Shown here: one piece after another, positions 1 through 64,000 of the stretch
Numbering within the stretch: position 1 is the stretch's first letter
How the letters are laid out: each line of letters starts with the position of its first letter
DNA from: Planctomycetota bacterium
GTDB lineage: Bacteria; Planctomycetota; Phycisphaerae; Phycisphaerales; UBA1924
DNA length: 64,000 nucleotides
Reading direction: 5' to 3'
Assembly: GCA_020831805.1 (NCBI GenBank)
Contig: JAFIFX010000008.1
Location: 1-64,000, forward strand
Translations under genes and position numbers: made by a program
Notes under the pieces: generated by a model
What the model saw: the letters and a program-made list of their open reading frames with translations, nothing else
Database searches by the model: none
What the model was told of the DNA's origin: nothing

Positions 1-99
1 GGTTTTGTTGGGGGGGGGGGGGGTTCCCCGCCCCCGGATGGGGCGACCCCGTATTCGACCGTTCGCACGCGGGGGGGCTGTACCCCCGCCGCTCCAAAA

Positions 100-1380
100 A
101 TGCTGAATATGCCCACCATCCAACAAGCCGCCGCCAACCTCCCCCAAGGCCCCCTCACCGAGGCCGCGCTCGTCGAGCACATCCACCCCCTCTTCACCCG
201 CACCCTCGCCCGCACCGATGAGATCTACCTCGCCAACCACTCCCTCGGCCGCCCCCTCGACCAGACCGCCGACGATGTCCGCGAAGCCCTGGACCTCTGG
301 TACACCGACATGGACGCCGCCTGGGAAGCCTGGCTGGGCGAACGCGACGCCTACCGCGCCCGCATGGGCCGCCTGATCGGCCGCGCCGACCCGAAGGCCG
401 TCGTCCCCAAGACCTCGGCCGCCCAGGGCCTCCGCGCCGTCATCAACAGCCTGCCGCGCCGCACCCCGAACATCATCGCCACCCGCGGCGAGTTCGACTC
501 GATCGACTTCGTCCTCAAGGCCTACGCACACCGCGGCCGCGCCCGGCTGAGTTGGGTCGCCTGCGAACAGAACGCCCGCTTCGACGCCGACCGCATCATC
601 GAAGCCGTCAAGCCCGGCGCCGACCTCGTCGTCATCAGCCGCGTCTTCTTCGCCACCGGCCAGATCCTCGAGGACATCGAACGCGTCATCGCCCACGCCC
701 ATGACATCGGCGCCCGCGTCCTCGTCGACGCCTACCACTCCGCCGGCGTCCTGCCCGAGTCCATGGACGACCTCGGCTGCGACGCCATGATCGGCGGCAA
801 CTACAAGTACACCCGCGCCGGCGCCGGCGCCTGCTGGCTCGCCCTCGCCGACACCATGCTCCGCGACGCCCCCACCCCCGACCCCGAAGACCCCGCCCCG
901 ATCGACACCGGCTGGTTCGCCAAGGCCGAGCCCTTCGCCTACCACCGCACCGAGCTGCCCGAGTACGCCCCCCGCGCCGACGCCTGGCTCGAGGCCACCC
1001 CGCCCGTCCTGACCTACTACCAGGCCCGCACCGGCCTCGACCTGGCCCTGGCCCTCGGCGTCGACCGCCTCCGCGACTACTCCCTCCGCCAGCTCGCCTT
1101 CCTCCGCGACGCCCTCCACGAATCCGGCGTGACCACACGCCTGATCAACCCCCGACCCGACCAGCACGGCGCCTACCTGCTCATCCCCGTCGCCGACGGC
1201 AAGCAGGCCGTCACGAAACTCAAACACGCCGGCCTCAACACCGACGCCCGCCCCAGCCCCGCCGGCGCCAACAACACCAATCCCGAATGGTTCGTCCGCC
1301 TCTGCCCCGACATCCTCAACACCGAATCCGAACTGACCCAAGCCGCCCGGATCACCGCGCAGACGCTCGAAAGGCGGTAG
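100..1380 (+). CDS. Aminotransferase class V-fold PLP enzyme, kynureninase-like
   Basis: 426-aa ORF; 'GGNYKYTRAGAGACW' resembles the kynureninase PLP-lysine motif; 'VLVDAYHSAGVLP' PLP-binding Asp region. Confidence 0.75.
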   Translation: MLNMPTIQQAAANLPQGPLTEAALVEHIHPLFTRTLARTDEIYLANHSLGRPLDQTADDVREALDLWYTDMDAAWEAWLGERDAYRARMGRLIGRADPKAVVPKTSAAQGLRAVINSLPRRTPNIIATRGEFDSIDFVLKAYAHRGRARLSWVACEQNARFDADRIIEAVKPGADLVVISRVFFATGQILEDIERVIAHAHDIGARVLVDAYHSAGVLPESMDDLGCDAMIGGNYKYTRAGAGACWLALADTMLRDAPTPDPEDPAPIDTGWFAKAEPFAYHRTELPEYAPRADAWLEATPPVLTYYQARTGLDLALALGVDRLRDYSLRQLAFLRDALHESGVTTRLINPRPDQHGAYLLIPVADGKQAVTKLKHAGLNTDARPSPAGANNTNPEWFVRLCPDILNTESELTQAARITAQTLERR

Positions 1381-1383
1381 TCC

Positions 1384-2253
1384 TCACTTCGTCTCTTCGT
1401 CTTTCATTCGCGCTGGCTCTCCGCCATCCCTCGGTAAAACCACATAAAAATCCGACCCCACCCCCGGCGTCGTGTGCACCTCCAGCCGCCCCCCGTGCGC
1501 CTCGGCGATGCGTCGCGCCGTCGGCAGCCCCAGCCCCGTCCCGCCCGCGCGCGTCGTGTAGTACGGCCGGAAGATCTTCTCGACCGTCTCGGGCGACATC
1601 CCCGGCCCCGTGTCGATCACATGCAACCGCACCGACGCGACCCCGTCGTCCTCGCACGCCTCGCCGCGCAGGATCAGGTCCCGCGTCGTGATCGACGGGT
1701 GCTCCATCACCGACACCGCGTTGAGCATCAGGTTCAGCATCGCCTGCTTCACATGCGGGCCGTCGATCCGAGCCGAGACCGGCTCTCGGGGCGGCTCAAT
1801 CCGCAGCCGCACCCCCGACGCCCGTGCCTGCGGGTCGAAAAAGTCTCCCAGCTCTTCCAGCAGCATCCCGATGTCCAACGGCGCGATCGCCAGCCGCAGC
1901 TCCCCGGCGTACTCGAGAAAGTCGGACAGGATCCCCCGGAGCCGCTCCGTCTCCAGCTTGAGCGCCCCCACGCGACGCGTCAGCCGTCCCTTGTCCTGCT
2001 CGTCGAGCGACAGGTCCGCGATCGCTTCCTGCAGCAACTGCGCGTTCAGCCCGATCGTCGACAACGGGTTCTTGATCTCGTGCGCCAGCCCGCCCGTCAT
2101 CGAACCGATCTCCGCCAGCCGCTCGGCCGTCCGGGCGCGACGCTCGGCCACACGAACCCGCGCCACCGCCCGACGCACGATCACACGCGACGCGACCACC
2201 CCGGCGCCCGCGCCGATCAACAACCCGATCCCAAGCCCGGCCAGCCAACTCAT
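1384..2253 (-). CDS. Sensor histidine kinase
   Basis: H-box 'GGLAHEIKNPLSTI'; G-box 'GPGMSPETVEKIFRPYYTTRAGGTGLGLPTARRIAEAHGG'; N-terminal TM. Confidence 0.9.
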   Translation of the reverse strand: MSWLAGLGIGLLIGAGAGVVASRVIVRRAVARVRVAERRARTAERLAEIGSMTGGLAHEIKNPLSTIGLNAQLLQEAIADLSLDEQDKGRLTRRVGALKLETERLRGILSDFLEYAGELRLAIAPLDIGMLLEELGDFFDPQARASGVRLRIEPPREPVSARIDGPHVKQAMLNLMLNAVSVMEHPSITTRDLILRGEACEDDGVASVRLHVIDTGPGMSPETVEKIFRPYYTTRAGGTGLGLPTARRIAEAHGGRLEVHTTPGVGSDFYVVLPRDGGEPARMKDEETK

Positions 2254-3017
2254 CCCGGATTGTTGGACCCGATGACCCCCGGGGCCTCCGCCACGCCGCC
2301 CGTGCCCTCCCCGGGATCAAACCCCCCCGACCGACGCATCGCCAGCCACACCCACCCCATCTCCCAGTTATGCACCGCGTGCATCACGATCATCAGGTAC
2401 AACCACCCGCTCCACACGAACATCGCGCCGAACACCAGCCCCATCCACAGGATCACCACCACCGCCCAACGCCCCTCCCACACATGCAGCAGCGCGAACA
2501 GCACCGACGACGCCACCACCGCCCACCACACCCCCAGAAACCCGCCGAGGTACCAGATCATGAACCCGCGGAACGCCAGCTCCTCCCCGAGCCCCGCCGA
2601 CCCCGACAGCACACCCCACCACCGCTGCTCCCGCCGATCCCGCGGCATCAACGCGTGCAACTGATCGGGGTACCACGCCCGGATCAACCCCCGCAGCCCG
2701 GCGCGACGCCCCACCGCGACCACCAGCACACGCAGCCCCAGCCAGTACGCCGCCAGCGCCCCGGCCACCACCCAGAACCCCGCCCCCGTCACCGGCCGCC
2801 CCAGCCCATAGTCCGCAAGCCCCGCATCCCCGAACGCCAGCGGCAGGCACGCCACCAACCCGATCCCCAGCGAGACGACCGACTGATTCTTGTACAACCC
2901 GATCCGCGAGCCGCCCTCCTCAAGGGACAGCAGCACCTCGCGCGTCGCGCCACGCCCGGCCCACACCATCACCGGCAACGCGACCGCCAGCAGCACGAAC
3001 ACGATCGTCTCGATCAT
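2250..3017 (-). CDS. CPBP-family intramembrane metalloprotease
   Basis: Multi-TM; 'GLGEELAFRGFMIWYLGG' Abi/CPBP motif 1; overlaps the next gene by 4 bp. Confidence 0.75.
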   Translation of the reverse strand: MIETIVFVLLAVALPVMVWAGRGATREVLLSLEEGGSRIGLYKNQSVVSLGIGLVACLPLAFGDAGLADYGLGRPVTGAGFWVVAGALAAYWLGLRVLVVAVGRRAGLRGLIRAWYPDQLHALMPRDRREQRWWGVLSGSAGLGEELAFRGFMIWYLGGFLGVWWAVVASSVLFALLHVWEGRWAVVVILWMGLVFGAMFVWSGWLYLMIVMHAVHNWEMGWVWLAMRRSGGFDPGEGTGGVAEAPGVIGSNNPG

Positions 3018-3046
3018 CCACCCAGTCTAACCCAAAGCCCCCGCCC

Positions 3047-4552
3047 TCACCCGGCCGCGCCATCCGCCAGATATCGATCATCCACGGCGTCCAACAGCGG
3101 CCCGATGTGCTTCTCGAACCGCTTCCAGCGTCCCACCGACGACCGGTAGACCTTCCGACGCACCTGATCCCGCGACGCCGTGCCCGTGTAGCCCCCGCCC
3201 TCTTGCGGCCGGGCGCACGCATCATCCCAGTCAAGACCGGCGGCCTCGATGACCTTCTGCGCCTCCCCCTCCAGGTCCTCAACCACCCGCTCGTAGACAA
3301 CCTCAGCCGACACCGGGGCCACCGCATCCCAATGGGCCATCAGCCGCCGGTAGCCGTTATAAAAACGCCCTAGGCTCTCCAGATCCTCCGTGAACGGCAT
3401 CGGCGACGCGAAATCCTGGCAGAAGCACGACAGGCAGGTATCCAGCGGATCCCGGACGCAGTGCACCACCGTCGCGCCCGGCATCGCGGCCCGCACCGGC
3501 CCGAGATGCAGGAAGTTGCTCAGCGATTTATCCGTCACCCGGGCCGACCGTGCCGCACGCTTGCGTAGCGCTCTCAAGTACGACCGACGCAACCGCTCCG
3601 CCCGGCGTCGCCCGAGCAGCGACGGCTCTGCCACCACGGCCAGCCCCGCACCGCCGGGAACCGGCTGCTCCACCCCCGGCACGGCCTCCACGACCGCCTC
3701 GTGCATCGCGGGCAGCTCCCCGCCCGCGCTCACCTCGGGATGCCGATCCAGGACCCGCTCGATCAGGCTCGAGCCGGACCGCGGCATGCCCACGATCAAG
3801 ACCGCTAGCTCGTCCCCCTGTGATGCCGCCCCGTCGCCGAACTCCGCCAGTGCTTCGGGCGTCCAGGCAACCCGAACCCGCTCAACCAACCGCTCGAACG
3901 CGTCGGCATCGAACCCCGCGGCCCCGCCACGCATGCGATTGACCCGCTCGTACTGGGCGAAGGCCTCGTCGTACCGCCCGTCCTTCTCGAGCAGTTGGGC
4001 ATAAGCCAGCCGCACCCGCCGCTCGTTCACACCGCCGCCGGACATCCCCCCGAGGACCCGTCGCGCCGCGTCGATCCCCGGCGCGATCTCCCCCCGCCAC
4101 AGGCACAACTCAAGAAACAACTGCACCGTCGGCACATGCCCCGTGCCGCCCGCCACCGCCCCCCCCACCAGTTCGTACGCCTCGTCGTACCGGCCCGTCG
4201 CACGCAGCACGGTCGCCCGGACCATCCGCGCGTTGGCGTCCCCCGGCCTGGCCTCCATCGCCCGCCGGCTCGCCTCTTCGGCCTGCTCCAGCTCCTCCAG
4301 AACCAGGTGCGCCTGGGCCAGCTCGGTCAACATCTCGTGATTCCGCGGCGAGACCCGCAGCCCCCGGCGCAGCACCGCCCGCGCGTCCTTCGCCTTGCCG
4401 GAATGCAACAGGGCGGTCGCGTGCGCCCGCTGGTACGACAGGTTGCCAGGGCTCGACGCCGCAAGCTTCCTGAACGCCGCGGCCGCCTCGGTAAACCGCC
4501 CCGCCTTCAGCAGGGCGTCCGCCTGGCTCGCGTTGGGGGTGCGTTGCGACAT
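3047..4552 (-). CDS. TPR-repeat sulfotransferase family protein
   Basis: N-terminal TPRs; PAPS-binding 'LIVGMPRSGSSLIERVLDRHPEVSAGGELP'. Confidence 0.85.
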   Translation of the reverse strand: MSQRTPNASQADALLKAGRFTEAAAAFRKLAASSPGNLSYQRAHATALLHSGKAKDARAVLRRGLRVSPRNHEMLTELAQAHLVLEELEQAEEASRRAMEARPGDANARMVRATVLRATGRYDEAYELVGGAVAGGTGHVPTVQLFLELCLWRGEIAPGIDAARRVLGGMSGGGVNERRVRLAYAQLLEKDGRYDEAFAQYERVNRMRGGAAGFDADAFERLVERVRVAWTPEALAEFGDGAASQGDELAVLIVGMPRSGSSLIERVLDRHPEVSAGGELPAMHEAVVEAVPGVEQPVPGGAGLAVVAEPSLLGRRRAERLRRSYLRALRKRAARSARVTDKSLSNFLHLGPVRAAMPGATVVHCVRDPLDTCLSCFCQDFASPMPFTEDLESLGRFYNGYRRLMAHWDAVAPVSAEVVYERVVEDLEGEAQKVIEAAGLDWDDACARPQEGGGYTGTASRDQVRRKVYRSSVGRWKRFEKHIGPLLDAVDDRYLADGAAG

Positions 4553-4649
4553 CGGTCAAATGGATCCGAGGGATGGTAGTCCCATCGGCCATAGAGCCTG
4601 CGGCAAACACCGGGATCAATGGAACCAGGCCGAAACGGACGCCCAGCGA

Positions 4650-4943
4650 CTATCTGCGCGGCGTGCGCGAGTAGGTCCGGCGCGGCACCACCACTTCCGA
4701 CCCTTCCTCGGCCGCGTCGGTGCGAAGGACCCGCGTGGCGCGCCATCCCTTGTCCGACCGTTCCGCGTCATAGACCACGGCGCAGCCGTCCCGCAGCACA
4801 CGGAACCCGTCACCCTGGATCACCGTGAAATGCACGAAGATGTCCTGCCCCTCGGGGCCGACGATGAAGCCGAACCCCTTGCGAGGATCGAACCACTTCA
4901 CCTGTCCTTCAACATCCTTCAGCGTGTTCGGGCTATCCGACAT
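4650..4943 (-). CDS. Cold-shock domain protein
   Basis: 'GQVKWFDPRKGFGFIVGPEGQDIFVHFTVIQ' RNP motifs. Confidence 0.93.
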   Translation of the reverse strand: MSDSPNTLKDVEGQVKWFDPRKGFGFIVGPEGQDIFVHFTVIQGDGFRVLRDGCAVVYDAERSDKGWRATRVLRTDAAEEGSEVVVPRRTYSRTPRR

Positions 4944-5040
4944 GTGGCCCCCGATCCTGCGAACGAAACCCGACTCCCCACGAGCCTGGCGGCGCGACCA
5001 ATAACGCGTAGCCTACCAAATCCTGTCCGCGCGTCAAACA

Positions 5041-5065
5041 CCCCTCCGGAATGAATCCGGAGGGG
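5041..5065 (-). terminator. Hairpin downstream of pnp
   Basis: Perfect 10-bp stem CCCCTCCGGA-ATGAA-TCCGGAGGGG after the pnp stop; weak T-tract. Confidence 0.6.
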
Positions 5066-5112
5066 TGGACAAAATCTCACCAGATTCGGCCTCAGAGGCC
5101 GGAAATCACGCC

Positions 5113-7413
5113 TTACTCGGCCGCGGCCGGCTCGGCGTCGCGCTCTTCACGCCGGGGACGGCCGCCCCGGCCCCGGCCCCCGCGATCACCGCCCCGATCG
5201 CCGCCACGGTCCCCGTCCCGATCGGACCGCTCCGGACGCTGGCCGCGCTCGGCCAGCTCCTTCTCACGCTCCTCGGGGCTCAGGGCCGCCTTGCGGCTGA
5301 GCTTGATACGGCCCTGGTCATCCACCAGGATCACCTTGACACGCACGGTGTCGCCGACCCGGACCACATCGGACACCGACTGGACATAGCCCTCGCCCAG
5401 CTCGGAGATGTGGCACATCCCGTCGGTCCCCGGCGCGATCTCGATGAACGCCCCGAAGTCCTTGGTCGAGACGACCTTGCCCTCGTACACCGTGCCGACC
5501 TTCACATCCTCGCAGAGCGCGCCGATCTCGGCCTGGGCCCGCTCGACGCTCTCGGCGTTCGGCGAGGACACCAGCACCGTGCCGTCGTCCTCCACATCGA
5601 TGTTCACGCCGTACTTGTCCTGCAGAGCGCGGATGGTCTTGCCGCCCGGGCCGATCAGCTTGCCGATCTTGTCGACCTCGATGTTCAGCTGGATCAGACG
5701 CGGTGCATACCGGCTGATCTCGCTCCGCGGCGCGGGCAGCACCTGCTCCATCTGATCGATGATCTGGAACCGTCCGACCTTGGCCTGCGCGAAGATCCGC
5801 TCGATCTGCTCGAACCCGAGCCCGCGGGCCTTGAGGTCCAGCTGGATCCCGGTGATGCCCTCGCGGGTGCCGGACACCTTGAAGTCCATGTCGCCGAAGA
5901 AGTCCTCCTCGCCGATGATGTCGGTGACGAAGACCTCCTTCTCGCCGTTCTCATCGGTGAAGCGGCCCACCGAGATGCCCGCGCAGGTGTTGGAGATCGG
6001 CACGCCCGCGTCCATCAGCGCCAGGCAGCCGCCGGTGACCGACGCCATCGACGACGAGCCGTTCGACTCGGTGATGTCGCTGACCAGGCGGATGGTGTAG
6101 GGGAAGTCCTCGGGGCTGGGCAGCACACCGAGCAGCGACCGCTCGGCCAGCGCTCCGTGACCGACCTCGCGACGGCCCGGGCCCATGATGCGCCCGGCCT
6201 CGCCCACGCAGAAGGGCGGGAAGTTGTAGTGCAGGTAGAACTTCTTGGAGTACTCGGGCAGCAGCCCGTCGATGATCTGCTCGTCCTTGCCCGTGCCCAG
6301 GGTGCACGAGACCAGCGACTGGGTCTCCCCGCGCTGGAAGAACGCCGAGCCGTGGTTGCGGGCGAAGACACCCACCTCCATCTCCAGCGGGCGGATCTCC
6401 TCGAACTTCCGGCCGTCTGCCCGCACGCCCTTCTCGATGATCAGCTTGCGGGTGATCTTCTTCTCGAGCGTGCGGAACGCCTCGGAAGCCTGACGCCGCG
6501 CCAGGCGGGACGCCTCGGCCTGCTCGACCGTGCCGTCGATCTTCTCCGGGAAGTGCTCGTCAAGCACCTTCTTCTTGATCTCGGAGACCTTATCGCCACG
6601 CTCGTGCTTGCCCCTGATCTGCCGAGCCTCGGTCAGCTCCTTCTCACAGGCCTTCTTGACCTTCGCCATGATCTCGTCGGGGATCAGGTTCAGATGGTCG
6701 CCGAGACGCTTCTCCTTGCCGACCTTCGCGACCAGCTCGTTGATCAGGTCCAGGATCGGCAGAACGCCCTCGTTGTAGCCGAACTTGATCGCCTCAAGGA
6801 CATCCTCGTCGGGCACCTCGGCCGCCCCGACCTCGATCATGTTCACGCCGTCCTTGTGACCGGCCAGCACCAGATCCAGATCCGAATACTCGAGCTGTGA
6901 CACCGTCGGGTTGAGGATGAACTGGGGCCCGTCATCGGTAAAGATCCGCGCCACGCGGACCGTCGCCAGCGGCCCGTCGAACGGGCAGTCGGAGATCGCC
7001 AGCGCCGCCGCCGCCCCCGTGCCCGCGATCACATCGGCGTCGTTCTCGCCGTCGTGGCTCATCACCCAGTTCTGGAGCTGAACCTCCTCGATAAACCCGT
7101 CGGGGAACAGCGGACGGATCGGCCGGTCGATCATCCGCATCGTCAGGACTTCCTTCTCGTTCGGCGGGCCCTCACGCTTGCGGAAACCTCCGGGGAACTT
7201 GCCGCCCGCGGACAGCTTCTCGCGGTAGTCCACCTGCATCGGGAAAAAGTCCAGACCCGGACGCGGGGCCGCCCGCATCATGGTCGACATCACCGTGGTC
7301 TCGCCATGCGTGATCAGCACCGCGGAACTCGCCAGCTTGGCGACCTTCCCGGTCTCGATCCGCATCATCCGCCCGCCGATTTCCTTCTCGACGACGATCG
7401 CTTTGCTTGTCAT
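5113..7413 (-). CDS. pnp: Polyribonucleotide nucleotidyltransferase
   Basis: Two RNase PH domains, KH ('IGKLIGPGGKTIRALQ') and S1 domain; RGG-rich tail. Confidence 0.98.
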   Translation of the reverse strand: MTSKAIVVEKEIGGRMMRIETGKVAKLASSAVLITHGETTVMSTMMRAAPRPGLDFFPMQVDYREKLSAGGKFPGGFRKREGPPNEKEVLTMRMIDRPIRPLFPDGFIEEVQLQNWVMSHDGENDADVIAGTGAAAALAISDCPFDGPLATVRVARIFTDDGPQFILNPTVSQLEYSDLDLVLAGHKDGVNMIEVGAAEVPDEDVLEAIKFGYNEGVLPILDLINELVAKVGKEKRLGDHLNLIPDEIMAKVKKACEKELTEARQIRGKHERGDKVSEIKKKVLDEHFPEKIDGTVEQAEASRLARRQASEAFRTLEKKITRKLIIEKGVRADGRKFEEIRPLEMEVGVFARNHGSAFFQRGETQSLVSCTLGTGKDEQIIDGLLPEYSKKFYLHYNFPPFCVGEAGRIMGPGRREVGHGALAERSLLGVLPSPEDFPYTIRLVSDITESNGSSSMASVTGGCLALMDAGVPISNTCAGISVGRFTDENGEKEVFVTDIIGEEDFFGDMDFKVSGTREGITGIQLDLKARGLGFEQIERIFAQAKVGRFQIIDQMEQVLPAPRSEISRYAPRLIQLNIEVDKIGKLIGPGGKTIRALQDKYGVNIDVEDDGTVLVSSPNAESVERAQAEIGALCEDVKVGTVYEGKVVSTKDFGAFIEIAPGTDGMCHISELGEGYVQSVSDVVRVGDTVRVKVILVDDQGRIKLSRKAALSPEEREKELAERGQRPERSDRDGDRGGDRGGDRGGRGRGGRPRREERDAEPAAAE

Positions 7414-7627
7414 GTTGTTCGCTTTCTACTTTTCACGCGGGGTGTGAGGACGCCCCGTTGCGCACGGACCCCGCGCCCCGATGGCGCGGCCGAACGCAGC
7501 TCGCCGACATGGTCGGACCCGCCCTCACGGATTGAGTGGCAGAAGGCGTCAGACAGCAGATCACGAACCGGCCCGCAACGGCCTGCTGTCCGGCGCCCAC
7601 TGCCGCTCCCGCGGGCCCGATACGAAA

Positions 7628-7657
7628 ACCCCGCATGCCCTTCCGAGCACGCGGGGT
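7628..7657 (-). terminator. Rho-independent-like terminator after rpsO
   Basis: Minus-strand ACCCCGCGTGC-TCGGAAGG-GCATGCGGGGT followed by TTTC; one mismatch in an 11-bp stem. Confidence 0.65.
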
Positions 7658-7662
7658 GAAAA

Positions 7663-7932
7663 TCACTTCCGCAGACCCAACTTCTGGATCGTGGCCTTGT
7701 AGGCCTCGTGATCCGTGCGGCTCAAATACCGCAGCAGCCGGTTCCGCTTGGAAACCATCTGCACCAGCCCGCGCCGGTTGTGCGCGTCCTGCTTGTTCAC
7801 ACGCATGTGCGTGGCGACCTGCTGGATGCGGGCCGTCAGGATCGCGATCTGAACCTCCGGCGAACCGGTGTCCTTGCCATCGCGGGCGAACTCTTTGATG
7901 ATGTCGGTCTTCTTCTCGGGGGCGAGGGGCAT
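7663..7932 (-). CDS. rpsO: 30S ribosomal protein S15
   Basis: 89-aa MPLAPEKKTDIIKEFARDGKDTGSPEVQIAILT...; the ORF-track start at 8145 is too far upstream. Confidence 0.97.
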   Translation of the reverse strand: MPLAPEKKTDIIKEFARDGKDTGSPEVQIAILTARIQQVATHMRVNKQDAHNRRGLVQMVSKRNRLLRYLSRTDHEAYKATIQKLGLRK

Positions 7933-8159
7933 GCATTCTCCCTGTAGGATGCCGTCGCGCACGGGTGTGTCGGGCCGTTCCCGACAAACGCCGCCGCCTG
8001 AGCCATGGGGACGAACCCCAAGGCCTCCAACATTAGGCCACCGCCGGGGTTCCGTCCAACCCGGACCGCTCGAACCACACGCAATACCCCCCACACAGCA
8101 CCCGACTCTGGCACGGCCGGACGCGCCCCAAGCACACCAGGCCACTACCCTCTCCCACC

Positions 8160-9430
<1,271 letters not shown>

Positions 9431-9434
<4 letters not shown>

Positions 9435-9468
9435 GCCGCGGGCTTTCAGCCCGCGCGGTCGTGGCTCA
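9431..9468. repeat. Palindromic repeat B1 (nested inverted repeat)
   Basis: TGAGCC-GCGGGCT-TTC-AGCCCGC-...-GGCTCA; core shared with 14547-14571. Confidence 0.6.
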
Positions 9469-10026
9469 CCCCGGCCGCCGCCGGCGCACCTCCACCACCG
9501 ACCGCTTGACCAGCTCCTTGAGCACGACCTCGTCCACATCCGCCAGCGATTGGATGTACAGGCACGACTTGCCCGTCTTGTACTTGCCCAGCCGGGCCAT
9601 CAGTTCCGGCTCGCCGGCGTGCCCGTTGGGGATGTACACCACCAGCGCGTTCGCCCGCGCCGAGAACCCCGCCAGCGGCATGTCGCCCTGCCGACCCGAC
9701 TCGTACACATAGTGGTACTTGCCGAACCCCACGATCGAGTGCCCCCACATCGCCGGCTCCTCCCCGACCACCGAGCCGATGATCTCGATCAGCCGCTCGC
9801 AGTCCGGCCGGCGCTTCGGGTCCACCTTTGCAAGAAACCCGGCCACAGACCTCCGCGTCGGCACGGTCTTGTTCTCCGCCTTCTTCACGGCTTTCTTGGC
9901 AGGGGCTTTCTTCGCCGACTTCTTGGCTTCTTTCTTCACCACGCCCGCTTTCTCCGACGGCGGGGCCGGCTTCTTCGAGCCCTCCTCCTTCGCCCCGCTC
10001 TTCTTCGCCACTTTCTTGGCCATCAT
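9466..10026 (-). CDS. DUF1801-like domain protein with a Lys/Ala-rich N-terminus
   Basis: 'FGKYHYVYESGRQGDMPLAGFSARANALVVYI' DUF1801-like; N-terminal MAKKVAKKSGAKEEGSKK basic tail; start at MMAKK preferred. Confidence 0.65.
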   Translation of the reverse strand: MMAKKVAKKSGAKEEGSKKPAPPSEKAGVVKKEAKKSAKKAPAKKAVKKAENKTVPTRRSVAGFLAKVDPKRRPDCERLIEIIGSVVGEEPAMWGHSIVGFGKYHYVYESGRQGDMPLAGFSARANALVVYIPNGHAGEPELMARLGKYKTGKSCLYIQSLADVDEVVLKELVKRSVVEVRRRRPG

Positions 10027-10063
10027 GCACCCCACGATCCGCGATACCGCGTGTCCAACCCTA

Positions 10064-10160
10064 TCAGCCCTTCGCGACCTTCGAGAACTTCGCGTTAAAA
10101 AACCTCTTCCCCCCTCCGCGGCCTCTGCGTGATCTCCGCGTTCTCTGCGTACCTCCGGAA
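10064..10160. repeat. Degenerate CTCTGCG/CTCCGCG-type interspersed intergenic repeat
   Basis: 'ccttcgcgaccttcgagaacttcgcgtt...cctccgcggcctctgcgtgatctccgcgttctctgcgtacctccgg'; degenerate ~10-nt units. Confidence 0.55.
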
Positions 10161-10189
10161 AAAGAGATCTCACGGACCTCGTGCATCGC

Positions 10190-11605
10190 TCAATCCTCCG
10201 CCTTCTCCCCGTCCGGCGCCATCTTCACCAGCTTCGGGTCGAACCGCGCCACCGGCTCAACCAGGTCCTGTTGCAGCGCGATCACCCGCCGGATGTCCTT
10301 GTACACCCCGGGGTTCTCATCGATCCCCGCCGAGATCACCGTGACCCCGCGCTCCTTGAGCAGTTCACGGACGCCCGCCCAGCGGAAGGTGTTCTTCGCC
10401 GCCGTGCGCGACATCAGCCGCCCGGCCCCGTGCGACGCCGACGACAGCGAGCCCGCCCCGTCCTTGCCCACCACGATGAACGCCGGGTCGGCCATCGACC
10501 CCGGGATCACACCGAGCACCCCCACGCCCGCCGGCGTCGCCCCCTTGCGGTGCACGATCAGCGTCTCCTCCACGCCGTCGACCTCGTGGGTTTCCTCCCA
10601 CGCGAAGTTGTGGTGGTTCTCGACGCCCGCGATGACCTCGGCGCCGAGGTTCCTTGCGATGTGGCGGTGGATGCACGCGTGGTTCGCGCTCGCGTAGCGT
10701 CCCATCAGGTTCATCGCGTCCCAGTACTCGCGACCCGCATCCGAGTCCATTTCCAGCCACGCCAGGTGCCGGTGCTGCTTGTCCAGGTCCGGGTGCGTCT
10801 GCATGGCGATACGCGAGTAATGGTCGCACACCGCCGCCCCCGTGCCGCGCGAGCCCGAGTGCGACATCAGCGCGAGGTACCGCCCCGCCCCGATCCCCAG
10901 CGGGTGGTCCCCATCCCCCTCCTCCACCGTCAGCACCCCGAACTCCACGAAGTGGTTGCCCGACCCCGACGAGCCGAGCTGCGCGTGCGCCTTGTCCTTG
11001 AGCCGCTGGGTCACCGGCGACACCCGCCAGTCGTCATCCATCACATCGTGCTCGCGCTTCTCGGCGAACGCCGCCCCCATCCCGAACCTGGTCTCCGCCT
11101 CGATCGCGTCGGTCAGCCGCCCGCGCCCCGCGTCCGAATCCAGCAGATCCACCGGCAGGTCCAGCACCGTCACCTTAATGCGGCAGGCGATGTCCACCCC
11201 CACCGCGTACGGGATCACCGCCCCCCTGGTCGCCAGCACGCCCCCGATGGGCAGCCCGTAGCCCACATGCGCATCGGGCATCAGCGCCGCCGCCACCGAG
11301 ATCGGCAACTCGCACGCCCGGCGCGCCTGGTCCACCGACTGCTGATCGATGTCCTCCCCCACCCGGCCCCAGATCTTCAGCGGCGCCGGCTCGTCCCGCA
11401 GCACCGCCGGCGGCGCCCCGATCACAGCCTCGGCTACCGGCCCCCACACCGGGTCATCCGCCATCGACCCGGGGTCCGCGAGCACCCGGCGCACCGCCTC
11501 CCTCGCCGCGTCCCGATCGGGCCGGTGCGTCTTGAACACGCCCACCGCCGCCCGCAACGCCGCGTCCTGAGTCAGGCCGAGATTGATCAACTCACGCTTC
11601 TTCAT
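10190..11605 (-). CDS. rtcB: RtcB family RNA-splicing ligase
   Basis: 'MPDAHVGYGLPIGGVLAT', 'LGSSGSGNHFVEFG', 'SHSGSRGTG', 'SASHGAGRLMSRTAA'; start at MKKRELINL. Confidence 0.9.
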   Translation of the reverse strand: MKKRELINLGLTQDAALRAAVGVFKTHRPDRDAAREAVRRVLADPGSMADDPVWGPVAEAVIGAPPAVLRDEPAPLKIWGRVGEDIDQQSVDQARRACELPISVAAALMPDAHVGYGLPIGGVLATRGAVIPYAVGVDIACRIKVTVLDLPVDLLDSDAGRGRLTDAIEAETRFGMGAAFAEKREHDVMDDDWRVSPVTQRLKDKAHAQLGSSGSGNHFVEFGVLTVEEGDGDHPLGIGAGRYLALMSHSGSRGTGAAVCDHYSRIAMQTHPDLDKQHRHLAWLEMDSDAGREYWDAMNLMGRYASANHACIHRHIARNLGAEVIAGVENHHNFAWEETHEVDGVEETLIVHRKGATPAGVGVLGVIPGSMADPAFIVVGKDGAGSLSSASHGAGRLMSRTAAKNTFRWAGVRELLKERGVTVISAGIDENPGVYKDIRRVIALQQDLVEPVARFDPKLVKMAPDGEKAED

Positions 11606-11612
11606 ACCAAAG

Positions 11613-11694
11613 GGTGCCACGGCTTGTCCCGCAGGGCAAGCTGTGTTCGACACACTGGGTGCCACGGCTTGACCCGCAGGGCAAGCCGTGCTCC
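11613..11694. repeat. Palindromic repeats A1 and A2 in tandem
   Basis: GGGTGCCACGGCTTGtcccgcaggGCAAGCTGTG and GGGTGCCACGGCTTGacccgcaggGCAAGCCGTG, 44 nt apart. Confidence 0.75.
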
Positions 11695-11701
11695 GCGTCC
11701 C

Positions 11702-13903
11702 TCACTCCATCTCCATCCCGAGCTGCCACATCATGAACAGCCGCTGATCGGCGATGTCCCGGATCTGGATGTGCCGCGGCTTGCCGGCGCCGTGGCCCGA
11801 ATCCCGGTCCACCCACACCAGCACGGGCCGCTCATCCGGATCGCTGGCCGTCGCCGCCTGGAGCGCCGCGCCCATCTTCCGGGCGTGCAGCGGGTGGGTG
11901 CGCGCGTCGTTCTCGCCCGCCGTCAGCAGCACCGCAGGATACTTCACCCCCGGCCGGATGTTGTGGTACGGCGAGTACGCCCGGATGAACCCGAACTGCT
12001 CGGGGTCCTCCGCCGTGCCGTACTCCGGCACCCAGTACCGCGCCATCAGGAACTTCTCGAACCGCAGCATGTCCAGCAGCGGCACCGCCGAGATCGCCGC
12101 CGCGAACAGGTCGGGGCGCTGCACCACCGCCGCCCCCGTCAGCAGCCCGCCGTTCGACCCGCCCACGATCCCCAGCCGGCGCGGGCTGGTGTACCCCTCG
12201 CGGATCAGGAACTCCGCCGCCGCGATGAAGTCGTCGAACACATTCTGCTTGTTCTCGAGCATCCCGGCCTCGTGCCACGCCTTGCCGAACTCCCCGCCCC
12301 CGCGCAGGTTCGCCACCGCGTACACCCCGCCCCGCTCGAACCACGGGTACATCGTCGAGTTGAACCCGGGCGTCTGCGAGATGTTGAACCCGCCGTACCC
12401 GTACAGGATCGTCGGGTTCGACCCGTCCAGCTCGATGTCGTCGCGATGCACCACGAACATCGGAACCTCCGTCCCGTCCTTCGAGCTGTACCACACCTGC
12501 CGGACCACGATCCGCGAGGGGTCCACCGGCACATCCGGCCGCGCCCACAGCGAACGCCCGCCCGTCGCCAGGTCCACCCGGTAGATCGACCGCGGCATGT
12601 TAAAGCTCGAGAACGCCAGGAACGCCTCCGTCCGATCGTCCGAGGCCGACAGCGCCGCCGACCCGATCCCCGGCAGTTCCAGATCCCCCTTCCGCGCCCC
12701 GTCGTACCCGAACAACGAGATCCGCGTCCGCGCGTTCTCGAGGTAGTTCGCCGCGATGATCCCCCGCGCGAACGACGCGCCGCTGAGCACCAACTCATCG
12801 TGCTCCGCGATCACATCCTTCCACGCGCTGATCCCGGGGTTGGTCAGGTCCACCTCCACCACGCGCCCGTTCGCGGCCCCGAACGAGGTCTGCATGTACG
12901 CCCGGTCCCCGCTGAAATGGATCCCCCCGACCCGCCCGCTCTGCCCGCGGACCATCTCCACCAGCTCCAGTTCGCCCCCGCGCCGCCACGCCGCCAGGTC
13001 CGCGGCCCACAGGTCCATCGAGCTCGTCCCCGTCCAGTACCCCACGACGATCCACCGCCCGTCGTCGGAGACCGACGCCGACGGCCCCCAGGTCGTTTTC
13101 AGCCGCTGCAGCCGCGCGTCGTCGTAGCCCGCGTCCCCATAGAAAAACCCGATGTCCCGCTGCCGGAACAGCACCCGGTCCTGCGTGTGGTGCGTGCCGA
13201 TCACATGGTGCCGGTAGATCCCCGAGTACGGGTCATCCAGCGACTCCAGCGCGCGATAGACGAACCCCTTCCCGTCCGGGTCCCACGCCGTCAGGCTCAC
13301 CTTGCCGGGGATCTCGTCCGCCAACCAGGTCCCGCTGTCCACATCCATCAGATACAGCGTCGAGTTCTCGTCACCAGCCCGGTACATCCCGAACGCGAGC
13401 ATCGACCCGTCCCGGTTCGGGCTCGTCCACGAGATCGTCGTCAGCCCCGTCGGGTCGATCCGGTTTGGGTCCAGCAGCAGCCGCTCATCGCCGTCCAGCC
13501 CCTCGCGCATGTAGTGCAGCGACTGGTTCTGCGTCCCTTCCCGGCGCGAATAGAAGTACCGGTTCCCGAACACCCGCGGCGTGCCGATCGCCGGAACCTC
13601 CAGCAACTCCGAGATCCGCGCCTCCAACGCCCCCCGCCCCGGCAGCCCGTCCAGCACCGACCGCGTGTAGGCGTTCTGCGCGTCCGTCCACGCTGCCACC
13701 TCCTCGGTCATCCGCCCCATGTTCGCCGGATCGGAGTTGTCCCCCTCCAGCCACTGGAACGGGTCCACGATCTCCACCCCGTGGTACAGGTCCGTCACCG
13801 GCCGCTGCTCCGTCGCCGGCGGCCCCGCCACCGCCCACGAACCGACCACCGCCACGCCAACCACCGCCGACATCCGTGCAATCATGGGGAGTTTCCTTCT
13901 CAT
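11702..13903 (-). CDS. Prolyl oligopeptidase family serine peptidase (S9A)
   Basis: 'VTDLYHGVEIVDPFQWLEGDN' N-terminal propeller start; 'GIVGGSNGGLLTGA' nucleophile elbow; start at MRRKLP. Confidence 0.92.
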   Translation of the reverse strand: MRRKLPMIARMSAVVGVAVVGSWAVAGPPATEQRPVTDLYHGVEIVDPFQWLEGDNSDPANMGRMTEEVAAWTDAQNAYTRSVLDGLPGRGALEARISELLEVPAIGTPRVFGNRYFYSRREGTQNQSLHYMREGLDGDERLLLDPNRIDPTGLTTISWTSPNRDGSMLAFGMYRAGDENSTLYLMDVDSGTWLADEIPGKVSLTAWDPDGKGFVYRALESLDDPYSGIYRHHVIGTHHTQDRVLFRQRDIGFFYGDAGYDDARLQRLKTTWGPSASVSDDGRWIVVGYWTGTSSMDLWAADLAAWRRGGELELVEMVRGQSGRVGGIHFSGDRAYMQTSFGAANGRVVEVDLTNPGISAWKDVIAEHDELVLSGASFARGIIAANYLENARTRISLFGYDGARKGDLELPGIGSAALSASDDRTEAFLAFSSFNMPRSIYRVDLATGGRSLWARPDVPVDPSRIVVRQVWYSSKDGTEVPMFVVHRDDIELDGSNPTILYGYGGFNISQTPGFNSTMYPWFERGGVYAVANLRGGGEFGKAWHEAGMLENKQNVFDDFIAAAEFLIREGYTSPRRLGIVGGSNGGLLTGAAVVQRPDLFAAAISAVPLLDMLRFEKFLMARYWVPEYGTAEDPEQFGFIRAYSPYHNIRPGVKYPAVLLTAGENDARTHPLHARKMGAALQAATASDPDERPVLVWVDRDSGHGAGKPRHIQIRDIADQRLFMMWQLGMEME

Positions 13904-14015
13904 TCTACATGGGCCCGTCGCCCGCATGATACCACGAGCCATGCCAGCCGTTGCACGCCGCCGGCCTGGCCGACCAGTGGCCGACCAGGCCGGCAACGCC
14001 ACTTTTTCGCCCCGA

Positions 14016-14045
14016 TGTCCACGATCGTGCGCTGTTTCGTGGACA
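14016..14045. promoter_or_regulatory. Operator-like inverted repeat
   Basis: Perfect 9-bp arms TGTCCACGA-N12-TCGTGGACA, 50 bp before the 14095 start. Confidence 0.45.
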
Positions 14046-14094
14046 TACCCCCTTTCCCTCTTGAACCCCGCCCGCGGCGTGATACCTTCGCGCC

Positions 14095-14673
14095 ATGACC
14101 ACCACACAAACCCACCGGATCGAAAAGTCGCTCACCCAGCTCCGCAACACCGCCCCGCGCCCCGCCAGCCCCCCCCGCCCCGCCGCACCGCCCCCGGTCG
14201 ACCCGGCCAGGCCGCTGGCCGGCATCGACCCCGAGCGCCTGTGTGAACTCCGCGACGACCTGCTCGAGGACTGGGACTGCCCCACCATGACCGACCTCGG
14301 CCTCTGCCGCGCCCACGGCCTGACCCTCAAGCAGGTCCGCGCCATCGCCGAGACCCCCGAGTTCCAGGACGCGCTCGAAGACCTCCGCGTCATCCGCGCC
14401 ATGCGCCGCGAGCCCGTCCACGCCCGGACCGTCGCGCTCGCCGTCGACCGGCTCAGCCACATCGCCAACCACGAGCCCACCAGCGCCACCTACGCCAAGG
14501 AGATCCGCCTCGCCGTCAAGCACCTCCTGACGATCGTCCCAAAGACTGAGCCGCGGGATTCATCCCGCGCGGACCCCGCGCCTCCCATACCCCCCGCGCA
14601 CCCCACACAACCAAAACAAAGCCCACCCCTCCCCGGCCGCCCCGCCGACCCCCATCCCCGGCAACCGGCCTGA
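14095..14673 (+). CDS. Hypothetical protein, possible helix-turn-helix
   Basis: 'MTDLGLCRAHGLTLKQVRAIAETPEFQDALEDLRVI' HTH-like; Pro-rich tail follows palindromic repeat B2. Confidence 0.55.
   Translation: MTTTQTHRIEKSLTQLRNTAPRPASPPRPAAPPPVDPARPLAGIDPERLCELRDDLLEDWDCPTMTDLGLCRAHGLTLKQVRAIAETPEFQDALEDLRVIRAMRREPVHARTVALAVDRLSHIANHEPTSATYAKEIRLAVKHLLTIVPKTEPRDSSRADPAPPIPPAHPTQPKQSPPLPGRPADPHPRQPA
14547..14571. repeat. Palindromic repeat B2
   Basis: TGAGCCGCGGGattcatCCCGCGCGG, same core and flank as 9432-9458. Confidence 0.55.
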
Positions 14674-14731
14674 GAACACCAGACACCCGCGCCTGTTCGC
14701 CCTCCACGGCGGCGACGAAGGCCGGGGCCGA

Positions 14732-15745
14732 GTGATGCTCGCGGTGACCGACAGGTCCCTTCGTGCGCCTCTTTCTTGCCCCGAGGCTGATACCGTTCGC
14801 GCACCACGAAACCCGTCGTCAGCCGCAGTACTGGAGACAACGCAAGTGGCCGACTACAAAGCACTGATCCAGGCCCTCTCCGACCGGCACAACCGGGCCG
14901 AGGCCGTCACATCGGCCATGGCGATCATCGAAGCCGGGATCGATCCGAACTGGATCGACCCGGACCGCGACACATCCCTGCTCGAGGTCGCGGTGGAAAA
15001 GTCTTGCTGGGAGGCGGCCATACGGTTGATCGAACTCGGGGCCCGTGTTCGCGACTGCGACACCGATTCGTTCAGCACGCTGGAGTGGGCGGGCTTGTAC
15101 GGCCCAAGGCAGGTTGTCGAAGCCCTGCTCCGAACGGGCGCTTCCTGGGAAAAACTGATCCGCCGGGAGGAAGGCCACGGATTCCCCGCCGAATGCAACG
15201 CGCCGTACATGGACGATCGGTCCTACCTCCGAACTTCCTGCGGGATCATCGTCGAACTCATCGAGAACCGTGACTTCGAGCGGCTCGGCTGGCTCTGGGA
15301 GCTGGGCGTCAGCCGCCTGCTCGATGTCTTCGACGAGTCGTTGGGCTGGACGCCGCTGATGCACACCGCTGAGCATCGGGACCACGAAGGCGCCGCATGG
15401 CTGATCGATCGCGGCGCCTGGGCGAATCCGGTCAGCGCGTTCGACCTGAGCTTCACACCCTTGGACCGGGCCGTGATGAACCGCGACATCGAGATGGCCC
15501 GGCTGCTGCTCAGCGCGGGGGCCAATCCAAACATTCCGACCTGGATGCATGTCACAGCCGTCGAGCGAGCGATCCAGCAATGCGAAGACGAATCGGATGA
15601 TGCGTCCGAGCAGATCGATCAGCAAATCCGTTCGCTGCTGGAAGAGGCTTGCAAGCGTTTCGAAGCGCCGAAGTGGCCGAACGGCACGAGCCCCGCCGAA
15701 TGGCCCCCCAAGGAACGCATCGCCTGGGACGACAAGGCCGATTGA
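14732..15745 (+). CDS. Ankyrin-repeat protein
   Basis: 'GWTPLMHTAEHRDHEGAAWLIDRGAWANP', 'TPLDRAVMNRDIEMARLLLSAGANPN'; start uncertain. Confidence 0.8.
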   Translation: MMLAVTDRSLRAPLSCPEADTVRAPRNPSSAAVLETTQVADYKALIQALSDRHNRAEAVTSAMAIIEAGIDPNWIDPDRDTSLLEVAVEKSCWEAAIRLIELGARVRDCDTDSFSTLEWAGLYGPRQVVEALLRTGASWEKLIRREEGHGFPAECNAPYMDDRSYLRTSCGIIVELIENRDFERLGWLWELGVSRLLDVFDESLGWTPLMHTAEHRDHEGAAWLIDRGAWANPVSAFDLSFTPLDRAVMNRDIEMARLLLSAGANPNIPTWMHVTAVERAIQQCEDESDDASEQIDQQIRSLLEEACKRFEAPKWPNGTSPAEWPPKERIAWDDKAD

Positions 15746-15770
15746 CTGCCCAGCCCCCCCAGCCCCCGCA

Positions 15771-16733
15771 CTACCCCACCAACCCCTTCGTTAACCGCAT
15801 GAACGCCGTCTCCAGGTTCACCGGCTCTTCCTGGAAGTGCGTCACCCGGAAGCCGTTGTTGATCAGCACATTGGGGATGTCCGTAAACCCGCCCCCCGAC
15901 TGATCGTCGTACACCACATGGATCAGCCGCTCCGCGCCGCCGCTCGACGCCGTCCCGTCCCCCAGCACCACCTTCGACTCGCGCACGCCGGGCATCGTCC
16001 CCAGCACCTGGCACGCCGCCTCCATCCGCTCGGCCACGCCGACATGGATCACATGCCCCACCTTGGCCCGCTTGAGGATCTCGTTGACCGAACCCGAGAA
16101 CAGCAGCTCCCCCCGCTCGATGATGCCCACCGTGTTGCACAGCTCGGCCAGCTCATGCAGGATGTGGCTGGAGATCAGGATGGTCTTGCCCATCCGCTTG
16201 AGTTCCTTGAGCAGCTCGCGGATCTCGATGCGCGCCCGCGGGTCCAGGCCCGACGCCGGCTCGTCCATCAGCAGCACCTTGGGGTCGTGCAGCAGCACCC
16301 GGGCGATCGACAGCCGCTGCTGCATGCCCCGCGACAGGCTCGCCACCTCCGCCGTCTGCTTGTACGAAAGGTCCGTCAGCTCCAGCACATCGTTGACGAC
16401 CTTCTTGCGCTGCATCCCGTTGATGTTGTACGCCGCCGCGAAGAACTCGAGGTACTCGTGCACCACCATGTCCTGGTACGCACCCATGAAGTCCGGCACA
16501 TAGCCGATCAGCGGCCGGATCTGCCGGTTCTGGTACCCCACCGTCAGCCCCGCGATCTGCGCCTGCCCCGACGAAGGCTTGAGCAGCGTCGCCAGGATCT
16601 TGATCGTCGTCGTCTTCCCGGCCCCGTTCGGGCCGATGAACCCGAAGCAGTCCCCCTCGTTGATCGTCAGGTTCAACGCGTTCAACGCGACGAGGTCGTT
16701 GTAGCGCTTGGTCAGGTTGATCGTTTCGATCAT
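15771..16733 (-). CDS. ABC transporter ATP-binding protein
   Basis: Walker A 'GPNGAGKTTTIK', signature 'LSRGMQQRL', Walker B 'VLLMDEPASGLDP'. Confidence 0.95.
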   Translation of the reverse strand: MIETINLTKRYNDLVALNALNLTINEGDCFGFIGPNGAGKTTTIKILATLLKPSSGQAQIAGLTVGYQNRQIRPLIGYVPDFMGAYQDMVVHEYLEFFAAAYNINGMQRKKVVNDVLELTDLSYKQTAEVASLSRGMQQRLSIARVLLHDPKVLLMDEPASGLDPRARIEIRELLKELKRMGKTILISSHILHELAELCNTVGIIERGELLFSGSVNEILKRAKVGHVIHVGVAERMEAACQVLGTMPGVRESKVVLGDGTASSGGAERLIHVVYDDQSGGGFTDIPNVLINNGFRVTHFQEEPVNLETAFMRLTKGLVG

Positions 16734-16827
16734 CGGCACGGTTCATTCCTCACGCCAACGGGTTCATCCCGCCGCTCTGAAAGCACGGTCATCGGCATCG
16801 TCAGCCGCCCTCGGACCCGCCCGGCGG

Positions 16828-17009
<182 letters not shown>

Positions 17010-17010
<1 letters not shown>

Positions 17011-19464
17011 CGCCGCGCCGTCGCCCGGCTCCGGCCACCGCGGCGGCTCATCCCCCAGCGGGTAGATCCAGGTCACCATCGTCAGCCCCGACGCCGGCGC
17101 CGCACGACCATCGACATACAGCGGGAACGGGGCCCCGTCCTCCGACGCCGCCCGCGCCGGAACCTCCACGAACCCCGTCACGATCACGCACGGCGTCGTC
17201 AGCCAACGCCCGAGATCCCACCCGTGCGTGTCCATCCGCCGGCCCAACCTGTTGGCCACCGTGTCCCGGTCGTCCCGGAAGTTCGGCGGCGCGAACTGCG
17301 ACAGGAACCGCACCGCCGTCAGCCGCGTCGGCAGGGCCGCCCCCGCCGCGACGCCCGTCAGCGACCCGGTGTCGATCCCGTCCCGGACCGCGGCCCGGAA
17401 ATAGTCGGGCATCCGCGCCTGACCCACGCCCGCCGCCGACACGGCCCCGAGATCCAGCGCCTGGCCCGCCGGCCACGCCCGGTCGGCGAACTGCGGCGCC
17501 AGCACCATCACGCTCGAGACCGCGCCGCCGGCCAGACCCGATCCTTCCGGGAGGATCCGCGACTGGCCCGGCGAGATGAAGATCAGCACATCCGTCAACG
17601 CACCAGGAAGATCATGCTCGATCGACCCGCTCAGACGCAGCCCCTCGCGCCCGATCACCGGCTCATTGAGATCCCCCGGGTCCCGCACCAGCCGGATGCC
17701 GCCCCACTGCGACCGCCCGGCGAGGTCCGCCCGGAACTGCTTGATCGTCGCCCGCGTCGGCACGGTCAGCGTGTCCGGCGACCGCGCGTCGACCCGGTAC
17801 CCCGAGTTGTCCGGGAACCCCTTGGACCAGCCCGCCAGATTCCCCGGCGGCTCCCACGGCGTCAGCAGGTCCCCTGCTCCCCCCGTCCGCTGGGCCGACC
17901 CCTGATCCGGCGACCGCACCGACACCGTCGACTGCCCGTAGGTCGGCAGCATCACGCTCGACCAGGTCCGCGCCCGGGCGATCGGCTGCCCGTCGACCAT
18001 CTCCAGCAGCGTCAGGTGCGTGTACGAAACCCGCTTCGGCCGCAGCGCCGTCGCCCCGGCCCACGCCAACCCCGTGAACAACGCCGTGCAGACCACGAAG
18101 GCCACCCACGCGTGGTGGTGCAGGCCCCGCCGGCGCAGCAGCATGAACCCGACCGGCCCGGCCACCAGCCAGTAGCTGATGAACACCGCGATCCCGAACA
18201 GCACGCCCTGCACCGCGCTGCCCGTCCGCGCCACGGCCGAGGCGATGTCGTGATCGAAGTCCATCTCGCGACGGGCCATCGCCGCGTCGGCGCGTTCCTG
18301 GTCGGTCATCCGCTCCTGCGGCTTGATCACCCCACGGCGCCCCAGCACCCGGTGCCAGAACCGGTCCGCCTCCGGCAGCCCGAACCGGCGCAGCGGCCCG
18401 GAGGTCAGGTCCAGCCCCACCACCGTCACCGCCCCGGCCCCGACCACCCGCCGGATCACCACGGTCCCCCCGTCGGGCAGATCCAGCACCCGCTGCGCAT
18501 GGCGCGGGTCGGCGTCGGGCGAGGGCGTGAAGGTGTGCAGCACCGCGCTGGTGGGAAGCTGCAGGTCCGCCGATTCGGTCAGCAGCGCCCGGGCCCGCGA
18601 GAGGTCGTACCCCTCACGCCGGGTGGGCCGGCGGATGTCGGGCAGGATCGGCGAGAGCGCGTGCTCGCCCGCGAACCAGGGCTCGCCCGCCGGCGGCAGG
18701 ATGATCACAAGGTGCCCGCCCCGCTCGATCCACGCCCGCAGGGCCGCCGCACGCTCCGGCGTCAGCGCCATCGGCTCGGTGCTGCGGGTTGTCGATTCGG
18801 CCCAGACCAGCGTGTCCAGCGGGGCCAGCCCCTGCCAGCGGTCCGGCAGCCGGGGGATGTCCAGCCCGGTCGCGACCCGGGTCAGCTCGTGCCCGAACGG
18901 CGCCCACGCCCGGCCCTGCACGCTGATGCCGTACTGGTCCATCCCCGCCGGGTACGGCCCGATGACCGCCGCCGCACCGACCGACGGCGGCAGGATCAGA
19001 CCCGACGCCTGGGACCCCGGCGGGGACCGGCCGAGGATCCGCCCGGCCCGGTAGCCGGCCTGGACGGCCCCGTTGTCCGTGCCGGTCTCGATGGCCTCGA
19101 AGACCGTGACGGTCGGCGGGTCCTGGGCCGCCTGGAAAGGCAGCCGGGCGTACAGCCAGAAGGACTGCTCCACGCCCGGATTGGCCGTGACGACCCGGTC
19201 GAACATGGCCCGGTCGCCGTCGGCGTCGCGGATCTGCAGACGAAGGATGATGTCCCGCTCGGAGGGGGCCGAATCGAGGATCTCGACCTGCACGCCCATC
19301 CAGTCCCCGGCCCGGGCGAGGTTGCCCAGCCCGTACTGGATGACCCGGACGCGGATCTCCCCGGCGTCCTGGGCCGCGGCCGGAACGGCGAACCACGCCA
19401 GCAGGGCCAGCATGATCAGCCGAACGAACGGGCGGGCGTGGTGTCCGAGAACGGGATCCGTCAC
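17010..19464 (-). CDS. Large membrane protein with signal peptide, function unknown; C-terminus lost in the homopolymer tract
   Basis: 'LIMLALLAWFAVPAAAQDAGEIRVRVIQYG' signal peptide; internal TMs 'VLFGIAVFISYWLVAGPVGFMLL'. The ORF track runs to 16801, but the last ~65 aa are poly-Gly nonsense. Confidence 0.65.
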
Positions 19465-19574
19465 CTTGGGCGGTCTCCTGGCGGCCCGGCCCGGCCGGTG
19501 GGCCGGGTGGGCTGCTGCGGGATTGTACCGCCCCGTCGGATCCCGGCTTCAAGCGGGCAAGTCAGGGTCGGAAT

Positions 19575-19907
19575 ATGCCGATGGCACGGACAATGATGCT
19601 CTCGACGGACACGCTGATCTGGGTGATCCTGGCCGCGACCACCGCCGTCTGCGTGGTGTCGATGCTGGGCGTCTTCGCCAGCGTGATCCGGCACGAGACC
19701 GACCTGCACAACCTGCGCAACCGGGTGACCGAACTGCGGTACTCCTACACCCTCCAACTGGCCCGCATGCACGGGCACATCGAGGAGGAGGAAGAGGTCG
19801 GCGCCGTCGATGTGCTGGACGAGCACGGCAATGTCGAGGCCATCGAGGCCCTCGAGTTGGACGACGAACCGGCCGCGGCCGCCAGCCCGGCCCGGGCCGC
19901 GGCCTGA
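19575..19907 (+). CDS. Small single-TM protein, unknown function
   Basis: 110 aa; one N-terminal TM, coiled-coil-like segment, acidic tail. Confidence 0.55.
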   Translation: MPMARTMMLSTDTLIWVILAATTAVCVVSMLGVFASVIRHETDLHNLRNRVTELRYSYTLQLARMHGHIEEEEEVGAVDVLDEHGNVEAIEALELDDEPAAAASPARAAA

Positions 19908-19909
19908 CC

Positions 19910-21361
19910 TCAGCCCGCCGCGCCGTCGCGTAGCAGACCGATCAGCACCGCGTGCGAACGGGCCCCCATGCGATAGCAATCCAGCTCGAACTTCTCGTTC
20001 GGCGAGTGGACCCGGTCGTCCTCGAGCCCAAAGCCCATGAAGATGGTTTCGATGCCCAGGGCGGTCTTGAGCAGCCCGGCGACGGGGATCGAACCGCCGG
20101 TCTTGATCATGGCCGGGGCCACGCCGCAGGCCTGCTCGACGGCCCGGCGGGCCGCCGTCAGCGCCGGCGAATCGATGGCGCAGGTGACCGGGGCCCCGCC
20201 GTGGTGATCGACGAGAGTCCAGCGGCAGCCCGGCGGGGTGTGCGCCTGGAGCCAGGCGAAGAACGCGTCCTTGATCTGCTCGTGGTCCTGGTCGTCGACG
20301 AGGCGGAAGGAGACCTTGGCGCTGGCGTGGGTGGGGATGACCGTCTTGGCCCCCTTGCCGGTGTAGCCGCCCCAGATGCCGTTGATCTCGGCGGTGGGCC
20401 GCGCCCACTCACGCTCGGTCATGGTGAAGCCGGCCTCGCCGACGCTCGCCTCGGGCGGGAAGCCGATGCCCTTGAGGGCGGCGGCGTCGTCGATGCCGAG
20501 GTTTTTCCAGTTGGACCGCTCCTCGGCGGACAGGTCGCGGACGCCGTCGTAGAAGCCGGGGATGGTGACGCGCCGGTCGGCGTCCCAGAGTTGGGCGAGG
20601 ACCTTGGTCAGCTCATTGATGGGGTTGGGGATCTTGCCGCCCCACGCGCCGGAGTGCAGGTCGTGGCTGGGACCGTGGAGGGTGATCTCGGTGTAGGCCA
20701 TGCCGCGGACGCCGTAGGTGATCGCGGGGCGGCCGCGTCCGAGCATGCCGGTGTCGGAGATGACGCAGACATCGCATTTTCGGAGTTCGTCGGCGTGCTG
20801 TTCGACGAAGCGGTCGAGGTTGGCCGAGCCGGATTCCTCCTCGCCCTCGAGCAGGACGGTCATCTTGACGCCGCCGGCGGGGAGGCCGGAGGCCTCGAAC
20901 CAGGCGCGGGCGGCTTCGAGGAACATGGCGACCTGGCCCTTGTCGTCCGACGCGCCGCGGGCGATGAGTCGCTCGCCGGGCCCGCCCGGGACGGCGGGCT
21001 TGCGCTGGGGGTCGAAGGGATCGGAATCCCAGAGGTCGACGGGGTCGACGGGCTGGACATCGTAATGGCCGTAGAAGAGGACATGCGGGCCGGTGTAGCC
21101 CGGGTCGCCCTGGGCGGTGGCCAGGACGATGGGGTGGCCGGCGCCGGCGGGCTCGCCGGTGGGCAGGACGCGGGCTTCGAAGCCGGAGGCCCGGAGGTGG
21201 TCGGCGGCCCAGTCGGCGGCCCGGGCGACCTGGGGCTTGTAGTCCGAGTCGGTGGAGATCGAGGGGATGCGGAGCCAGTCGATCAGGCGGTCGATGGCGG
21301 CGGGCTCGTTGGCCTCAAGGCGGGCCAGGGCGGCGGCGGTGTGGTCGGTGGAGGTGGTCAT
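19910..21361 (-). CDS. M20 family dipeptidase
   Basis: 'VLFYGHYDVQPVDPVDLWDSDPF', 'LIARGASDDKGQ', 'LLEGEEESGS'; start at MTTSTDH. Confidence 0.93.
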   Translation of the reverse strand: MTTSTDHTAAALARLEANEPAAIDRLIDWLRIPSISTDSDYKPQVARAADWAADHLRASGFEARVLPTGEPAGAGHPIVLATAQGDPGYTGPHVLFYGHYDVQPVDPVDLWDSDPFDPQRKPAVPGGPGERLIARGASDDKGQVAMFLEAARAWFEASGLPAGGVKMTVLLEGEEESGSANLDRFVEQHADELRKCDVCVISDTGMLGRGRPAITYGVRGMAYTEITLHGPSHDLHSGAWGGKIPNPINELTKVLAQLWDADRRVTIPGFYDGVRDLSAEERSNWKNLGIDDAAALKGIGFPPEASVGEAGFTMTEREWARPTAEINGIWGGYTGKGAKTVIPTHASAKVSFRLVDDQDHEQIKDAFFAWLQAHTPPGCRWTLVDHHGGAPVTCAIDSPALTAARRAVEQACGVAPAMIKTGGSIPVAGLLKTALGIETIFMGFGLEDDRVHSPNEKFELDCYRMGARSHAVLIGLLRDGAAG

Positions 21362-21423
21362 GGGGTGAGGATAGAGGTTTGATGGAGGGGGAGGGGTGGA
21401 TCGTGAGATCCGGGGTTGAGTGA

Positions 21424-21467
21424 CGAGTTGAACACGGGTTGCCCTTCGGGACAACCCGTGGCACCGG
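21424..21467. repeat. Palindromic repeat A3 (opposite orientation to A1/A2)
   Basis: Reverse complement GGTGCCACGGGTTGtcccgaaggGCAACCCGTGTTC; aligns with A1 with compensatory stem changes. Confidence 0.7.
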
Positions 21468-21483
21468 ATCGTACACTTTGGGG

Positions 21484-22254
21484 GTGTCCGGCTGGCTGCA
21501 TCATTTCGAGGCGTTCACGGCGTTCCATGCGGTGGTGGTCGGGGTCTGCGTGGTCGTGATGGTCGCGGCGGTCGTGGTCGGGCGTCGGCTGCGGGGGCTG
21601 GACCTGGGCGATGGTGGGCGTCGGGAGGTCCGGTTCGCGCAGGGGCTGGGGTGGTCGATCGTGGCTTGGCAGGCGTTCGCGACGGTGTGGCGGGTGCTGC
21701 CGGGGCAGTGGGATCTGTACGAGTCGCTGCCGTTCCACCTGTGCCGCTGGACGGGCTGGATCGCGGCGGTGTGCCTGATCGCGGGGCATCGGCCGGGGTG
21801 GCGGTGGTCGCGGTCGCTGATGTTCTTCTGGGGGCTTGGGCTGAGCGTGCAGGGGTTCGTCACGCCGATGTGGAACGACGGGGCCGCGACGGTGGCGTTC
21901 TGGCTGTACTGGGTGGGGCACCTGCAGATCGTGGGCGTGGCGGTGTATGACCTGGCGGTGCGCGGGTTCGTGCCGCGGGCCAGGGATCTCGCGTTCGCGC
22001 TGGGGGCGGGCGTGGTGTTCGTGCTGGTCGTGGTGGGCGTGAACCAGTCGCTGGGCACGAACTACTCGTACCTGGGGTCGGGCGTGTATGAGGGGACTTC
22101 GGTGGTCGACCTGCTCGGTCGCTATCCCGAACGGATGTACAAGATGATCGGCGGCGCGATGGTGCTGTTCGTGCTGATGTACGGGGCGGCGCGGGGCGTG
22201 CGGGCCATCGCGGGCGGTCGGACCGGCGGGGCGCCGGAGGGGGTGGCGGCATGA
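21484..22254 (+). CDS. YwaF/TIGR02206-like multi-TM protein (copy 1)
   Basis: 'LPFHLCRWTGWIAAVCL', 'NQSLGTNYSYLG' with family layout; GTG start after repeat A3 preferred over the ORF-track start. Confidence 0.7.
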   Translation: MSGWLHHFEAFTAFHAVVVGVCVVVMVAAVVVGRRLRGLDLGDGGRREVRFAQGLGWSIVAWQAFATVWRVLPGQWDLYESLPFHLCRWTGWIAAVCLIAGHRPGWRWSRSLMFFWGLGLSVQGFVTPMWNDGAATVAFWLYWVGHLQIVGVAVYDLAVRGFVPRARDLAFALGAGVVFVLVVVGVNQSLGTNYSYLGSGVYEGTSVVDLLGRYPERMYKMIGGAMVLFVLMYGAARGVRAIAGGRTGGAPEGVAA

Positions 22255-22979
22255 ACTGGCTGGAGACGCCTTTCGAGCCGTTCACGCTGACGCACCTGGC
22301 GATCGCCACGCTGGCGCTGGTGTTCTGCATGGCGTGCGGGGTGGCGGCGCGGGTGGAGCGGACGCGGGGTCGTCGGTCGTTCGCGGACGGGTTCGCGGGG
22401 GTGGTGTTCGGCTGGATGGTGCTGTCGAACATCTGGTGGATGGTCCCGGCGAACTGGACGATCGAACGGAGTCTGCCGCTGCATGTGTGCGATTTCGCGG
22501 TCATCCTGGTGCCGCTGGCGTTGTGGACGCGGAACCGGCTGCTGCTGTCGCTGGTGCTGCTCTGGGGGCTGGGGCTGAGCACGCAGGCGTTCTTTACGCC
22601 GACGGTGGAGGGCGTCCCCGGCGACTTCCGGTTCTGGCTGTTCTGGGGCGGGCACCTCGCGATCGCGGCGGGGTGCTGCGTGATCGCGGGCGGGGTGGAT
22701 TTCCGGCCGGGCTGGAAGGACTGGGGACGGGTCTTCGTGATCGGGGTGTTCGCGGTGCTCGCCCTGATGGGGCTCAATCACCTTCTGGGAACGAACTACG
22801 GGTATGTGGGGAACCAGTTGCCGAGCACGCCGACGCTGATCGACCGGCTGGGGCCGTGGCCCTTGCGGGTGGTCTGGCTGATCCTGATCGGCGGGGTCGC
22901 GCAGGCGCTGGTGGTGGTGCTGTTCCCGGTGCTGCGGCTGGCGGTGGGCGTGCTGGCGCGGCCGTGGCTGCGTCGATAG
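22251..22979 (+). CDS. YwaF/TIGR02206-like multi-TM protein (copy 2)
   Basis: 'LPLHVCDFAVILVPLAL', 'NHLLGTNYGYVGNQLPSTPTLIDRLGPWP'; ATGA overlap with copy 1. Confidence 0.78.
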   Translation: MNWLETPFEPFTLTHLAIATLALVFCMACGVAARVERTRGRRSFADGFAGVVFGWMVLSNIWWMVPANWTIERSLPLHVCDFAVILVPLALWTRNRLLLSLVLLWGLGLSTQAFFTPTVEGVPGDFRFWLFWGGHLAIAAGCCVIAGGVDFRPGWKDWGRVFVIGVFAVLALMGLNHLLGTNYGYVGNQLPSTPTLIDRLGPWPLRVVWLILIGGVAQALVVVLFPVLRLAVGVLARPWLRR

Positions 22980-22989
22980 ACTGCGGGCC

Positions 22990-24123
22990 GTGTCGATCCT
23001 TGTGCTGATCCTGGTGGCGGTGGCGTTCCTGATCGCGTGGCCGGCGTGCGGGCTGGTGCGTGGGTGGAGCCTTCGGGCGGGGGCGCTGGACACCGAGGCG
23101 GTGCCCGGGCAGGTCAAGGCGGCGCGTCGGGCGGTGCCGAACACGGGTGGGATCGGGATCGCGGCGGCGGTCTTCGGGCCGCTGATCGCCGGGCTGCTGG
23201 CCCTGGAGTTCGTGACCGAGGGGATGCTGCCCGGGTGGGCGGCGGCGGCGGGCGAGCACCTGGAGGGTCTGCGGTCGGTGCGGGGGATGGGCTGGGCGGT
23301 GGTCGCCGGGGGGCTGTGGCTGCACGGGCTGGGGGTGATCGACGACCGGCGTCCGCTGGGGCCGATGGTCAAGCTGGCGTGCATGGCGGCCCCGCCGCTG
23401 GTGCTGGCGGTGTTCTTTGACACGCGGCTGCTGACGCTGCTGGACGGGTATGCCAGCGGTTCGTGGCTGAGCGTGCTGGTGACGCTGGTCTGGTTCCTCG
23501 CGGTGACGAACGCGATGAACTTCATGGACAACATGGACGGGCTGTGCGCGGGGGTGGCGGCGACGGCGGGGGCGATGTTCCTGGCGGCGACGCTGATCGG
23601 CGGGCAGTGGTTCGTGGCGGGGGTGCTGGCGCTGCTGGTGGGCGCGTGCGGGGGGTTCCTGGTGTGGAACCGCCCGCCGGCGCGGATGTTCATGGGCGAC
23701 GGGGGGTCGCTGGTGATCGGGTTCCTGCTGGCGTTCGCGACGACGCGGACGACCTACATCGGCGACGGGGTGACGGCGTGGTACGCGGTATTGATGCCGG
23801 TGGTGGTGCTGGCGGTGCCGCTGTACGACATGGCCAGCGTGACCACGATCCGGCTGAGCCAGGGACGGTCGCCGTTTGTCGGGGATCTGCAGCACTTTTC
23901 GCACCGGCTGGTGCGGCGGGGGCTCTCGACCCGGTCGGCGGTGGCGGTGATCGTGGGGCTGACCGGCGCGACAGGGATCTCCGGGCTGCTGCTGACGCGG
24001 GCTGAGCCGTGGCAGGCGTTCGCGATCGCGGCGCAGGTCGGGCTGCTGCTGGCGGTGCTGGGGCTGTTCGAGCACCGGGCCGAGCGGGCGGCGAATCGGA
24101 ACGGGGGCGGCGTTGCGGGCTGA
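22990..24123 (+). CDS. Polyprenyl-phosphate glycosylphosphotransferase, WecA/MraY (GT4) family
   Basis: 'NAMNFMDNMDGLCAG', 'MFMGDGGSLVIGFLLA'; multi-TM. Confidence 0.88.
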   Translation: MSILVLILVAVAFLIAWPACGLVRGWSLRAGALDTEAVPGQVKAARRAVPNTGGIGIAAAVFGPLIAGLLALEFVTEGMLPGWAAAAGEHLEGLRSVRGMGWAVVAGGLWLHGLGVIDDRRPLGPMVKLACMAAPPLVLAVFFDTRLLTLLDGYASGSWLSVLVTLVWFLAVTNAMNFMDNMDGLCAGVAATAGAMFLAATLIGGQWFVAGVLALLVGACGGFLVWNRPPARMFMGDGGSLVIGFLLAFATTRTTYIGDGVTAWYAVLMPVVVLAVPLYDMASVTTIRLSQGRSPFVGDLQHFSHRLVRRGLSTRSAVAVIVGLTGATGISGLLLTRAEPWQAFAIAAQVGLLLAVLGLFEHRAERAANRNGGGVAG

Positions 24124-26434
24124 GCGAGGGCGGCTGATCGGGGCGTGGGCGGGGCTGCTGGCGGTGCTGGCTGGTGCGTTCGGGCGCGCGGTGTGCCCGG
24201 CGGAGCCGTTCCCGTGGTGGGAGAGTGATGCGTTCGCGTTCGCGCCGCCGCTGGTGGGCATCACGCCGAGCTGGGCGATGGCGCTGAACATCGTGATCGT
24301 ACTGGGGGCGGCGGCGGTGCTGGCGTGCGTGCGGGGTGGGCCGGGCCGGGTGACGGGCCTGCTCGCGGCGGCCGGGCTGGGGGTGCTGGTCTGGCACACG
24401 GCGGTGGACGCGGAGCGGGCGTCGGGCGCGGGCGATTTCGCGGCGGCGATGGCGGCGATCCTCGCGGCGTGGGCGGGTTCCTCCCTGCCGGGGGCGCGGC
24501 GGGTGATGGTTGGGGTGGCGCTGGGGTTCGGCGTGATGCTCGGGGTCAGCGGCGTGCAGGAGGTATACATCGAGCACCCGCGGACGCTGGCGTCGTTCGA
24601 GGAGACGCGCGATGCGTTCTATGCGGCGCGGGGGTGGGATCCGGACGGGCCGGAGGCGGCGATGTACGAGGAGCGGCTCTCTCATGCCGAGCCGACGGGG
24701 GCGTTCGGGCTGACGAATGTGCTGGCGACCTTCGCCGGGGCGTCGGCGGTCGGGCTGATGGCGTTGGCGCTGTCGGCGGGCGGGTGGTCGCGGGCGACGC
24801 GGCTGGCGGTCGTGGCGGCGGCGGTGGTGTCGGCGTGGGCGCTGATGGCGACGGTCTCCCGGGGCGCGATCGGGGCGGCGGCGCTGGGGGCGCTGGTGGT
24901 GGGTGTGGGATGGGCGCAATGGAGGCCCTGGGTCGGGCGGGCGGTGCTGGGGGCGGCGGTGTGCGTCGTGCTGGCGGTGATGGCGCGGGGCGTGGTCGGC
25001 GAGCGGCTGGGCGAGCGGAGCCTGCTCTTTCGGGCGCAGTACATGCAGGGCACGGCGGCGGTGTGGGCGGAGCATCCGGTGGCGGGGGTCGGGCCGGGGC
25101 GGTTCCAGGACGCGTACACAAGGCTGAAGCCGGAGCGGGCGCCGGAAGAAGTGACCAGCCCGCACAGCCTGGCGTTCGACTGGGTGGGCGTGCTGGGACT
25201 CGGCGGTGTCGCGTGGGTCGGGCTGGTGGCCTCGGGCTTTGGGCGACGGGCGAGCCGGGACGAGGCCGTGCCCGACGATGGGGCCGTTGGGACGCGGGTG
25301 CTGGTGCGGATGGCGATGGGCGTGGTCGGGGCCGCGGTGCTGATGGCGGCGTACTCGGGGCGTGCGGCGGTGGTGCCGGAGACCGCGCTCGCGCTGCTGA
25401 TCGGGGGGTTCGGCTGGGCGGTGGCGGCGGGGTTGGCGTGCGCCAAGGGGGGCGAGCGCGGGGTGCGGGTCGGGGCGTTAGGGGCAGGGGCGGTCGCGCT
25501 GATCCATGGGCAGTTGGATGTGACGCCGGTCTGGGTGGTGTCCGCGCCGGCATGGGGGGTGCTGATCGGGCTGGGGATCGGGGCGGTCGGGCTGGGCGGG
25601 GGCGATCGGATCGGGCGGTGGGCCGCGGGGCTGGGGCTGGTCGCGGTGGCGGCGGCGCTCGGCTGGCGGGCCGGGGGGGTGGCGCGGTGGGAAGCCGGGC
25701 TGGACCGGGCAGCGGCCTGGCCGCGGATGATCTCCCAGGCCCGGCTGGAGCTGGCGGTGGCGGAGCGACGGGGGGACGCCCAAGGGGTCGCGGCGGTCGG
25801 ACAGCGGGTGGGCGATTGGCTGGGCGCGGGTGTTCGGGCGGAGCCGCGGGCGGTGGCGGACGCGATCGAGGGGGCGGTGCTGGGGTCGCAGGAGTCCGCG
25901 GCGGCGGGGCTTCGGGAGGCCGTGGCGGCTCGGCCGGGGCATGTCGGGACGCGGTCAGCGTTGGCGCGGGTGCTGGTGACGATCGCGATGCGGGATCTGG
26001 ATCGGGCTCCCGAGCGGGCCCGGGCGGCGTGGCTGGAGGCGGTTTCGCTGATGGAGGAGGCGGTGGCCCTGCGGCCGGGGGAGCCGAGCGCGTGGTCGGG
26101 TCTGGGCGGGGTGCTGGAACGGGGGACCGTGGTTGATGGGGATCGGGGGGCGGTCTGGCTGGGCCGGGCGGTGGAGGTCTGGACGGAAGGGGATCGGCTG
26201 ACCCCCCACTCTCCGGCGGCGGCGGCCCGGATCGCCGAGGGGCTGGCCCGGCTGGGGCGGGCGGACGAGGCGGCGGTGTGGGCGGCGCGGGCGATCGGGC
26301 GGGACGATGCGCTGGAGCTGGAGCCGCGGCGTCGGCTGTCCCCGGGGCGTCGGGCGGGGGTGGAGGCGATCGCGCGCGGCGGGGCCGGATCGGGTACCGA
26401 GTCGGACACGGGGTCGGGGGTTGGGTCGCCCTGA
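24113..26434 (+). CDS. O-antigen ligase family protein with C-terminal TPR-like region
   Basis: 'HPVAGVGPGRFQDAYTRLKPERAPEEVTSPHSLAFDWVGVLG' Wzy_C signature; many TMs; Ala-rich helical repeats at the C-terminus. Confidence 0.82.
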   Translation: MRAERGRLIGAWAGLLAVLAGAFGRAVCPAEPFPWWESDAFAFAPPLVGITPSWAMALNIVIVLGAAAVLACVRGGPGRVTGLLAAAGLGVLVWHTAVDAERASGAGDFAAAMAAILAAWAGSSLPGARRVMVGVALGFGVMLGVSGVQEVYIEHPRTLASFEETRDAFYAARGWDPDGPEAAMYEERLSHAEPTGAFGLTNVLATFAGASAVGLMALALSAGGWSRATRLAVVAAAVVSAWALMATVSRGAIGAAALGALVVGVGWAQWRPWVGRAVLGAAVCVVLAVMARGVVGERLGERSLLFRAQYMQGTAAVWAEHPVAGVGPGRFQDAYTRLKPERAPEEVTSPHSLAFDWVGVLGLGGVAWVGLVASGFGRRASRDEAVPDDGAVGTRVLVRMAMGVVGAAVLMAAYSGRAAVVPETALALLIGGFGWAVAAGLACAKGGERGVRVGALGAGAVALIHGQLDVTPVWVVSAPAWGVLIGLGIGAVGLGGGDRIGRWAAGLGLVAVAAALGWRAGGVARWEAGLDRAAAWPRMISQARLELAVAERRGDAQGVAAVGQRVGDWLGAGVRAEPRAVADAIEGAVLGSQESAAAGLREAVAARPGHVGTRSALARVLVTIAMRDLDRAPERARAAWLEAVSLMEEAVALRPGEPSAWSGLGGVLERGTVVDGDRGAVWLGRAVEVWTEGDRLTPHSPAAAARIAEGLARLGRADEAAVWAARAIGRDDALELEPRRRLSPGRRAGVEAIARGGAGSGTESDTGSGVGSP

Positions 26435-26452
26435 GTTCGGGCCGGTATCGGC

Positions 26453-26482
26453 TTGATACGGGGTGGTTTGCGGCGCTAGAAT
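26453..26482 (+). promoter_or_regulatory. Sigma70-like promoter for fusA
   Basis: TTGATA-N18-TAGAAT. Confidence 0.5.
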
Positions 26483-26488
26483 CTTGGC

Positions 26489-26831
26489 GATGGGTCCCGT
26501 GCGGCCCGTGGTGCAAGCAAGCGGTTTCGACGCTGTCCGGACGGTTCGTCCGGCGGGCGGATGGGAGCGGTCCCTGTGGACGACTCTGGCGAAGCGGATC
26601 CTGAGACGGCGGCTGCGATGACCGGTGTGGTTCGCGCCGGGGTTTGATTCCCGGCGGGCGGACCAAAGCGAAGCACAAATCAGCGCGAGCAATGACCGTT
26701 CCCGGTCGTGAACCCGGGACGGCGAGCGATACACCCGGCGGAATCCGGGGGCCGGCTGGATAGCCGGCGACGAACCGAGACTGGCCCGGCGGGTGAAGGC
26801 TGGGCAACGAGCGACGAGAGGAACAACGGCG
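26489..26831 (+). ncRNA. Candidate structured 5' leader of fusA
   Basis: Five local perfect hairpins at 26537-26553, 26635-26656, 26700-26719, 26734-26749 and 26751-26768; no convincing + strand ORF. Confidence 0.4.
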
Positions 26832-28949
26832 ATGGCCACCGACCTGACCAACATCCGCAACATCGGGATCTGCGCCCACATCGACGCGGGCAAAACGACC
26901 GTGACCGAGCGCATCCTGTTTTACACGGGCAAGAACTACAAGCTGGGCGAGGTGCACGAGGGCACGGCGACGATGGACTTCCTGCAGGAAGAGCAGGAGC
27001 GCGGCATCACGATCCAGTCGGCGGCGACGACCTGCCCGTGGACGCACAAGGGGCGCGAGTACAAGATCAACCTGATCGACACGCCGGGCCACGTGGACTT
27101 CACCATCGAGGTGGAGCGTTCGCTGCGCGTGCTGGACGGCGCGGTCGCGGTGTTCGACGGCAAGGAGGGCGTGGAGGCCCAGTCCGAGACGGTGTGGCGT
27201 CAGGCCGACCGGTACCGCGTGCCCCGCATGTGCTTCATCAACAAGATGGACAAGATGGGCGCGGACTTTGACTACTCGTTCAAGTCGATCAAGAAGCGGC
27301 TGGGCGCCAACGCGATCGCGGTGCAGATCCCGTGGGGCTCGGGCGACGACCTCAAGGGGATCATCGACCTGCTGGGGATGAAGGCGTACCGGTTCGAGCC
27401 GGACAGCTCGGGCGCGGTGGTGACCGAGATGGAGATCCCCGCCGAGGAGATGGAGCGGGTCCAGAAGTGGCGGCACGACCTGGTCGAGAGCGCCGTGACG
27501 CTCGACGACGAGCTGATGGGCGCGTACCTCGAGGACGAGGCGAGCGTCTCGGTGGAGGGCATCAAGAAGGCCCTGCGCAAGGGCACCATCACCCGCGAGT
27601 GCTACCCGGTCTTCTGCGGGTCGGCCCTGAAGAACATCGGCGTGCAGCGCCTGCTCGACGGCGTGATCGACTACCTGCCCAACCCCGAGGAGGTGCCGGA
27701 GATGGTCGGCACCGACCCGCGCGACCCGGAGAAGAAGCTTGTCCGCGACCACTCGGACGAGGCGCCCTTCAGCGCGCTGGTGTTCAAGGTCGTCTCGGAC
27801 ACGCACGGCGACCTGACCTACATGCGGATCTACTCGGGCAAGCTGATCAAGGGCACCCGGACGCTCAACCCCGGCAACAACAAGCGTGAGATCGCGTCGC
27901 GAATCTTCGAGATGCACGCGAAGGACCGCAAGGCCCTGGACGAGGCCGGCGCGGGCAACATCGTGGCGGTGGTCGGCATCAAGGACTCGATCACCGGGGA
28001 CACGCTGTGCGACCCGGATCAGCCCGTGATCCTGGAGCGGATGACCTTCCCCGAGCCGGTGATCTCGATGTCGATCGAGCCGAAGACGGCCGACGACAAG
28101 CGCAAGCTGTCCGAGGCGCTGGTGACGATCCGCCGCGAGGACCCGTCCTTCCGGTCCGAGTACAACGAGGAGACCGGGCAGACCATCATCTCGGGCATGG
28201 GCGAGCTGCACCTTGAGATCATCAAGAACAAGCTCGTCCGTGATATGAAGATCGGCGTCGAGGTCGGGCGCCCGCGGGTGTCCTACCGCGAGGCGATCGC
28301 CGGGCCGGCGAAGAACATCCGGGGCAAGTTCGTCAAGCAGACGGGCGGGCGCGGTCAGTTCGGCGACTGCACGATCAACATCATGCCGTTCACCAAGGAA
28401 GAGGCCGAGGCGGCCAAGCTCAACTTCAAGGACAACATCGCCTTCGAGAACAAGATCGTCGGCGGATCGGTGCCCAAGGAGTACATCCCCTCGATCGAGT
28501 ACGGCGTCCGTCAGACGGCGGTCGGCGGGATCACCGCGGGCTACCCGCTGATCAATGTCAAGGTTGAGCTGATCGACGGCTCGTACCACCCGGTCGACTC
28601 CTCGCAGGTCGCCTTCGAGCAGGCGGGGCGGCTGGCCCTCCGCGAGGCGGTGGCCAAGGCCGGCAGCGTGCTGCTCGAGCCGATCATGAAGGTGGTCGTG
28701 ACCACGCCGGAGGAGTACATGGGCAATGTGACCGGCGACCTGTCCAGCCGGCGCGGGATGATCCTCGACCAGGAGGACAAGGGCATGATCAAGGAGATCA
28801 CCGCCGAGGTGCCGCTGAGCGAGTTGTTCGGCTACACCACGGTGCTCCGCGGCCTGTCGCAGGGCCGGGCGGCCAACTCGATGGAGTTCCACGAGTACCG
28901 CGCGATGCCGGCGAACCTGCAGAAGGAAGTCATCGCCACCGGCGGCTGA
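26832..28949 (+). CDS. fusA: Elongation factor G
   Basis: '[24 protein letters not shown]', 'DTPGHVDF', '[10 protein letters not shown]', 'GGRGQFGDC'; start at [10 protein letters not shown]. Confidence 0.98.
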
Positions 28950-29022
28950 TTTCCCAGACCGGTTCACGGGCCGGGCGGCATTTTCGGCGTCGCCCCGGCG
29001 CATCCGGGCAACTACTTTCTCT

Positions 29023-29056
29023 CGGGCGTGGTCTTTTCGGACCACGCCCGTTTTCG
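29023..29056 (+). terminator. Rho-independent terminator after fusA
   Basis: CGGGCGTGGTC-TTTTCG-GACCACGCCCG-TTTTCG. Confidence 0.85.
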
Positions 29057-29156
29057 TTTGAGGTTCGGTGAAGGCCCGGGCGGGGGGTGCCGACCTATCC
29101 TCACAGCCCGGTCCCGCGAGGGAAGGGCCCGGTGGTCAACGCTCTGGAGCCAACGA

Positions 29157-29777
29157 ATGGGGTATCGGTATCAGGCGGTGTTGCTGTTCGGTGCTCCCGG
29201 CGCGGGCAAGGGCACGCAGGGTTCGCTGCTCGGGCGGGTCCCGGGCTATTTCCATCTGTCGACCGGCGACATGTTCCGGGCGATGGACAAGGGCAGCGAG
29301 CTGGGGCGGGTGTTCTTCGAGTACTCCTCGCAGGGCGAGCTGGTGCCCGACGAGATCACCGTGGATATGTGGAGCCGGTACGCCAACGCGCTGACGGTGC
29401 TGAATCATTACCGCCCGCACCAGCAACTGATGGTGCTCGACGGCCTGCCGCGGACGGTGCGCCAGGTGGACCTGATCCGCGACCATGTGGATGTGGCCTG
29501 CGTGGTGCACCTGGTGGCCAAGGACCGGGAGAAGATGATCCAGCGCCTGCGCGGTCGGGCGCTCAAGGAAAAGCGGACCGACGACGCAAAGGAAGAGGTG
29601 GTCCGCAACCGGCTGGACATCTACGACCGCGAGACCCGCCCGGTGCTGGACCGCTTCGACAAGTCGCTGGTGCGCGAGGTGGACGCGGTGGGCTCGCCCG
29701 GGTCCGTGCTGCGCGCGATCCTCGAGGTGGTCACGCCGGTGCAGGAAGCCCGGTTCGGCAACTCGCTGGAGTCCTGA
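29157..29777 (+). CDS. Adenylate kinase family nucleoside monophosphate kinase
   Basis: 'LLFGAPGAGKGTQGSLL', 'FHLSTGDMFRAM', 'VLDGLPRTVRQVDLI'. Confidence 0.92.
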   Translation: MGYRYQAVLLFGAPGAGKGTQGSLLGRVPGYFHLSTGDMFRAMDKGSELGRVFFEYSSQGELVPDEITVDMWSRYANALTVLNHYRPHQQLMVLDGLPRTVRQVDLIRDHVDVACVVHLVAKDREKMIQRLRGRALKEKRTDDAKEEVVRNRLDIYDRETRPVLDRFDKSLVREVDAVGSPGSVLRAILEVVTPVQEARFGNSLES

Positions 29778-29792
29778 GCGGACCGTGACGGG

Positions 29793-31100
29793 TCAGGGGC
29801 GGCGTCCGCCGCGCTGGGGCAACGAGTTGACATTGAAGAGCAGGCCCTGGATCCCCAGGTCCGGCAGCGGGTCCTGCGCCCGGATGCCGTAGAGGGCGGG
29901 CGCGTCGTACGACTTGTACTCGGCCGGGGGGTGGAAGTGGAACGCGACCGGCACGGTGTCGCGGAGTTCGGTGGTGCCGAAGTGCTTCCAGGGCTGCTGC
30001 CAGTTGCGGGCCGAACGGCCCGAGCTGCGGAGTTCCCAGATGTCGACGGGGACCCAGAGCGTGCGGTCCAGGTCGGGGGCGACGAGGGCGAACTCGACCC
30101 ATGACTTGTAGCGTTTGTTGATGCCGTTCTCGTTCTTGTCGATGCCGATGACCGTGCGGGCCGGGATGCCGGCGCGGCGGAGGACGGCGGTGAGCAGGTT
30201 GCTGTAATCGTGGAACGAGCCGCGGCCGCTGACGGCGGCGTCCGCGGCGTTCTGGACGCTGAACCCGCTGGTGACGCCGGGCAGGCTGGTCGTCCGGCCG
30301 ATGTCGCGCGTGATCTCGAGCGGGGCCTCGACCGTGACCGGGCCGACGCGGGTAGTGATCAGGCGGGGGGGGCGGCCGACGGGGTTCTTGGCGGTGTTGA
30401 CATTGGTGCGGATGTGGTCGAGGACGCTGCCGGTCAGAAACTTGGCGAGCTGGACGGGGGGGAGGGCCTTTGGGTCGCCGCCCTCGGTCCAGTGCTCGAG
30501 GAGCTGGGCGACGCGGTCCACGCCCTCGGCGTCGTCGACATCGAAGACCGGATCGCGGGCCAGCCAGGGGGCGGCGTCGGCGGGCCATGCCTCGGGCCAG
30601 GGCAGGTCCCAGGCGGCCCGCTGGTCGAACTCGGTCTCGACGCAGACCATGGCGGAGATGAAGTCGAACTGGAGGCGTTCGAAGACGACCGGCTCGCTGG
30701 TTTCGTAGATCATGTACGGCGCGTGGGTCCCCGGCACCCTGGCCCGGCGGGCCTCCAGGGCGGCGGTCGTGCGCCGGTAGTCGAGCGCGATGGCGCCGAG
30801 GGGGAACGGCGTGTCATCGGTGGTGATCCATGCCTGGGCGGACTGGGTGACATAGGGCATGACGATGCGCAGCCCGTCGTAGCGCCAGCCGGCGAACTCG
30901 TTGATGTTGCGGACCCGGCGGCCGTCGGGGTAGATGAAGTAGCTGCCCTCCACGAGCCAGGCCTTGGGGCGGGTGTACCGCATGTAGCGGTTGTCCTCGA
31001 GGACCGGGTCGGCCTCGCGGACCTGCTCGGCCTGGGCGTGGGCCGGCCCCGCCGGGGCGAGGGCGGCGATGAGGACAAGCAGGGCAAAGATGGGTCGCAT
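29793..31100 (-). CDS. Exported transglutaminase-like domain protein
   Basis: Signal peptide 'MRPIFALLVLIAALAPAGPAHAQ'; 'GRGSFHDYSNLLTAVLRRAGIPARTVIGID', 'VPVDIWELR'. Confidence 0.75.
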   Translation of the reverse strand: MRPIFALLVLIAALAPAGPAHAQAEQVREADPVLEDNRYMRYTRPKAWLVEGSYFIYPDGRRVRNINEFAGWRYDGLRIVMPYVTQSAQAWITTDDTPFPLGAIALDYRRTTAALEARRARVPGTHAPYMIYETSEPVVFERLQFDFISAMVCVETEFDQRAAWDLPWPEAWPADAAPWLARDPVFDVDDAEGVDRVAQLLEHWTEGGDPKALPPVQLAKFLTGSVLDHIRTNVNTAKNPVGRPPRLITTRVGPVTVEAPLEITRDIGRTTSLPGVTSGFSVQNAADAAVSGRGSFHDYSNLLTAVLRRAGIPARTVIGIDKNENGINKRYKSWVEFALVAPDLDRTLWVPVDIWELRSSGRSARNWQQPWKHFGTTELRDTVPVAFHFHPPAEYKSYDAPALYGIRAQDPLPDLGIQGLLFNVNSLPQRGGRRP

Positions 31101-31210
31101 GCGGGGGCTCCGGGCTGGGTGTGAGCAAGCCGGTACGGACGCCGGGGGCGGGTTGTTGCCCGGATCCGACGCGTACCATGCTACAACCTGTGTGAAAGGA
31201 GCGTCAGAGC

Positions 31211-32680
31211 ATGGTTCAGGCGGCTGCGAAGGCATCGGGCGACACCCGGATCGAGAAGGACTCCATGGGCGCCATGCCGGTGCCCGCCGATGTGCTCTAC
31301 GGGGCGTCGACGCAGCGGGCGGTGCTCAACTTCCCCATCTCCGGGCGGCCGGTGCCGGACGAGTTGATCCGGGCCTACGCGATGCTCAAGGCGGCCGCGG
31401 CGCGGGCGAACGCGACGCTCGGCAAGCTCGAAGAGCCGAGGGCGCGGGCGATCGAGGGGGCCTGCGGCGAGATCCTGGCCGGGCTCAAGGACCGCGGCGG
31501 GCTGGCCAGGCACTTCCCGGTGGACATCTTCCAGACCGGTTCGGGCACCAGCACGAACATGAATGTCAACGAGGTGGTGGCGAACCTGGTGTGCCTGGCC
31601 AACGGCGATCCGATCGGGTCGAGCAAGAACGCCGAGTATCTCAATAAGGACAATGCGGTCCACCCCAATGACCATGTGAACATGGGCCAGTCCAGCAACG
31701 ACACCTTCCCCACCGCGATGCATGTGGCGGCGGCGGTGGCGATCCATCAGCGTTTGCTGCCGGCGGTTCGGGCGATGGCCGACGAACTGCAGGCCAAGGC
31801 CGACGCGTGGGACTCGGTGATCAAGATCGGCCGGACGCACCTGCAGGACGCCACCCCGATCCGGCTGGGGCAGGAGTTTTCCGGGTATGCGGCCCAGATG
31901 CGCCACGCCGAGGACCGGCTCATGCGGGCGCTGGCGGCGCTGGGCGAGCTGGCCATCGGCGGCACGGCGGTTGGGACCGGCATCAACACCCACCCCCGTT
32001 TCGCGGGGATCGTGTGCGAGCAGCTCAGCCAGGCGACCGGGATCTCGTTCCGGGAGGCGGCCAACCACTTCGAGGCCCAGCACGCCAAGGACGGGTTCGT
32101 GGAGGTTTCCGGGCTGCTGCGGACGATCGCGGTGAGCCTGACGAAGATCGCCAACGACATCCGCTGGCTGGGGTCCGGGCCGCGGTGCGGGATCGGGGAG
32201 TTGAAGCTGCCGGCGGTGCAGCCCGGGTCGAGCATCATGCCGGGCAAGGTGAACCCCGTGATCTGCGAGGCGGTGATCATGGTGGCCTGCCAGGTCATCG
32301 GCAACGACGCGGCGGTGGCCGCGGGCGGGCTGGGGGGCGTGGGGTCGCTGATCGACCTGAATGTGGCGATGCCGGTGATGGCGGCGAACCTGATCGACTC
32401 GATCAACCTGCTGGCCGGGGCGTGCGAGACCTTCCAGACCAATCTGCTGGCGGGCCTGGAACCGGACGAGGCCCGGTGCAACGCCCTGATCGAGGGCTCG
32501 CTGGCGATGTGTACAAGTCTGGTGCCTGAAATCGGTTACGACGCCTCGGCCAAGCTGGCCTACGAGGCGTTCGAGCAGGGCAAGACCGTGCGCGAGCTGG
32601 CCCTGGAACAGGGGCTTATTCCGGAGGGCCGGCTGGCGGAGTTGCTGGATCCGCGCTCGATGACGGAGCCGGACGCCTGA
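31211..32680 (+). CDS. fumC: Class II fumarate hydratase
   Basis: 'GSGTSTNMNVNEVVAN', 'GSSIMPGKVNPVICEA' signature. Confidence 0.96.
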   Translation: MVQAAAKASGDTRIEKDSMGAMPVPADVLYGASTQRAVLNFPISGRPVPDELIRAYAMLKAAAARANATLGKLEEPRARAIEGACGEILAGLKDRGGLARHFPVDIFQTGSGTSTNMNVNEVVANLVCLANGDPIGSSKNAEYLNKDNAVHPNDHVNMGQSSNDTFPTAMHVAAAVAIHQRLLPAVRAMADELQAKADAWDSVIKIGRTHLQDATPIRLGQEFSGYAAQMRHAEDRLMRALAALGELAIGGTAVGTGINTHPRFAGIVCEQLSQATGISFREAANHFEAQHAKDGFVEVSGLLRTIAVSLTKIANDIRWLGSGPRCGIGELKLPAVQPGSSIMPGKVNPVICEAVIMVACQVIGNDAAVAAGGLGGVGSLIDLNVAMPVMAANLIDSINLLAGACETFQTNLLAGLEPDEARCNALIEGSLAMCTSLVPEIGYDASAKLAYEAFEQGKTVRELALEQGLIPEGRLAELLDPRSMTEPDA

Positions 32681-32946
32681 TCGCACGGTGGCGGCCGAAA
32701 TGCGGTGTCAATCCGGGCAACCCATGCTGCCGCGTTGCGTATGTGTTCTCAGCCGGGTCGGGCGGTCGATGTCTCGATGTCCATCCTGGTTGCTCGCGGG
32801 GATCGAGCGCGGACGAAACACCCAGGGCATTGTGTTTCGCCCCGGGGATCCTGAATTGTCGGCCCGGATGCGGTAGGATAGTGACGACGCAGTCAGGGAC
32901 GAACCAAACCCGACCACCTCTCTTCGAAGTCAGGAGCTTGAGCACC

Positions 32947-35823
32947 ATGCAGAGCGATCCACGGAATGCCCGCCCGGCCCGGCGGCTGTCGGCACCTGTT
33001 CAGTTTGCGTTCGTGCTGATCGCGGCCAGCGGCATGGCGGCGTCCGCGCAGAACGCCCCCGGCGCGGGCGGACAGATGAATGCGAACCAGCCGAACGCGA
33101 ACCAGGTCAACGCCGTCACGTCGGAAGCGATCGGCCGTGCGGAACGGCTCGTGATCCCGCTGAGCAATGCGGCGGGGATCCCGCTTCGGGTCGAGAACCC
33201 CAACGCCTTCTCGTCCCGCGCCTGGGACACGACCGTCGGTTCGATGGTGCCCGCCGAACGCCTCCCGCAGCATGTGGTGTACGGGACCGTGATCGTTGTG
33301 GCCGAGTCCCGGGCGGCCGTGGCCGCGGGCGTGGCGAAGCTGCAGGGCGACTTCCCCTGGCTTAACCCGAACATGATCGTCGAGTCGGAGAACATCGACG
33401 GGGTGTACACCATCGATGTCCGCACGGTCCGCAACGCGCTGCGGATCGCCGAACGCCTGCGCGTCGAGTCTGGGATCATCGACACCTCGCTGAATGTCGA
33501 GCGCCCCCACCAACGCCACGGCGGTGATCCGGCGCTGGTCGCCCAGTGGCATATTGAGAACACGCTCAACCCCGGGAACGACCATCGCATCGCGGAGGTC
33601 CACGCGGACGACATCACCGGCAAGGGCGTGGTCGTCGGGATCCTCGAGGCGTTCCGGGGCAGCTTCAACTCGCCGTACGACCCCGATGATCTGGCGGTGC
33701 CCGGCTTCGATTTTTCGTCGTCGGTTCACCCGGATCTGTTCGACAACTTCCGCCAGAATCTCTCGCAGCAGACCGACCCGTTCCAGGTGGAGGTCACGCA
33801 CGAGACCGCCGTGGCCGGGATCGTCGGCGCGGTCGCGAACAACGGGATCTTCGGCCGCGGCGTCGCCTTCGACGCCGGGCTGGCGGCGCTGCGCAACGGT
33901 AGTGCGATCGAGGCGGCCGACGCCTGGACGCACCAGCTCAACAGCATCCACATCATCAACAACTCGTGGGGACCCGTGAATATCACCTTCCCACCCGACA
34001 CAACCGGCCTTGTGCCGACCGGGCCGGATCCCGAAGATGTGAATGTCCGGCCGCCGGAGGTTTCCCGCTCGCAGCCGGCGACCATCCAGGAACTGGCGAT
34101 CCAGCAGGGGTTGAACCTCGGACGGAACAACAAGGGCCGGATCTATGTCTTCTCCGCCGGCAACGGGAACCACTTCCAGGGGTGGGACCGGTTCCTGATC
34201 GGCAATGCGGCGAGTCTGCCTCAGCACGGTTTCCTCGACATCGTCACGGACACCTTCGCACCCGGGAACCCGTTCGATTTCTTTGCTCTGGACGGGTCCG
34301 ACGACCTCAACTGGCGTTACTCGGGCATGATGGGCGACCGGACGGAGTACTGGCCGATCGCCACCAAGCCGAATGTGTTCGCGATCGGTGCGGTCGGCGA
34401 GTCGAACCAACTGGCCGGCTACTCCACGACCGGGACCGGGCTTTTCGCTTCGGCGTACTCGCTCGGCACGGTTCTGCCTCAGAACTTCGACCCCGTCTTC
34501 GGGTATGTCGGGGATCCGGTCGGTCGCGGCATCACCACGACGTATCAGATTGGAGAAGGGTCGGACCCCAACTGTCCAGGGTTCCTGCAGATCGACGGGC
34601 TGACCTGCTCGTTCAGCGGGACCAGCGCCGCGGCCCCGGTGGCAGCCGGGATCATGGCGTTGATGCTCGAAGCGAACCCGGATCTGACGACGCGCGACAT
34701 CAAGCACATCATCCAGCGGACCGCGATCCCGCTGAACTTCGATCCGGTCGGTTCGTACTGGACCACCGTCTTCGGGTTTGGCCAGACGGATCCGGACGCG
34801 ACGACCGAGCCGCCGACCTTCTGGCAGGCCAACTCGGCCGATGTGCTTCACAGCGATGAGTACGGATTCGGGCTGATCGACGCCGCCGCGGCGGTCGAGA
34901 AAGCCCGGACCTGGCCCGGGCTGCCGAAGCTCTTCGTGCTCGACTCGGGTCTGATCGAGATCGAGGATCTCACGATCCCGGACGCGGAGTTTATCGAAGT
35001 CGGCGCCGATCCGGACGAGACGGCGCCGAAGGTGTTCCATATCGTGCTCCCCGGGGAGAGGGTTTCCGCCGGGCGCGAGTTGCCCAGCGGTGTGACAATC
35101 AACGGTCTGGCCTGCGTGCGGGAGAACTTCCGCGTCGAAGCCGTCGAAGTGACGCTGACGATCTCGGGGGTCGGACCGGGCGATCTGTTCATCGTGCTGG
35201 AAAGCCCGCGCGGCAGCGTCTCGCCGCTGGCGATCCCGCGGGCCGATTCGTCCGAGTTCGCGTACACAAACTACACCTTTACAACCTACAAGCACTGGGG
35301 CGAGCTCTCCAGCGGCACCTGGAACATCTACTTCCAGGACTTCCGCCCCGACGAGGAGACCCCCATCGGCACCCTCCCGGATGAGGACGACCCCGGTGAG
35401 GAGCACATCACCTACTTCGGCCCGCTGGGTATGCCCGGCGCCAATGGACTGGGGTTCCCTTTCCCATCCCTCGATCACACCGAGAAAACCGTGGTCTCGG
35501 CGCGGCTGCGGATCTTCGGGACGGAAACCGATCTGGAGCCGAATCTCGCCTGCCCCCCGATTCTCACGAGTTGCCCCGGCGATCTGAACGGCGACGGCAT
35601 TATCGACACCGCGGACCTGCAGCTCTTCTTCGAGTGGTTCCTCGCCGGAGACCTGCGTGCCGATATGAACGGCGACGGTCAGCTGACCTTTGACGATGTG
35701 GTTGCTTATCGCGCCCTCTGGATTCCAGGCTTCTGCAACCGGTCCGGGCCGGTCAATCCCAGCGGCCGCCCGATCGGGCCTTCGAACCCCAGCCCGAACA
35801 ACCCGACTATCCGGCCGATCTGA
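32947..35823 (+). CDS. Exported S8 (subtilisin-like) serine peptidase with P-domain-like region and dockerin-like repeat
   Basis: 'THETAVAGIVGAVANN' His, 'FSGTSAAAPVAAGIMALMLEANPDLTTRDIKHI' Ser; 'DLNGDGIIDTADLQLFF...DMNGDGQLTFDDVVAY'. Confidence 0.88.
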   Translation: MQSDPRNARPARRLSAPVQFAFVLIAASGMAASAQNAPGAGGQMNANQPNANQVNAVTSEAIGRAERLVIPLSNAAGIPLRVENPNAFSSRAWDTTVGSMVPAERLPQHVVYGTVIVVAESRAAVAAGVAKLQGDFPWLNPNMIVESENIDGVYTIDVRTVRNALRIAERLRVESGIIDTSLNVERPHQRHGGDPALVAQWHIENTLNPGNDHRIAEVHADDITGKGVVVGILEAFRGSFNSPYDPDDLAVPGFDFSSSVHPDLFDNFRQNLSQQTDPFQVEVTHETAVAGIVGAVANNGIFGRGVAFDAGLAALRNGSAIEAADAWTHQLNSIHIINNSWGPVNITFPPDTTGLVPTGPDPEDVNVRPPEVSRSQPATIQELAIQQGLNLGRNNKGRIYVFSAGNGNHFQGWDRFLIGNAASLPQHGFLDIVTDTFAPGNPFDFFALDGSDDLNWRYSGMMGDRTEYWPIATKPNVFAIGAVGESNQLAGYSTTGTGLFASAYSLGTVLPQNFDPVFGYVGDPVGRGITTTYQIGEGSDPNCPGFLQIDGLTCSFSGTSAAAPVAAGIMALMLEANPDLTTRDIKHIIQRTAIPLNFDPVGSYWTTVFGFGQTDPDATTEPPTFWQANSADVLHSDEYGFGLIDAAAAVEKARTWPGLPKLFVLDSGLIEIEDLTIPDAEFIEVGADPDETAPKVFHIVLPGERVSAGRELPSGVTINGLACVRENFRVEAVEVTLTISGVGPGDLFIVLESPRGSVSPLAIPRADSSEFAYTNYTFTTYKHWGELSSGTWNIYFQDFRPDEETPIGTLPDEDDPGEEHITYFGPLGMPGANGLGFPFPSLDHTEKTVVSARLRIFGTETDLEPNLACPPILTSCPGDLNGDGIIDTADLQLFFEWFLAGDLRADMNGDGQLTFDDVVAYRALWIPGFCNRSGPVNPSGRPIGPSNPSPNNPTIRPI

Positions 35824-35850
35824 GCCGACCGGGATTGTCCTGACACCTCC

Positions 35851-35882
35851 GAACACCCCGCTTGCCGCGGGGTGTTCTTTTT
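35851..35882 (+). terminator. Rho-independent terminator after the S8 peptidase
   Basis: GAACACCCCGC-TTGCC-GCGGGGTGTTC-TTTTT, 11-bp perfect stem. Confidence 0.92.
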
Positions 35883-36001
35883 CATTCCGATTTTGTCAAT
35901 GTCGCTCGATGCGGCGTGTCCACCCACCCTCGGATCCGGGTAGGATGCGATGCGGACCGGGTCGGCCCTCTGCCGGCTCTGCAGCACGATGGAGGCATCC
36001 G

Positions 36002-37822
36002 ATGATTGGTTTGACAGAGCGGCCTGGACGCTGGGGAATGTTCGCGTTGATCGTGTGGTGGGTGCTGGCCGTGCCAGCCGGAGCGAACGGCGTGGCTTCG
36101 GAGCCGTTGCCCGAGAGCGGGCTGGTGCTGATCGACTTCGGGGATTCCTGGCGGTACCACGACGGGAACGAGGATCTCGGCGACGCGTGGCGCGGGTTGA
36201 ACTACGACGACTCTCGGTGGGCGACGGGCCCGGCGTTGCTCGGGTACGACACCGCGAACCGACGCGGGAACTGGCCGGAGCCCGGCCTGCGCACGGAGCT
36301 GACGCCGAACCTGCTGACCTACTACTTCCGCGCCTCGTTCGAGTACGACGGCCCGCTCGAAGGCGTCGTCCTCCGGCTGGACCAGATCATCGACGACGGG
36401 GCGGTGTACTTCCTCAACGGGGTTGAGATCGGGCGCAGCGCGTTGATGCCCGAGGGAGATGTCGGCTTCGGAACGCGGACGACGAGCTGGACGAACCCGT
36501 CGATCGAGACCGACGCGATCGAGGCGGACGGGTCGCTGCTGCGGCGCGGGCGCAATGTGCTGGCGGTGTCGGTGCACAACCAGAGCGCGAATAGTTCGGA
36601 TATCTGCCTGGGCGTGCGGCTGCGGGCGGTGGAGGCGGAGGTCCCGCCGCGGGCGATGTACCTGACCTGGCGGCGCGATCCGACGACGACGATGGTGGTC
36701 CAGTGGCACGGCGAGCCCGGCGATGCGATGCCCTCGCTGGCCTACCGGGCGCGGGGCGCGGAATCGTGGCGGACCGCGCGTCCGGAGGTGCAGCCGATGG
36801 CCTACACGGGTCGGCCGGTCTACACGGCGGAGCTGACCGGGCTGGAGCCGGGATCCAAGCACGAGTTCCGGATCGTGCACGCCGGCGATCGCGGGCGGAG
36901 CGGGGTGTATCTGTTCCGGACGATGCCGGCCGAGGCGGAGCGGCCGATCCGCCTGGCGATCGGGGGCGATGTGCGGCACCGTCAGTCATGGATGGAGCGG
37001 ACCAACCGGCAGGCGGTGCGGTTCGACCCGGACCTGATCGTGTGGGGCGGGGACCTGGCGTACGCGGACGGGCGGGAGGACCGGCTGGACCGGTGGGACG
37101 AGTTCTTCGAGGCGTGCATGAACACGCTGGTGACCGAGTCGGGGCGCGTGGTGCCGATCGTGGTGGGCATCGGGAACCACGAGGTGCTCGGCGGCTATTA
37201 CTGGGGTTCGCAGCGCGGGCGCGAGGCGTACGAGGACACGGACGCGTTCCGGGAATCGATCGCGCCGTACTTTTACAGCATGTTCGCGTTCCCCGGGCAT
37301 CCGGGCTACGGGGTGCTCGACTTCGGGTCGTACCTGAGCCTGTTCCTGCTCGACACCGACCACTCCGGCCCGGTCGAGGGGACGCAGACCGAGTGGCTGG
37401 CCGAGCGCCTGGCCGAGCGGGCGGGGCGGTTCACGCATGTGATCCCCGTGTACCATGTGCCCGCGTACCCGTCCGTGCGGTCGTTCACCGGCGGGACCAC
37501 CACGCGGGTCCGGGAGCACTGGTCGCCGCTGTTCGAGAAGCACGGCGTGCGGGTGGCGTTCGAGAACCACGACCACGCGTACAAGCGGACCGTGCCGATC
37601 CGCGCCGGCGAGCCGCACGAGGGCGGGGTGGTGTACATCGGCGACGGGGCCTGGGGCGTGGGCGTGCGCGCGGTGCACGACGCGGCCGAGACCTGGTACC
37701 TGGAACGGTCGGCCTCGGAACGGCATCTGATCCTGCTGACGATCGCCGGGGAACACCTGGATCTGAAGGTGATCAACGAGGACGGCGGGCTGATCGACCA
37801 CACGGTGCTGCCGGCTCGGTGA
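36002..37822 (+). CDS. Purple acid phosphatase-like metallophosphoesterase with N-terminal accessory domain
   Basis: 'YLTWRRDPTTTMVVQWHG', 'VWGGDLAYADG', 'GIGNHE', 'FENHDHAYKRT'; signal peptide. Confidence 0.87.
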   Translation: MIGLTERPGRWGMFALIVWWVLAVPAGANGVASEPLPESGLVLIDFGDSWRYHDGNEDLGDAWRGLNYDDSRWATGPALLGYDTANRRGNWPEPGLRTELTPNLLTYYFRASFEYDGPLEGVVLRLDQIIDDGAVYFLNGVEIGRSALMPEGDVGFGTRTTSWTNPSIETDAIEADGSLLRRGRNVLAVSVHNQSANSSDICLGVRLRAVEAEVPPRAMYLTWRRDPTTTMVVQWHGEPGDAMPSLAYRARGAESWRTARPEVQPMAYTGRPVYTAELTGLEPGSKHEFRIVHAGDRGRSGVYLFRTMPAEAERPIRLAIGGDVRHRQSWMERTNRQAVRFDPDLIVWGGDLAYADGREDRLDRWDEFFEACMNTLVTESGRVVPIVVGIGNHEVLGGYYWGSQRGREAYEDTDAFRESIAPYFYSMFAFPGHPGYGVLDFGSYLSLFLLDTDHSGPVEGTQTEWLAERLAERAGRFTHVIPVYHVPAYPSVRSFTGGTTTRVREHWSPLFEKHGVRVAFENHDHAYKRTVPIRAGEPHEGGVVYIGDGAWGVGVRAVHDAAETWYLERSASERHLILLTIAGEHLDLKVINEDGGLIDHTVLPAR

Positions 37823-37861
37823 GCGGCCGGGTTTGGCCGGGCCGGGCGGATCGGTTAGGCT

Positions 37862-40063
37862 ATGGGCATGAGCCGATTTCGCGTGCTGTTGTTTGCGTTG
37901 GTGGTCGTCGGGCTGCTCCAATCCCCCGCCGCGCGGGGCGCGTCCGACCCGTGGGCGGTGATCGTGGAACAGGCCGACGAGCGGTTCGGTGAGCCGGGTT
38001 CACGGGCCGCGGCGTTTCTCGCCGAGCATCGGCCGGCACGCGACGATGGGATCGACCCGGAGCTGGTCCTCGAAGCGATCGGGCTGGCGCTGGAAGCGCG
38101 GGAGCGGTTCCCCTGGGCGGCGGGGGTCGGGGAAGATCTGTTTCTCAACGATGTCCTGCCCTACGCGGTGCTGGACGAGCCGCGGACGCGGTCTCGGGCG
38201 CGGGTGCGTGCGTTGAGCGAGCCGCTCGTCGGCGGCGCGGCGGACGCGGTGGAGGCGGCGCAGGCGCTCAACCGCGAGCTGTTCGCGCGGACGGGCGTGC
38301 GGTACAGCACCGCGCGGCTGCGGGCGAACCAGAACCCGATCGAGACGCTGGACACGGGGCTGGCGTCGTGCACCGGGCTCTCGGTGCTGCTGGTGGAGGC
38401 CTGCCGAAGCGTGGGGATCCCCGCGCGGATCGCGGGGATCGCGTCGTGGCCGGGCCGGGGCGGGAACCACGCCTGGGTGGAGATCCACGACGGCGAGCGG
38501 TGGCGGTTCACCGGTGCGGCGGAGTACGACGCGCAGGGGCTGGACCGGGGATGGTTCGTCGGGCGGGCCGCGGGGGCGGTGCCGGGTCACGAGCTGCACG
38601 GCGTGTGGGCGAGTTCCTGGCGTGGGACCGGGGATCACTACCCGCTGGCGTGGGCGATGGACGACCGGAGCGTGCCGGGGGTGGATGTCAGCGGCCGGTA
38701 TGCGCGGGGGGCGGCCGCCGAGTCGGGCGGGGGGCTGGCGCTGCGGCTGTGGGCCTCGCGGGGTGGGGTGCGCTTGGCGGGCCAGGTGCGGATCGGGGCG
38801 GGTGATGCATTGGCCGCCGCGCGGACCTTCGCGGATCCGGACGACATCAACCGCGTGGCGGAACTGGCCGACCCGGGATCGCGCCCGCTGATGGTCCGGG
38901 TCACGGTGGACGGCACCACGCGGACGGCAATGCTCGACGCGTCGCACACGCCCGGGCGGGTGATCGAGCTGTACTGGGACGAGCTGGGGATGTCGCGGGA
39001 CGAGGCCGCGGCGTTCGCGGCGCGGCTCTGGGCCGAGCATGCCGCGGCGGTCCGGGACGAGCGGGCGGCGGAGTTGGAGGCTATGACGCTGCGTGACGGG
39101 GACCACGAGATGCGCCTGCTGCGCCGGGACTTCGGGGATGCGCCGGAGGGCGGTCGGAGCCTGTGGATCTCGATGCACGGCGGAGGAGGCACGACCAGCG
39201 AGGTCAACGACCGGCAGTGGCGGAACCAGATCCGGCTGTACGAGCCGGAGGAGGGTGTGTACCTTGCGCCGAGGGCCCCCACCGACACCTGGAACATGTG
39301 GCACCGGCCGGAGATTGATCGGCTGTTCGACCGGTTGATCGAATCGGCGGTGATCGTGTGGGGCGTCGATCCGGACCGGGTGTATCTGACGGGCTACTCG
39401 GCGGGAGGGGACGGCGTGTACCAGTTGGCCCCGCGGATGGCGGACCGGTTCGCGGCGGCCGCGATGATGGCCGGGCATCCGAACGACGCGACGCCGCACG
39501 GGCTGCGGAACCTGCCGTTCGCGCTGTTCATGGGGGCGGAGGACTCGGCGTTCGACCGCAACGGCGTGGCCGAACGATGGGAAGCGTGGCTGGGAGAACT
39601 GGCGGCGGAAGATCCGGGCGGGTATCCGCATTTCGTCCGGATTTACGAGGGGCTGGGACACTGGATGGATGGGCGGGACCGCGAGGGCATCCCGTGGATG
39701 GCCGGGCACAGACGCGACCCGTGGCCGAATCAGGTGGTTTGGCGGCAGGGCAACATGACCCACGCGAGGTTCGCGTGGTTGGCCGTGCCCGATGACCAGG
39801 CGGTGCGTGGGCGGACAGTCAGGGCGATCGTCGAGGGCCAGCGGGTGCGGGTCGAGAGCGACGATGTGGCGCGGGTGGACCTGCTGCTCAGCGACGCGCT
39901 CCTGGATCTGGACCGGCCGGTGACCGTGATCGCCAACGGGCGGGTGGCGTTCGAGGGGCTCGTGCCGCGGACGGAGCGGGCGGCGCGGGCATCGCTGCGA
40001 CTGCGGGCGGATCCGAGGATGATCGCGGCGGGCCGGGTGCGGGTCGAACTCACGCCGGACTGA
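37862..40063 (+). CDS. Transglutaminase-like domain fused to an alpha/beta-hydrolase (PHB depolymerase-like)
   Basis: 'GLASCTGLSVLLVEACRSVGIPARIAGIASWPGRGGNHAWVEI' then 'SMHGGGG...VYLTGYSAGGDGVYQLAPRMADRFAAAAMMAGHP'. Confidence 0.83.
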   Translation: MGMSRFRVLLFALVVVGLLQSPAARGASDPWAVIVEQADERFGEPGSRAAAFLAEHRPARDDGIDPELVLEAIGLALEARERFPWAAGVGEDLFLNDVLPYAVLDEPRTRSRARVRALSEPLVGGAADAVEAAQALNRELFARTGVRYSTARLRANQNPIETLDTGLASCTGLSVLLVEACRSVGIPARIAGIASWPGRGGNHAWVEIHDGERWRFTGAAEYDAQGLDRGWFVGRAAGAVPGHELHGVWASSWRGTGDHYPLAWAMDDRSVPGVDVSGRYARGAAAESGGGLALRLWASRGGVRLAGQVRIGAGDALAAARTFADPDDINRVAELADPGSRPLMVRVTVDGTTRTAMLDASHTPGRVIELYWDELGMSRDEAAAFAARLWAEHAAAVRDERAAELEAMTLRDGDHEMRLLRRDFGDAPEGGRSLWISMHGGGGTTSEVNDRQWRNQIRLYEPEEGVYLAPRAPTDTWNMWHRPEIDRLFDRLIESAVIVWGVDPDRVYLTGYSAGGDGVYQLAPRMADRFAAAAMMAGHPNDATPHGLRNLPFALFMGAEDSAFDRNGVAERWEAWLGELAAEDPGGYPHFVRIYEGLGHWMDGRDREGIPWMAGHRRDPWPNQVVWRQGNMTHARFAWLAVPDDQAVRGRTVRAIVEGQRVRVESDDVARVDLLLSDALLDLDRPVTVIANGRVAFEGLVPRTERAARASLRLRADPRMIAAGRVRVELTPD

Positions 40064-40072
40064 TGCCGGGCC

Positions 40073-42685
40073 TTACGGGCAGCCGGCGTTGAAGGCCAGC
40101 AGGTAGTCGCGGAAATCGAAGAAGTTGAACAGGCCGTCGTTGTTGAAGTCTGCGGCTGGGTCCTGCGCCTGAAAGAGGGCGACAAAGAGGGCCAGGTCGA
40201 AGAAATCAAGCGAGCCGTCGTCGTTAAGATCGGCGGGGCAGGGGTTGGCGGGATAAGAGCAGTTCCACGCGGCGATGCGGCCGGCGGGAACGCCGCCGGC
40301 GTGGGTGAAGTCGCCGCCGGCGATGAGGGTGGGGCCCCATGATGCAAGAGCGAGAACCCAGTCGTTCGTACCGCGAAACTCCGCTGGTGAGATCAATGGA
40401 GACCAACGATGGCCGTCCCAACGGGCGATGCGATTCACAGTTCGGCCACCGACATGCGTAAAACTGCCTCCGAGATAGAGTGCGGGCCCTGTGCCATCAT
40501 CGTGAACAGCGAGGGAACGGACATGGCCCCCCGCAACGCCGGCAGCACAGACATCCGCAAGGGCCGACCAGTGGCTCCCATCCCAGCGAGCGACCCCTTT
40601 GGCTGGAATCGAGCCGGCCGTCGTGAAAGATCCACCAACATAGAGCGCCGGCCCCGATCCGTCATCAAAGACCGCCATCGCGAAGGCGGGACCATCGAGT
40701 CCCATCCCTTCCGGCCCGGTTAACGCAGACCACGCGTGCCCGTCCCATCGTGCGATCCGATTCACGACGACTCCGTCGATGGTCGTGAACTCACCGGCTG
40801 CGTACAAGTCACTGCCAAGTATCGCAAGGGCTCTTATGAAGTGCCCGGCTGGCCCGATCCCCTGCGGGCCGGTTAACGGGGTCCATGTCTCGCCATCCCA
40901 AGCCGCGACCCCAATGTTACCGATTCCCAGCCGGGTTACCTCTCCTGCCGCGTACAGCAATGGCTGATCGGAGTTCGTGGCGCTCGCCATGCTGTAGACG
41001 GTGTGGAAGATCAATCCGCTTGCGTCATCAAGAGATGCCCACTCACTGGCATCCCAGCGTGCGATTCCGGTGGCGGGCTGCCCACCGGCGGTGGCGAACT
41101 GACCACCGACATAGAGTGCCGTATCGCTTCCGCTATTGTGCAACTGCAACGCATAAACAACAGGTTGCGTCGCGCCGCCGAGACCGGCGCCGACCGGCTT
41201 CCACTCAACACCGTCCCACCGAGCGAGGCTTGAGGCCTGGACCCCACCCGCCTGCTGAAACAATCCTCCGGCGTACAGGCTCGGCGAATTTCCATCTTCG
41301 AATGCCTGAAGAGCAGAAACCCAAGACACCACGCCACCACCGACACCCGGGATTATCTGATCCCAGTCGCATTCATCCGAAGGCGGCGGGCAAACACGCC
41401 AGCGAGCGATGTGATTCGCTGGACGACCAGCCGCACTGGTAAAGCCTCCGCCGATGTAGAGCGCCGGACCATCACCATCATCGTAGGTTTGCACTACGGA
41501 GATGGATCCGCCGGATACTGCTGCATCCTCCGGATCGCCGAGGGGAATCCATGAAGCTCCATCCCATTTGGCGATGTTCTCCGCTGGGACACCACCTGCC
41601 GTGTCGAATAGGCCTGCGGCGTACAAAGCCGAACCGTTTCCGTCATCGAAGCTGTGCAACGAGAGCACTCGAGGGCTGCCCGCTCCCTGTATGCCCGTCC
41701 CCAGCGCGGACCAAATGCCGTTTTTCCATTTCGCGACCCTATTCGCACTTGATGCGCCGCCAGCGGCCGTGAAACTGCCGCCGGCGTAAAGAGCTTCACC
41801 AGACCCGTCATCATGCACATGGAGCGATGACACGACACCGTTCGTCCCCCACTCACCGCTTTGCCAAAGCGGGAACCACGCCGCACCGTTCCATCTCGCG
41901 ACGTACTGGGTCTGAACACTTCCCGCAAAGGTAAAGTTTCCGCCGATGTAGAGCGACTCGCCGTTTCCTGGATCATGAACGACCATGCAGTGGACTGTGT
42001 CATTGACCCCTACCCCGCCAAGGGTGAAGAGCGCGGACCACTCTTGACCATCCCACCTTGCAACGCGACCGACAGCGATGCCACCCGCGATCGTGAATCG
42101 CCCGCCGACATACAGCGCCGGCCCTCCCCCATCGTCATACACGGCCAATGCGTACGCGATGTTGTTCAGACCTACACCTTCCGGGCCGGCGAGCGCCGAC
42201 CATTCGTGACCGTCCCACTTGGCGATTCTGTTTACCGAGATACCTCCTGCGGTCAGGAAGTTGCCGGCCGCATAAAGGGCCGGCCCGTGGCCGTCGTCAA
42301 ACACTGCGAGGGCTGCGACCTCGTTGCTTCCTCCGATACCGACTCCATTGGGACCAACCAACGGGGACCACTCGGAACCATCCCAGCGCGCCACGCGATT
42401 GACGACCGTGCTCCCGGCTTGCGTGAAAAAGCCGGCAGCGTAAAGTGCAGGGCCGGAGCCGTCATCAAACACGACGAGATCGCGCAGCGCGCCATTGAAA
42501 CCCGGGTTGCCAATCGCGGGATCCCACGAAGTACGGCAGTCGACGCATTCGCCGAATGGGTCTGTGGAGGGGGCGGGAAGATCTGCAACTACAAGCGGAT
42601 CGGCTCCCGCGATCGGGCCGATCAAGAAGAGGCAAGCCGGGATCTGCCAGCGGATCCATCGACGGAGCAATCTGATACAAGACAT
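40073..42685 (-). CDS. Exported repeat protein (about 14 propeller-like repeats) with C-terminal dockerin-like tail
   Basis: Repeats 'LAVFDDGxGPALYAAGxFTxAGGxxVNRIAKWDGHxWSALxGP'; tail 'CPADLNDDGSLDFFDLALFVALFQAQDPAADFNNDGLFNFFDFRDYLLAFNAGCP'. Confidence 0.85.
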   Translation of the reverse strand: MSCIRLLRRWIRWQIPACLFLIGPIAGADPLVVADLPAPSTDPFGECVDCRTSWDPAIGNPGFNGALRDLVVFDDGSGPALYAAGFFTQAGSTVVNRVARWDGSEWSPLVGPNGVGIGGSNEVAALAVFDDGHGPALYAAGNFLTAGGISVNRIAKWDGHEWSALAGPEGVGLNNIAYALAVYDDGGGPALYVGGRFTIAGGIAVGRVARWDGQEWSALFTLGGVGVNDTVHCMVVHDPGNGESLYIGGNFTFAGSVQTQYVARWNGAAWFPLWQSGEWGTNGVVSSLHVHDDGSGEALYAGGSFTAAGGASSANRVAKWKNGIWSALGTGIQGAGSPRVLSLHSFDDGNGSALYAAGLFDTAGGVPAENIAKWDGASWIPLGDPEDAAVSGGSISVVQTYDDGDGPALYIGGGFTSAAGRPANHIARWRVCPPPSDECDWDQIIPGVGGGVVSWVSALQAFEDGNSPSLYAGGLFQQAGGVQASSLARWDGVEWKPVGAGLGGATQPVVYALQLHNSGSDTALYVGGQFATAGGQPATGIARWDASEWASLDDASGLIFHTVYSMASATNSDQPLLYAAGEVTRLGIGNIGVAAWDGETWTPLTGPQGIGPAGHFIRALAILGSDLYAAGEFTTIDGVVVNRIARWDGHAWSALTGPEGMGLDGPAFAMAVFDDGSGPALYVGGSFTTAGSIPAKGVARWDGSHWSALADVCAAGVAGGHVRSLAVHDDGTGPALYLGGSFTHVGGRTVNRIARWDGHRWSPLISPAEFRGTNDWVLALASWGPTLIAGGDFTHAGGVPAGRIAAWNCSYPANPCPADLNDDGSLDFFDLALFVALFQAQDPAADFNNDGLFNFFDFRDYLLAFNAGCP

Positions 42686-42803
42686 GAGCAACCCTTCTCG
42701 AAGTAGGAATCGCGGCTCTTCGCCAGATGGGGCAAACATCCGGGGCAGGAGTCTAACAGAAATCGAGGGGTGGGTGAAGGGCTCAACTCACAAAAACGAC
42801 CAC

Positions 42804-42825
42804 GGGACCGGCGATTGCCGGTCCC
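42804..42825 (-). terminator. Terminator downstream of tRNA-Val
   Basis: GGGACCGGC-AATC-GCCGGTCCC on the minus strand, then GTGGTCGTTTTTG. Confidence 0.75.
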
Positions 42826-42856
42826 GTTCCGTTTTATCCGCCTCGGTGGGGGGAAA

Positions 42857-42930
42857 TAGGCGCAACTGGACTCGAACCAGTGACCTCTGCCATGTGACGG
42901 CAGCGCTCTAGCCAACTGAGCTATGCGCCC
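42857..42930 (-). tRNA. tRNA-Val (anticodon CAC)
   Basis: Cloverleaf GGGCGCA-TA-GCTCAGTTGGCTAGAGC-G-CTGCC-GTCACAT-GGCAG-AGGTC-ACTGG-TTCGAGT-CCAGT-TGCGCCT-A; CCA not encoded. Confidence 0.95.
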
Positions 42931-42996
42931 GATTTGGGACCATTCTAGGCCCCGCTCAGCGGGCGGCAAGGCTGGGTCGGGCGGCTGGGGGCGGGG

Positions 42997-43479
42997 TCAG
43001 GGGCGCCGTGTGGTGGTGAGGCGGACGCGGACGAGTTGGCCGTCCGGACCGGTGAGGACGACCTGGCGGGACTCGCCGTCGATGGCGGTCAGGGTCCAGC
43101 CAGGGGCCGCCGGGTCGCCGATGGCGCGGGGGCGGCCGTTGATGACTGCCAGCGGGCGCGTGGGGTGCGGCATCACCGTACTCAGGATGAACTCGGGAAC
43201 GCCCTTGGCCTTGGGGGCCTCGGGGATGATCTCGGGGACGACCTCAGGCTGGACCGGCTCGGGGTCGGCCCAGAACGGCGAGGGGAGGTCGGCGAACCGG
43301 GTGGGGTTCGCTTTGGTGGCCGTAAGCGGCTCGAAGTCCGGAACGGACGGCAGGGGGCGGATCTCCGCGCCAATCGCGTCGCCCGCGCCGGCGCCGATGT
43401 GGCGTGACCCGTAGACGGCGGCGGCCGGAGCGAGGACGATGAGCAGGCCGGTGATCAGCGTGGTGCGGTCATGCGTCAT
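42997..43479 (-). CDS. Secretion/pilus-associated protein, GspB/PilP/GspC-like
   Basis: N-terminal TM, Pro-rich linker, C-terminal 'RPLAVINGRPRAIGDPAAPGWTLTAIDGESRQVVLTGPDGQLVRVRL'; last gene of the operon. Confidence 0.5.
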   Translation of the reverse strand: MTHDRTTLITGLLIVLAPAAAVYGSRHIGAGAGDAIGAEIRPLPSVPDFEPLTATKANPTRFADLPSPFWADPEPVQPEVVPEIIPEAPKAKGVPEFILSTVMPHPTRPLAVINGRPRAIGDPAAPGWTLTAIDGESRQVVLTGPDGQLVRVRLTTTRRP

Positions 43480-44083
43480 CGCTGGCCTCCGCGGGGTCGG
43501 GGATGATGGTGGTGCGGTCGGGTACGCGGTAGACGGTCAGGGTCAGCGTGCCGCGGACCTGATCGCCGGCGCCGCGGGTCAGGCGGAACGAGTTGATCTG
43601 GGCCAGCCCGACGGTGTCCGGGATCTCCGCGATGAAGTCGGTGATATCGCCGTAGCGGCCCGAAAACTCGACCAGGAACTCGTCGGCGGTGATGACGGGC
43701 TCGTCGCTGGCGGCGCGGCGGCGGTCCGGGCCCGACTGGACCCGGCTTGATGACCGGGGATCGGTTCGATGGATCCGGATGGAGCGGGCCGATGCCTTCC
43801 GCTCGATCTGCTCAAAGAGGGCCGCGGTGGTCGCGTGGGCGGTCATGGCGTCGGCGAAGGCGTGGACGCGGGATTCGAGATTGGACTGGGTGCGGCGTGT
43901 GCGTTCCTCGTCCGGGTCGGACCCGAGGTAGGCGGAGACGGCCGCGGACTGCGTGCTGTAGAGGCGACGCTGATCATCCAGGTCGGCGCGGGCCGGCTTG
44001 ACGGTGAAGATCCATGCCGCGGCGAGCAGGACGCAGACGATCAGCGTGCGGATCGCGGCGGGTCTGAGGGTGTGATCGTTCAC
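43469..44083 (-). CDS. PilO/GspM-like protein
   Basis: N-terminal TM, coiled coil, 'VITADEFLVEFSGRYGDITDFIAEIPDTVGLAQINSFRLTRG'; GTG start overlaps the upstream gene; the ORF track over-extends to 44788. Confidence 0.7.
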   Translation of the reverse strand: MNDHTLRPAAIRTLIVCVLLAAAWIFTVKPARADLDDQRRLYSTQSAAVSAYLGSDPDEERTRRTQSNLESRVHAFADAMTAHATTAALFEQIERKASARSIRIHRTDPRSSSRVQSGPDRRRAASDEPVITADEFLVEFSGRYGDITDFIAEIPDTVGLAQINSFRLTRGAGDQVRGTLTLTVYRVPDRTTIIPDPAEASDDA

Positions 44084-45738
44084 GGTGTTTGCTCCTTGGC
44101 GGCGCCGGCACGACGGGCGTAATCGGCCAGGGGCTGGTGGGCGGCCTGGGAGGTCGCCAGACGCAGCGTGAGCTGGAAGTGGCGCACGGCGCGGTCGTCG
44201 GCGAGTGTGTCCCGGGTCGTGGACCCGAGGTTGATCGCCGTGACGAGCGGGGATGCCTGCAGTGCCTGGACCACCTCGGTCAGGGCCGCCGCGGCTGAGG
44301 TGTCGTCCGTGCCGACGGTCGAGCCCTTGAGACGGATCTCGGGGCCGGTGGCGGTGACCTGGGCGTCGATCTCGTCGAAGCGGGCGTGCTCGGACGCATT
44401 CTCGGCGATCAGGGCGAGCACGGCGGGCCAGTCCGCGCTCGGGCCGGCGCTCTCGGTGACGCGGAGCGCGACGCGGCCGGCGGCGCCTGCCAGGCGGTTG
44501 ATCCGTTCGCGCGCTTCCTCCTCGCGGCTGAGCGCGGCCAGCGTCGTGGCGTGCTGGGCGAAACGGGGTTCGAGTTCGCGGTTCTGGCCGGTGATGTGGA
44601 CATACTCGGCGCCGAGCAGGGCGGCCGCGCCGATTGCGCCAGCGGCGAGGCACCGGCGGAACGTGTCGGACTGCTTCTGCTCCATCACGGCGTGTGGGAT
44701 CAGTTCGGCGGTGTCGGTCTCGGCGCGGACCCAGGCGTACTCGAAGGTCCCGGGAGCGAAGGGTTTGAGAACGCCCGCTCCATCGCACCCGGGCGCCACG
44801 CGGATGTGCATGTTGACGGTGTCGGTGACGGCGGAAGCGAGATAGGGGATCGCGGCGCCGGGCCCGTCGAGGATGAGGGTCGAGGGCTGCTGATCGGCCG
44901 GTATGCCGAAGCGCAGTGTCTGCTTGATCTCGACGCAGAAACGCTGGAGGACCGGCGCGACCATGGGAAGGATGCGGGCGCGGACCTCGGGGCTGATCTC
45001 GGTGGATTTGAAGGGCAGGCCGTGGTCGAAGAGCATGCGCTCGCCGAGGGCCTGGTCGGCCTCCGCGTCATCCGGGCGGATCGCGCGCTGGAAGACATCG
45101 GAGAGGAGTCGGTGGCCGAACTCGAAGGCGCGGACCAGCCGCAGGCCGTCGCGGGATCCGACGGCGATGACCGACCAGCCCGGGCCGATGCAGCAGCAGG
45201 CGGTCGTTTCGTTCTCGGCCGTGAGGACCCGATCGGCGGCGATGCGAACGATGGCGGCGGCCTCGGGGATCAGCCGCTCGACGCGCGTGCCGCAGCGGGT
45301 GAGCCATGCGTAGAGCTTGTTGGTATCGTCCTCTCGGTCCGCGAGTGCGAGGACGGTCCATGTGCCGGGCTTTTCCGCGGTGGGACCGAGGATCGCGGCA
45401 TCGGCGATGACGATCGAACCGCCGGATTCGCGGATTTTCACGGTCGCCGCCCGCCGGGCGTCGTCGCGTGAGCCGGCGATTTCGTGGGACTGGACGATGG
45501 CGTTTCTGGCGTGGTACAACAGCGTGATGCGCGGCTGGGATCGTCCGGGCGAGAGCCTGGACAGCAGTTGGCGCAGCGGGCGATCGAGCGGGACCAGGCC
45601 CTGCTCCCAGGCCTGCTCCCACGCGGTGGGGTCGGTCTCGATCTGCTCGGCCCGGACGATACGCCCGGCGCGGACGACCGCGCCGCGGATGCGGTCCGGT
45701 GTTAGGGTGAGCACGATGCGGGTTGGTGTGCCGATCAT
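44080..45738 (-). CDS. GspL-like protein (PilM-like plus PilN-like parts in one chain)
   Basis: Actin-like N-terminal half then TM 'CLAAGAIGAAALLGAEYVHI' and PilN-like C-terminal half; operon position. Confidence 0.65.
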   Translation of the reverse strand: MIGTPTRIVLTLTPDRIRGAVVRAGRIVRAEQIETDPTAWEQAWEQGLVPLDRPLRQLLSRLSPGRSQPRITLLYHARNAIVQSHEIAGSRDDARRAATVKIRESGGSIVIADAAILGPTAEKPGTWTVLALADREDDTNKLYAWLTRCGTRVERLIPEAAAIVRIAADRVLTAENETTACCCIGPGWSVIAVGSRDGLRLVRAFEFGHRLLSDVFQRAIRPDDAEADQALGERMLFDHGLPFKSTEISPEVRARILPMVAPVLQRFCVEIKQTLRFGIPADQQPSTLILDGPGAAIPYLASAVTDTVNMHIRVAPGCDGAGVLKPFAPGTFEYAWVRAETDTAELIPHAVMEQKQSDTFRRCLAAGAIGAAALLGAEYVHITGQNRELEPRFAQHATTLAALSREEEARERINRLAGAAGRVALRVTESAGPSADWPAVLALIAENASEHARFDEIDAQVTATGPEIRLKGSTVGTDDTSAAAALTEVVQALQASPLVTAINLGSTTRDTLADDRAVRHFQLTLRLATSQAAHQPLADYARRAGAAKEQTP

Positions 45739-45814
45739 TCGACGAGGACCCCCGTATTCGGGACAGAGAACTGATCGGACCGAACGCGGCCCGACTTGGA
45801 TGGGATCGGGCGGG

Positions 45815-46177
45815 TCATTCGATCTCGATCCGGATGCGTCTGCTTGCAAGGCCGCTGCGGCCTTCGATGATGAGGTCGCCGGTGTCGGCGGGGATCTGGA
45901 GGAAGACGATGGACTGGGCGCCCAGGGCGATCTGGTCGTTCTCCTCGGGGAGGGCGACGCCCGCGTAGGACGATCCGAGCACAATGTTGGCGCCGGATTC
46001 AGCGGCGTAGAAGGCCCGCAGCGTCTCCACCCGGACCGCCGCGAGGTCGGACTCCTGGGCCATCGGGATCACCGAGGCGGCGACGGTCAGTCCGAGAATC
46101 ATGACGACGAGAAGCACCGTGGCCATCGCGACGCCGCGACGGGAGATCTGGGCTCGGGATGGGCGTGGTCGCGGCAT
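45815..46177 (-). CDS. Short GspK/PilX-like minor pseudopilin
   Basis: 'SRRGVAMATVLLVVMILGLTVAASVIPMAQESDLAAVRVETLRAFYAAESGANI'. Confidence 0.6.
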   Translation of the reverse strand: MPRPRPSRAQISRRGVAMATVLLVVMILGLTVAASVIPMAQESDLAAVRVETLRAFYAAESGANIVLGSSYAGVALPEENDQIALGAQSIVFLQIPADTGDLIIEGRSGLASRRIRIEIE

Positions 46178-46674
46178 CACGGGTCGTCTCCGATGTTGAC
46201 GCGGGGGAAGGCGACGGTCGAAAGCGTGAAGCCGGCGATGGTCAGGCGTGCGTGGACGCGGTGGGCCTCGGACGCAACGACCGGAGTGATGCCGTCGGGC
46301 CCGACATAGTCGAGCCGGAAGTGTTCGACACGGCGGGCGAACGGGGCGTTCCCGTCCGGCCCGATGAGGACCAGCGTGCCGCCATCGAGCCGGAGACCGG
46401 CGTTGTTGGTGAACACGATCGATGTCGCGTCGCCCGAGGCGACGGCGAGCGTACCCGGCTCGGAACCGGGGGCCTCTTGGATCAATCGGACGATTGTGGA
46501 TGCGGCGAACGCGGCATCATCCGCGGCGGACCTGGCGTCACGGTTGGCGGCGTACGCGTCGGTCGCGCTGACGATCACGGGCATGACCGCGACCGAGATG
46601 ATCGAGATCACGAGCATCGCGACGACGAGTTCGAGCAATGTGAAGGCCCTGCGGCTGGATCGGCGTGCCGGCAT
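46177..46674 (-). CDS. Prepilin-type minor pseudopilin (GspJ position)
   Basis: 'RAFTLLELVVAMLVISIISVAVMPVIV'; the ORF track over-extends to 47271. Confidence 0.8.
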   Translation of the reverse strand: MPARRSSRRAFTLLELVVAMLVISIISVAVMPVIVSATDAYAANRDARSAADDAAFAASTIVRLIQEAPGSEPGTLAVASGDATSIVFTNNAGLRLDGGTLVLIGPDGNAPFARRVEHFRLDYVGPDGITPVVASEAHRVHARLTIAGFTLSTVAFPRVNIGDDP

Positions 46675-47144
46675 CACATCTCCCCCACCATGACGGACAC
46701 CGGCATGACCCGCTGCGGGCCAAGACCGGCGTTGAAATGGACCCGAACGGTCACCGTGCGGAAGATATTCTCCTCGGCTTCGGCCGAGGCCGATCCGGTC
46801 GCGTTGACCAAGGGGCCGATCTCGACCGTGTAGGCGAGTCCCGCCCGCTCGTACGGCTCTGTCAGCTCCGCCAGGCGGACCCTGAGCCCGCGGGCCGGGT
46901 CGTCCAGATAGGTCGTGGGGTTCGCGAGGGCATCGAAGCCAAGGCTGGGGTCGCGGCTGGCTGTGTCGGCGATTAGGGTCTCCAGGATGAGACCGGCGAG
47001 GAGCACGGCACGCATGGTCGTGACGGTGTCCGCACGATGGTCGCCCATTGACTGGAGCGACTGGACAATGGGAGGGACCGTCAGCGCGAGCAGGAGCACG
47101 CAGACGACCGCCTCGATGAGGGACAGACCGCGTCGGCGCATCAC
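46674..47144 (-). CDS. Prepilin-type minor pseudopilin (GspI position)
   Basis: 'RRGLSLIEAVVCVLLLALTVPPIVQSL'. Confidence 0.78.
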   Translation of the reverse strand: MMRRRGLSLIEAVVCVLLLALTVPPIVQSLQSMGDHRADTVTTMRAVLLAGLILETLIADTASRDPSLGFDALANPTTYLDDPARGLRVRLAELTEPYERAGLAYTVEIGPLVNATGSASAEAEENIFRTVTVRVHFNAGLGPQRVMPVSVMVGEM

Positions 47145-47686
47145 GGGCCCTCCACCAGGCCGGAGCGGGCGTGGACGGTGACCTGGGCATCGCCGAGGAA
47201 GCGGATCGACGCGCTGGATGTGAGGCCGCCGGCGTGCGACCCGCTGGTGCTGCGGGCGTGGGGCGTGCCACGGTGATCGAACCAGATGGTCACGGTGTCG
47301 ATGGCGACGGCGCCATGGACCAGTTCGGTCGGGACGGTGATGCGGGTGACTTCGTTGCGATAGGTATCCCGGAATGAGAGGACGGTCGAGGGTGATCCCA
47401 GGGCGTCGGTCAGAGGTTCGGGCCTGCCATCGTCGCCGATCGTGAGCAGTTGGGCTGTGTGCGCGGCCGCGTCGAACCGGACGCCGACCGGGATTCCGGA
47501 GGCGATGGCGCGCTCGCGGGCGAAGGTCAGCAGGCGGGCGGCCTCGGCGATACCCGCCCCTCGGCTCGCGTCGTCGAAGCGGTCCATCGCGGGGATCACC
47601 GCCAGGGCGAGCAGGCCCGCAATCAGGATCACCGCGGTGATCTCCACCACGGTAAAGCCCCGATGGGATGGCACGATTCGGTCCAT
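47141..47686 (-). CDS. GspH-like pseudopilin
   Basis: 'HRGFTVVEITAVILIAGLLALAVIPAM'; 'ARLLTFARERAIASGIPVGVRFD' is GspH-like. Confidence 0.82.
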   Translation of the reverse strand: MDRIVPSHRGFTVVEITAVILIAGLLALAVIPAMDRFDDASRGAGIAEAARLLTFARERAIASGIPVGVRFDAAAHTAQLLTIGDDGRPEPLTDALGSPSTVLSFRDTYRNEVTRITVPTELVHGAVAIDTVTIWFDHRGTPHARSTSGSHAGGLTSSASIRFLGDAQVTVHARSGLVEGP

Positions 47687-47692
47687 GGGCGG

Positions 47693-48157
47693 TCAGAGCT
47701 GGTTGGCGGTGAGGTATGAACCGGAGGAATCACGCTTGGTCGTGGTCGCGGTGGAGTTGGCGTAGAAGATCGCGACGGGCGGGTTGGCGTTGTTGTCCAC
47801 GAAGTAGTTCCAGCCCGCCCCGCCGGGGTTCACCACAGCGCGGTTCTGGGCCTGGGCCGCGTTGACGCTCTGGAGGGTGGAGAGGTTGTTGAACGGGTTG
47901 GCGGGCAGGTCGAAGCGCAGGGTGCTGCCGTCGGTGAGCTGGGTCAGGGTCGGGAACGGGTCATCGCCCGCGATGACGGCGGCGGCCCGAAAGGACGCGA
48001 TCGACGCACGCACGGATCCGAGGGTGCTCTCCGTCGAGGCGGTCCGGGCCTCGTCGCTGGCGCCGGCGAACCGGGGGATGGCGATCGCGGCGAGGATGCC
48101 GAGCATCACCACGACGATCGTGATCTCGAGCAGGCTGAAGGCGCGGCGGGTGTTCAC
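47693..48157 (-). CDS. Major pseudopilin, GspG-like
   Basis: 'RRAFSLLEITIVVVMLGILAAIAIPRF'. Confidence 0.83.
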   Translation of the reverse strand: MNTRRAFSLLEITIVVVMLGILAAIAIPRFAGASDEARTASTESTLGSVRASIASFRAAAVIAGDDPFPTLTQLTDGSTLRFDLPANPFNNLSTLQSVNAAQAQNRAVVNPGGAGWNYFVDNNANPPVAIFYANSTATTTKRDSSGSYLTANQL

Positions 48158-48167
48158 GGTTCTTGCC

Positions 48168-49373
48168 TCAACGGTTGACCGTCACCATCTGCCACATGGG
48201 CAGGAAGACGGAGAGCGCCACGATCAGCACGATCACCGCGATCGCGATCGTGATCATCGGCTCGATGACGGTGTTGATGTTCTTGGACAGGTGGTCGGCG
48301 ATACGGTCGTAATGCCGGGCGATGATGCGGCCCGCCCCGGAGAGCTCCTTGGCTTCCTTGCCGGCCCCGAGCAGGCGGCGGGCGAAGCTCGGCAGCTGAT
48401 CGGACCCGTTCAGGACCGCCTCGAGGGAATCGCCGGCACGCATGCGGTCGCACAGCCGCTCGCATTCGGCCACGAATACCGGGCGGCCCGTGGAACGCCC
48501 GGCGATCCAGATCGATTCGATGACCTCGATGCCCGAATCGATGCTGATGGACATCACGCGGGAGAAGCGGGCCGTGGCCACGGCGGTCAGCATGGTGCCG
48601 ATGTATGGCGTGCGCAGCAGCACCGACTCGATGCGGTAGCGTCCCCTCGGCGATCTCCATTGCTGGCGGGCGAAGACCAGGATCGCGACAAGAACGACCG
48701 CGTAGACCCACCACCAGCCGTGGACCGAATCGCCCAGCGTGCGGATCAGCCTGGTGGAAACAGGGAGTTGGACGCCGTTGCTCTCGAAGATCACCGCGAA
48801 GCGGGGCACCACGAAGACCACGATGACGGAGACAGCCATGACTACAAAGCCGGCGACGATGGTCGGGTAGGTCAGCGCCCGACGCACCTGCTCGCGAGAC
48901 TCGATGCTGCGTTCGAGCATGTCGGCGAGGTGCTCGGTCACGGAGGCGAGTGTTCCGGTTTTTTCGGCTGCCCGGATAGTTTCGATGTACACCTCGCCGA
49001 AGACATGCTCATACTTTCCGAACGCCGTGGTCAGCTTCTCGCCGGACTCGATCATGATGGCGATGTCGGTGACCATGTCCCGCATGCGCGGGTTCTTCTC
49101 GTGCTCGGCGACGGACCGGAGCCCGCGGGCGATCGGGATGTTCGCCTCGACCAGCACGCTGATCTCCCGGGTCAGATCCGAGACCTCGCGTTGGGTGATC
49201 CGATCGTGACGCCACGAGAAGGCGGCGCCCCTGGAAGCGGTCTCGCGGATCCGCAGCGGTGTGATCCCGTCCGCGGCGAGGCGGCGGGTGGCCTCGGTCT
49301 CGCCGGGGGCGTCGATCACGCCGGCGGTGCGCCTGCCGTCCGAGCCCAGCGCCGTGTACTTGTACTTGGGCAT
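48168..49373 (-). CDS. Type II secretion/type IV pilus inner-membrane protein, GspF/PilC family
   Basis: 'YKYTALGSDGRRTAGVIDAPGETEATRRLAADGITPLRI'; 'GEKLTTAFGKYEHVFGEVYIETIRAAEKTGTL'. Confidence 0.95.
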   Translation of the reverse strand: MPKYKYTALGSDGRRTAGVIDAPGETEATRRLAADGITPLRIRETASRGAAFSWRHDRITQREVSDLTREISVLVEANIPIARGLRSVAEHEKNPRMRDMVTDIAIMIESGEKLTTAFGKYEHVFGEVYIETIRAAEKTGTLASVTEHLADMLERSIESREQVRRALTYPTIVAGFVVMAVSVIVVFVVPRFAVIFESNGVQLPVSTRLIRTLGDSVHGWWWVYAVVLVAILVFARQQWRSPRGRYRIESVLLRTPYIGTMLTAVATARFSRVMSISIDSGIEVIESIWIAGRSTGRPVFVAECERLCDRMRAGDSLEAVLNGSDQLPSFARRLLGAGKEAKELSGAGRIIARHYDRIADHLSKNINTVIEPMITIAIAVIVLIVALSVFLPMWQMVTVNR

Positions 49374-49382
49374 GGGTCAACC

Positions 49383-51074
49383 TCAGGCGGCGGCACGCGG
49401 GGACGCCGCTTGCCGCTCGGTGATCTCGATGGTGGCGTGGAGCTTGTTCAGTTCGTCGATGCTCGTGATGCCGAGTCTGGCCTTGTCGACGCCGTCCTCC
49501 AGCATCGAGCGCGTTCCCTCGGCTCTGGCCAGCGCGGCGATCTCCGAAGTGGATGCCCCACGCTCGATCAGGTCACGCACACCGTCGGTGGCCCGGAGCA
49601 TCTCGTAGACCCCGATCCGGCCGCGGTACCCGGTGTTCATGCAGTTCGGGCAGCCCGTTCCGCGGATGAAGCCCTTCTCGTCCGGCGCGATCCCCAGCGA
49701 GCGGAGCTGGACGGGGTCGGGGTCGGGGTCGTCTGTTTTACGGCAGTGCTCGCAGACCTTGCGGACAAGCCGCTGGGCGATCACGCCGAGCAGGGCGTTG
49801 TTGATCGCAAAGTTGGGCACGCCGAACTCGCGGAGCCGGGCGACGGCCCCCACCGCGTCATTGGTGTGCAGGGTTGAGAAGACCAAGTGCCCGGTCAGCG
49901 CGGCCTGCGCGGCGATCTTGGCGGTCTCTTCATCCCGGATCTCGCCGATGAGCAGCACATCGGGGTCCTGGCGCAGCAGCGACCGGAGGGCGCTGGCGAA
50001 TGTCATGCCGATGGCGGGGTTGACCTGGATCTGGCGGATCATCGGCATCCGGATCTCGACCGGGTCCTCGACGGTGAGGATGTTCCGCTCCGGCGAGTTG
50101 ATCCGCCCGATCGCGGTGTAGAGGGTGGTGGTCTTGCCCGATCCCGTCGGGCCGGTCGTGAGGATCAGGCCGTGGGGCTTCCTGATGATCTCGGCGAAAT
50201 CGTGGGCGATGTCGGCCGGCATGCCGAGTTGCTCGACGGAGTTGACCGCGGCGCCCGGGCGCAGCAGGCGGAGCACGGCGTTCTCGCCGTGGATCGTGGG
50301 AACGATCGAAAGACGGACATCGATGTGCGTGCTCTTGTACCGGAATCGGAACTTGCCGTCCTGCGGGCGGCGGGTCTGGGTCACATCGAGCTGGGCCATG
50401 ACCTTGAGGCGCTGGACGAGGCCCTCGTGCATGGTGATCGCCGGGCCCTGCTGGGGCTGGAGAACGCCATCGATGCGGTAGCGGAGGTGAAGCAACCGCT
50501 CGTCGGGGTTGATGTGGATGTCCGACGCGCCGGCCTCGGCGGCGGTGTAGAGGATCTGGTTGACCGCGGCGACAACGGGCTCGTCCGACGCCTCCACACG
50601 CTCGTCGCCGTCGTCGGCCTCGGCCTGGGTATTGCCCGAGTCGAGCGTGTAGGCGCGGACGATCAGCGTGCGCAACAGCTCGGAATCGCACACCACCGGG
50701 TCGATCTGCCGCCGGAGGGTCTGCTGGAGCAGGTCCATGGCCTGCAGGTCCAGCGGGTCCTCCATGGCCACCGTGGCGATGTCGCCGAGCACATAGATCG
50801 GGAAGGCGACCAGCCGCTCGGCCATGGCCTTGGGCAGACGTCTGGAGTTGCGGATGTCCGTGTCGGCCAGTGTCAGATCGACAAATGGGTACTCACAGAT
50901 GATCGCCTTGGCGATCGCCAGGTCCCGGGTCGAGACCTTCTGGAGGCGGATGACGGCTTCCTCGAGCGTCACCGCGTGCTCGTTGGCGTAGCGGCGGAGG
51001 TCCTCGGCGCTCTGCGCGGAGAGCTTGCCGTCCTCGATCAAAGCCTGGATGACGAACTCGCTGGTATCAAGCAC
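49383..51074 (-). CDS. Type II secretion/type IV pilus assembly ATPase, GspE/PulE/PilB family
   Basis: 'GLILTTGPTGSGKTTTLYTAI', 'RQDPDVLLIGEIRDEETAKIAAQAALTGHLVFSTLHTNDA', tetra-Cys 'CEHCRK...CPNC'. Confidence 0.97.
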   Translation of the reverse strand: MLDTSEFVIQALIEDGKLSAQSAEDLRRYANEHAVTLEEAVIRLQKVSTRDLAIAKAIICEYPFVDLTLADTDIRNSRRLPKAMAERLVAFPIYVLGDIATVAMEDPLDLQAMDLLQQTLRRQIDPVVCDSELLRTLIVRAYTLDSGNTQAEADDGDERVEASDEPVVAAVNQILYTAAEAGASDIHINPDERLLHLRYRIDGVLQPQQGPAITMHEGLVQRLKVMAQLDVTQTRRPQDGKFRFRYKSTHIDVRLSIVPTIHGENAVLRLLRPGAAVNSVEQLGMPADIAHDFAEIIRKPHGLILTTGPTGSGKTTTLYTAIGRINSPERNILTVEDPVEIRMPMIRQIQVNPAIGMTFASALRSLLRQDPDVLLIGEIRDEETAKIAAQAALTGHLVFSTLHTNDAVGAVARLREFGVPNFAINNALLGVIAQRLVRKVCEHCRKTDDPDPDPVQLRSLGIAPDEKGFIRGTGCPNCMNTGYRGRIGVYEMLRATDGVRDLIERGASTSEIAALARAEGTRSMLEDGVDKARLGITSIDELNKLHATIEITERQAASPRAAA

Positions 51075-51095
51075 GGGAGGCTCCTGCCTGTGCGG

Positions 51096-51500
51096 TCACG
51101 CCGCGGAACCCTCGATACGGGTGAGCATGGATTCGACCTGGGCGACGGTGCGTTCGTCGGGGTCGACATAGGCCACACCGATGAGGTAGGCCGGGCGGCG
51201 GTCGGTCATCTGGACGCGGACAGCGCGTGTGCGGGCGACGACCAGCGGCTCGGCGTCGGGGACCTCGGGATCGGGGATGCGCAGCTCCACCACAACGCCG
51301 CGGGGAACGAACACGGTGCTGATAAAGCCCGCCCCGCCGCTGGCGAAGTCGACCAGATCAACGCCGACCCAGCCGTCGGCGTCCGCGACGCCCTTGGCAT
51401 AGCGGACGCTTTCGGCGTGTTCGGGCGCCACGCGGAACTGAGCCGGGAGCACGATCTCGTGCCGGATGGACCGCCTGATGATGAGCCCGCTCTGTGCCAC
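51096..51500 (-). CDS. PilZ-domain-like protein
   Basis: 'IIRRSIRHEIVLPAQFRV...VDLVDFASGGAGFISTVFVPRGVVVELRI'; GTG start preferred. Confidence 0.6.
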   Translation of the reverse strand: MAQSGLIIRRSIRHEIVLPAQFRVAPEHAESVRYAKGVADADGWVGVDLVDFASGGAGFISTVFVPRGVVVELRIPDPEVPDAEPLVVARTRAVRVQMTDRRPAYLIGVAYVDPDERTVAQVESMLTRIEGSAA

Positions 51501-51691
51501 GCGTTCTCCCTTCTTCCGGGGTCTGGTGCAAGGAAGGCTTTCGACCGGAAACCATGCCGACTTCGGCCTGTGTGGCCAGGTCGGGCGATTTCCCCCCCGC
51601 TGTTGTGCGGCTGGTTCCGGCTGGGCGGGCAGGGTGCGTGGCCGCTGAAGAGAGAAGGGTTTTGCTAGGGATTTTGGGCGGCAGGTTCGCC

Positions 51692-51721
51692 TTGCCTCGG
51701 TGCTGGGAGGGTTTCTATACT
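51692..51721 (+). promoter_or_regulatory. Sigma70-like promoter for rpsB-tsf
   Basis: TTGCCT-N18-TATACT, ~180 nt before the rpsB start. Confidence 0.5.
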
Positions 51722-51900
51722 CGCAGGCTTGACCTGACCGGGGGTTGGGCCGCCGGGTCCGGTGTTCGGACCAAGAACTGTTGATCTGGGATATCGCCCG
51801 CCGGGCCACAGGCTCGGGGGTCGTTCCACCACCGAAGCGCCCTGGGGCGTGCGGGTTCCGGACCCGACGCCGGTGTCGCTGAACAGGAAAGAAGGAAGTC

Positions 51901-52740
51901 ATGGCCAACCCACTCGTGCAGGACCTGATTGAATCGGGCATCCACTTCGGCCAGCGGTCGAGCGGCTGGAACCCGAAGATGGGGCCGTACATCTACGGCA
52001 AGCGCAACGGGATCCACATCATCGACATCAAGGAGACCGTCAAGGGTCTCCTGCTCGCCAAGAAGCTGATCACCCGCACCGTGTCGCAGGGCAAGGATGT
52101 CTGCTTCGTGGGGACCAAGCGCCAGGCCAAGGGCGTGATCGAGCAGCGCGTGAGCGATGTCAAGATGCATTATGTCACCGAGCGTTGGCTCGGCGGCACG
52201 CTGACCAACTTCCGCACCATCCGCACCCGCCTGAAGCGCCTGGAGGAGCTCGAGGCCATCGAGGCCAACGACAACTTCCAGAGCTACTCCAAGAAGATGG
52301 AGAGCCAGCTGCGGCGTGAGATGAAGAAGATCCGGCGCAACCTCGACGGCATCCGCAACATGCACAAGATGCCCGGCGTGATGGTGGCCATCGATGTCAA
52401 CCGCGAGATCAACGCCCTGCGTGAGGCCCGCAAGCTCGGCATCCCCACCGTGTGCCTGATCGACACCGACGGCGACCCCGAACTGGTCGATGTGGCCATC
52501 CCCGGCAACGACGACTCGATGCGGGCCATCGATGTGATCGTCCGCGAGTTGTGCAAGGCGATCGCCGACGGCAAGCAGATGCGGGTCGAGTCGGGCGAGG
52601 GTTCCGAGGAGGCCTCCGGCGACTCGCAGGGCGGGCCGCGTCGCAGCCGCCGGGCCCAGTTCCGCGCCGATGACGCCACGCGGTCCGAGCCCGGTTCCGA
52701 CGCCGGGGTCGATGCCGAGCCGGCCAAGGCCGAGTCCTGA
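51901..52740 (+). CDS. rpsB: 30S ribosomal protein S2
   Basis: 'LIESGIHFGQRSSGWNPKMGPYIYGKRNGIHIIDI', 'RWLGGTLTNFRTI'. Confidence 0.98.
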   Translation: MANPLVQDLIESGIHFGQRSSGWNPKMGPYIYGKRNGIHIIDIKETVKGLLLAKKLITRTVSQGKDVCFVGTKRQAKGVIEQRVSDVKMHYVTERWLGGTLTNFRTIRTRLKRLEELEAIEANDNFQSYSKKMESQLRREMKKIRRNLDGIRNMHKMPGVMVAIDVNREINALREARKLGIPTVCLIDTDGDPELVDVAIPGNDDSMRAIDVIVRELCKAIADGKQMRVESGEGSEEASGDSQGGPRRSRRAQFRADDATRSEPGSDAGVDAEPAKAES

Positions 52741-52812
52741 GCAAGAGTCACCACACCACGAGCCGCGCCGGGCGCACCGTCCCGCGGCCGAGCAAAGAAC
52801 GGGAGAGTACCC

Positions 52813-53637
52813 ATGGCTGAGATCAACGCCAAGGATGTGATGAGCCTTCGGAACAAAACCGGGCTCGCCATGATGGCCTGCAAGAAGGCCCTGATCGAGG
52901 CGGGCGGGGATATCGAGAAGGCCGAGGACCTGCTCCGCAAGGAGCTCAAGGGCAAGATGGAGACCAAGATGGACCGCGCCGCCGGCGAGGGACGCATCGA
53001 GGTCGCCGTCTCGGGCGATGGTTCGGCCGCCACCATCGTCGAGCTGCGGGCCGAGACCGACTTCACCGCCAAGAACGACAAGTTCGTCGCCGCGACCAAG
53101 AAGATCGCCGAACTGGCCCTGGCCATCCCCGCCGGCTCCACCGAGCCCAGCAGCGAGATGCAGGCCATCATCGACGACCTGCGCATCAGCACCGGCGAGA
53201 ACATCTCGATCGGACGCATCGAGAAACTCGAGTCCAATGGCGGCAAGACCGTCTACGGCAAGTATGTCCACCACGACGGCAAGACCGGCGTGCTGATCGA
53301 GGCCGAGGGCGACCTGGGCGAGGAGACCCTCCGCCAGATCGCCATGCATGTCACCGCGGCCTTCCCGCGCCCGCTGGGCCTGACCCCGGATGACATCCCC
53401 GGCGACATGGTCGAGAAGGAGCGCAAGTTCCGGATCGAGCAGGCGATGGAGAGCGGCAAGCCGCAGGAGATTGCCGAGAAAATGGTCGAGGGCGGCATGC
53501 GCAAGTTCTTCGCCGAGGTCGCGCTGCTCGAGCAGGCCTTCGTGATGGATCCCTCCAAGTCGATCAAGGACATCGTCGGTTCCGGCGGGAACCTCAGGAA
53601 GTTCCGCCGCTGGGAAGTCGGCGAAGTCGCCGGCTGA
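52813..53637 (+). CDS. tsf: Elongation factor Ts
   Basis: 'VMSLRNKTGLAMMACKKALIEAGGDIEKAEDLLRK', 'ETDFTAKND'. Confidence 0.97.
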   Translation: MAEINAKDVMSLRNKTGLAMMACKKALIEAGGDIEKAEDLLRKELKGKMETKMDRAAGEGRIEVAVSGDGSAATIVELRAETDFTAKNDKFVAATKKIAELALAIPAGSTEPSSEMQAIIDDLRISTGENISIGRIEKLESNGGKTVYGKYVHHDGKTGVLIEAEGDLGEETLRQIAMHVTAAFPRPLGLTPDDIPGDMVEKERKFRIEQAMESGKPQEIAEKMVEGGMRKFFAEVALLEQAFVMDPSKSIKDIVGSGGNLRKFRRWEVGEVAG

Positions 53638-53668
53638 TGTTCCTTTCGTCAGTATCGAACTCCTCGAG

Positions 53669-53692
53669 CGGGGCTTGTGAGCCCCGTTTTTT
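53669..53692 (+). terminator. Rho-independent terminator after tsf
   Basis: CGGGGCT-TGTG-AGCCCCG-TTTTTTG. Confidence 0.9.
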
Positions 53693-53815
53693 GTTTTTGG
53701 TCGGGCTGCATGGCCCAACGCGGAATCCGGCATGCACGAAACACGAAGTGCTCCCGGGATGTTGTGACAAGGACGACCGGGGACCTAGGCTCTGTATGCG
53801 AAAGGAGAACCAATT

Positions 53816-54559
53816 ATGACCGACATGAATCGACGCCAGGCGATCGGCGGGCTCGGTGCGCTCGGCCTGGGCGCTGTGGGGCTTGCATCGGGCAGCGCGA
53901 AAGGGGCCGGGCTGGCGGGGCTTTCCGCGCATCCGGGCTGGGATGCATCCGCCGGCAGGTTCGTGCTCACGGATCTGCCCTACGACCCCGACGCGCTCGA
54001 GCCGCACATCGACGGGCAGACCATGCGGATCCACCACGAGCGTCATCACCAGGCCTATGTGAACGGGGTGAACACCGCCCTGGAAAGGCTCGCTGAGATT
54101 CGCGCCGGACAGACCGATCCGGCCACCCTCGAACTCTGGCAACGCCGGCTGAGTTTCCACGCGGGCGGCCACATCAACCACGCCCTGTTCTGGGAGAACA
54201 TGGCGCCAGCGGGGACCGGGGGCGAACCGAGCGGCGCGCTGATGAACGCAATCCGTCGCGACTTCGGCTCATACGAGGCGTTCGAGAGGTTCTTCCGCGA
54301 CACCTCGGCGGCGGTCGAGGGCTCTGGGTGGGGCTGGCTGGTGCATGAGCCGGTGTCGGGCAAGCTGATGGTGGTTCAGATGCACAACCAGCAGCACTCG
54401 CTCTTCGCGGGCGTCACACCGCTGCTGGGCGTGGATGTCTGGGAGCACGCATACTACCTCCGGTACCAGAACCGACGCGGCGACTACCTCGCCGAGTTCA
54501 TGAAGGTCATCAACTGGCACGAGGTCTCCCGCCGGTTCGAGGCCGTCGCCCGGTCCTGA
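53816..54559 (+). CDS. Fe/Mn superoxide dismutase, putatively exported
   Basis: 'LPYDPDALEPHIDGQTMRIHHERHHQAYVNGVN', 'DVWEHAYYLRYQNRRGDYLAEF'; Tat-like 'MNRRQAIGGLGALGLGAVGLASG'. Confidence 0.95.
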   Translation: MTDMNRRQAIGGLGALGLGAVGLASGSAKGAGLAGLSAHPGWDASAGRFVLTDLPYDPDALEPHIDGQTMRIHHERHHQAYVNGVNTALERLAEIRAGQTDPATLELWQRRLSFHAGGHINHALFWENMAPAGTGGEPSGALMNAIRRDFGSYEAFERFFRDTSAAVEGSGWGWLVHEPVSGKLMVVQMHNQQHSLFAGVTPLLGVDVWEHAYYLRYQNRRGDYLAEFMKVINWHEVSRRFEAVARS

Positions 54560-54584
54560 CCGCGAGCCGCACGAAACCACGAGC

Positions 54585-54615
54585 GGGCCGCGTCCGGTGG
54601 GCGCGGCCCTTTTTT
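54585..54615 (+). terminator. Terminator after SOD
   Basis: GGGCCGCG-N9-CGCGGCCC-TTTTTT. Confidence 0.85.
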
Positions 54616-54630
54616 GCGCTTCATTTCGTC

Positions 54631-56208
54631 TCAGCCCACATGCTTCGGGTCGAACGCGTCCTGAAGCGCGTCGGTGAGCACGTTGAAGGCCAGGACGAGC
54701 ACGAACATGAAAAAGGTGGCCGCGCCGATCTGCCAGAAAAACCCGGCGACGACCTCGGGCTGGGAATGGTCGACCATGATGCCCCAACTGGCGCCTTCCT
54801 TGATTCCCAGGCCCAGAAAGGTCAGGACCACCTCGCCCTTGATCGCGGCGATGAAGAGCAGGGACAGGTTGATGAAGATCAGGTGGGCCGTGTTGGGCAG
54901 GATGTGACGCAGGAGGATGCGGCCGCTGCCCGCCCCGATGGAGTTGGCGGCCTGGACGAAGTCGAGCTGCTTGAGCTTGAGGGCCTCGCCGCGGGTCACG
55001 CGGCACGGGCCGATCCAGTAGGTCAGGGCGAATGCGGCGTAGAGCGGGATCAGGGTTCGCTCCAGCTCCGTGCCACGGAACATGAACGCCAGCACGATCA
55101 GCAGCACCAGTTCGGGGATCGAGCTGAAGGTCGAGTAGAGCCAGATGACGGCGTGGTCCACGATCCCGCCAATGTAGCCCGCCGCGGCCCCGATCAGGCT
55201 GCCGAAACCAACCGCGAACAGCGATACAATGACGCCGACCTGGATGGCGACCTTGCCCGAGTAGATCGCCCGGATGAAGATCGATCGGCCCTGGCGATCG
55301 GTGCCGAGCAGCAGCCGCAGGCGGTACAGCACCCCCGGGACACCGCTCGGCATCGGCATGAGCAGTTCGATGTACGGCTCGATGTCGTCGAGCTTGGCGT
55401 CGATCTCGCGGTCGATGCCTTCCAGACGCTCGGCGATGGCCTCCTTGAGTGTCCGGAGCAACTCGGCGTCGTAAAGGGGATCCGGCAACGGCTCGGCGAG
55501 GATCGCTTCGGCCTGGGCGAAAAAATCCTCCGGGTCCAGCGCGGCCAGCGGCGAGTCCGCCGGGACCTGCGGGATCATGTCCTCGAGCTGAAAGCCGACC
55601 TCCTCCAGCGACAGCGAGATCTCCTCCAGCAGGATCAGGACATCCGCGTCCTCGCCTCGGTCCGCGTAGAGGCGTGCGTACGCATCGACCTGCCTGGCGG
55701 CCAGGCGGGTCGCCAGCAGGTTCGCCCGGAGGCGGCGGAGCGAGGACTGCGACTCGAACTCGGCCAGGGCCCGGGTGTGGATGGCCCGCAGCTCGGCCGG
55801 GTCCAGGTCGGCGACACGGCGCTCGGCCAGGGTCAGCCGGGCGAAGTGCTCGTCGAAGTCGCGGCCGACCGGATCGATGCGGTCATAGGAGTCGAGGGTG
55901 GTGCCGATGCGGTTGAGGTGAAAGGCGGTCTGCTCGGTCCGCGCCGTCGGGTGCGCCTTGATCCCGAAACCGGGCAGGTTGGCGGCGCCGACGCGTTCGA
56001 GGGTTCGTTCGGGAAGCAGCGCCCCGAGGACCGGACGCTCGCGGAGGTCGTACGCCCCGCTCCATTGACCGACTTTGGCCACCCCCTCCATGGCCAGGAT
56101 CCACACGAACAACAGCAGGTACACCGAGACGACCGCCATCGCCACCACCGCGAGGCGGTTGCCGAAGAGCTTGCGGAGCGAGGGGGATTCGTTGATGCGG
56201 GCGATCAC
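54631..56208 (-). CDS. Oligopeptide ABC transporter permease, OppC-like, with a large insertion
   Basis: 'LLLGTDRQGRSIFIRAIYSGKVAIQVG', 'PCRVTRGEALKLKQLDFVQAANSIGAG' EAA loop. Confidence 0.9.
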   Translation of the reverse strand: MIARINESPSLRKLFGNRLAVVAMAVVSVYLLLFVWILAMEGVAKVGQWSGAYDLRERPVLGALLPERTLERVGAANLPGFGIKAHPTARTEQTAFHLNRIGTTLDSYDRIDPVGRDFDEHFARLTLAERRVADLDPAELRAIHTRALAEFESQSSLRRLRANLLATRLAARQVDAYARLYADRGEDADVLILLEEISLSLEEVGFQLEDMIPQVPADSPLAALDPEDFFAQAEAILAEPLPDPLYDAELLRTLKEAIAERLEGIDREIDAKLDDIEPYIELLMPMPSGVPGVLYRLRLLLGTDRQGRSIFIRAIYSGKVAIQVGVIVSLFAVGFGSLIGAAAGYIGGIVDHAVIWLYSTFSSIPELVLLIVLAFMFRGTELERTLIPLYAAFALTYWIGPCRVTRGEALKLKQLDFVQAANSIGAGSGRILLRHILPNTAHLIFINLSLLFIAAIKGEVVLTFLGLGIKEGASWGIMVDHSQPEVVAGFFWQIGAATFFMFVLVLAFNVLTDALQDAFDPKHVG

Positions 56209-57185
56209 GAGAGTCTCACGCGGGGGTCGGCGAGTGCGTAGAGCACATCGGTGAGGATGTTGGACACGATGAACAGGGCGGCGAACAGGGCGGTGAAGGT
56301 CTGGACGACCGGGAAGTCGCTGGTGCGGATGGCGTTGATCAGGGTGCGTCCCATGCCGGGGATGTTGAAGTAGAACTCGACGAGGATCGACCCCGTGACC
56401 ACGAACGGCAGGGAGATCATGATCCGGGTGATGATGGGGATCATGGCGTTCTTGAGCATGTGGACGAACATGACCCGGGCCGTGCCGCAGCCTTTGGCGC
56501 GGGCGGTGCGGATGTAGTCGCGCCGGGTTTCCTCGACCATCACAGCCCGGTAGAAGCGTGTGTCATACCCGAGGGCGACGGTCACATTGATCATGACCGG
56601 CAGGGCGCAGAAGGCGATCCAGTTGGCCGGGTGGTAGAGGAACCAGCGGCTCTCGCCCACGGAGGCGTCCACGGACACCTTGAAGGGCCAGTCGGAGTAC
56701 TGCGTGCTGGGCCAGTAGGCGCCGAAGTACTGGCCCATGATGATGTAGACCAGCACGGAGATACTCATGCCGATGACCGCGATGAACATGAGCGTGCGGT
56801 CGAGCCAGCGGCCGCGGTTGAAGGCCGAGATGAGGCCGACCACGATGGAGATCAGGGCGGTGAAAAACAGCGTCGGGGCCATGACCGCGATGGACGCGGG
56901 GATGGCGTCGAGGATCATGTCGCCGACGGGCCGGTCCTGCTCGAAGGATCGGACCTCGTACTGCCAGAAACGGAGCAGGTCCCAGAGGAACCGGAAGTAC
57001 TGCTCGATGAAGTGCTTGTCCAGCCCCATCTCGGCGCGCCGGGCGTTGATCTCGGCCTCGCTGGGGTTCTTGCCCAGCATCGCGTAGACCGGGTCGTTGA
57101 CGCGCAGCGCCAGCATCAGGAGGAACACGATCGCCAGGAACACCGGGATGTTGTAGAGCGTCCGCCGGACGATGTAGTTCCACAC
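56205..57185 (-). CDS. Oligopeptide ABC transporter permease, OppB-like
   Basis: 'YIVRRTLYNIPVFLAIVFLLM', 'EETRRDYIRTARAKGCGTARVMFVHMLKNAMIPI'. Confidence 0.93.
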   Translation of the reverse strand: MWNYIVRRTLYNIPVFLAIVFLLMLALRVNDPVYAMLGKNPSEAEINARRAEMGLDKHFIEQYFRFLWDLLRFWQYEVRSFEQDRPVGDMILDAIPASIAVMAPTLFFTALISIVVGLISAFNRGRWLDRTLMFIAVIGMSISVLVYIIMGQYFGAYWPSTQYSDWPFKVSVDASVGESRWFLYHPANWIAFCALPVMINVTVALGYDTRFYRAVMVEETRRDYIRTARAKGCGTARVMFVHMLKNAMIPIITRIMISLPFVVTGSILVEFYFNIPGMGRTLINAIRTSDFPVVQTFTALFAALFIVSNILTDVLYALADPRVRLS

Positions 57186-57212
57186 CGCGATGGCTCCTTG
57201 CTTCTCGCGGCG

Positions 57213-59003
57213 TCAGCGGCGGGCGTTGTCCACATCCACGAACTTGTACCAGGAATGGTAGCGTTCGGTGGGGCGAGCATTGAGCATCCACGGGTTGATC
57301 AGGTAGAAGCGTCGGCGGGCCTGGGACCCGATGAACACCGCGTCCTCGATCACCATGTCACGCATCCGCTCGTAGATCGCGGTGCGCTCGGGTCCGGGCC
57401 GCATGGTCAGGATTTTCTCGTACAGCGCGTCGTACTCGGGGTTCTTGTAGTTGTAGTGGTTCGATCCAGGCGCCTCGTTGGGGCCGTAGAAGAGCGCCAG
57501 GTTGTTCTCCGCGTCCGGGTAATCGCTGCTCCACGCGAAGCCGAACATCGGGGCCTGCTTGCGGTTGACGAGCTGGATGAGCGGGGCGAAGTCGAGGAAG
57601 GTCGGCTCGAAAGTCACATTGATCCGGGCGAGCTGGCGGGTCATCATCTCGGCCAGCTGGGTGTTCAGGCTGCTGACCGAGGTGTAGAACCGGATCGGCG
57701 GCAGACCGCGTCCGTCGGGATAGCCGGCCTCGGCAAGCTTCTGGCGGGCCCGGTTCAGGTCGGGGCCGCGGTAGCTGACGGGGGCGCGACCGCCCTCGGG
57801 GTGACCGTCGAGACCGGGGGGGATCGGACCGTCGTACACCAGTGGCAGTCCGTTGTAGAACACCTGGTTGATCTCATCGAGATCGATGGCCAGCGTGATG
57901 GCCTGACGCAGGGCCCGCTTTTCGGGCGTGTAACCGCCGAGGAGTTCGTCCTCCATGTTGAAGCCGCGGAAGATGAAGTCGAGCAGCAGGTCGTCGTGGG
58001 CCCGCACACCGCGGTTGATGTAGGCCTCGCGCAGCGAGCCGGACGCGCGATCGAACGCCTCCAGGAAGTACTCCTCCGGAACCTGGATGTAGCCGAGGTT
58101 GCCCTGGTTGAACTCCAGCCACATCGGCTGGTCCTGCACATACATCGTGAACTCGATGCGGTCGACGAACGGAACACGCTGGCCGGCGGGGCGGTGCAGC
58201 CGCGCGCGTCGGTCCTCGCGGCTCCATTGGTCGGCCGCGGGATAGCGGACCTCGTGGTAGTTCGGGTTGCGGTTGCCGGTCAGTGACTGCTTGGGCACGA
58301 AGGTGTCCAGCACGAACGGCCCGGTGCCGACGGGTCGGAAGCCGAAGTCCCGCCCGTAGTGCTCGACCGCCTCCTTGGGTACCACCGAGGTCTGGAACAT
58401 GCTCAGGATGTACAGGAACCGATAGATCGGCTGGCGGAGGACGATCTCGAACTCAAGATCGTTGATCTTGCGGAAGCCCTCGATCGGCGCGTCGTAATCG
58501 AACGACCCGGTCTCTTCCTGAGCCGCGAAAGCCTCATCGAGGCCGGCGATGGTGTTCTCGAGCAGCCACCAGTTCTGCAGGCCGGTGGCCCTGCGGTCGG
58601 CGATCCGCTTGAGGGAGTAGAAGACATCATCGGTGATCACGGTGCGGCCGCGCCCGCCCGGGAAGCATCGGTTGTCGTGGAACCGAACCCCTTCCTTGAG
58701 CCGGAACCGCCAGGTCTTGCCGTCGTCCTCGGTGGTGGGCATCTCGGCGAGCAGGAGCGGCTCGAGCTGGGTCGGGTCCGCGTAGTTGTTGACGAGCAGG
58801 GTCTCGTAGAACTGGGAAGCCGCCATCGCGTCATAGGTGGTCGAGCCGCGTCCGGGGTCGATGCTGCGGGGCCCGTCGGTCCGCATGGGGAGCTGGAGAA
58901 CCTTCAGGTCCCCCCGCTGCGTCTCCGCGGCCGCCGCGGGGTGCAGCATCCCCAGGCCGATCACCGCGAAAGCCAGGCTCGTGAGGGTCTTCTTCCAACG
59001 CAT
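57213..59003 (-). CDS. Oligopeptide ABC transporter substrate-binding protein, OppA-like
   Basis: Signal peptide; 'TWRFRLKEGVRFHDNRCF', 'ALRQAITLAIDLDEI'; start at MRWKKTLTSL. Confidence 0.92.
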   Translation of the reverse strand: MRWKKTLTSLAFAVIGLGMLHPAAAAETQRGDLKVLQLPMRTDGPRSIDPGRGSTTYDAMAASQFYETLLVNNYADPTQLEPLLLAEMPTTEDDGKTWRFRLKEGVRFHDNRCFPGGRGRTVITDDVFYSLKRIADRRATGLQNWWLLENTIAGLDEAFAAQEETGSFDYDAPIEGFRKINDLEFEIVLRQPIYRFLYILSMFQTSVVPKEAVEHYGRDFGFRPVGTGPFVLDTFVPKQSLTGNRNPNYHEVRYPAADQWSREDRRARLHRPAGQRVPFVDRIEFTMYVQDQPMWLEFNQGNLGYIQVPEEYFLEAFDRASGSLREAYINRGVRAHDDLLLDFIFRGFNMEDELLGGYTPEKRALRQAITLAIDLDEINQVFYNGLPLVYDGPIPPGLDGHPEGGRAPVSYRGPDLNRARQKLAEAGYPDGRGLPPIRFYTSVSSLNTQLAEMMTRQLARINVTFEPTFLDFAPLIQLVNRKQAPMFGFAWSSDYPDAENNLALFYGPNEAPGSNHYNYKNPEYDALYEKILTMRPGPERTAIYERMRDMVIEDAVFIGSQARRRFYLINPWMLNARPTERYHSWYKFVDVDNARR

Positions 59004-59177
59004 CGGCGGTCCTCCGGCTCGTATGGGATCTGTGTGGATACGCCCCCGCCCGGGTCGGATCCTAGCGGAAGCCCGCTTGCGACTCCACCGCGAACGGGGC
59101 CGATCGAACCGCGCCCGGGGTTCTACTGTCCGGAACCGCTCGGATCGACCGCCCGCTGACACCGTTCGCAACGCCGC

Positions 59178-60299
59178 ATGACCGCACCGCCCGCCCACGC
59201 ATGTTCCGCCACCGCCATCGACCTGGCCGGCCGTCGCATCACAAGCTTCGGGGGGTGCAACTACCTCGGGCTGGCCCAGCACCCGGGTGTCGTGCGGGCC
59301 GCGGCCGACGCGATGGCCCGCTACGGGCTGAGCACGACCGCCAGCCGCGAGACCACGGGCAACACCCGCGTCCACGCAGCGCTGGAGGCCGCCGTCACGG
59401 CGTTCTGCGGGCACGAGGCCGGCCTGCTGGTGCCGGACGGCTACACCGCCAACATCGCCGCGATGCAGGCCCTGGCCCGCGTGGGCGTTCGCGCCGCGGT
59501 CCTTGACGAGCGGGCCCACGCGAGCCTGCGCGACGCGGCGCAGGCGGCCGGGATGCGGGTCTCGACCTTCACCCACCTCGACGCCGCCGACGCGCACGCG
59601 GCCCTGCGGGCCTGCGATGGTCCGGCCGTGCTCGCGACCGATTCGGTCTTCTCCGCCGACGGAGCGCTCGCGCCCAGTGCGGCGTTGCTGGAATCCCTGC
59701 GTCCCGGCGACCATCTGCTGCTCGACGACTGCCACGGCCTCGCCGTGCTGGGCCGCGAAGGCCGGGGCACGCCCGATCATCTCGGCCTGCGATCGGACCG
59801 GCTGGTCGTGACGGTCACGCTGGCCAAGGGCCTGGGCTGCGCGGGCGGGCTCGTGATGGGACCCCGCAACCTCGTGGACACGGCGACCCGCCACGCCACG
59901 GCGTACATCTGCACCACGCCCTGCTCGCCCGCGCTCGCCGCGGCGGCCCTGGAGTCACTGCGTGCCCTGACCGGTGAACCGGACCGGCTCGCGCGGCTCC
60001 GGGCGAACACCGCCGCGCTGCGGGGCCGGCTCGCCGGGGCCTTCGGCGTCGACCGCGACCATCCCGTGCCGATCATCGCGTTCACCGCCGGTACGCCGGA
60101 TGACATGATGGCCATGCACACGGCCACGCTCAGCGCGGGCATGCTCGCGCCGCTGGTCTCCTACCCCGGCGGCCCGGCGCCGGTGTACTTCCGGCTGAGC
60201 GTCTCTTCCGAACACACGACCGACGACATCGACCGCCTCGCGGAACTGCTCTGCGAACACGCCCCCGACACCCTAAATGAGACGGGAACCGCCCGATGA
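59178..60299 (+). CDS. Alpha-oxoamine synthase family acyltransferase (BioF-like)
   Basis: 'NYLGLAQHPGVVRAAADAMARYGLSTTASRETTGNTRVHAALE', 'LLLDDCHGLAVLG', 'TVTLAKGLGCAGG'. Confidence 0.88.
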   Translation: MTAPPAHACSATAIDLAGRRITSFGGCNYLGLAQHPGVVRAAADAMARYGLSTTASRETTGNTRVHAALEAAVTAFCGHEAGLLVPDGYTANIAAMQALARVGVRAAVLDERAHASLRDAAQAAGMRVSTFTHLDAADAHAALRACDGPAVLATDSVFSADGALAPSAALLESLRPGDHLLLDDCHGLAVLGREGRGTPDHLGLRSDRLVVTVTLAKGLGCAGGLVMGPRNLVDTATRHATAYICTTPCSPALAAAALESLRALTGEPDRLARLRANTAALRGRLAGAFGVDRDHPVPIIAFTAGTPDDMMAMHTATLSAGMLAPLVSYPGGPAPVYFRLSVSSEHTTDDIDRLAELLCEHAPDTLNETGTAR

Positions 60300-61084
60300 C
60301 CACCCTGCCGCCCGATCTCGATTTCGCCGTGCGCACCGCCCGTGCCGCGGGCGCGCTGACCATGAAGTGGTTCCAGTCCGCCCGGCTGGTCGCGGAGGGT
60401 AAGGACGACGGCTCTCCGGTGACCCAGGCGGACCGGGAGGCCGAGCGGTTCGTGCGCGACGCCGTCTCCGAAGCCTTCCCCGGCGACGGCGTGATCGGCG
60501 AGGAGTTCCCGCCGCTGGAATCCACGACGGGGCGGACCTGGGTGGTCGACCCGATCGACGGGACCCGGTCGTTCGTGCAGGGGGTGCCGCTGTTCGGGAC
60601 GATGCTGGCGTGCATGGTCGAGAACGAGCCGACGGTGGGCGTGATCGCGATGCCAGGGCTGGACGAGTGCGTGGCCGCCCAGAGCGGGTACGGCTGCTGG
60701 TGGTGGCGCGGATCGGGCGATCCGACCCGCGCCTCGGTTTCCGATCGGGCCGAACTCCGCGGCGCCGTGCTCCTGTCCACCTCCACCGAGTACTACCGCG
60801 AACCGCGCCACAAACGCGGCTGGGCCGGGTTCGACGATCTCGGCGCGGTCACCCGCGGCTGGTCGGACTGCTACGCCTTCGTGCTGCTGGCCACCGGGCG
60901 GGCCGACGCGGTAATCGAGCCGGGCGTGAAGCTCTGGGACATCGCCGCGGTCCCGCCCATCATCAACGAGGCGGGCGGCGTGTGGACCGATGTCGACGGC
61001 AACCACGACCTCCACGCCGGCTCGATCATCGCCAGCAACGGCCACATCCACGGCGCGGTGCTGGAGGTCATGCGCACGGCCTGA
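60296..61084 (+). CDS. Inositol monophosphatase family protein (histidinol-phosphatase-like)
   Basis: 'VIGEEFP', 'WVVDPIDGTRSFVQGVPLFGTMLA', 'KLWDIAAVPPIINEAGG'. Confidence 0.9.
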   Translation: MTTLPPDLDFAVRTARAAGALTMKWFQSARLVAEGKDDGSPVTQADREAERFVRDAVSEAFPGDGVIGEEFPPLESTTGRTWVVDPIDGTRSFVQGVPLFGTMLACMVENEPTVGVIAMPGLDECVAAQSGYGCWWWRGSGDPTRASVSDRAELRGAVLLSTSTEYYREPRHKRGWAGFDDLGAVTRGWSDCYAFVLLATGRADAVIEPGVKLWDIAAVPPIINEAGGVWTDVDGNHDLHAGSIIASNGHIHGAVLEVMRTA

Positions 61085-61090
61085 CCCTGC

Positions 61091-61843
61091 TCAGCGATCG
61101 GCGATGATCGCCCAGATCCGACGCTGCGCATCGTTGTTGTCCGGGCTCAACCCGACGGACTCCGACAGCGGCTCGTCGAACGCGCTCCGCGGGGTCCACC
61201 GCACGCCCGCGTCGGTGAACAGGGTGTACACACCATCGACATGGCGCGAATCGAGCCGATCGGGCAGGCCCACACCGTCGCCCACCAGCGGCCCGAGCGG
61301 GAGATCGGACAGCCGGACCATGCTCGGCGGGAACTCGGCGAACCCCCAGTCGACAAACGGGGCGGACGCGTAGCCGCCCTCGACATTCACCCCCGGCGTG
61401 CCGGGAGGCCAAGGGTTGTCCGGCGTGTTGAACCGCTGCCCCTCGGCGGACTCGGACGGGCAGTACAGCGCCTCCGGGGCTTCCAGCAGCCCGGCCCGTT
61501 CCAGGCGGCCGAAAAGCACGAAGAGGTTGCTGGTGCCCGAATACACCATGGTGTTCCACTGCAACCGCCCGCCGCGGTAGCCCAGGGGCACGCGGTCCTG
61601 CCAGTCGTTAGCGTAGATCGCGAGGGTCTGGTGCAGGGACCGGAGATTGGCCTGACACTTGACCCGCCGGGCCGAGTCGCGGGCCGAGGAGATCGCGGGC
61701 AGCAGGATCCCGATCAGCACCGCGATGATGGCGATGACCACCAGCAACTCGATCAGCGTGAACCCCCCCGCGCGGGGGGCGGGCCGGCTCGGCCGTTCAT
61801 GCGAGATGCAAGGGGAGCGGATCAAGCGGGTTTCCTTGGTCAC
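61091..61843 (-). CDS. Prepilin-type N-terminal methylation domain protein (DUF1559/pseudopilin-like)
   Basis: '[47 protein letters not shown]'; no ATG close upstream, GTG at 61843 proposed. Confidence 0.8.
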
Positions 61844-61993
61844 CGAGGAGGGATTCAATAGGCCCGTCCCGGGCGACAGCCCGGGCCGTGGCCGACGGAT
61901 CGGCACGGCGAACGCCGAGAACGGACCATAGCCCGGCGCGTCCACCAGCACGCAAAAGCCCTGCCTCCCCCCGACCACCCGGAGCCACCACCC

Positions 61994-63562
61994 ATGCTGC
62001 TCACCACCGCGGCCCTCGCGGGCGCCCTCGCCATGCTGCCGCTCGCCGACCCCGCCCCCCACGCGATCAGCCTGGAAGCCATCGGGACCATCCGCCTCGG
62101 CCCGTTCATGAGCGAGGCCGCCGAGATCGTCGTGCATGACGCGGCGTCGCAGCGGCTGTTCGTCGTCAACGGCCACACCAACGCGATCGACATCCTCTCG
62201 ATCGCGGACCCGACCACGCCCGAACGCATCGGCTCGATCGACCTGCGCCCGTTCGGCGGCGCGGTCAACTCCGTCGACACGCACTCCGGGCTGGTCGCCA
62301 CGGCGATCAACGGGTTCGAGCGGACCGACCCCGGACGCATGGTGCTGTTCGACACCGACGGCCGGTTCGTGAGCCTGGTTCAGGTGGGCGCGATGCCCGA
62401 CATGGTGATCTTCACCCCCGACGGACGCCGGATCCTGACCGCGGATGAGGGCGAGCCGTCCCACGATTACGCGATCGACCCGGAGGGAACGGTCAGCATT
62501 ATCGACCTGCCCGAGGATCCGCGTCGCCTCGGCCAGCACCATGTCCGAACCGCCGACTTCCGACGCTTCAACGACGCTGACCTCGACCCGAGCATCCGCG
62601 TCTTCGGCCCCGGGGCGACCGTCGCGCAGGACTTCGAGCCCGAGTACATCACCGTCACCCCGGATTCATCCACGGCCTATGTGACACTCCAGGAAAACAA
62701 CGCCATCGCCGTGGTCGACATCGGCTCGGCGACCGTCACCGGCCTGATCCCGCTCGGCTTCAAGGACCATTCGTTGCCGGGCAACGGCTTCGACGCGTCC
62801 GACCGCAACCCTCGGATCCGGATCCGGCCCTGGCCCGTCTTCGGGATGTACCAGCCGGACACCATCAAGGGCTACACCGCGGCCGACGGCCTGTTCTATC
62901 TGGTGACCGCCGACGAGGGGGACACACGCAACTACGCCGGTTTCAGCGAGATCGCCCGTGTCCGCGACCTGCCCCTCTGCCCGGAGGCCTTCCCCAACGC
63001 ACACGACCTCCAGGCCCCGGAGAACCTCGGACGCCTCCAGGTCACCACCACCCTCGGCCGCAACGAGGACGGGCTGTTCGAACGCCTGTACGCGTTCGGG
63101 ACCCGGGGCTTCAGCATCCGCACCCCGGACGGCACGATCGTGTTCGAGTCCGGCGACGAGTTCGAACGCATCACCGCCGAACGCGCCCCGGAAGCGTTCA
63201 ACACCGACAGCCAGCCCGACGCGCCCTCCAAGAACCGCTCCGACAACCGCGGCCCGGAGCCCGAGGCCCTGGCCATCGGCCAGGTCGGCGACCGGATCTA
63301 CGCCTTCATCGGCCTTGAGCGAACCGGCGGCATCATGATCTATGACATCACCGTGCCCGCCGAGTCCGTGTTCGTCGACTACTGGACCAACCGCGTCATG
63401 CCGGCCGGGAGCGGTTCAGAAGAAGCGGGCGACCTCGGGCCGGAATGCCTTCTGTTCATCCCGGCCGAGCACAGCCCGACGGGCGGGGCACTGCTGGTCT
63501 CGGCCAACGAGATCTCGAGCACGGTGACGATCCACCGGATCGTGCCGCGCACAAAAGAATGA
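61994..63562 (+). CDS. Choice-of-anchor I-like exported protein (propeller-like)
   Basis: '[24 protein letters not shown]', '[30 protein letters not shown]', '[30 protein letters not shown]'. Confidence 0.82.
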
Positions 63563-63620
63563 CCGGGCCGCCCGAGGGAAGCGGGGCGACCCGGTCAAGA
63601 GACAGTCGATCACGGATGAC

Positions 63621-64000
63621 TTACGGGCAACCTGCGTTGAACAGATCCAGGTAGATCCCGATATCGAAGAAGTTGAACTGGCCGTCCTGGTTCAGGTCGG
63701 CCGCGGGGTCCTGGGCGTTGAACAACGCGAGGTAGGCCGCCAGATCGAAGAAGTTCAGCTCGCCGAAGGGCTCGGCGAGATCGGCCGAGCTGCACGGCTC
63801 CGGCCCGGAGGCGGGCACAATCGCCACATCGCCGAGCTGCACGGGCGGGTAGTTGAACCCGTCACCGCCGGGGATCAGGGGGCCGAAGGAATCGCCGAGA
63901 AAGTATCCCGAGCCGTCCATCGCGAAGGTGTTGAGCTGGCTGAAGTAGTTCGGAAAAACCCCGCGCCCGACCGCCGCGTGATAGCCTGTGTCGTCGCGCG
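63621..64000 (-). CDS. C-terminal part of an exported dockerin-like-tail protein (truncated by window end)
   Basis: Frame stays open to 64000; tail 'LNFFDLAAYLALFNAQDPAADLNQDGQFNFFDIGIYLDLFNAGCP'. Confidence 0.8.
   Translation of the reverse strand, partial: RDDTGYHAAVGRGVFPNYFSQLNTFAMDGSGYFLGDSFGPLIPGGDGFNYPPVQLGDVAIVPASGPEPCSSADLAEPFGELNFFDLAAYLALFNAQDPAADLNQDGQFNFFDIGIYLDLFNAGCP

What the first reader, a model, noticed from the sequence alone, without database searches (positions are those of the whole stretch)
1..64000. Near absence of the tetranucleotide ACGT across the whole window
Reading the + strand end to end (ACGT is its own reverse complement, so both strands are covered) I found only about six copies: 27091, 33118, 34540, 41901, 50838 and 54680. 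ACGA, ACGC and ACGG are abundant, and at this visibly high GC a random expectation would be well over a hundred. The effect shapes synonymous codon choice. Genes that otherwise favour C-ending codons switch to GAT/AAT/CAT/TAT before a Val GTN codon, for example GTCGATGTCCTC at 8269, ATCGATGTCAAC at 52390, GTCGATGTGGCC at 52487, AAGTATGTCCAC at 53262 and ATGCATGTCACC at 53341. Inference: avoidance of a restriction site, or deamination of a methylated cytosine in ACGT, which would give the observed ATGT/ACAT. No matching methylase or endonuclease gene is in the window.
Basis: partly seen in the sequence, partly recalled or inferred. Interest (0 to 1): 0.75.

Follow-up and report, generated by a model that had tools for sequence, protein, structure and literature searches.

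The report
Bacteria and phages purged of ACGT
One lineage of uncultured planctomycete bacteria, and a group of phages that probably infect it, have removed almost every ACGT from their DNA, most likely because an enzyme in these cells cuts DNA at ACGT; the enzyme itself was not found.

Summary
The window holds 7 ACGT against 165 expected (Markov), and 6 in genes against 117.5 ± 6.2 after synonymous codon shuffling. In 1.24 Mb sampled from the 3.36 Mb genome (G000) the ratio is 0.07. It is a clade trait in Phycisphaerales: 14 of 17 rows of one clade are depleted, at GC 0.55-0.69, and two nested members have regained ACGT. Strict members come close to total loss: SSACGTSS occurs 2 and 1 times per genome against 609 and 696 for the control word. 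A group of phage contigs has 1 ACGT against 326 expected, while phages one step more distant are normal.

The deamination idea fails: all three codon phases are emptied, including A|CGT (1 vs 54), where C-to-T is not synonymous; the replaced base depends on the frame; non-coding DNA is depleted too. This is selection against the word in DNA, best explained by an ACGT-specific restriction activity. A conserved ACGT in the 16S gene survives in strict genomes, so the site is tolerated, probably by methylation. No cognate enzyme was identified. ACGT O/E 0.05 is on record for H. pylori; the near-total loss here, mirrored in phages, is the unusual part.

The parts
1..64000 (.). whole window: ACGT almost absent (7 copies; palindromic, so both strands)
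   Evidence: 7 vs 165.5 expected; 6 in genes vs 117.5 +/- 6.2 after codon shuffle
27091..27094 (.). residual ACGT site
33118..33121 (.). residual ACGT site
34540..34543 (.). residual ACGT site
41901..41904 (.). residual ACGT site, outside the genes called in my script
50838..50841 (.). residual ACGT site
54680..54683 (.). residual ACGT site
52390..52401 (.). example junction ATCGATGTCAAC (GAT|GTC in place of GAC|GTC)
   Evidence: coordinate; genome statistic: GAT 95% before GTN
8268..8279 (.). example junction GTCGATGTCCTC

Best explanation
The lineage has carried for a long time an ACGT-specific restriction activity, most simply an orthodox Type II restriction-modification (R-M) system. Every ACGT in the chromosome is a liability when modification is incomplete, so selection replaced ACGT by whichever neighbouring word costs least in each frame. 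Phages that infect these cells lost the same word. Where the activity was lost (UBA6054, HXMU1422-10) ACGT returned. Shown: word-specific selection at DNA level, clade inheritance, nested reversals, a phage group with the same purge, survival of a conserved rRNA site. Inferred: that the agent is a restriction endonuclease, that ACGT is methylated in these cells, and that the phages infect this clade. In G000 itself the activity may now be leaky or recently lost, because phage-like islands with many ACGT sites are present.
For: Word-specific: in strict genomes ACGT is 6/421 (0.014) and the next lowest tetramer is 0.39. Three codon phases all emptied: G000 31/616, 130/1552, 11/106; strict clade 1/81, 1/197, 1/54; non-coding 39/491 and 2/43.5. 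The base that changes depends on frame: C in NAC|GTN, G in ACG|T, A or T in A|CGT. Clade trait: 14 of 17 rows depleted, 0 of 500 label shuffles as clustered, with L161 and L162 as nested reversals (genome-wide SSACGTSS 1840/1611 and 1664/2267). Strict genomes G092 2/609 and G108 1/696. Phages: L382 and L396-L401, 1/326, with terminase, lambda-type portal and capsid genes, while terminase relatives at 81% identity or less have ratio about 1; their other tetramer usage ranks with the depleted clade (p 7e-7 for the main group). The ACGT in GGATGACGTCAAGTC (16S) is kept in G040, G107, G108, G110. Precedent: H. pylori ACGT O/E 0.05, HpyCH4IV site (PMC3849833); orthodox Type II sites are the ones avoided (PMC4687349).
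Against: No cognate methyltransferase or endonuclease was identified. C5 methylases are absent from G000, G040, G092 and most depleted genomes. The three conserved orphan N4/N6 methylases occur in non-depleted relatives and in reverted genomes. PF02384 and PF07669 hits are patchy. Rusinov et al. report that elimination below 0.1 is less frequent in prokaryotic genomes than in non-temperate phages, and ascribe it to methylation weakening selection (PMC6286503), so near-total loss is more than a standard R-M system is expected to give. The phage-host link rests on tetramer signature only.
Confidence: 0.72

Rival explanations
1. Restriction without self-methylation: an ACGT-cutting nuclease that needs no partner methylase because the host genome has been emptied of the word. 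Self is marked by absence of the word, not by a chemical mark.
For: Host purge reaches phage-like levels (2 and 1 SSACGTSS per genome); no clade-specific methylase was identified in four families; G092 and G108 carry so few sites that no recently acquired ACGT-bearing DNA of size can be present (inference).
Against: A conserved ACGT stays in the 16S rRNA gene of strict genomes and would be cut unless protected, repaired or cut only under induction. How such a state would be reached without a methylase phase is unclear. Families not searched (e.g. PF02086) could hold the methylase.
Confidence: 0.13
2. Mutational loss: a methylated C in ACGT (m5C or m4C) mutates to T at a high rate, so ACGT decays to ATGT/ACAT.
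For: NAC|GTN goes to NAT|GTN; ATGT and ACAT are among the commonest counterparts where reverted L162 or L161 has ACGT; in phages ACG|T goes partly to ACA|T (0.41 vs 0.12).
Against: A|CGT, where the change would be non-synonymous, is emptied too (11/106 in G000; 1/54 strict). ACG|T mostly becomes ACC. No C5 methylase in most depleted genomes.
Confidence: 0.04
3. A selective constraint unrelated to restriction, such as a DNA-binding protein, a structural property of ACGT or an RNA-cleaving toxin acting on ACGU.
For: No restriction enzyme identified. 16S rRNA keeps ACGU, which a structured RNA might protect.
Against: Non-coding DNA is depleted (2/43.5 strict); a phage group has the same purge while close relatives do not; palindromic word and two nested losses fit a losable enzyme.
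Confidence: 0.08
4. Ghost in G000: the system existed in the ancestor and is already lost in the window's own genome, which now only carries the trace. This is a sub-case of the main explanation, not exclusive with it.
For: G000 (155 SSACGTSS) and sister L160/G101 (299) are less strict than other members; phage-like islands carry ACGT; the neighbouring L161 has already lost avoidance.
Against: The host background is still at 0.04-0.07.
Confidence: 0.35

Closest known systems
Orthodox Type II R-M site avoidance (Rusinov et al. 2015, PMC4687349)
   Same: Palindromic tetramer, genome-wide, persists across a lineage, can remain as a trace after loss of the system
   Different: No cognate system identified here; depletion down to a few copies per genome
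Helicobacter pylori ACGT avoidance (HpyCH4IV site; PMC3849833)
   Same: Same word, O/E 0.05 in whole genomes
   Different: A clade of Phycisphaerales spanning several genera at GC 0.55-0.69; the strictest members are about ten times stricter; no C5 methylase in most of them
Recognition-site elimination in phages (Rusinov et al. 2018, PMC6286503)
   Same: Phage contigs L382 and L396-L401 lack the word (1/326)
   Different: Here the presumed host genomes show elimination of similar strength
CpG-type decay by deamination of methylated cytosine
   Same: A CG-containing word is lost; many losses are C to T
   Different: Loss is independent of codon phase and of which base can change

Membership tests
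Orthodox Type II R-M site avoidance | short palindromic word specifically under-represented | tested here: met
   ACGT lowest of 256 tetramers in window, G000 sample, strict genomes and phages
Orthodox Type II R-M site avoidance | depletion caused by selection, not by one mutation type | tested here: met
   all codon phases and non-coding DNA depleted
Orthodox Type II R-M site avoidance | cognate methyltransferase encoded in the genome | tested here: inconclusive
   PF00145, PF01555, PF02384, PF07669 searched; none is shared by the depleted and missing from reverted genomes; genomes are incomplete and PF02086 was not searched
Orthodox Type II R-M site avoidance | cognate endonuclease encoded in the genome | not tested
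Orthodox Type II R-M site avoidance | ACGT methylated in host DNA | not testable with these tools
   needs long-read or bisulfite data
Recognition-site elimination in phages of the host | phages of the host lack the word | tested here: inconclusive
   phages lacking ACGT found; host link by tetramer signature only
Deamination-driven word decay | loss confined to sites where C-to-T is tolerated | tested here: not met
   A|CGT emptied 1/54 strict, 11/106 G000

The most novel reading that the evidence does not exclude
The strict members defend themselves with an ACGT-cutting nuclease that has no dedicated methylase: the genome is self because it lacks the word. The few remaining sites, such as the one in the 16S rRNA gene, are repaired or spared.
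Probability: 0.13. Interest if true: 0.9.

Novelty: new variant of a known kind. Interest (0 to 1): 0.62.

Why it matters
It is a natural experiment on how far restriction can reshape genomes: one word is driven to near zero in a set of related bacteria across a wide GC range and in a phage group, and is regained in two nested lineages. Sister pairs (UBA1910 vs HXMU1422-10; J019 and G000 vs UBA6054) make the responsible gene findable by gene-content difference. If the cells cut ACGT without methylating it, self recognition by absence of a word would be a new principle. In practice, DNA sent into these uncultured bacteria should be free of ACGT.

Tried and rejected
Orphan methylases L002, L003 and L005 as cause: conserved in non-depleted genomes of the order and kept in reverted genomes. 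C5 methylases: not shared by the depleted clade; the related ones in L218-L220 (G105, G104, G101) are 56-81% identical, and in L218 the gene sits next to a dnaX-like gene with no nuclease seen. Neighbourhood of L002 in 14 loci, and of L003 and L005: housekeeping or secreted-protein genes, no nuclease seen. Methylase motif scan of 1.24 Mb of G000: only an RsmD-like protein. PF02384 and PF07669: patchy. The low ratio in viral locus L394 is a general loss of CG-containing words, so it was dropped. Papers on ACGT methylation in planctomycetes: none found.

Full report
Observation. The window has 7 ACGT (one more than reported, at 44661) where a maximal-order Markov model expects 165.5; no other tetramer is as extreme. 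With proteins and codon usage of each gene held fixed, 500 shuffles give 117.5 ± 6.2 copies in genes against 6 observed. The quoted junction codons exist, with starts shifted by 0-3 bases.

Extent in the genome. The window lies in a 3.36 Mb, 30-contig genome (G000, 93% complete). In 1.24 Mb sampled, ACGT is 222 vs 3182 expected. In 20 stretches from the starts of other contigs, 19 have ratios of 0.00-0.10; the exception is C7:1-20000, 14/51, which also holds an HsdM-like gene. Two loci with phage-type genes are little or only partly depleted: L001 5/13 and L004 8/11. Genome-wide, SSACGTSS occurs 155 times against 2097 for the control word SSTGCASS.

Extent among relatives. In some 60 genomes of the order most ratios are 0.65-1.3. 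A scan with a conserved orphan methylase brought 54 named loci, mostly Phycisphaerales MAGs; of these L160, L163-L171 are at 0.00-0.07 and L172 at 0.30. In a tree of that methylase 14 depleted rows fall in one clade of 17; the label needs 4 changes, against a mean of 13.2 in shuffles. L161 (UBA6054, 0.77), next to G000 and L160, and L162 (HXMU1422-10, 0.68), sister to L166 (UBA1910, 0.00), look like losses of the avoidance; G044 (0.77) is basal and could be either. Genome-wide counts agree: G092 2/609, G108 1/696, G040 23/1701, G107 60/1583, against G102 1840/1611, G103 1664/2267 and G044 1141/1850. MAG contamination could account for part of the residual counts. The tree is of a single gene.

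Mutation or selection. Expected counts per codon phase were computed from codon usage. Strict clade: ACG|T 1/81, NAC|GTN 1/197, A|CGT 1/54; non-coding 2/43.5. G000: 31/616, 130/1552, 11/106; non-coding 39/491. Threonine before T shifts to ACC (0.82 vs 0.58) and little to ACA (0.10 vs 0.04); arginine after xxA drops CGT (0.01 vs 0.09) for CGC. Different bases are changed in different frames, which one mutational process cannot do. For Asp, Asn, His and Tyr before GTN the shift corresponds to a scaled selection of roughly 4.5-5 per site (my calculation). Genes were called by a simple codon-usage script, so phase counts carry some error.

Phages. Viral contigs related to the phage-type methylase of G000 have a median ratio of 1.01, but L382 is 0/50 and L307 4/48. 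Terminase relatives of L382 at 90-92% identity are also empty (L396-L401), one at 82% is at 0.19, and those listed at 81% or less are at 0.88-1.10. Together L382 and L396-L401 have 1 ACGT vs 326 expected. They carry terminase, portal, capsid and replication genes. Tetramers without ACG or CGT place the main phage group nearest to depleted genomes; this compares genomes of this order only and is suggestive, not proof, of host range. L397 alone does not rank as clearly. L307 carries a serine integrase, so it is probably temperate.

Protected or not. The conserved 16S segment reads GGATGACGTCAAGTCCTCATG in G040, G107, G108 and G110; that this segment is 16S rRNA is from established knowledge of the gene. 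ACGT is thus tolerated at a site that cannot easily change, which favours methylation or another form of protection over an unprotected, constantly active nuclease.

Search for the enzyme. C5 methylases: none in G000, G040, G092 and most depleted genomes. Beta-class: the types shared by the well-sampled members are orphans that also exist in non-depleted and reverted genomes. Other families are patchy. The enzyme could be in a family not searched, in a missing part of the MAGs, or one of the orphans may be the methylase while only the nuclease is clade-specific. I cannot decide between these.

Judgement. Known kind of phenomenon (restriction-site avoidance; PMC4687349, PMC6286503; same word in H. 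pylori, PMC3849833), at an unusual strength in host genomes and with a mirrored phage group. I rate it as a new variant and not as a new category.

Noticed in passing
L001:17-2316 (G000 contig C4): A Type II R-M pair beside a phage-type gene: nuclease with weak similarity to EcoT38I (7e8r, E 7.6e-05) and methylase of the M.PvuII family (1boo, E 1.7e-93). GAGCTC and CAGCTG are both under-represented in G000 (0.28 and 0.27).
   Followed up: partly
L056 (G002), L058 (G037), L061 (G051), L064 (G087): Partial ACGT depletion (0.09-0.34) in another family (f2) of the order, probably independent; G002, G048 and G051 share a C5 methylase family (58-64% identity), though the G048 locus itself is not depleted.
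   Followed up: partly
L519, L520 (viral contigs): Two viral loci with GTAC 0/30 and ACGT 11/68: another case of word avoidance, with two words at once.
   Followed up: no
L397:6995-8152 and L254:2830-3798: A Fic-domain protein in an ACGT-free phage is 73% identical over 323 aa to a protein coded in G000 contig C7.
   Followed up: no
G092, G101, G107, G108, G110, G111: A protein of about 900-1,035 aa with a weak Eco57I match, not seen in reverted G102 and G103 nor in G044; its sequence could not be fetched.
   Followed up: no
viral locus L394: Low-GC contig with ACGT, ACGC, CCGG and GCGC all at zero, a general loss of CG-containing words.
   Followed up: no
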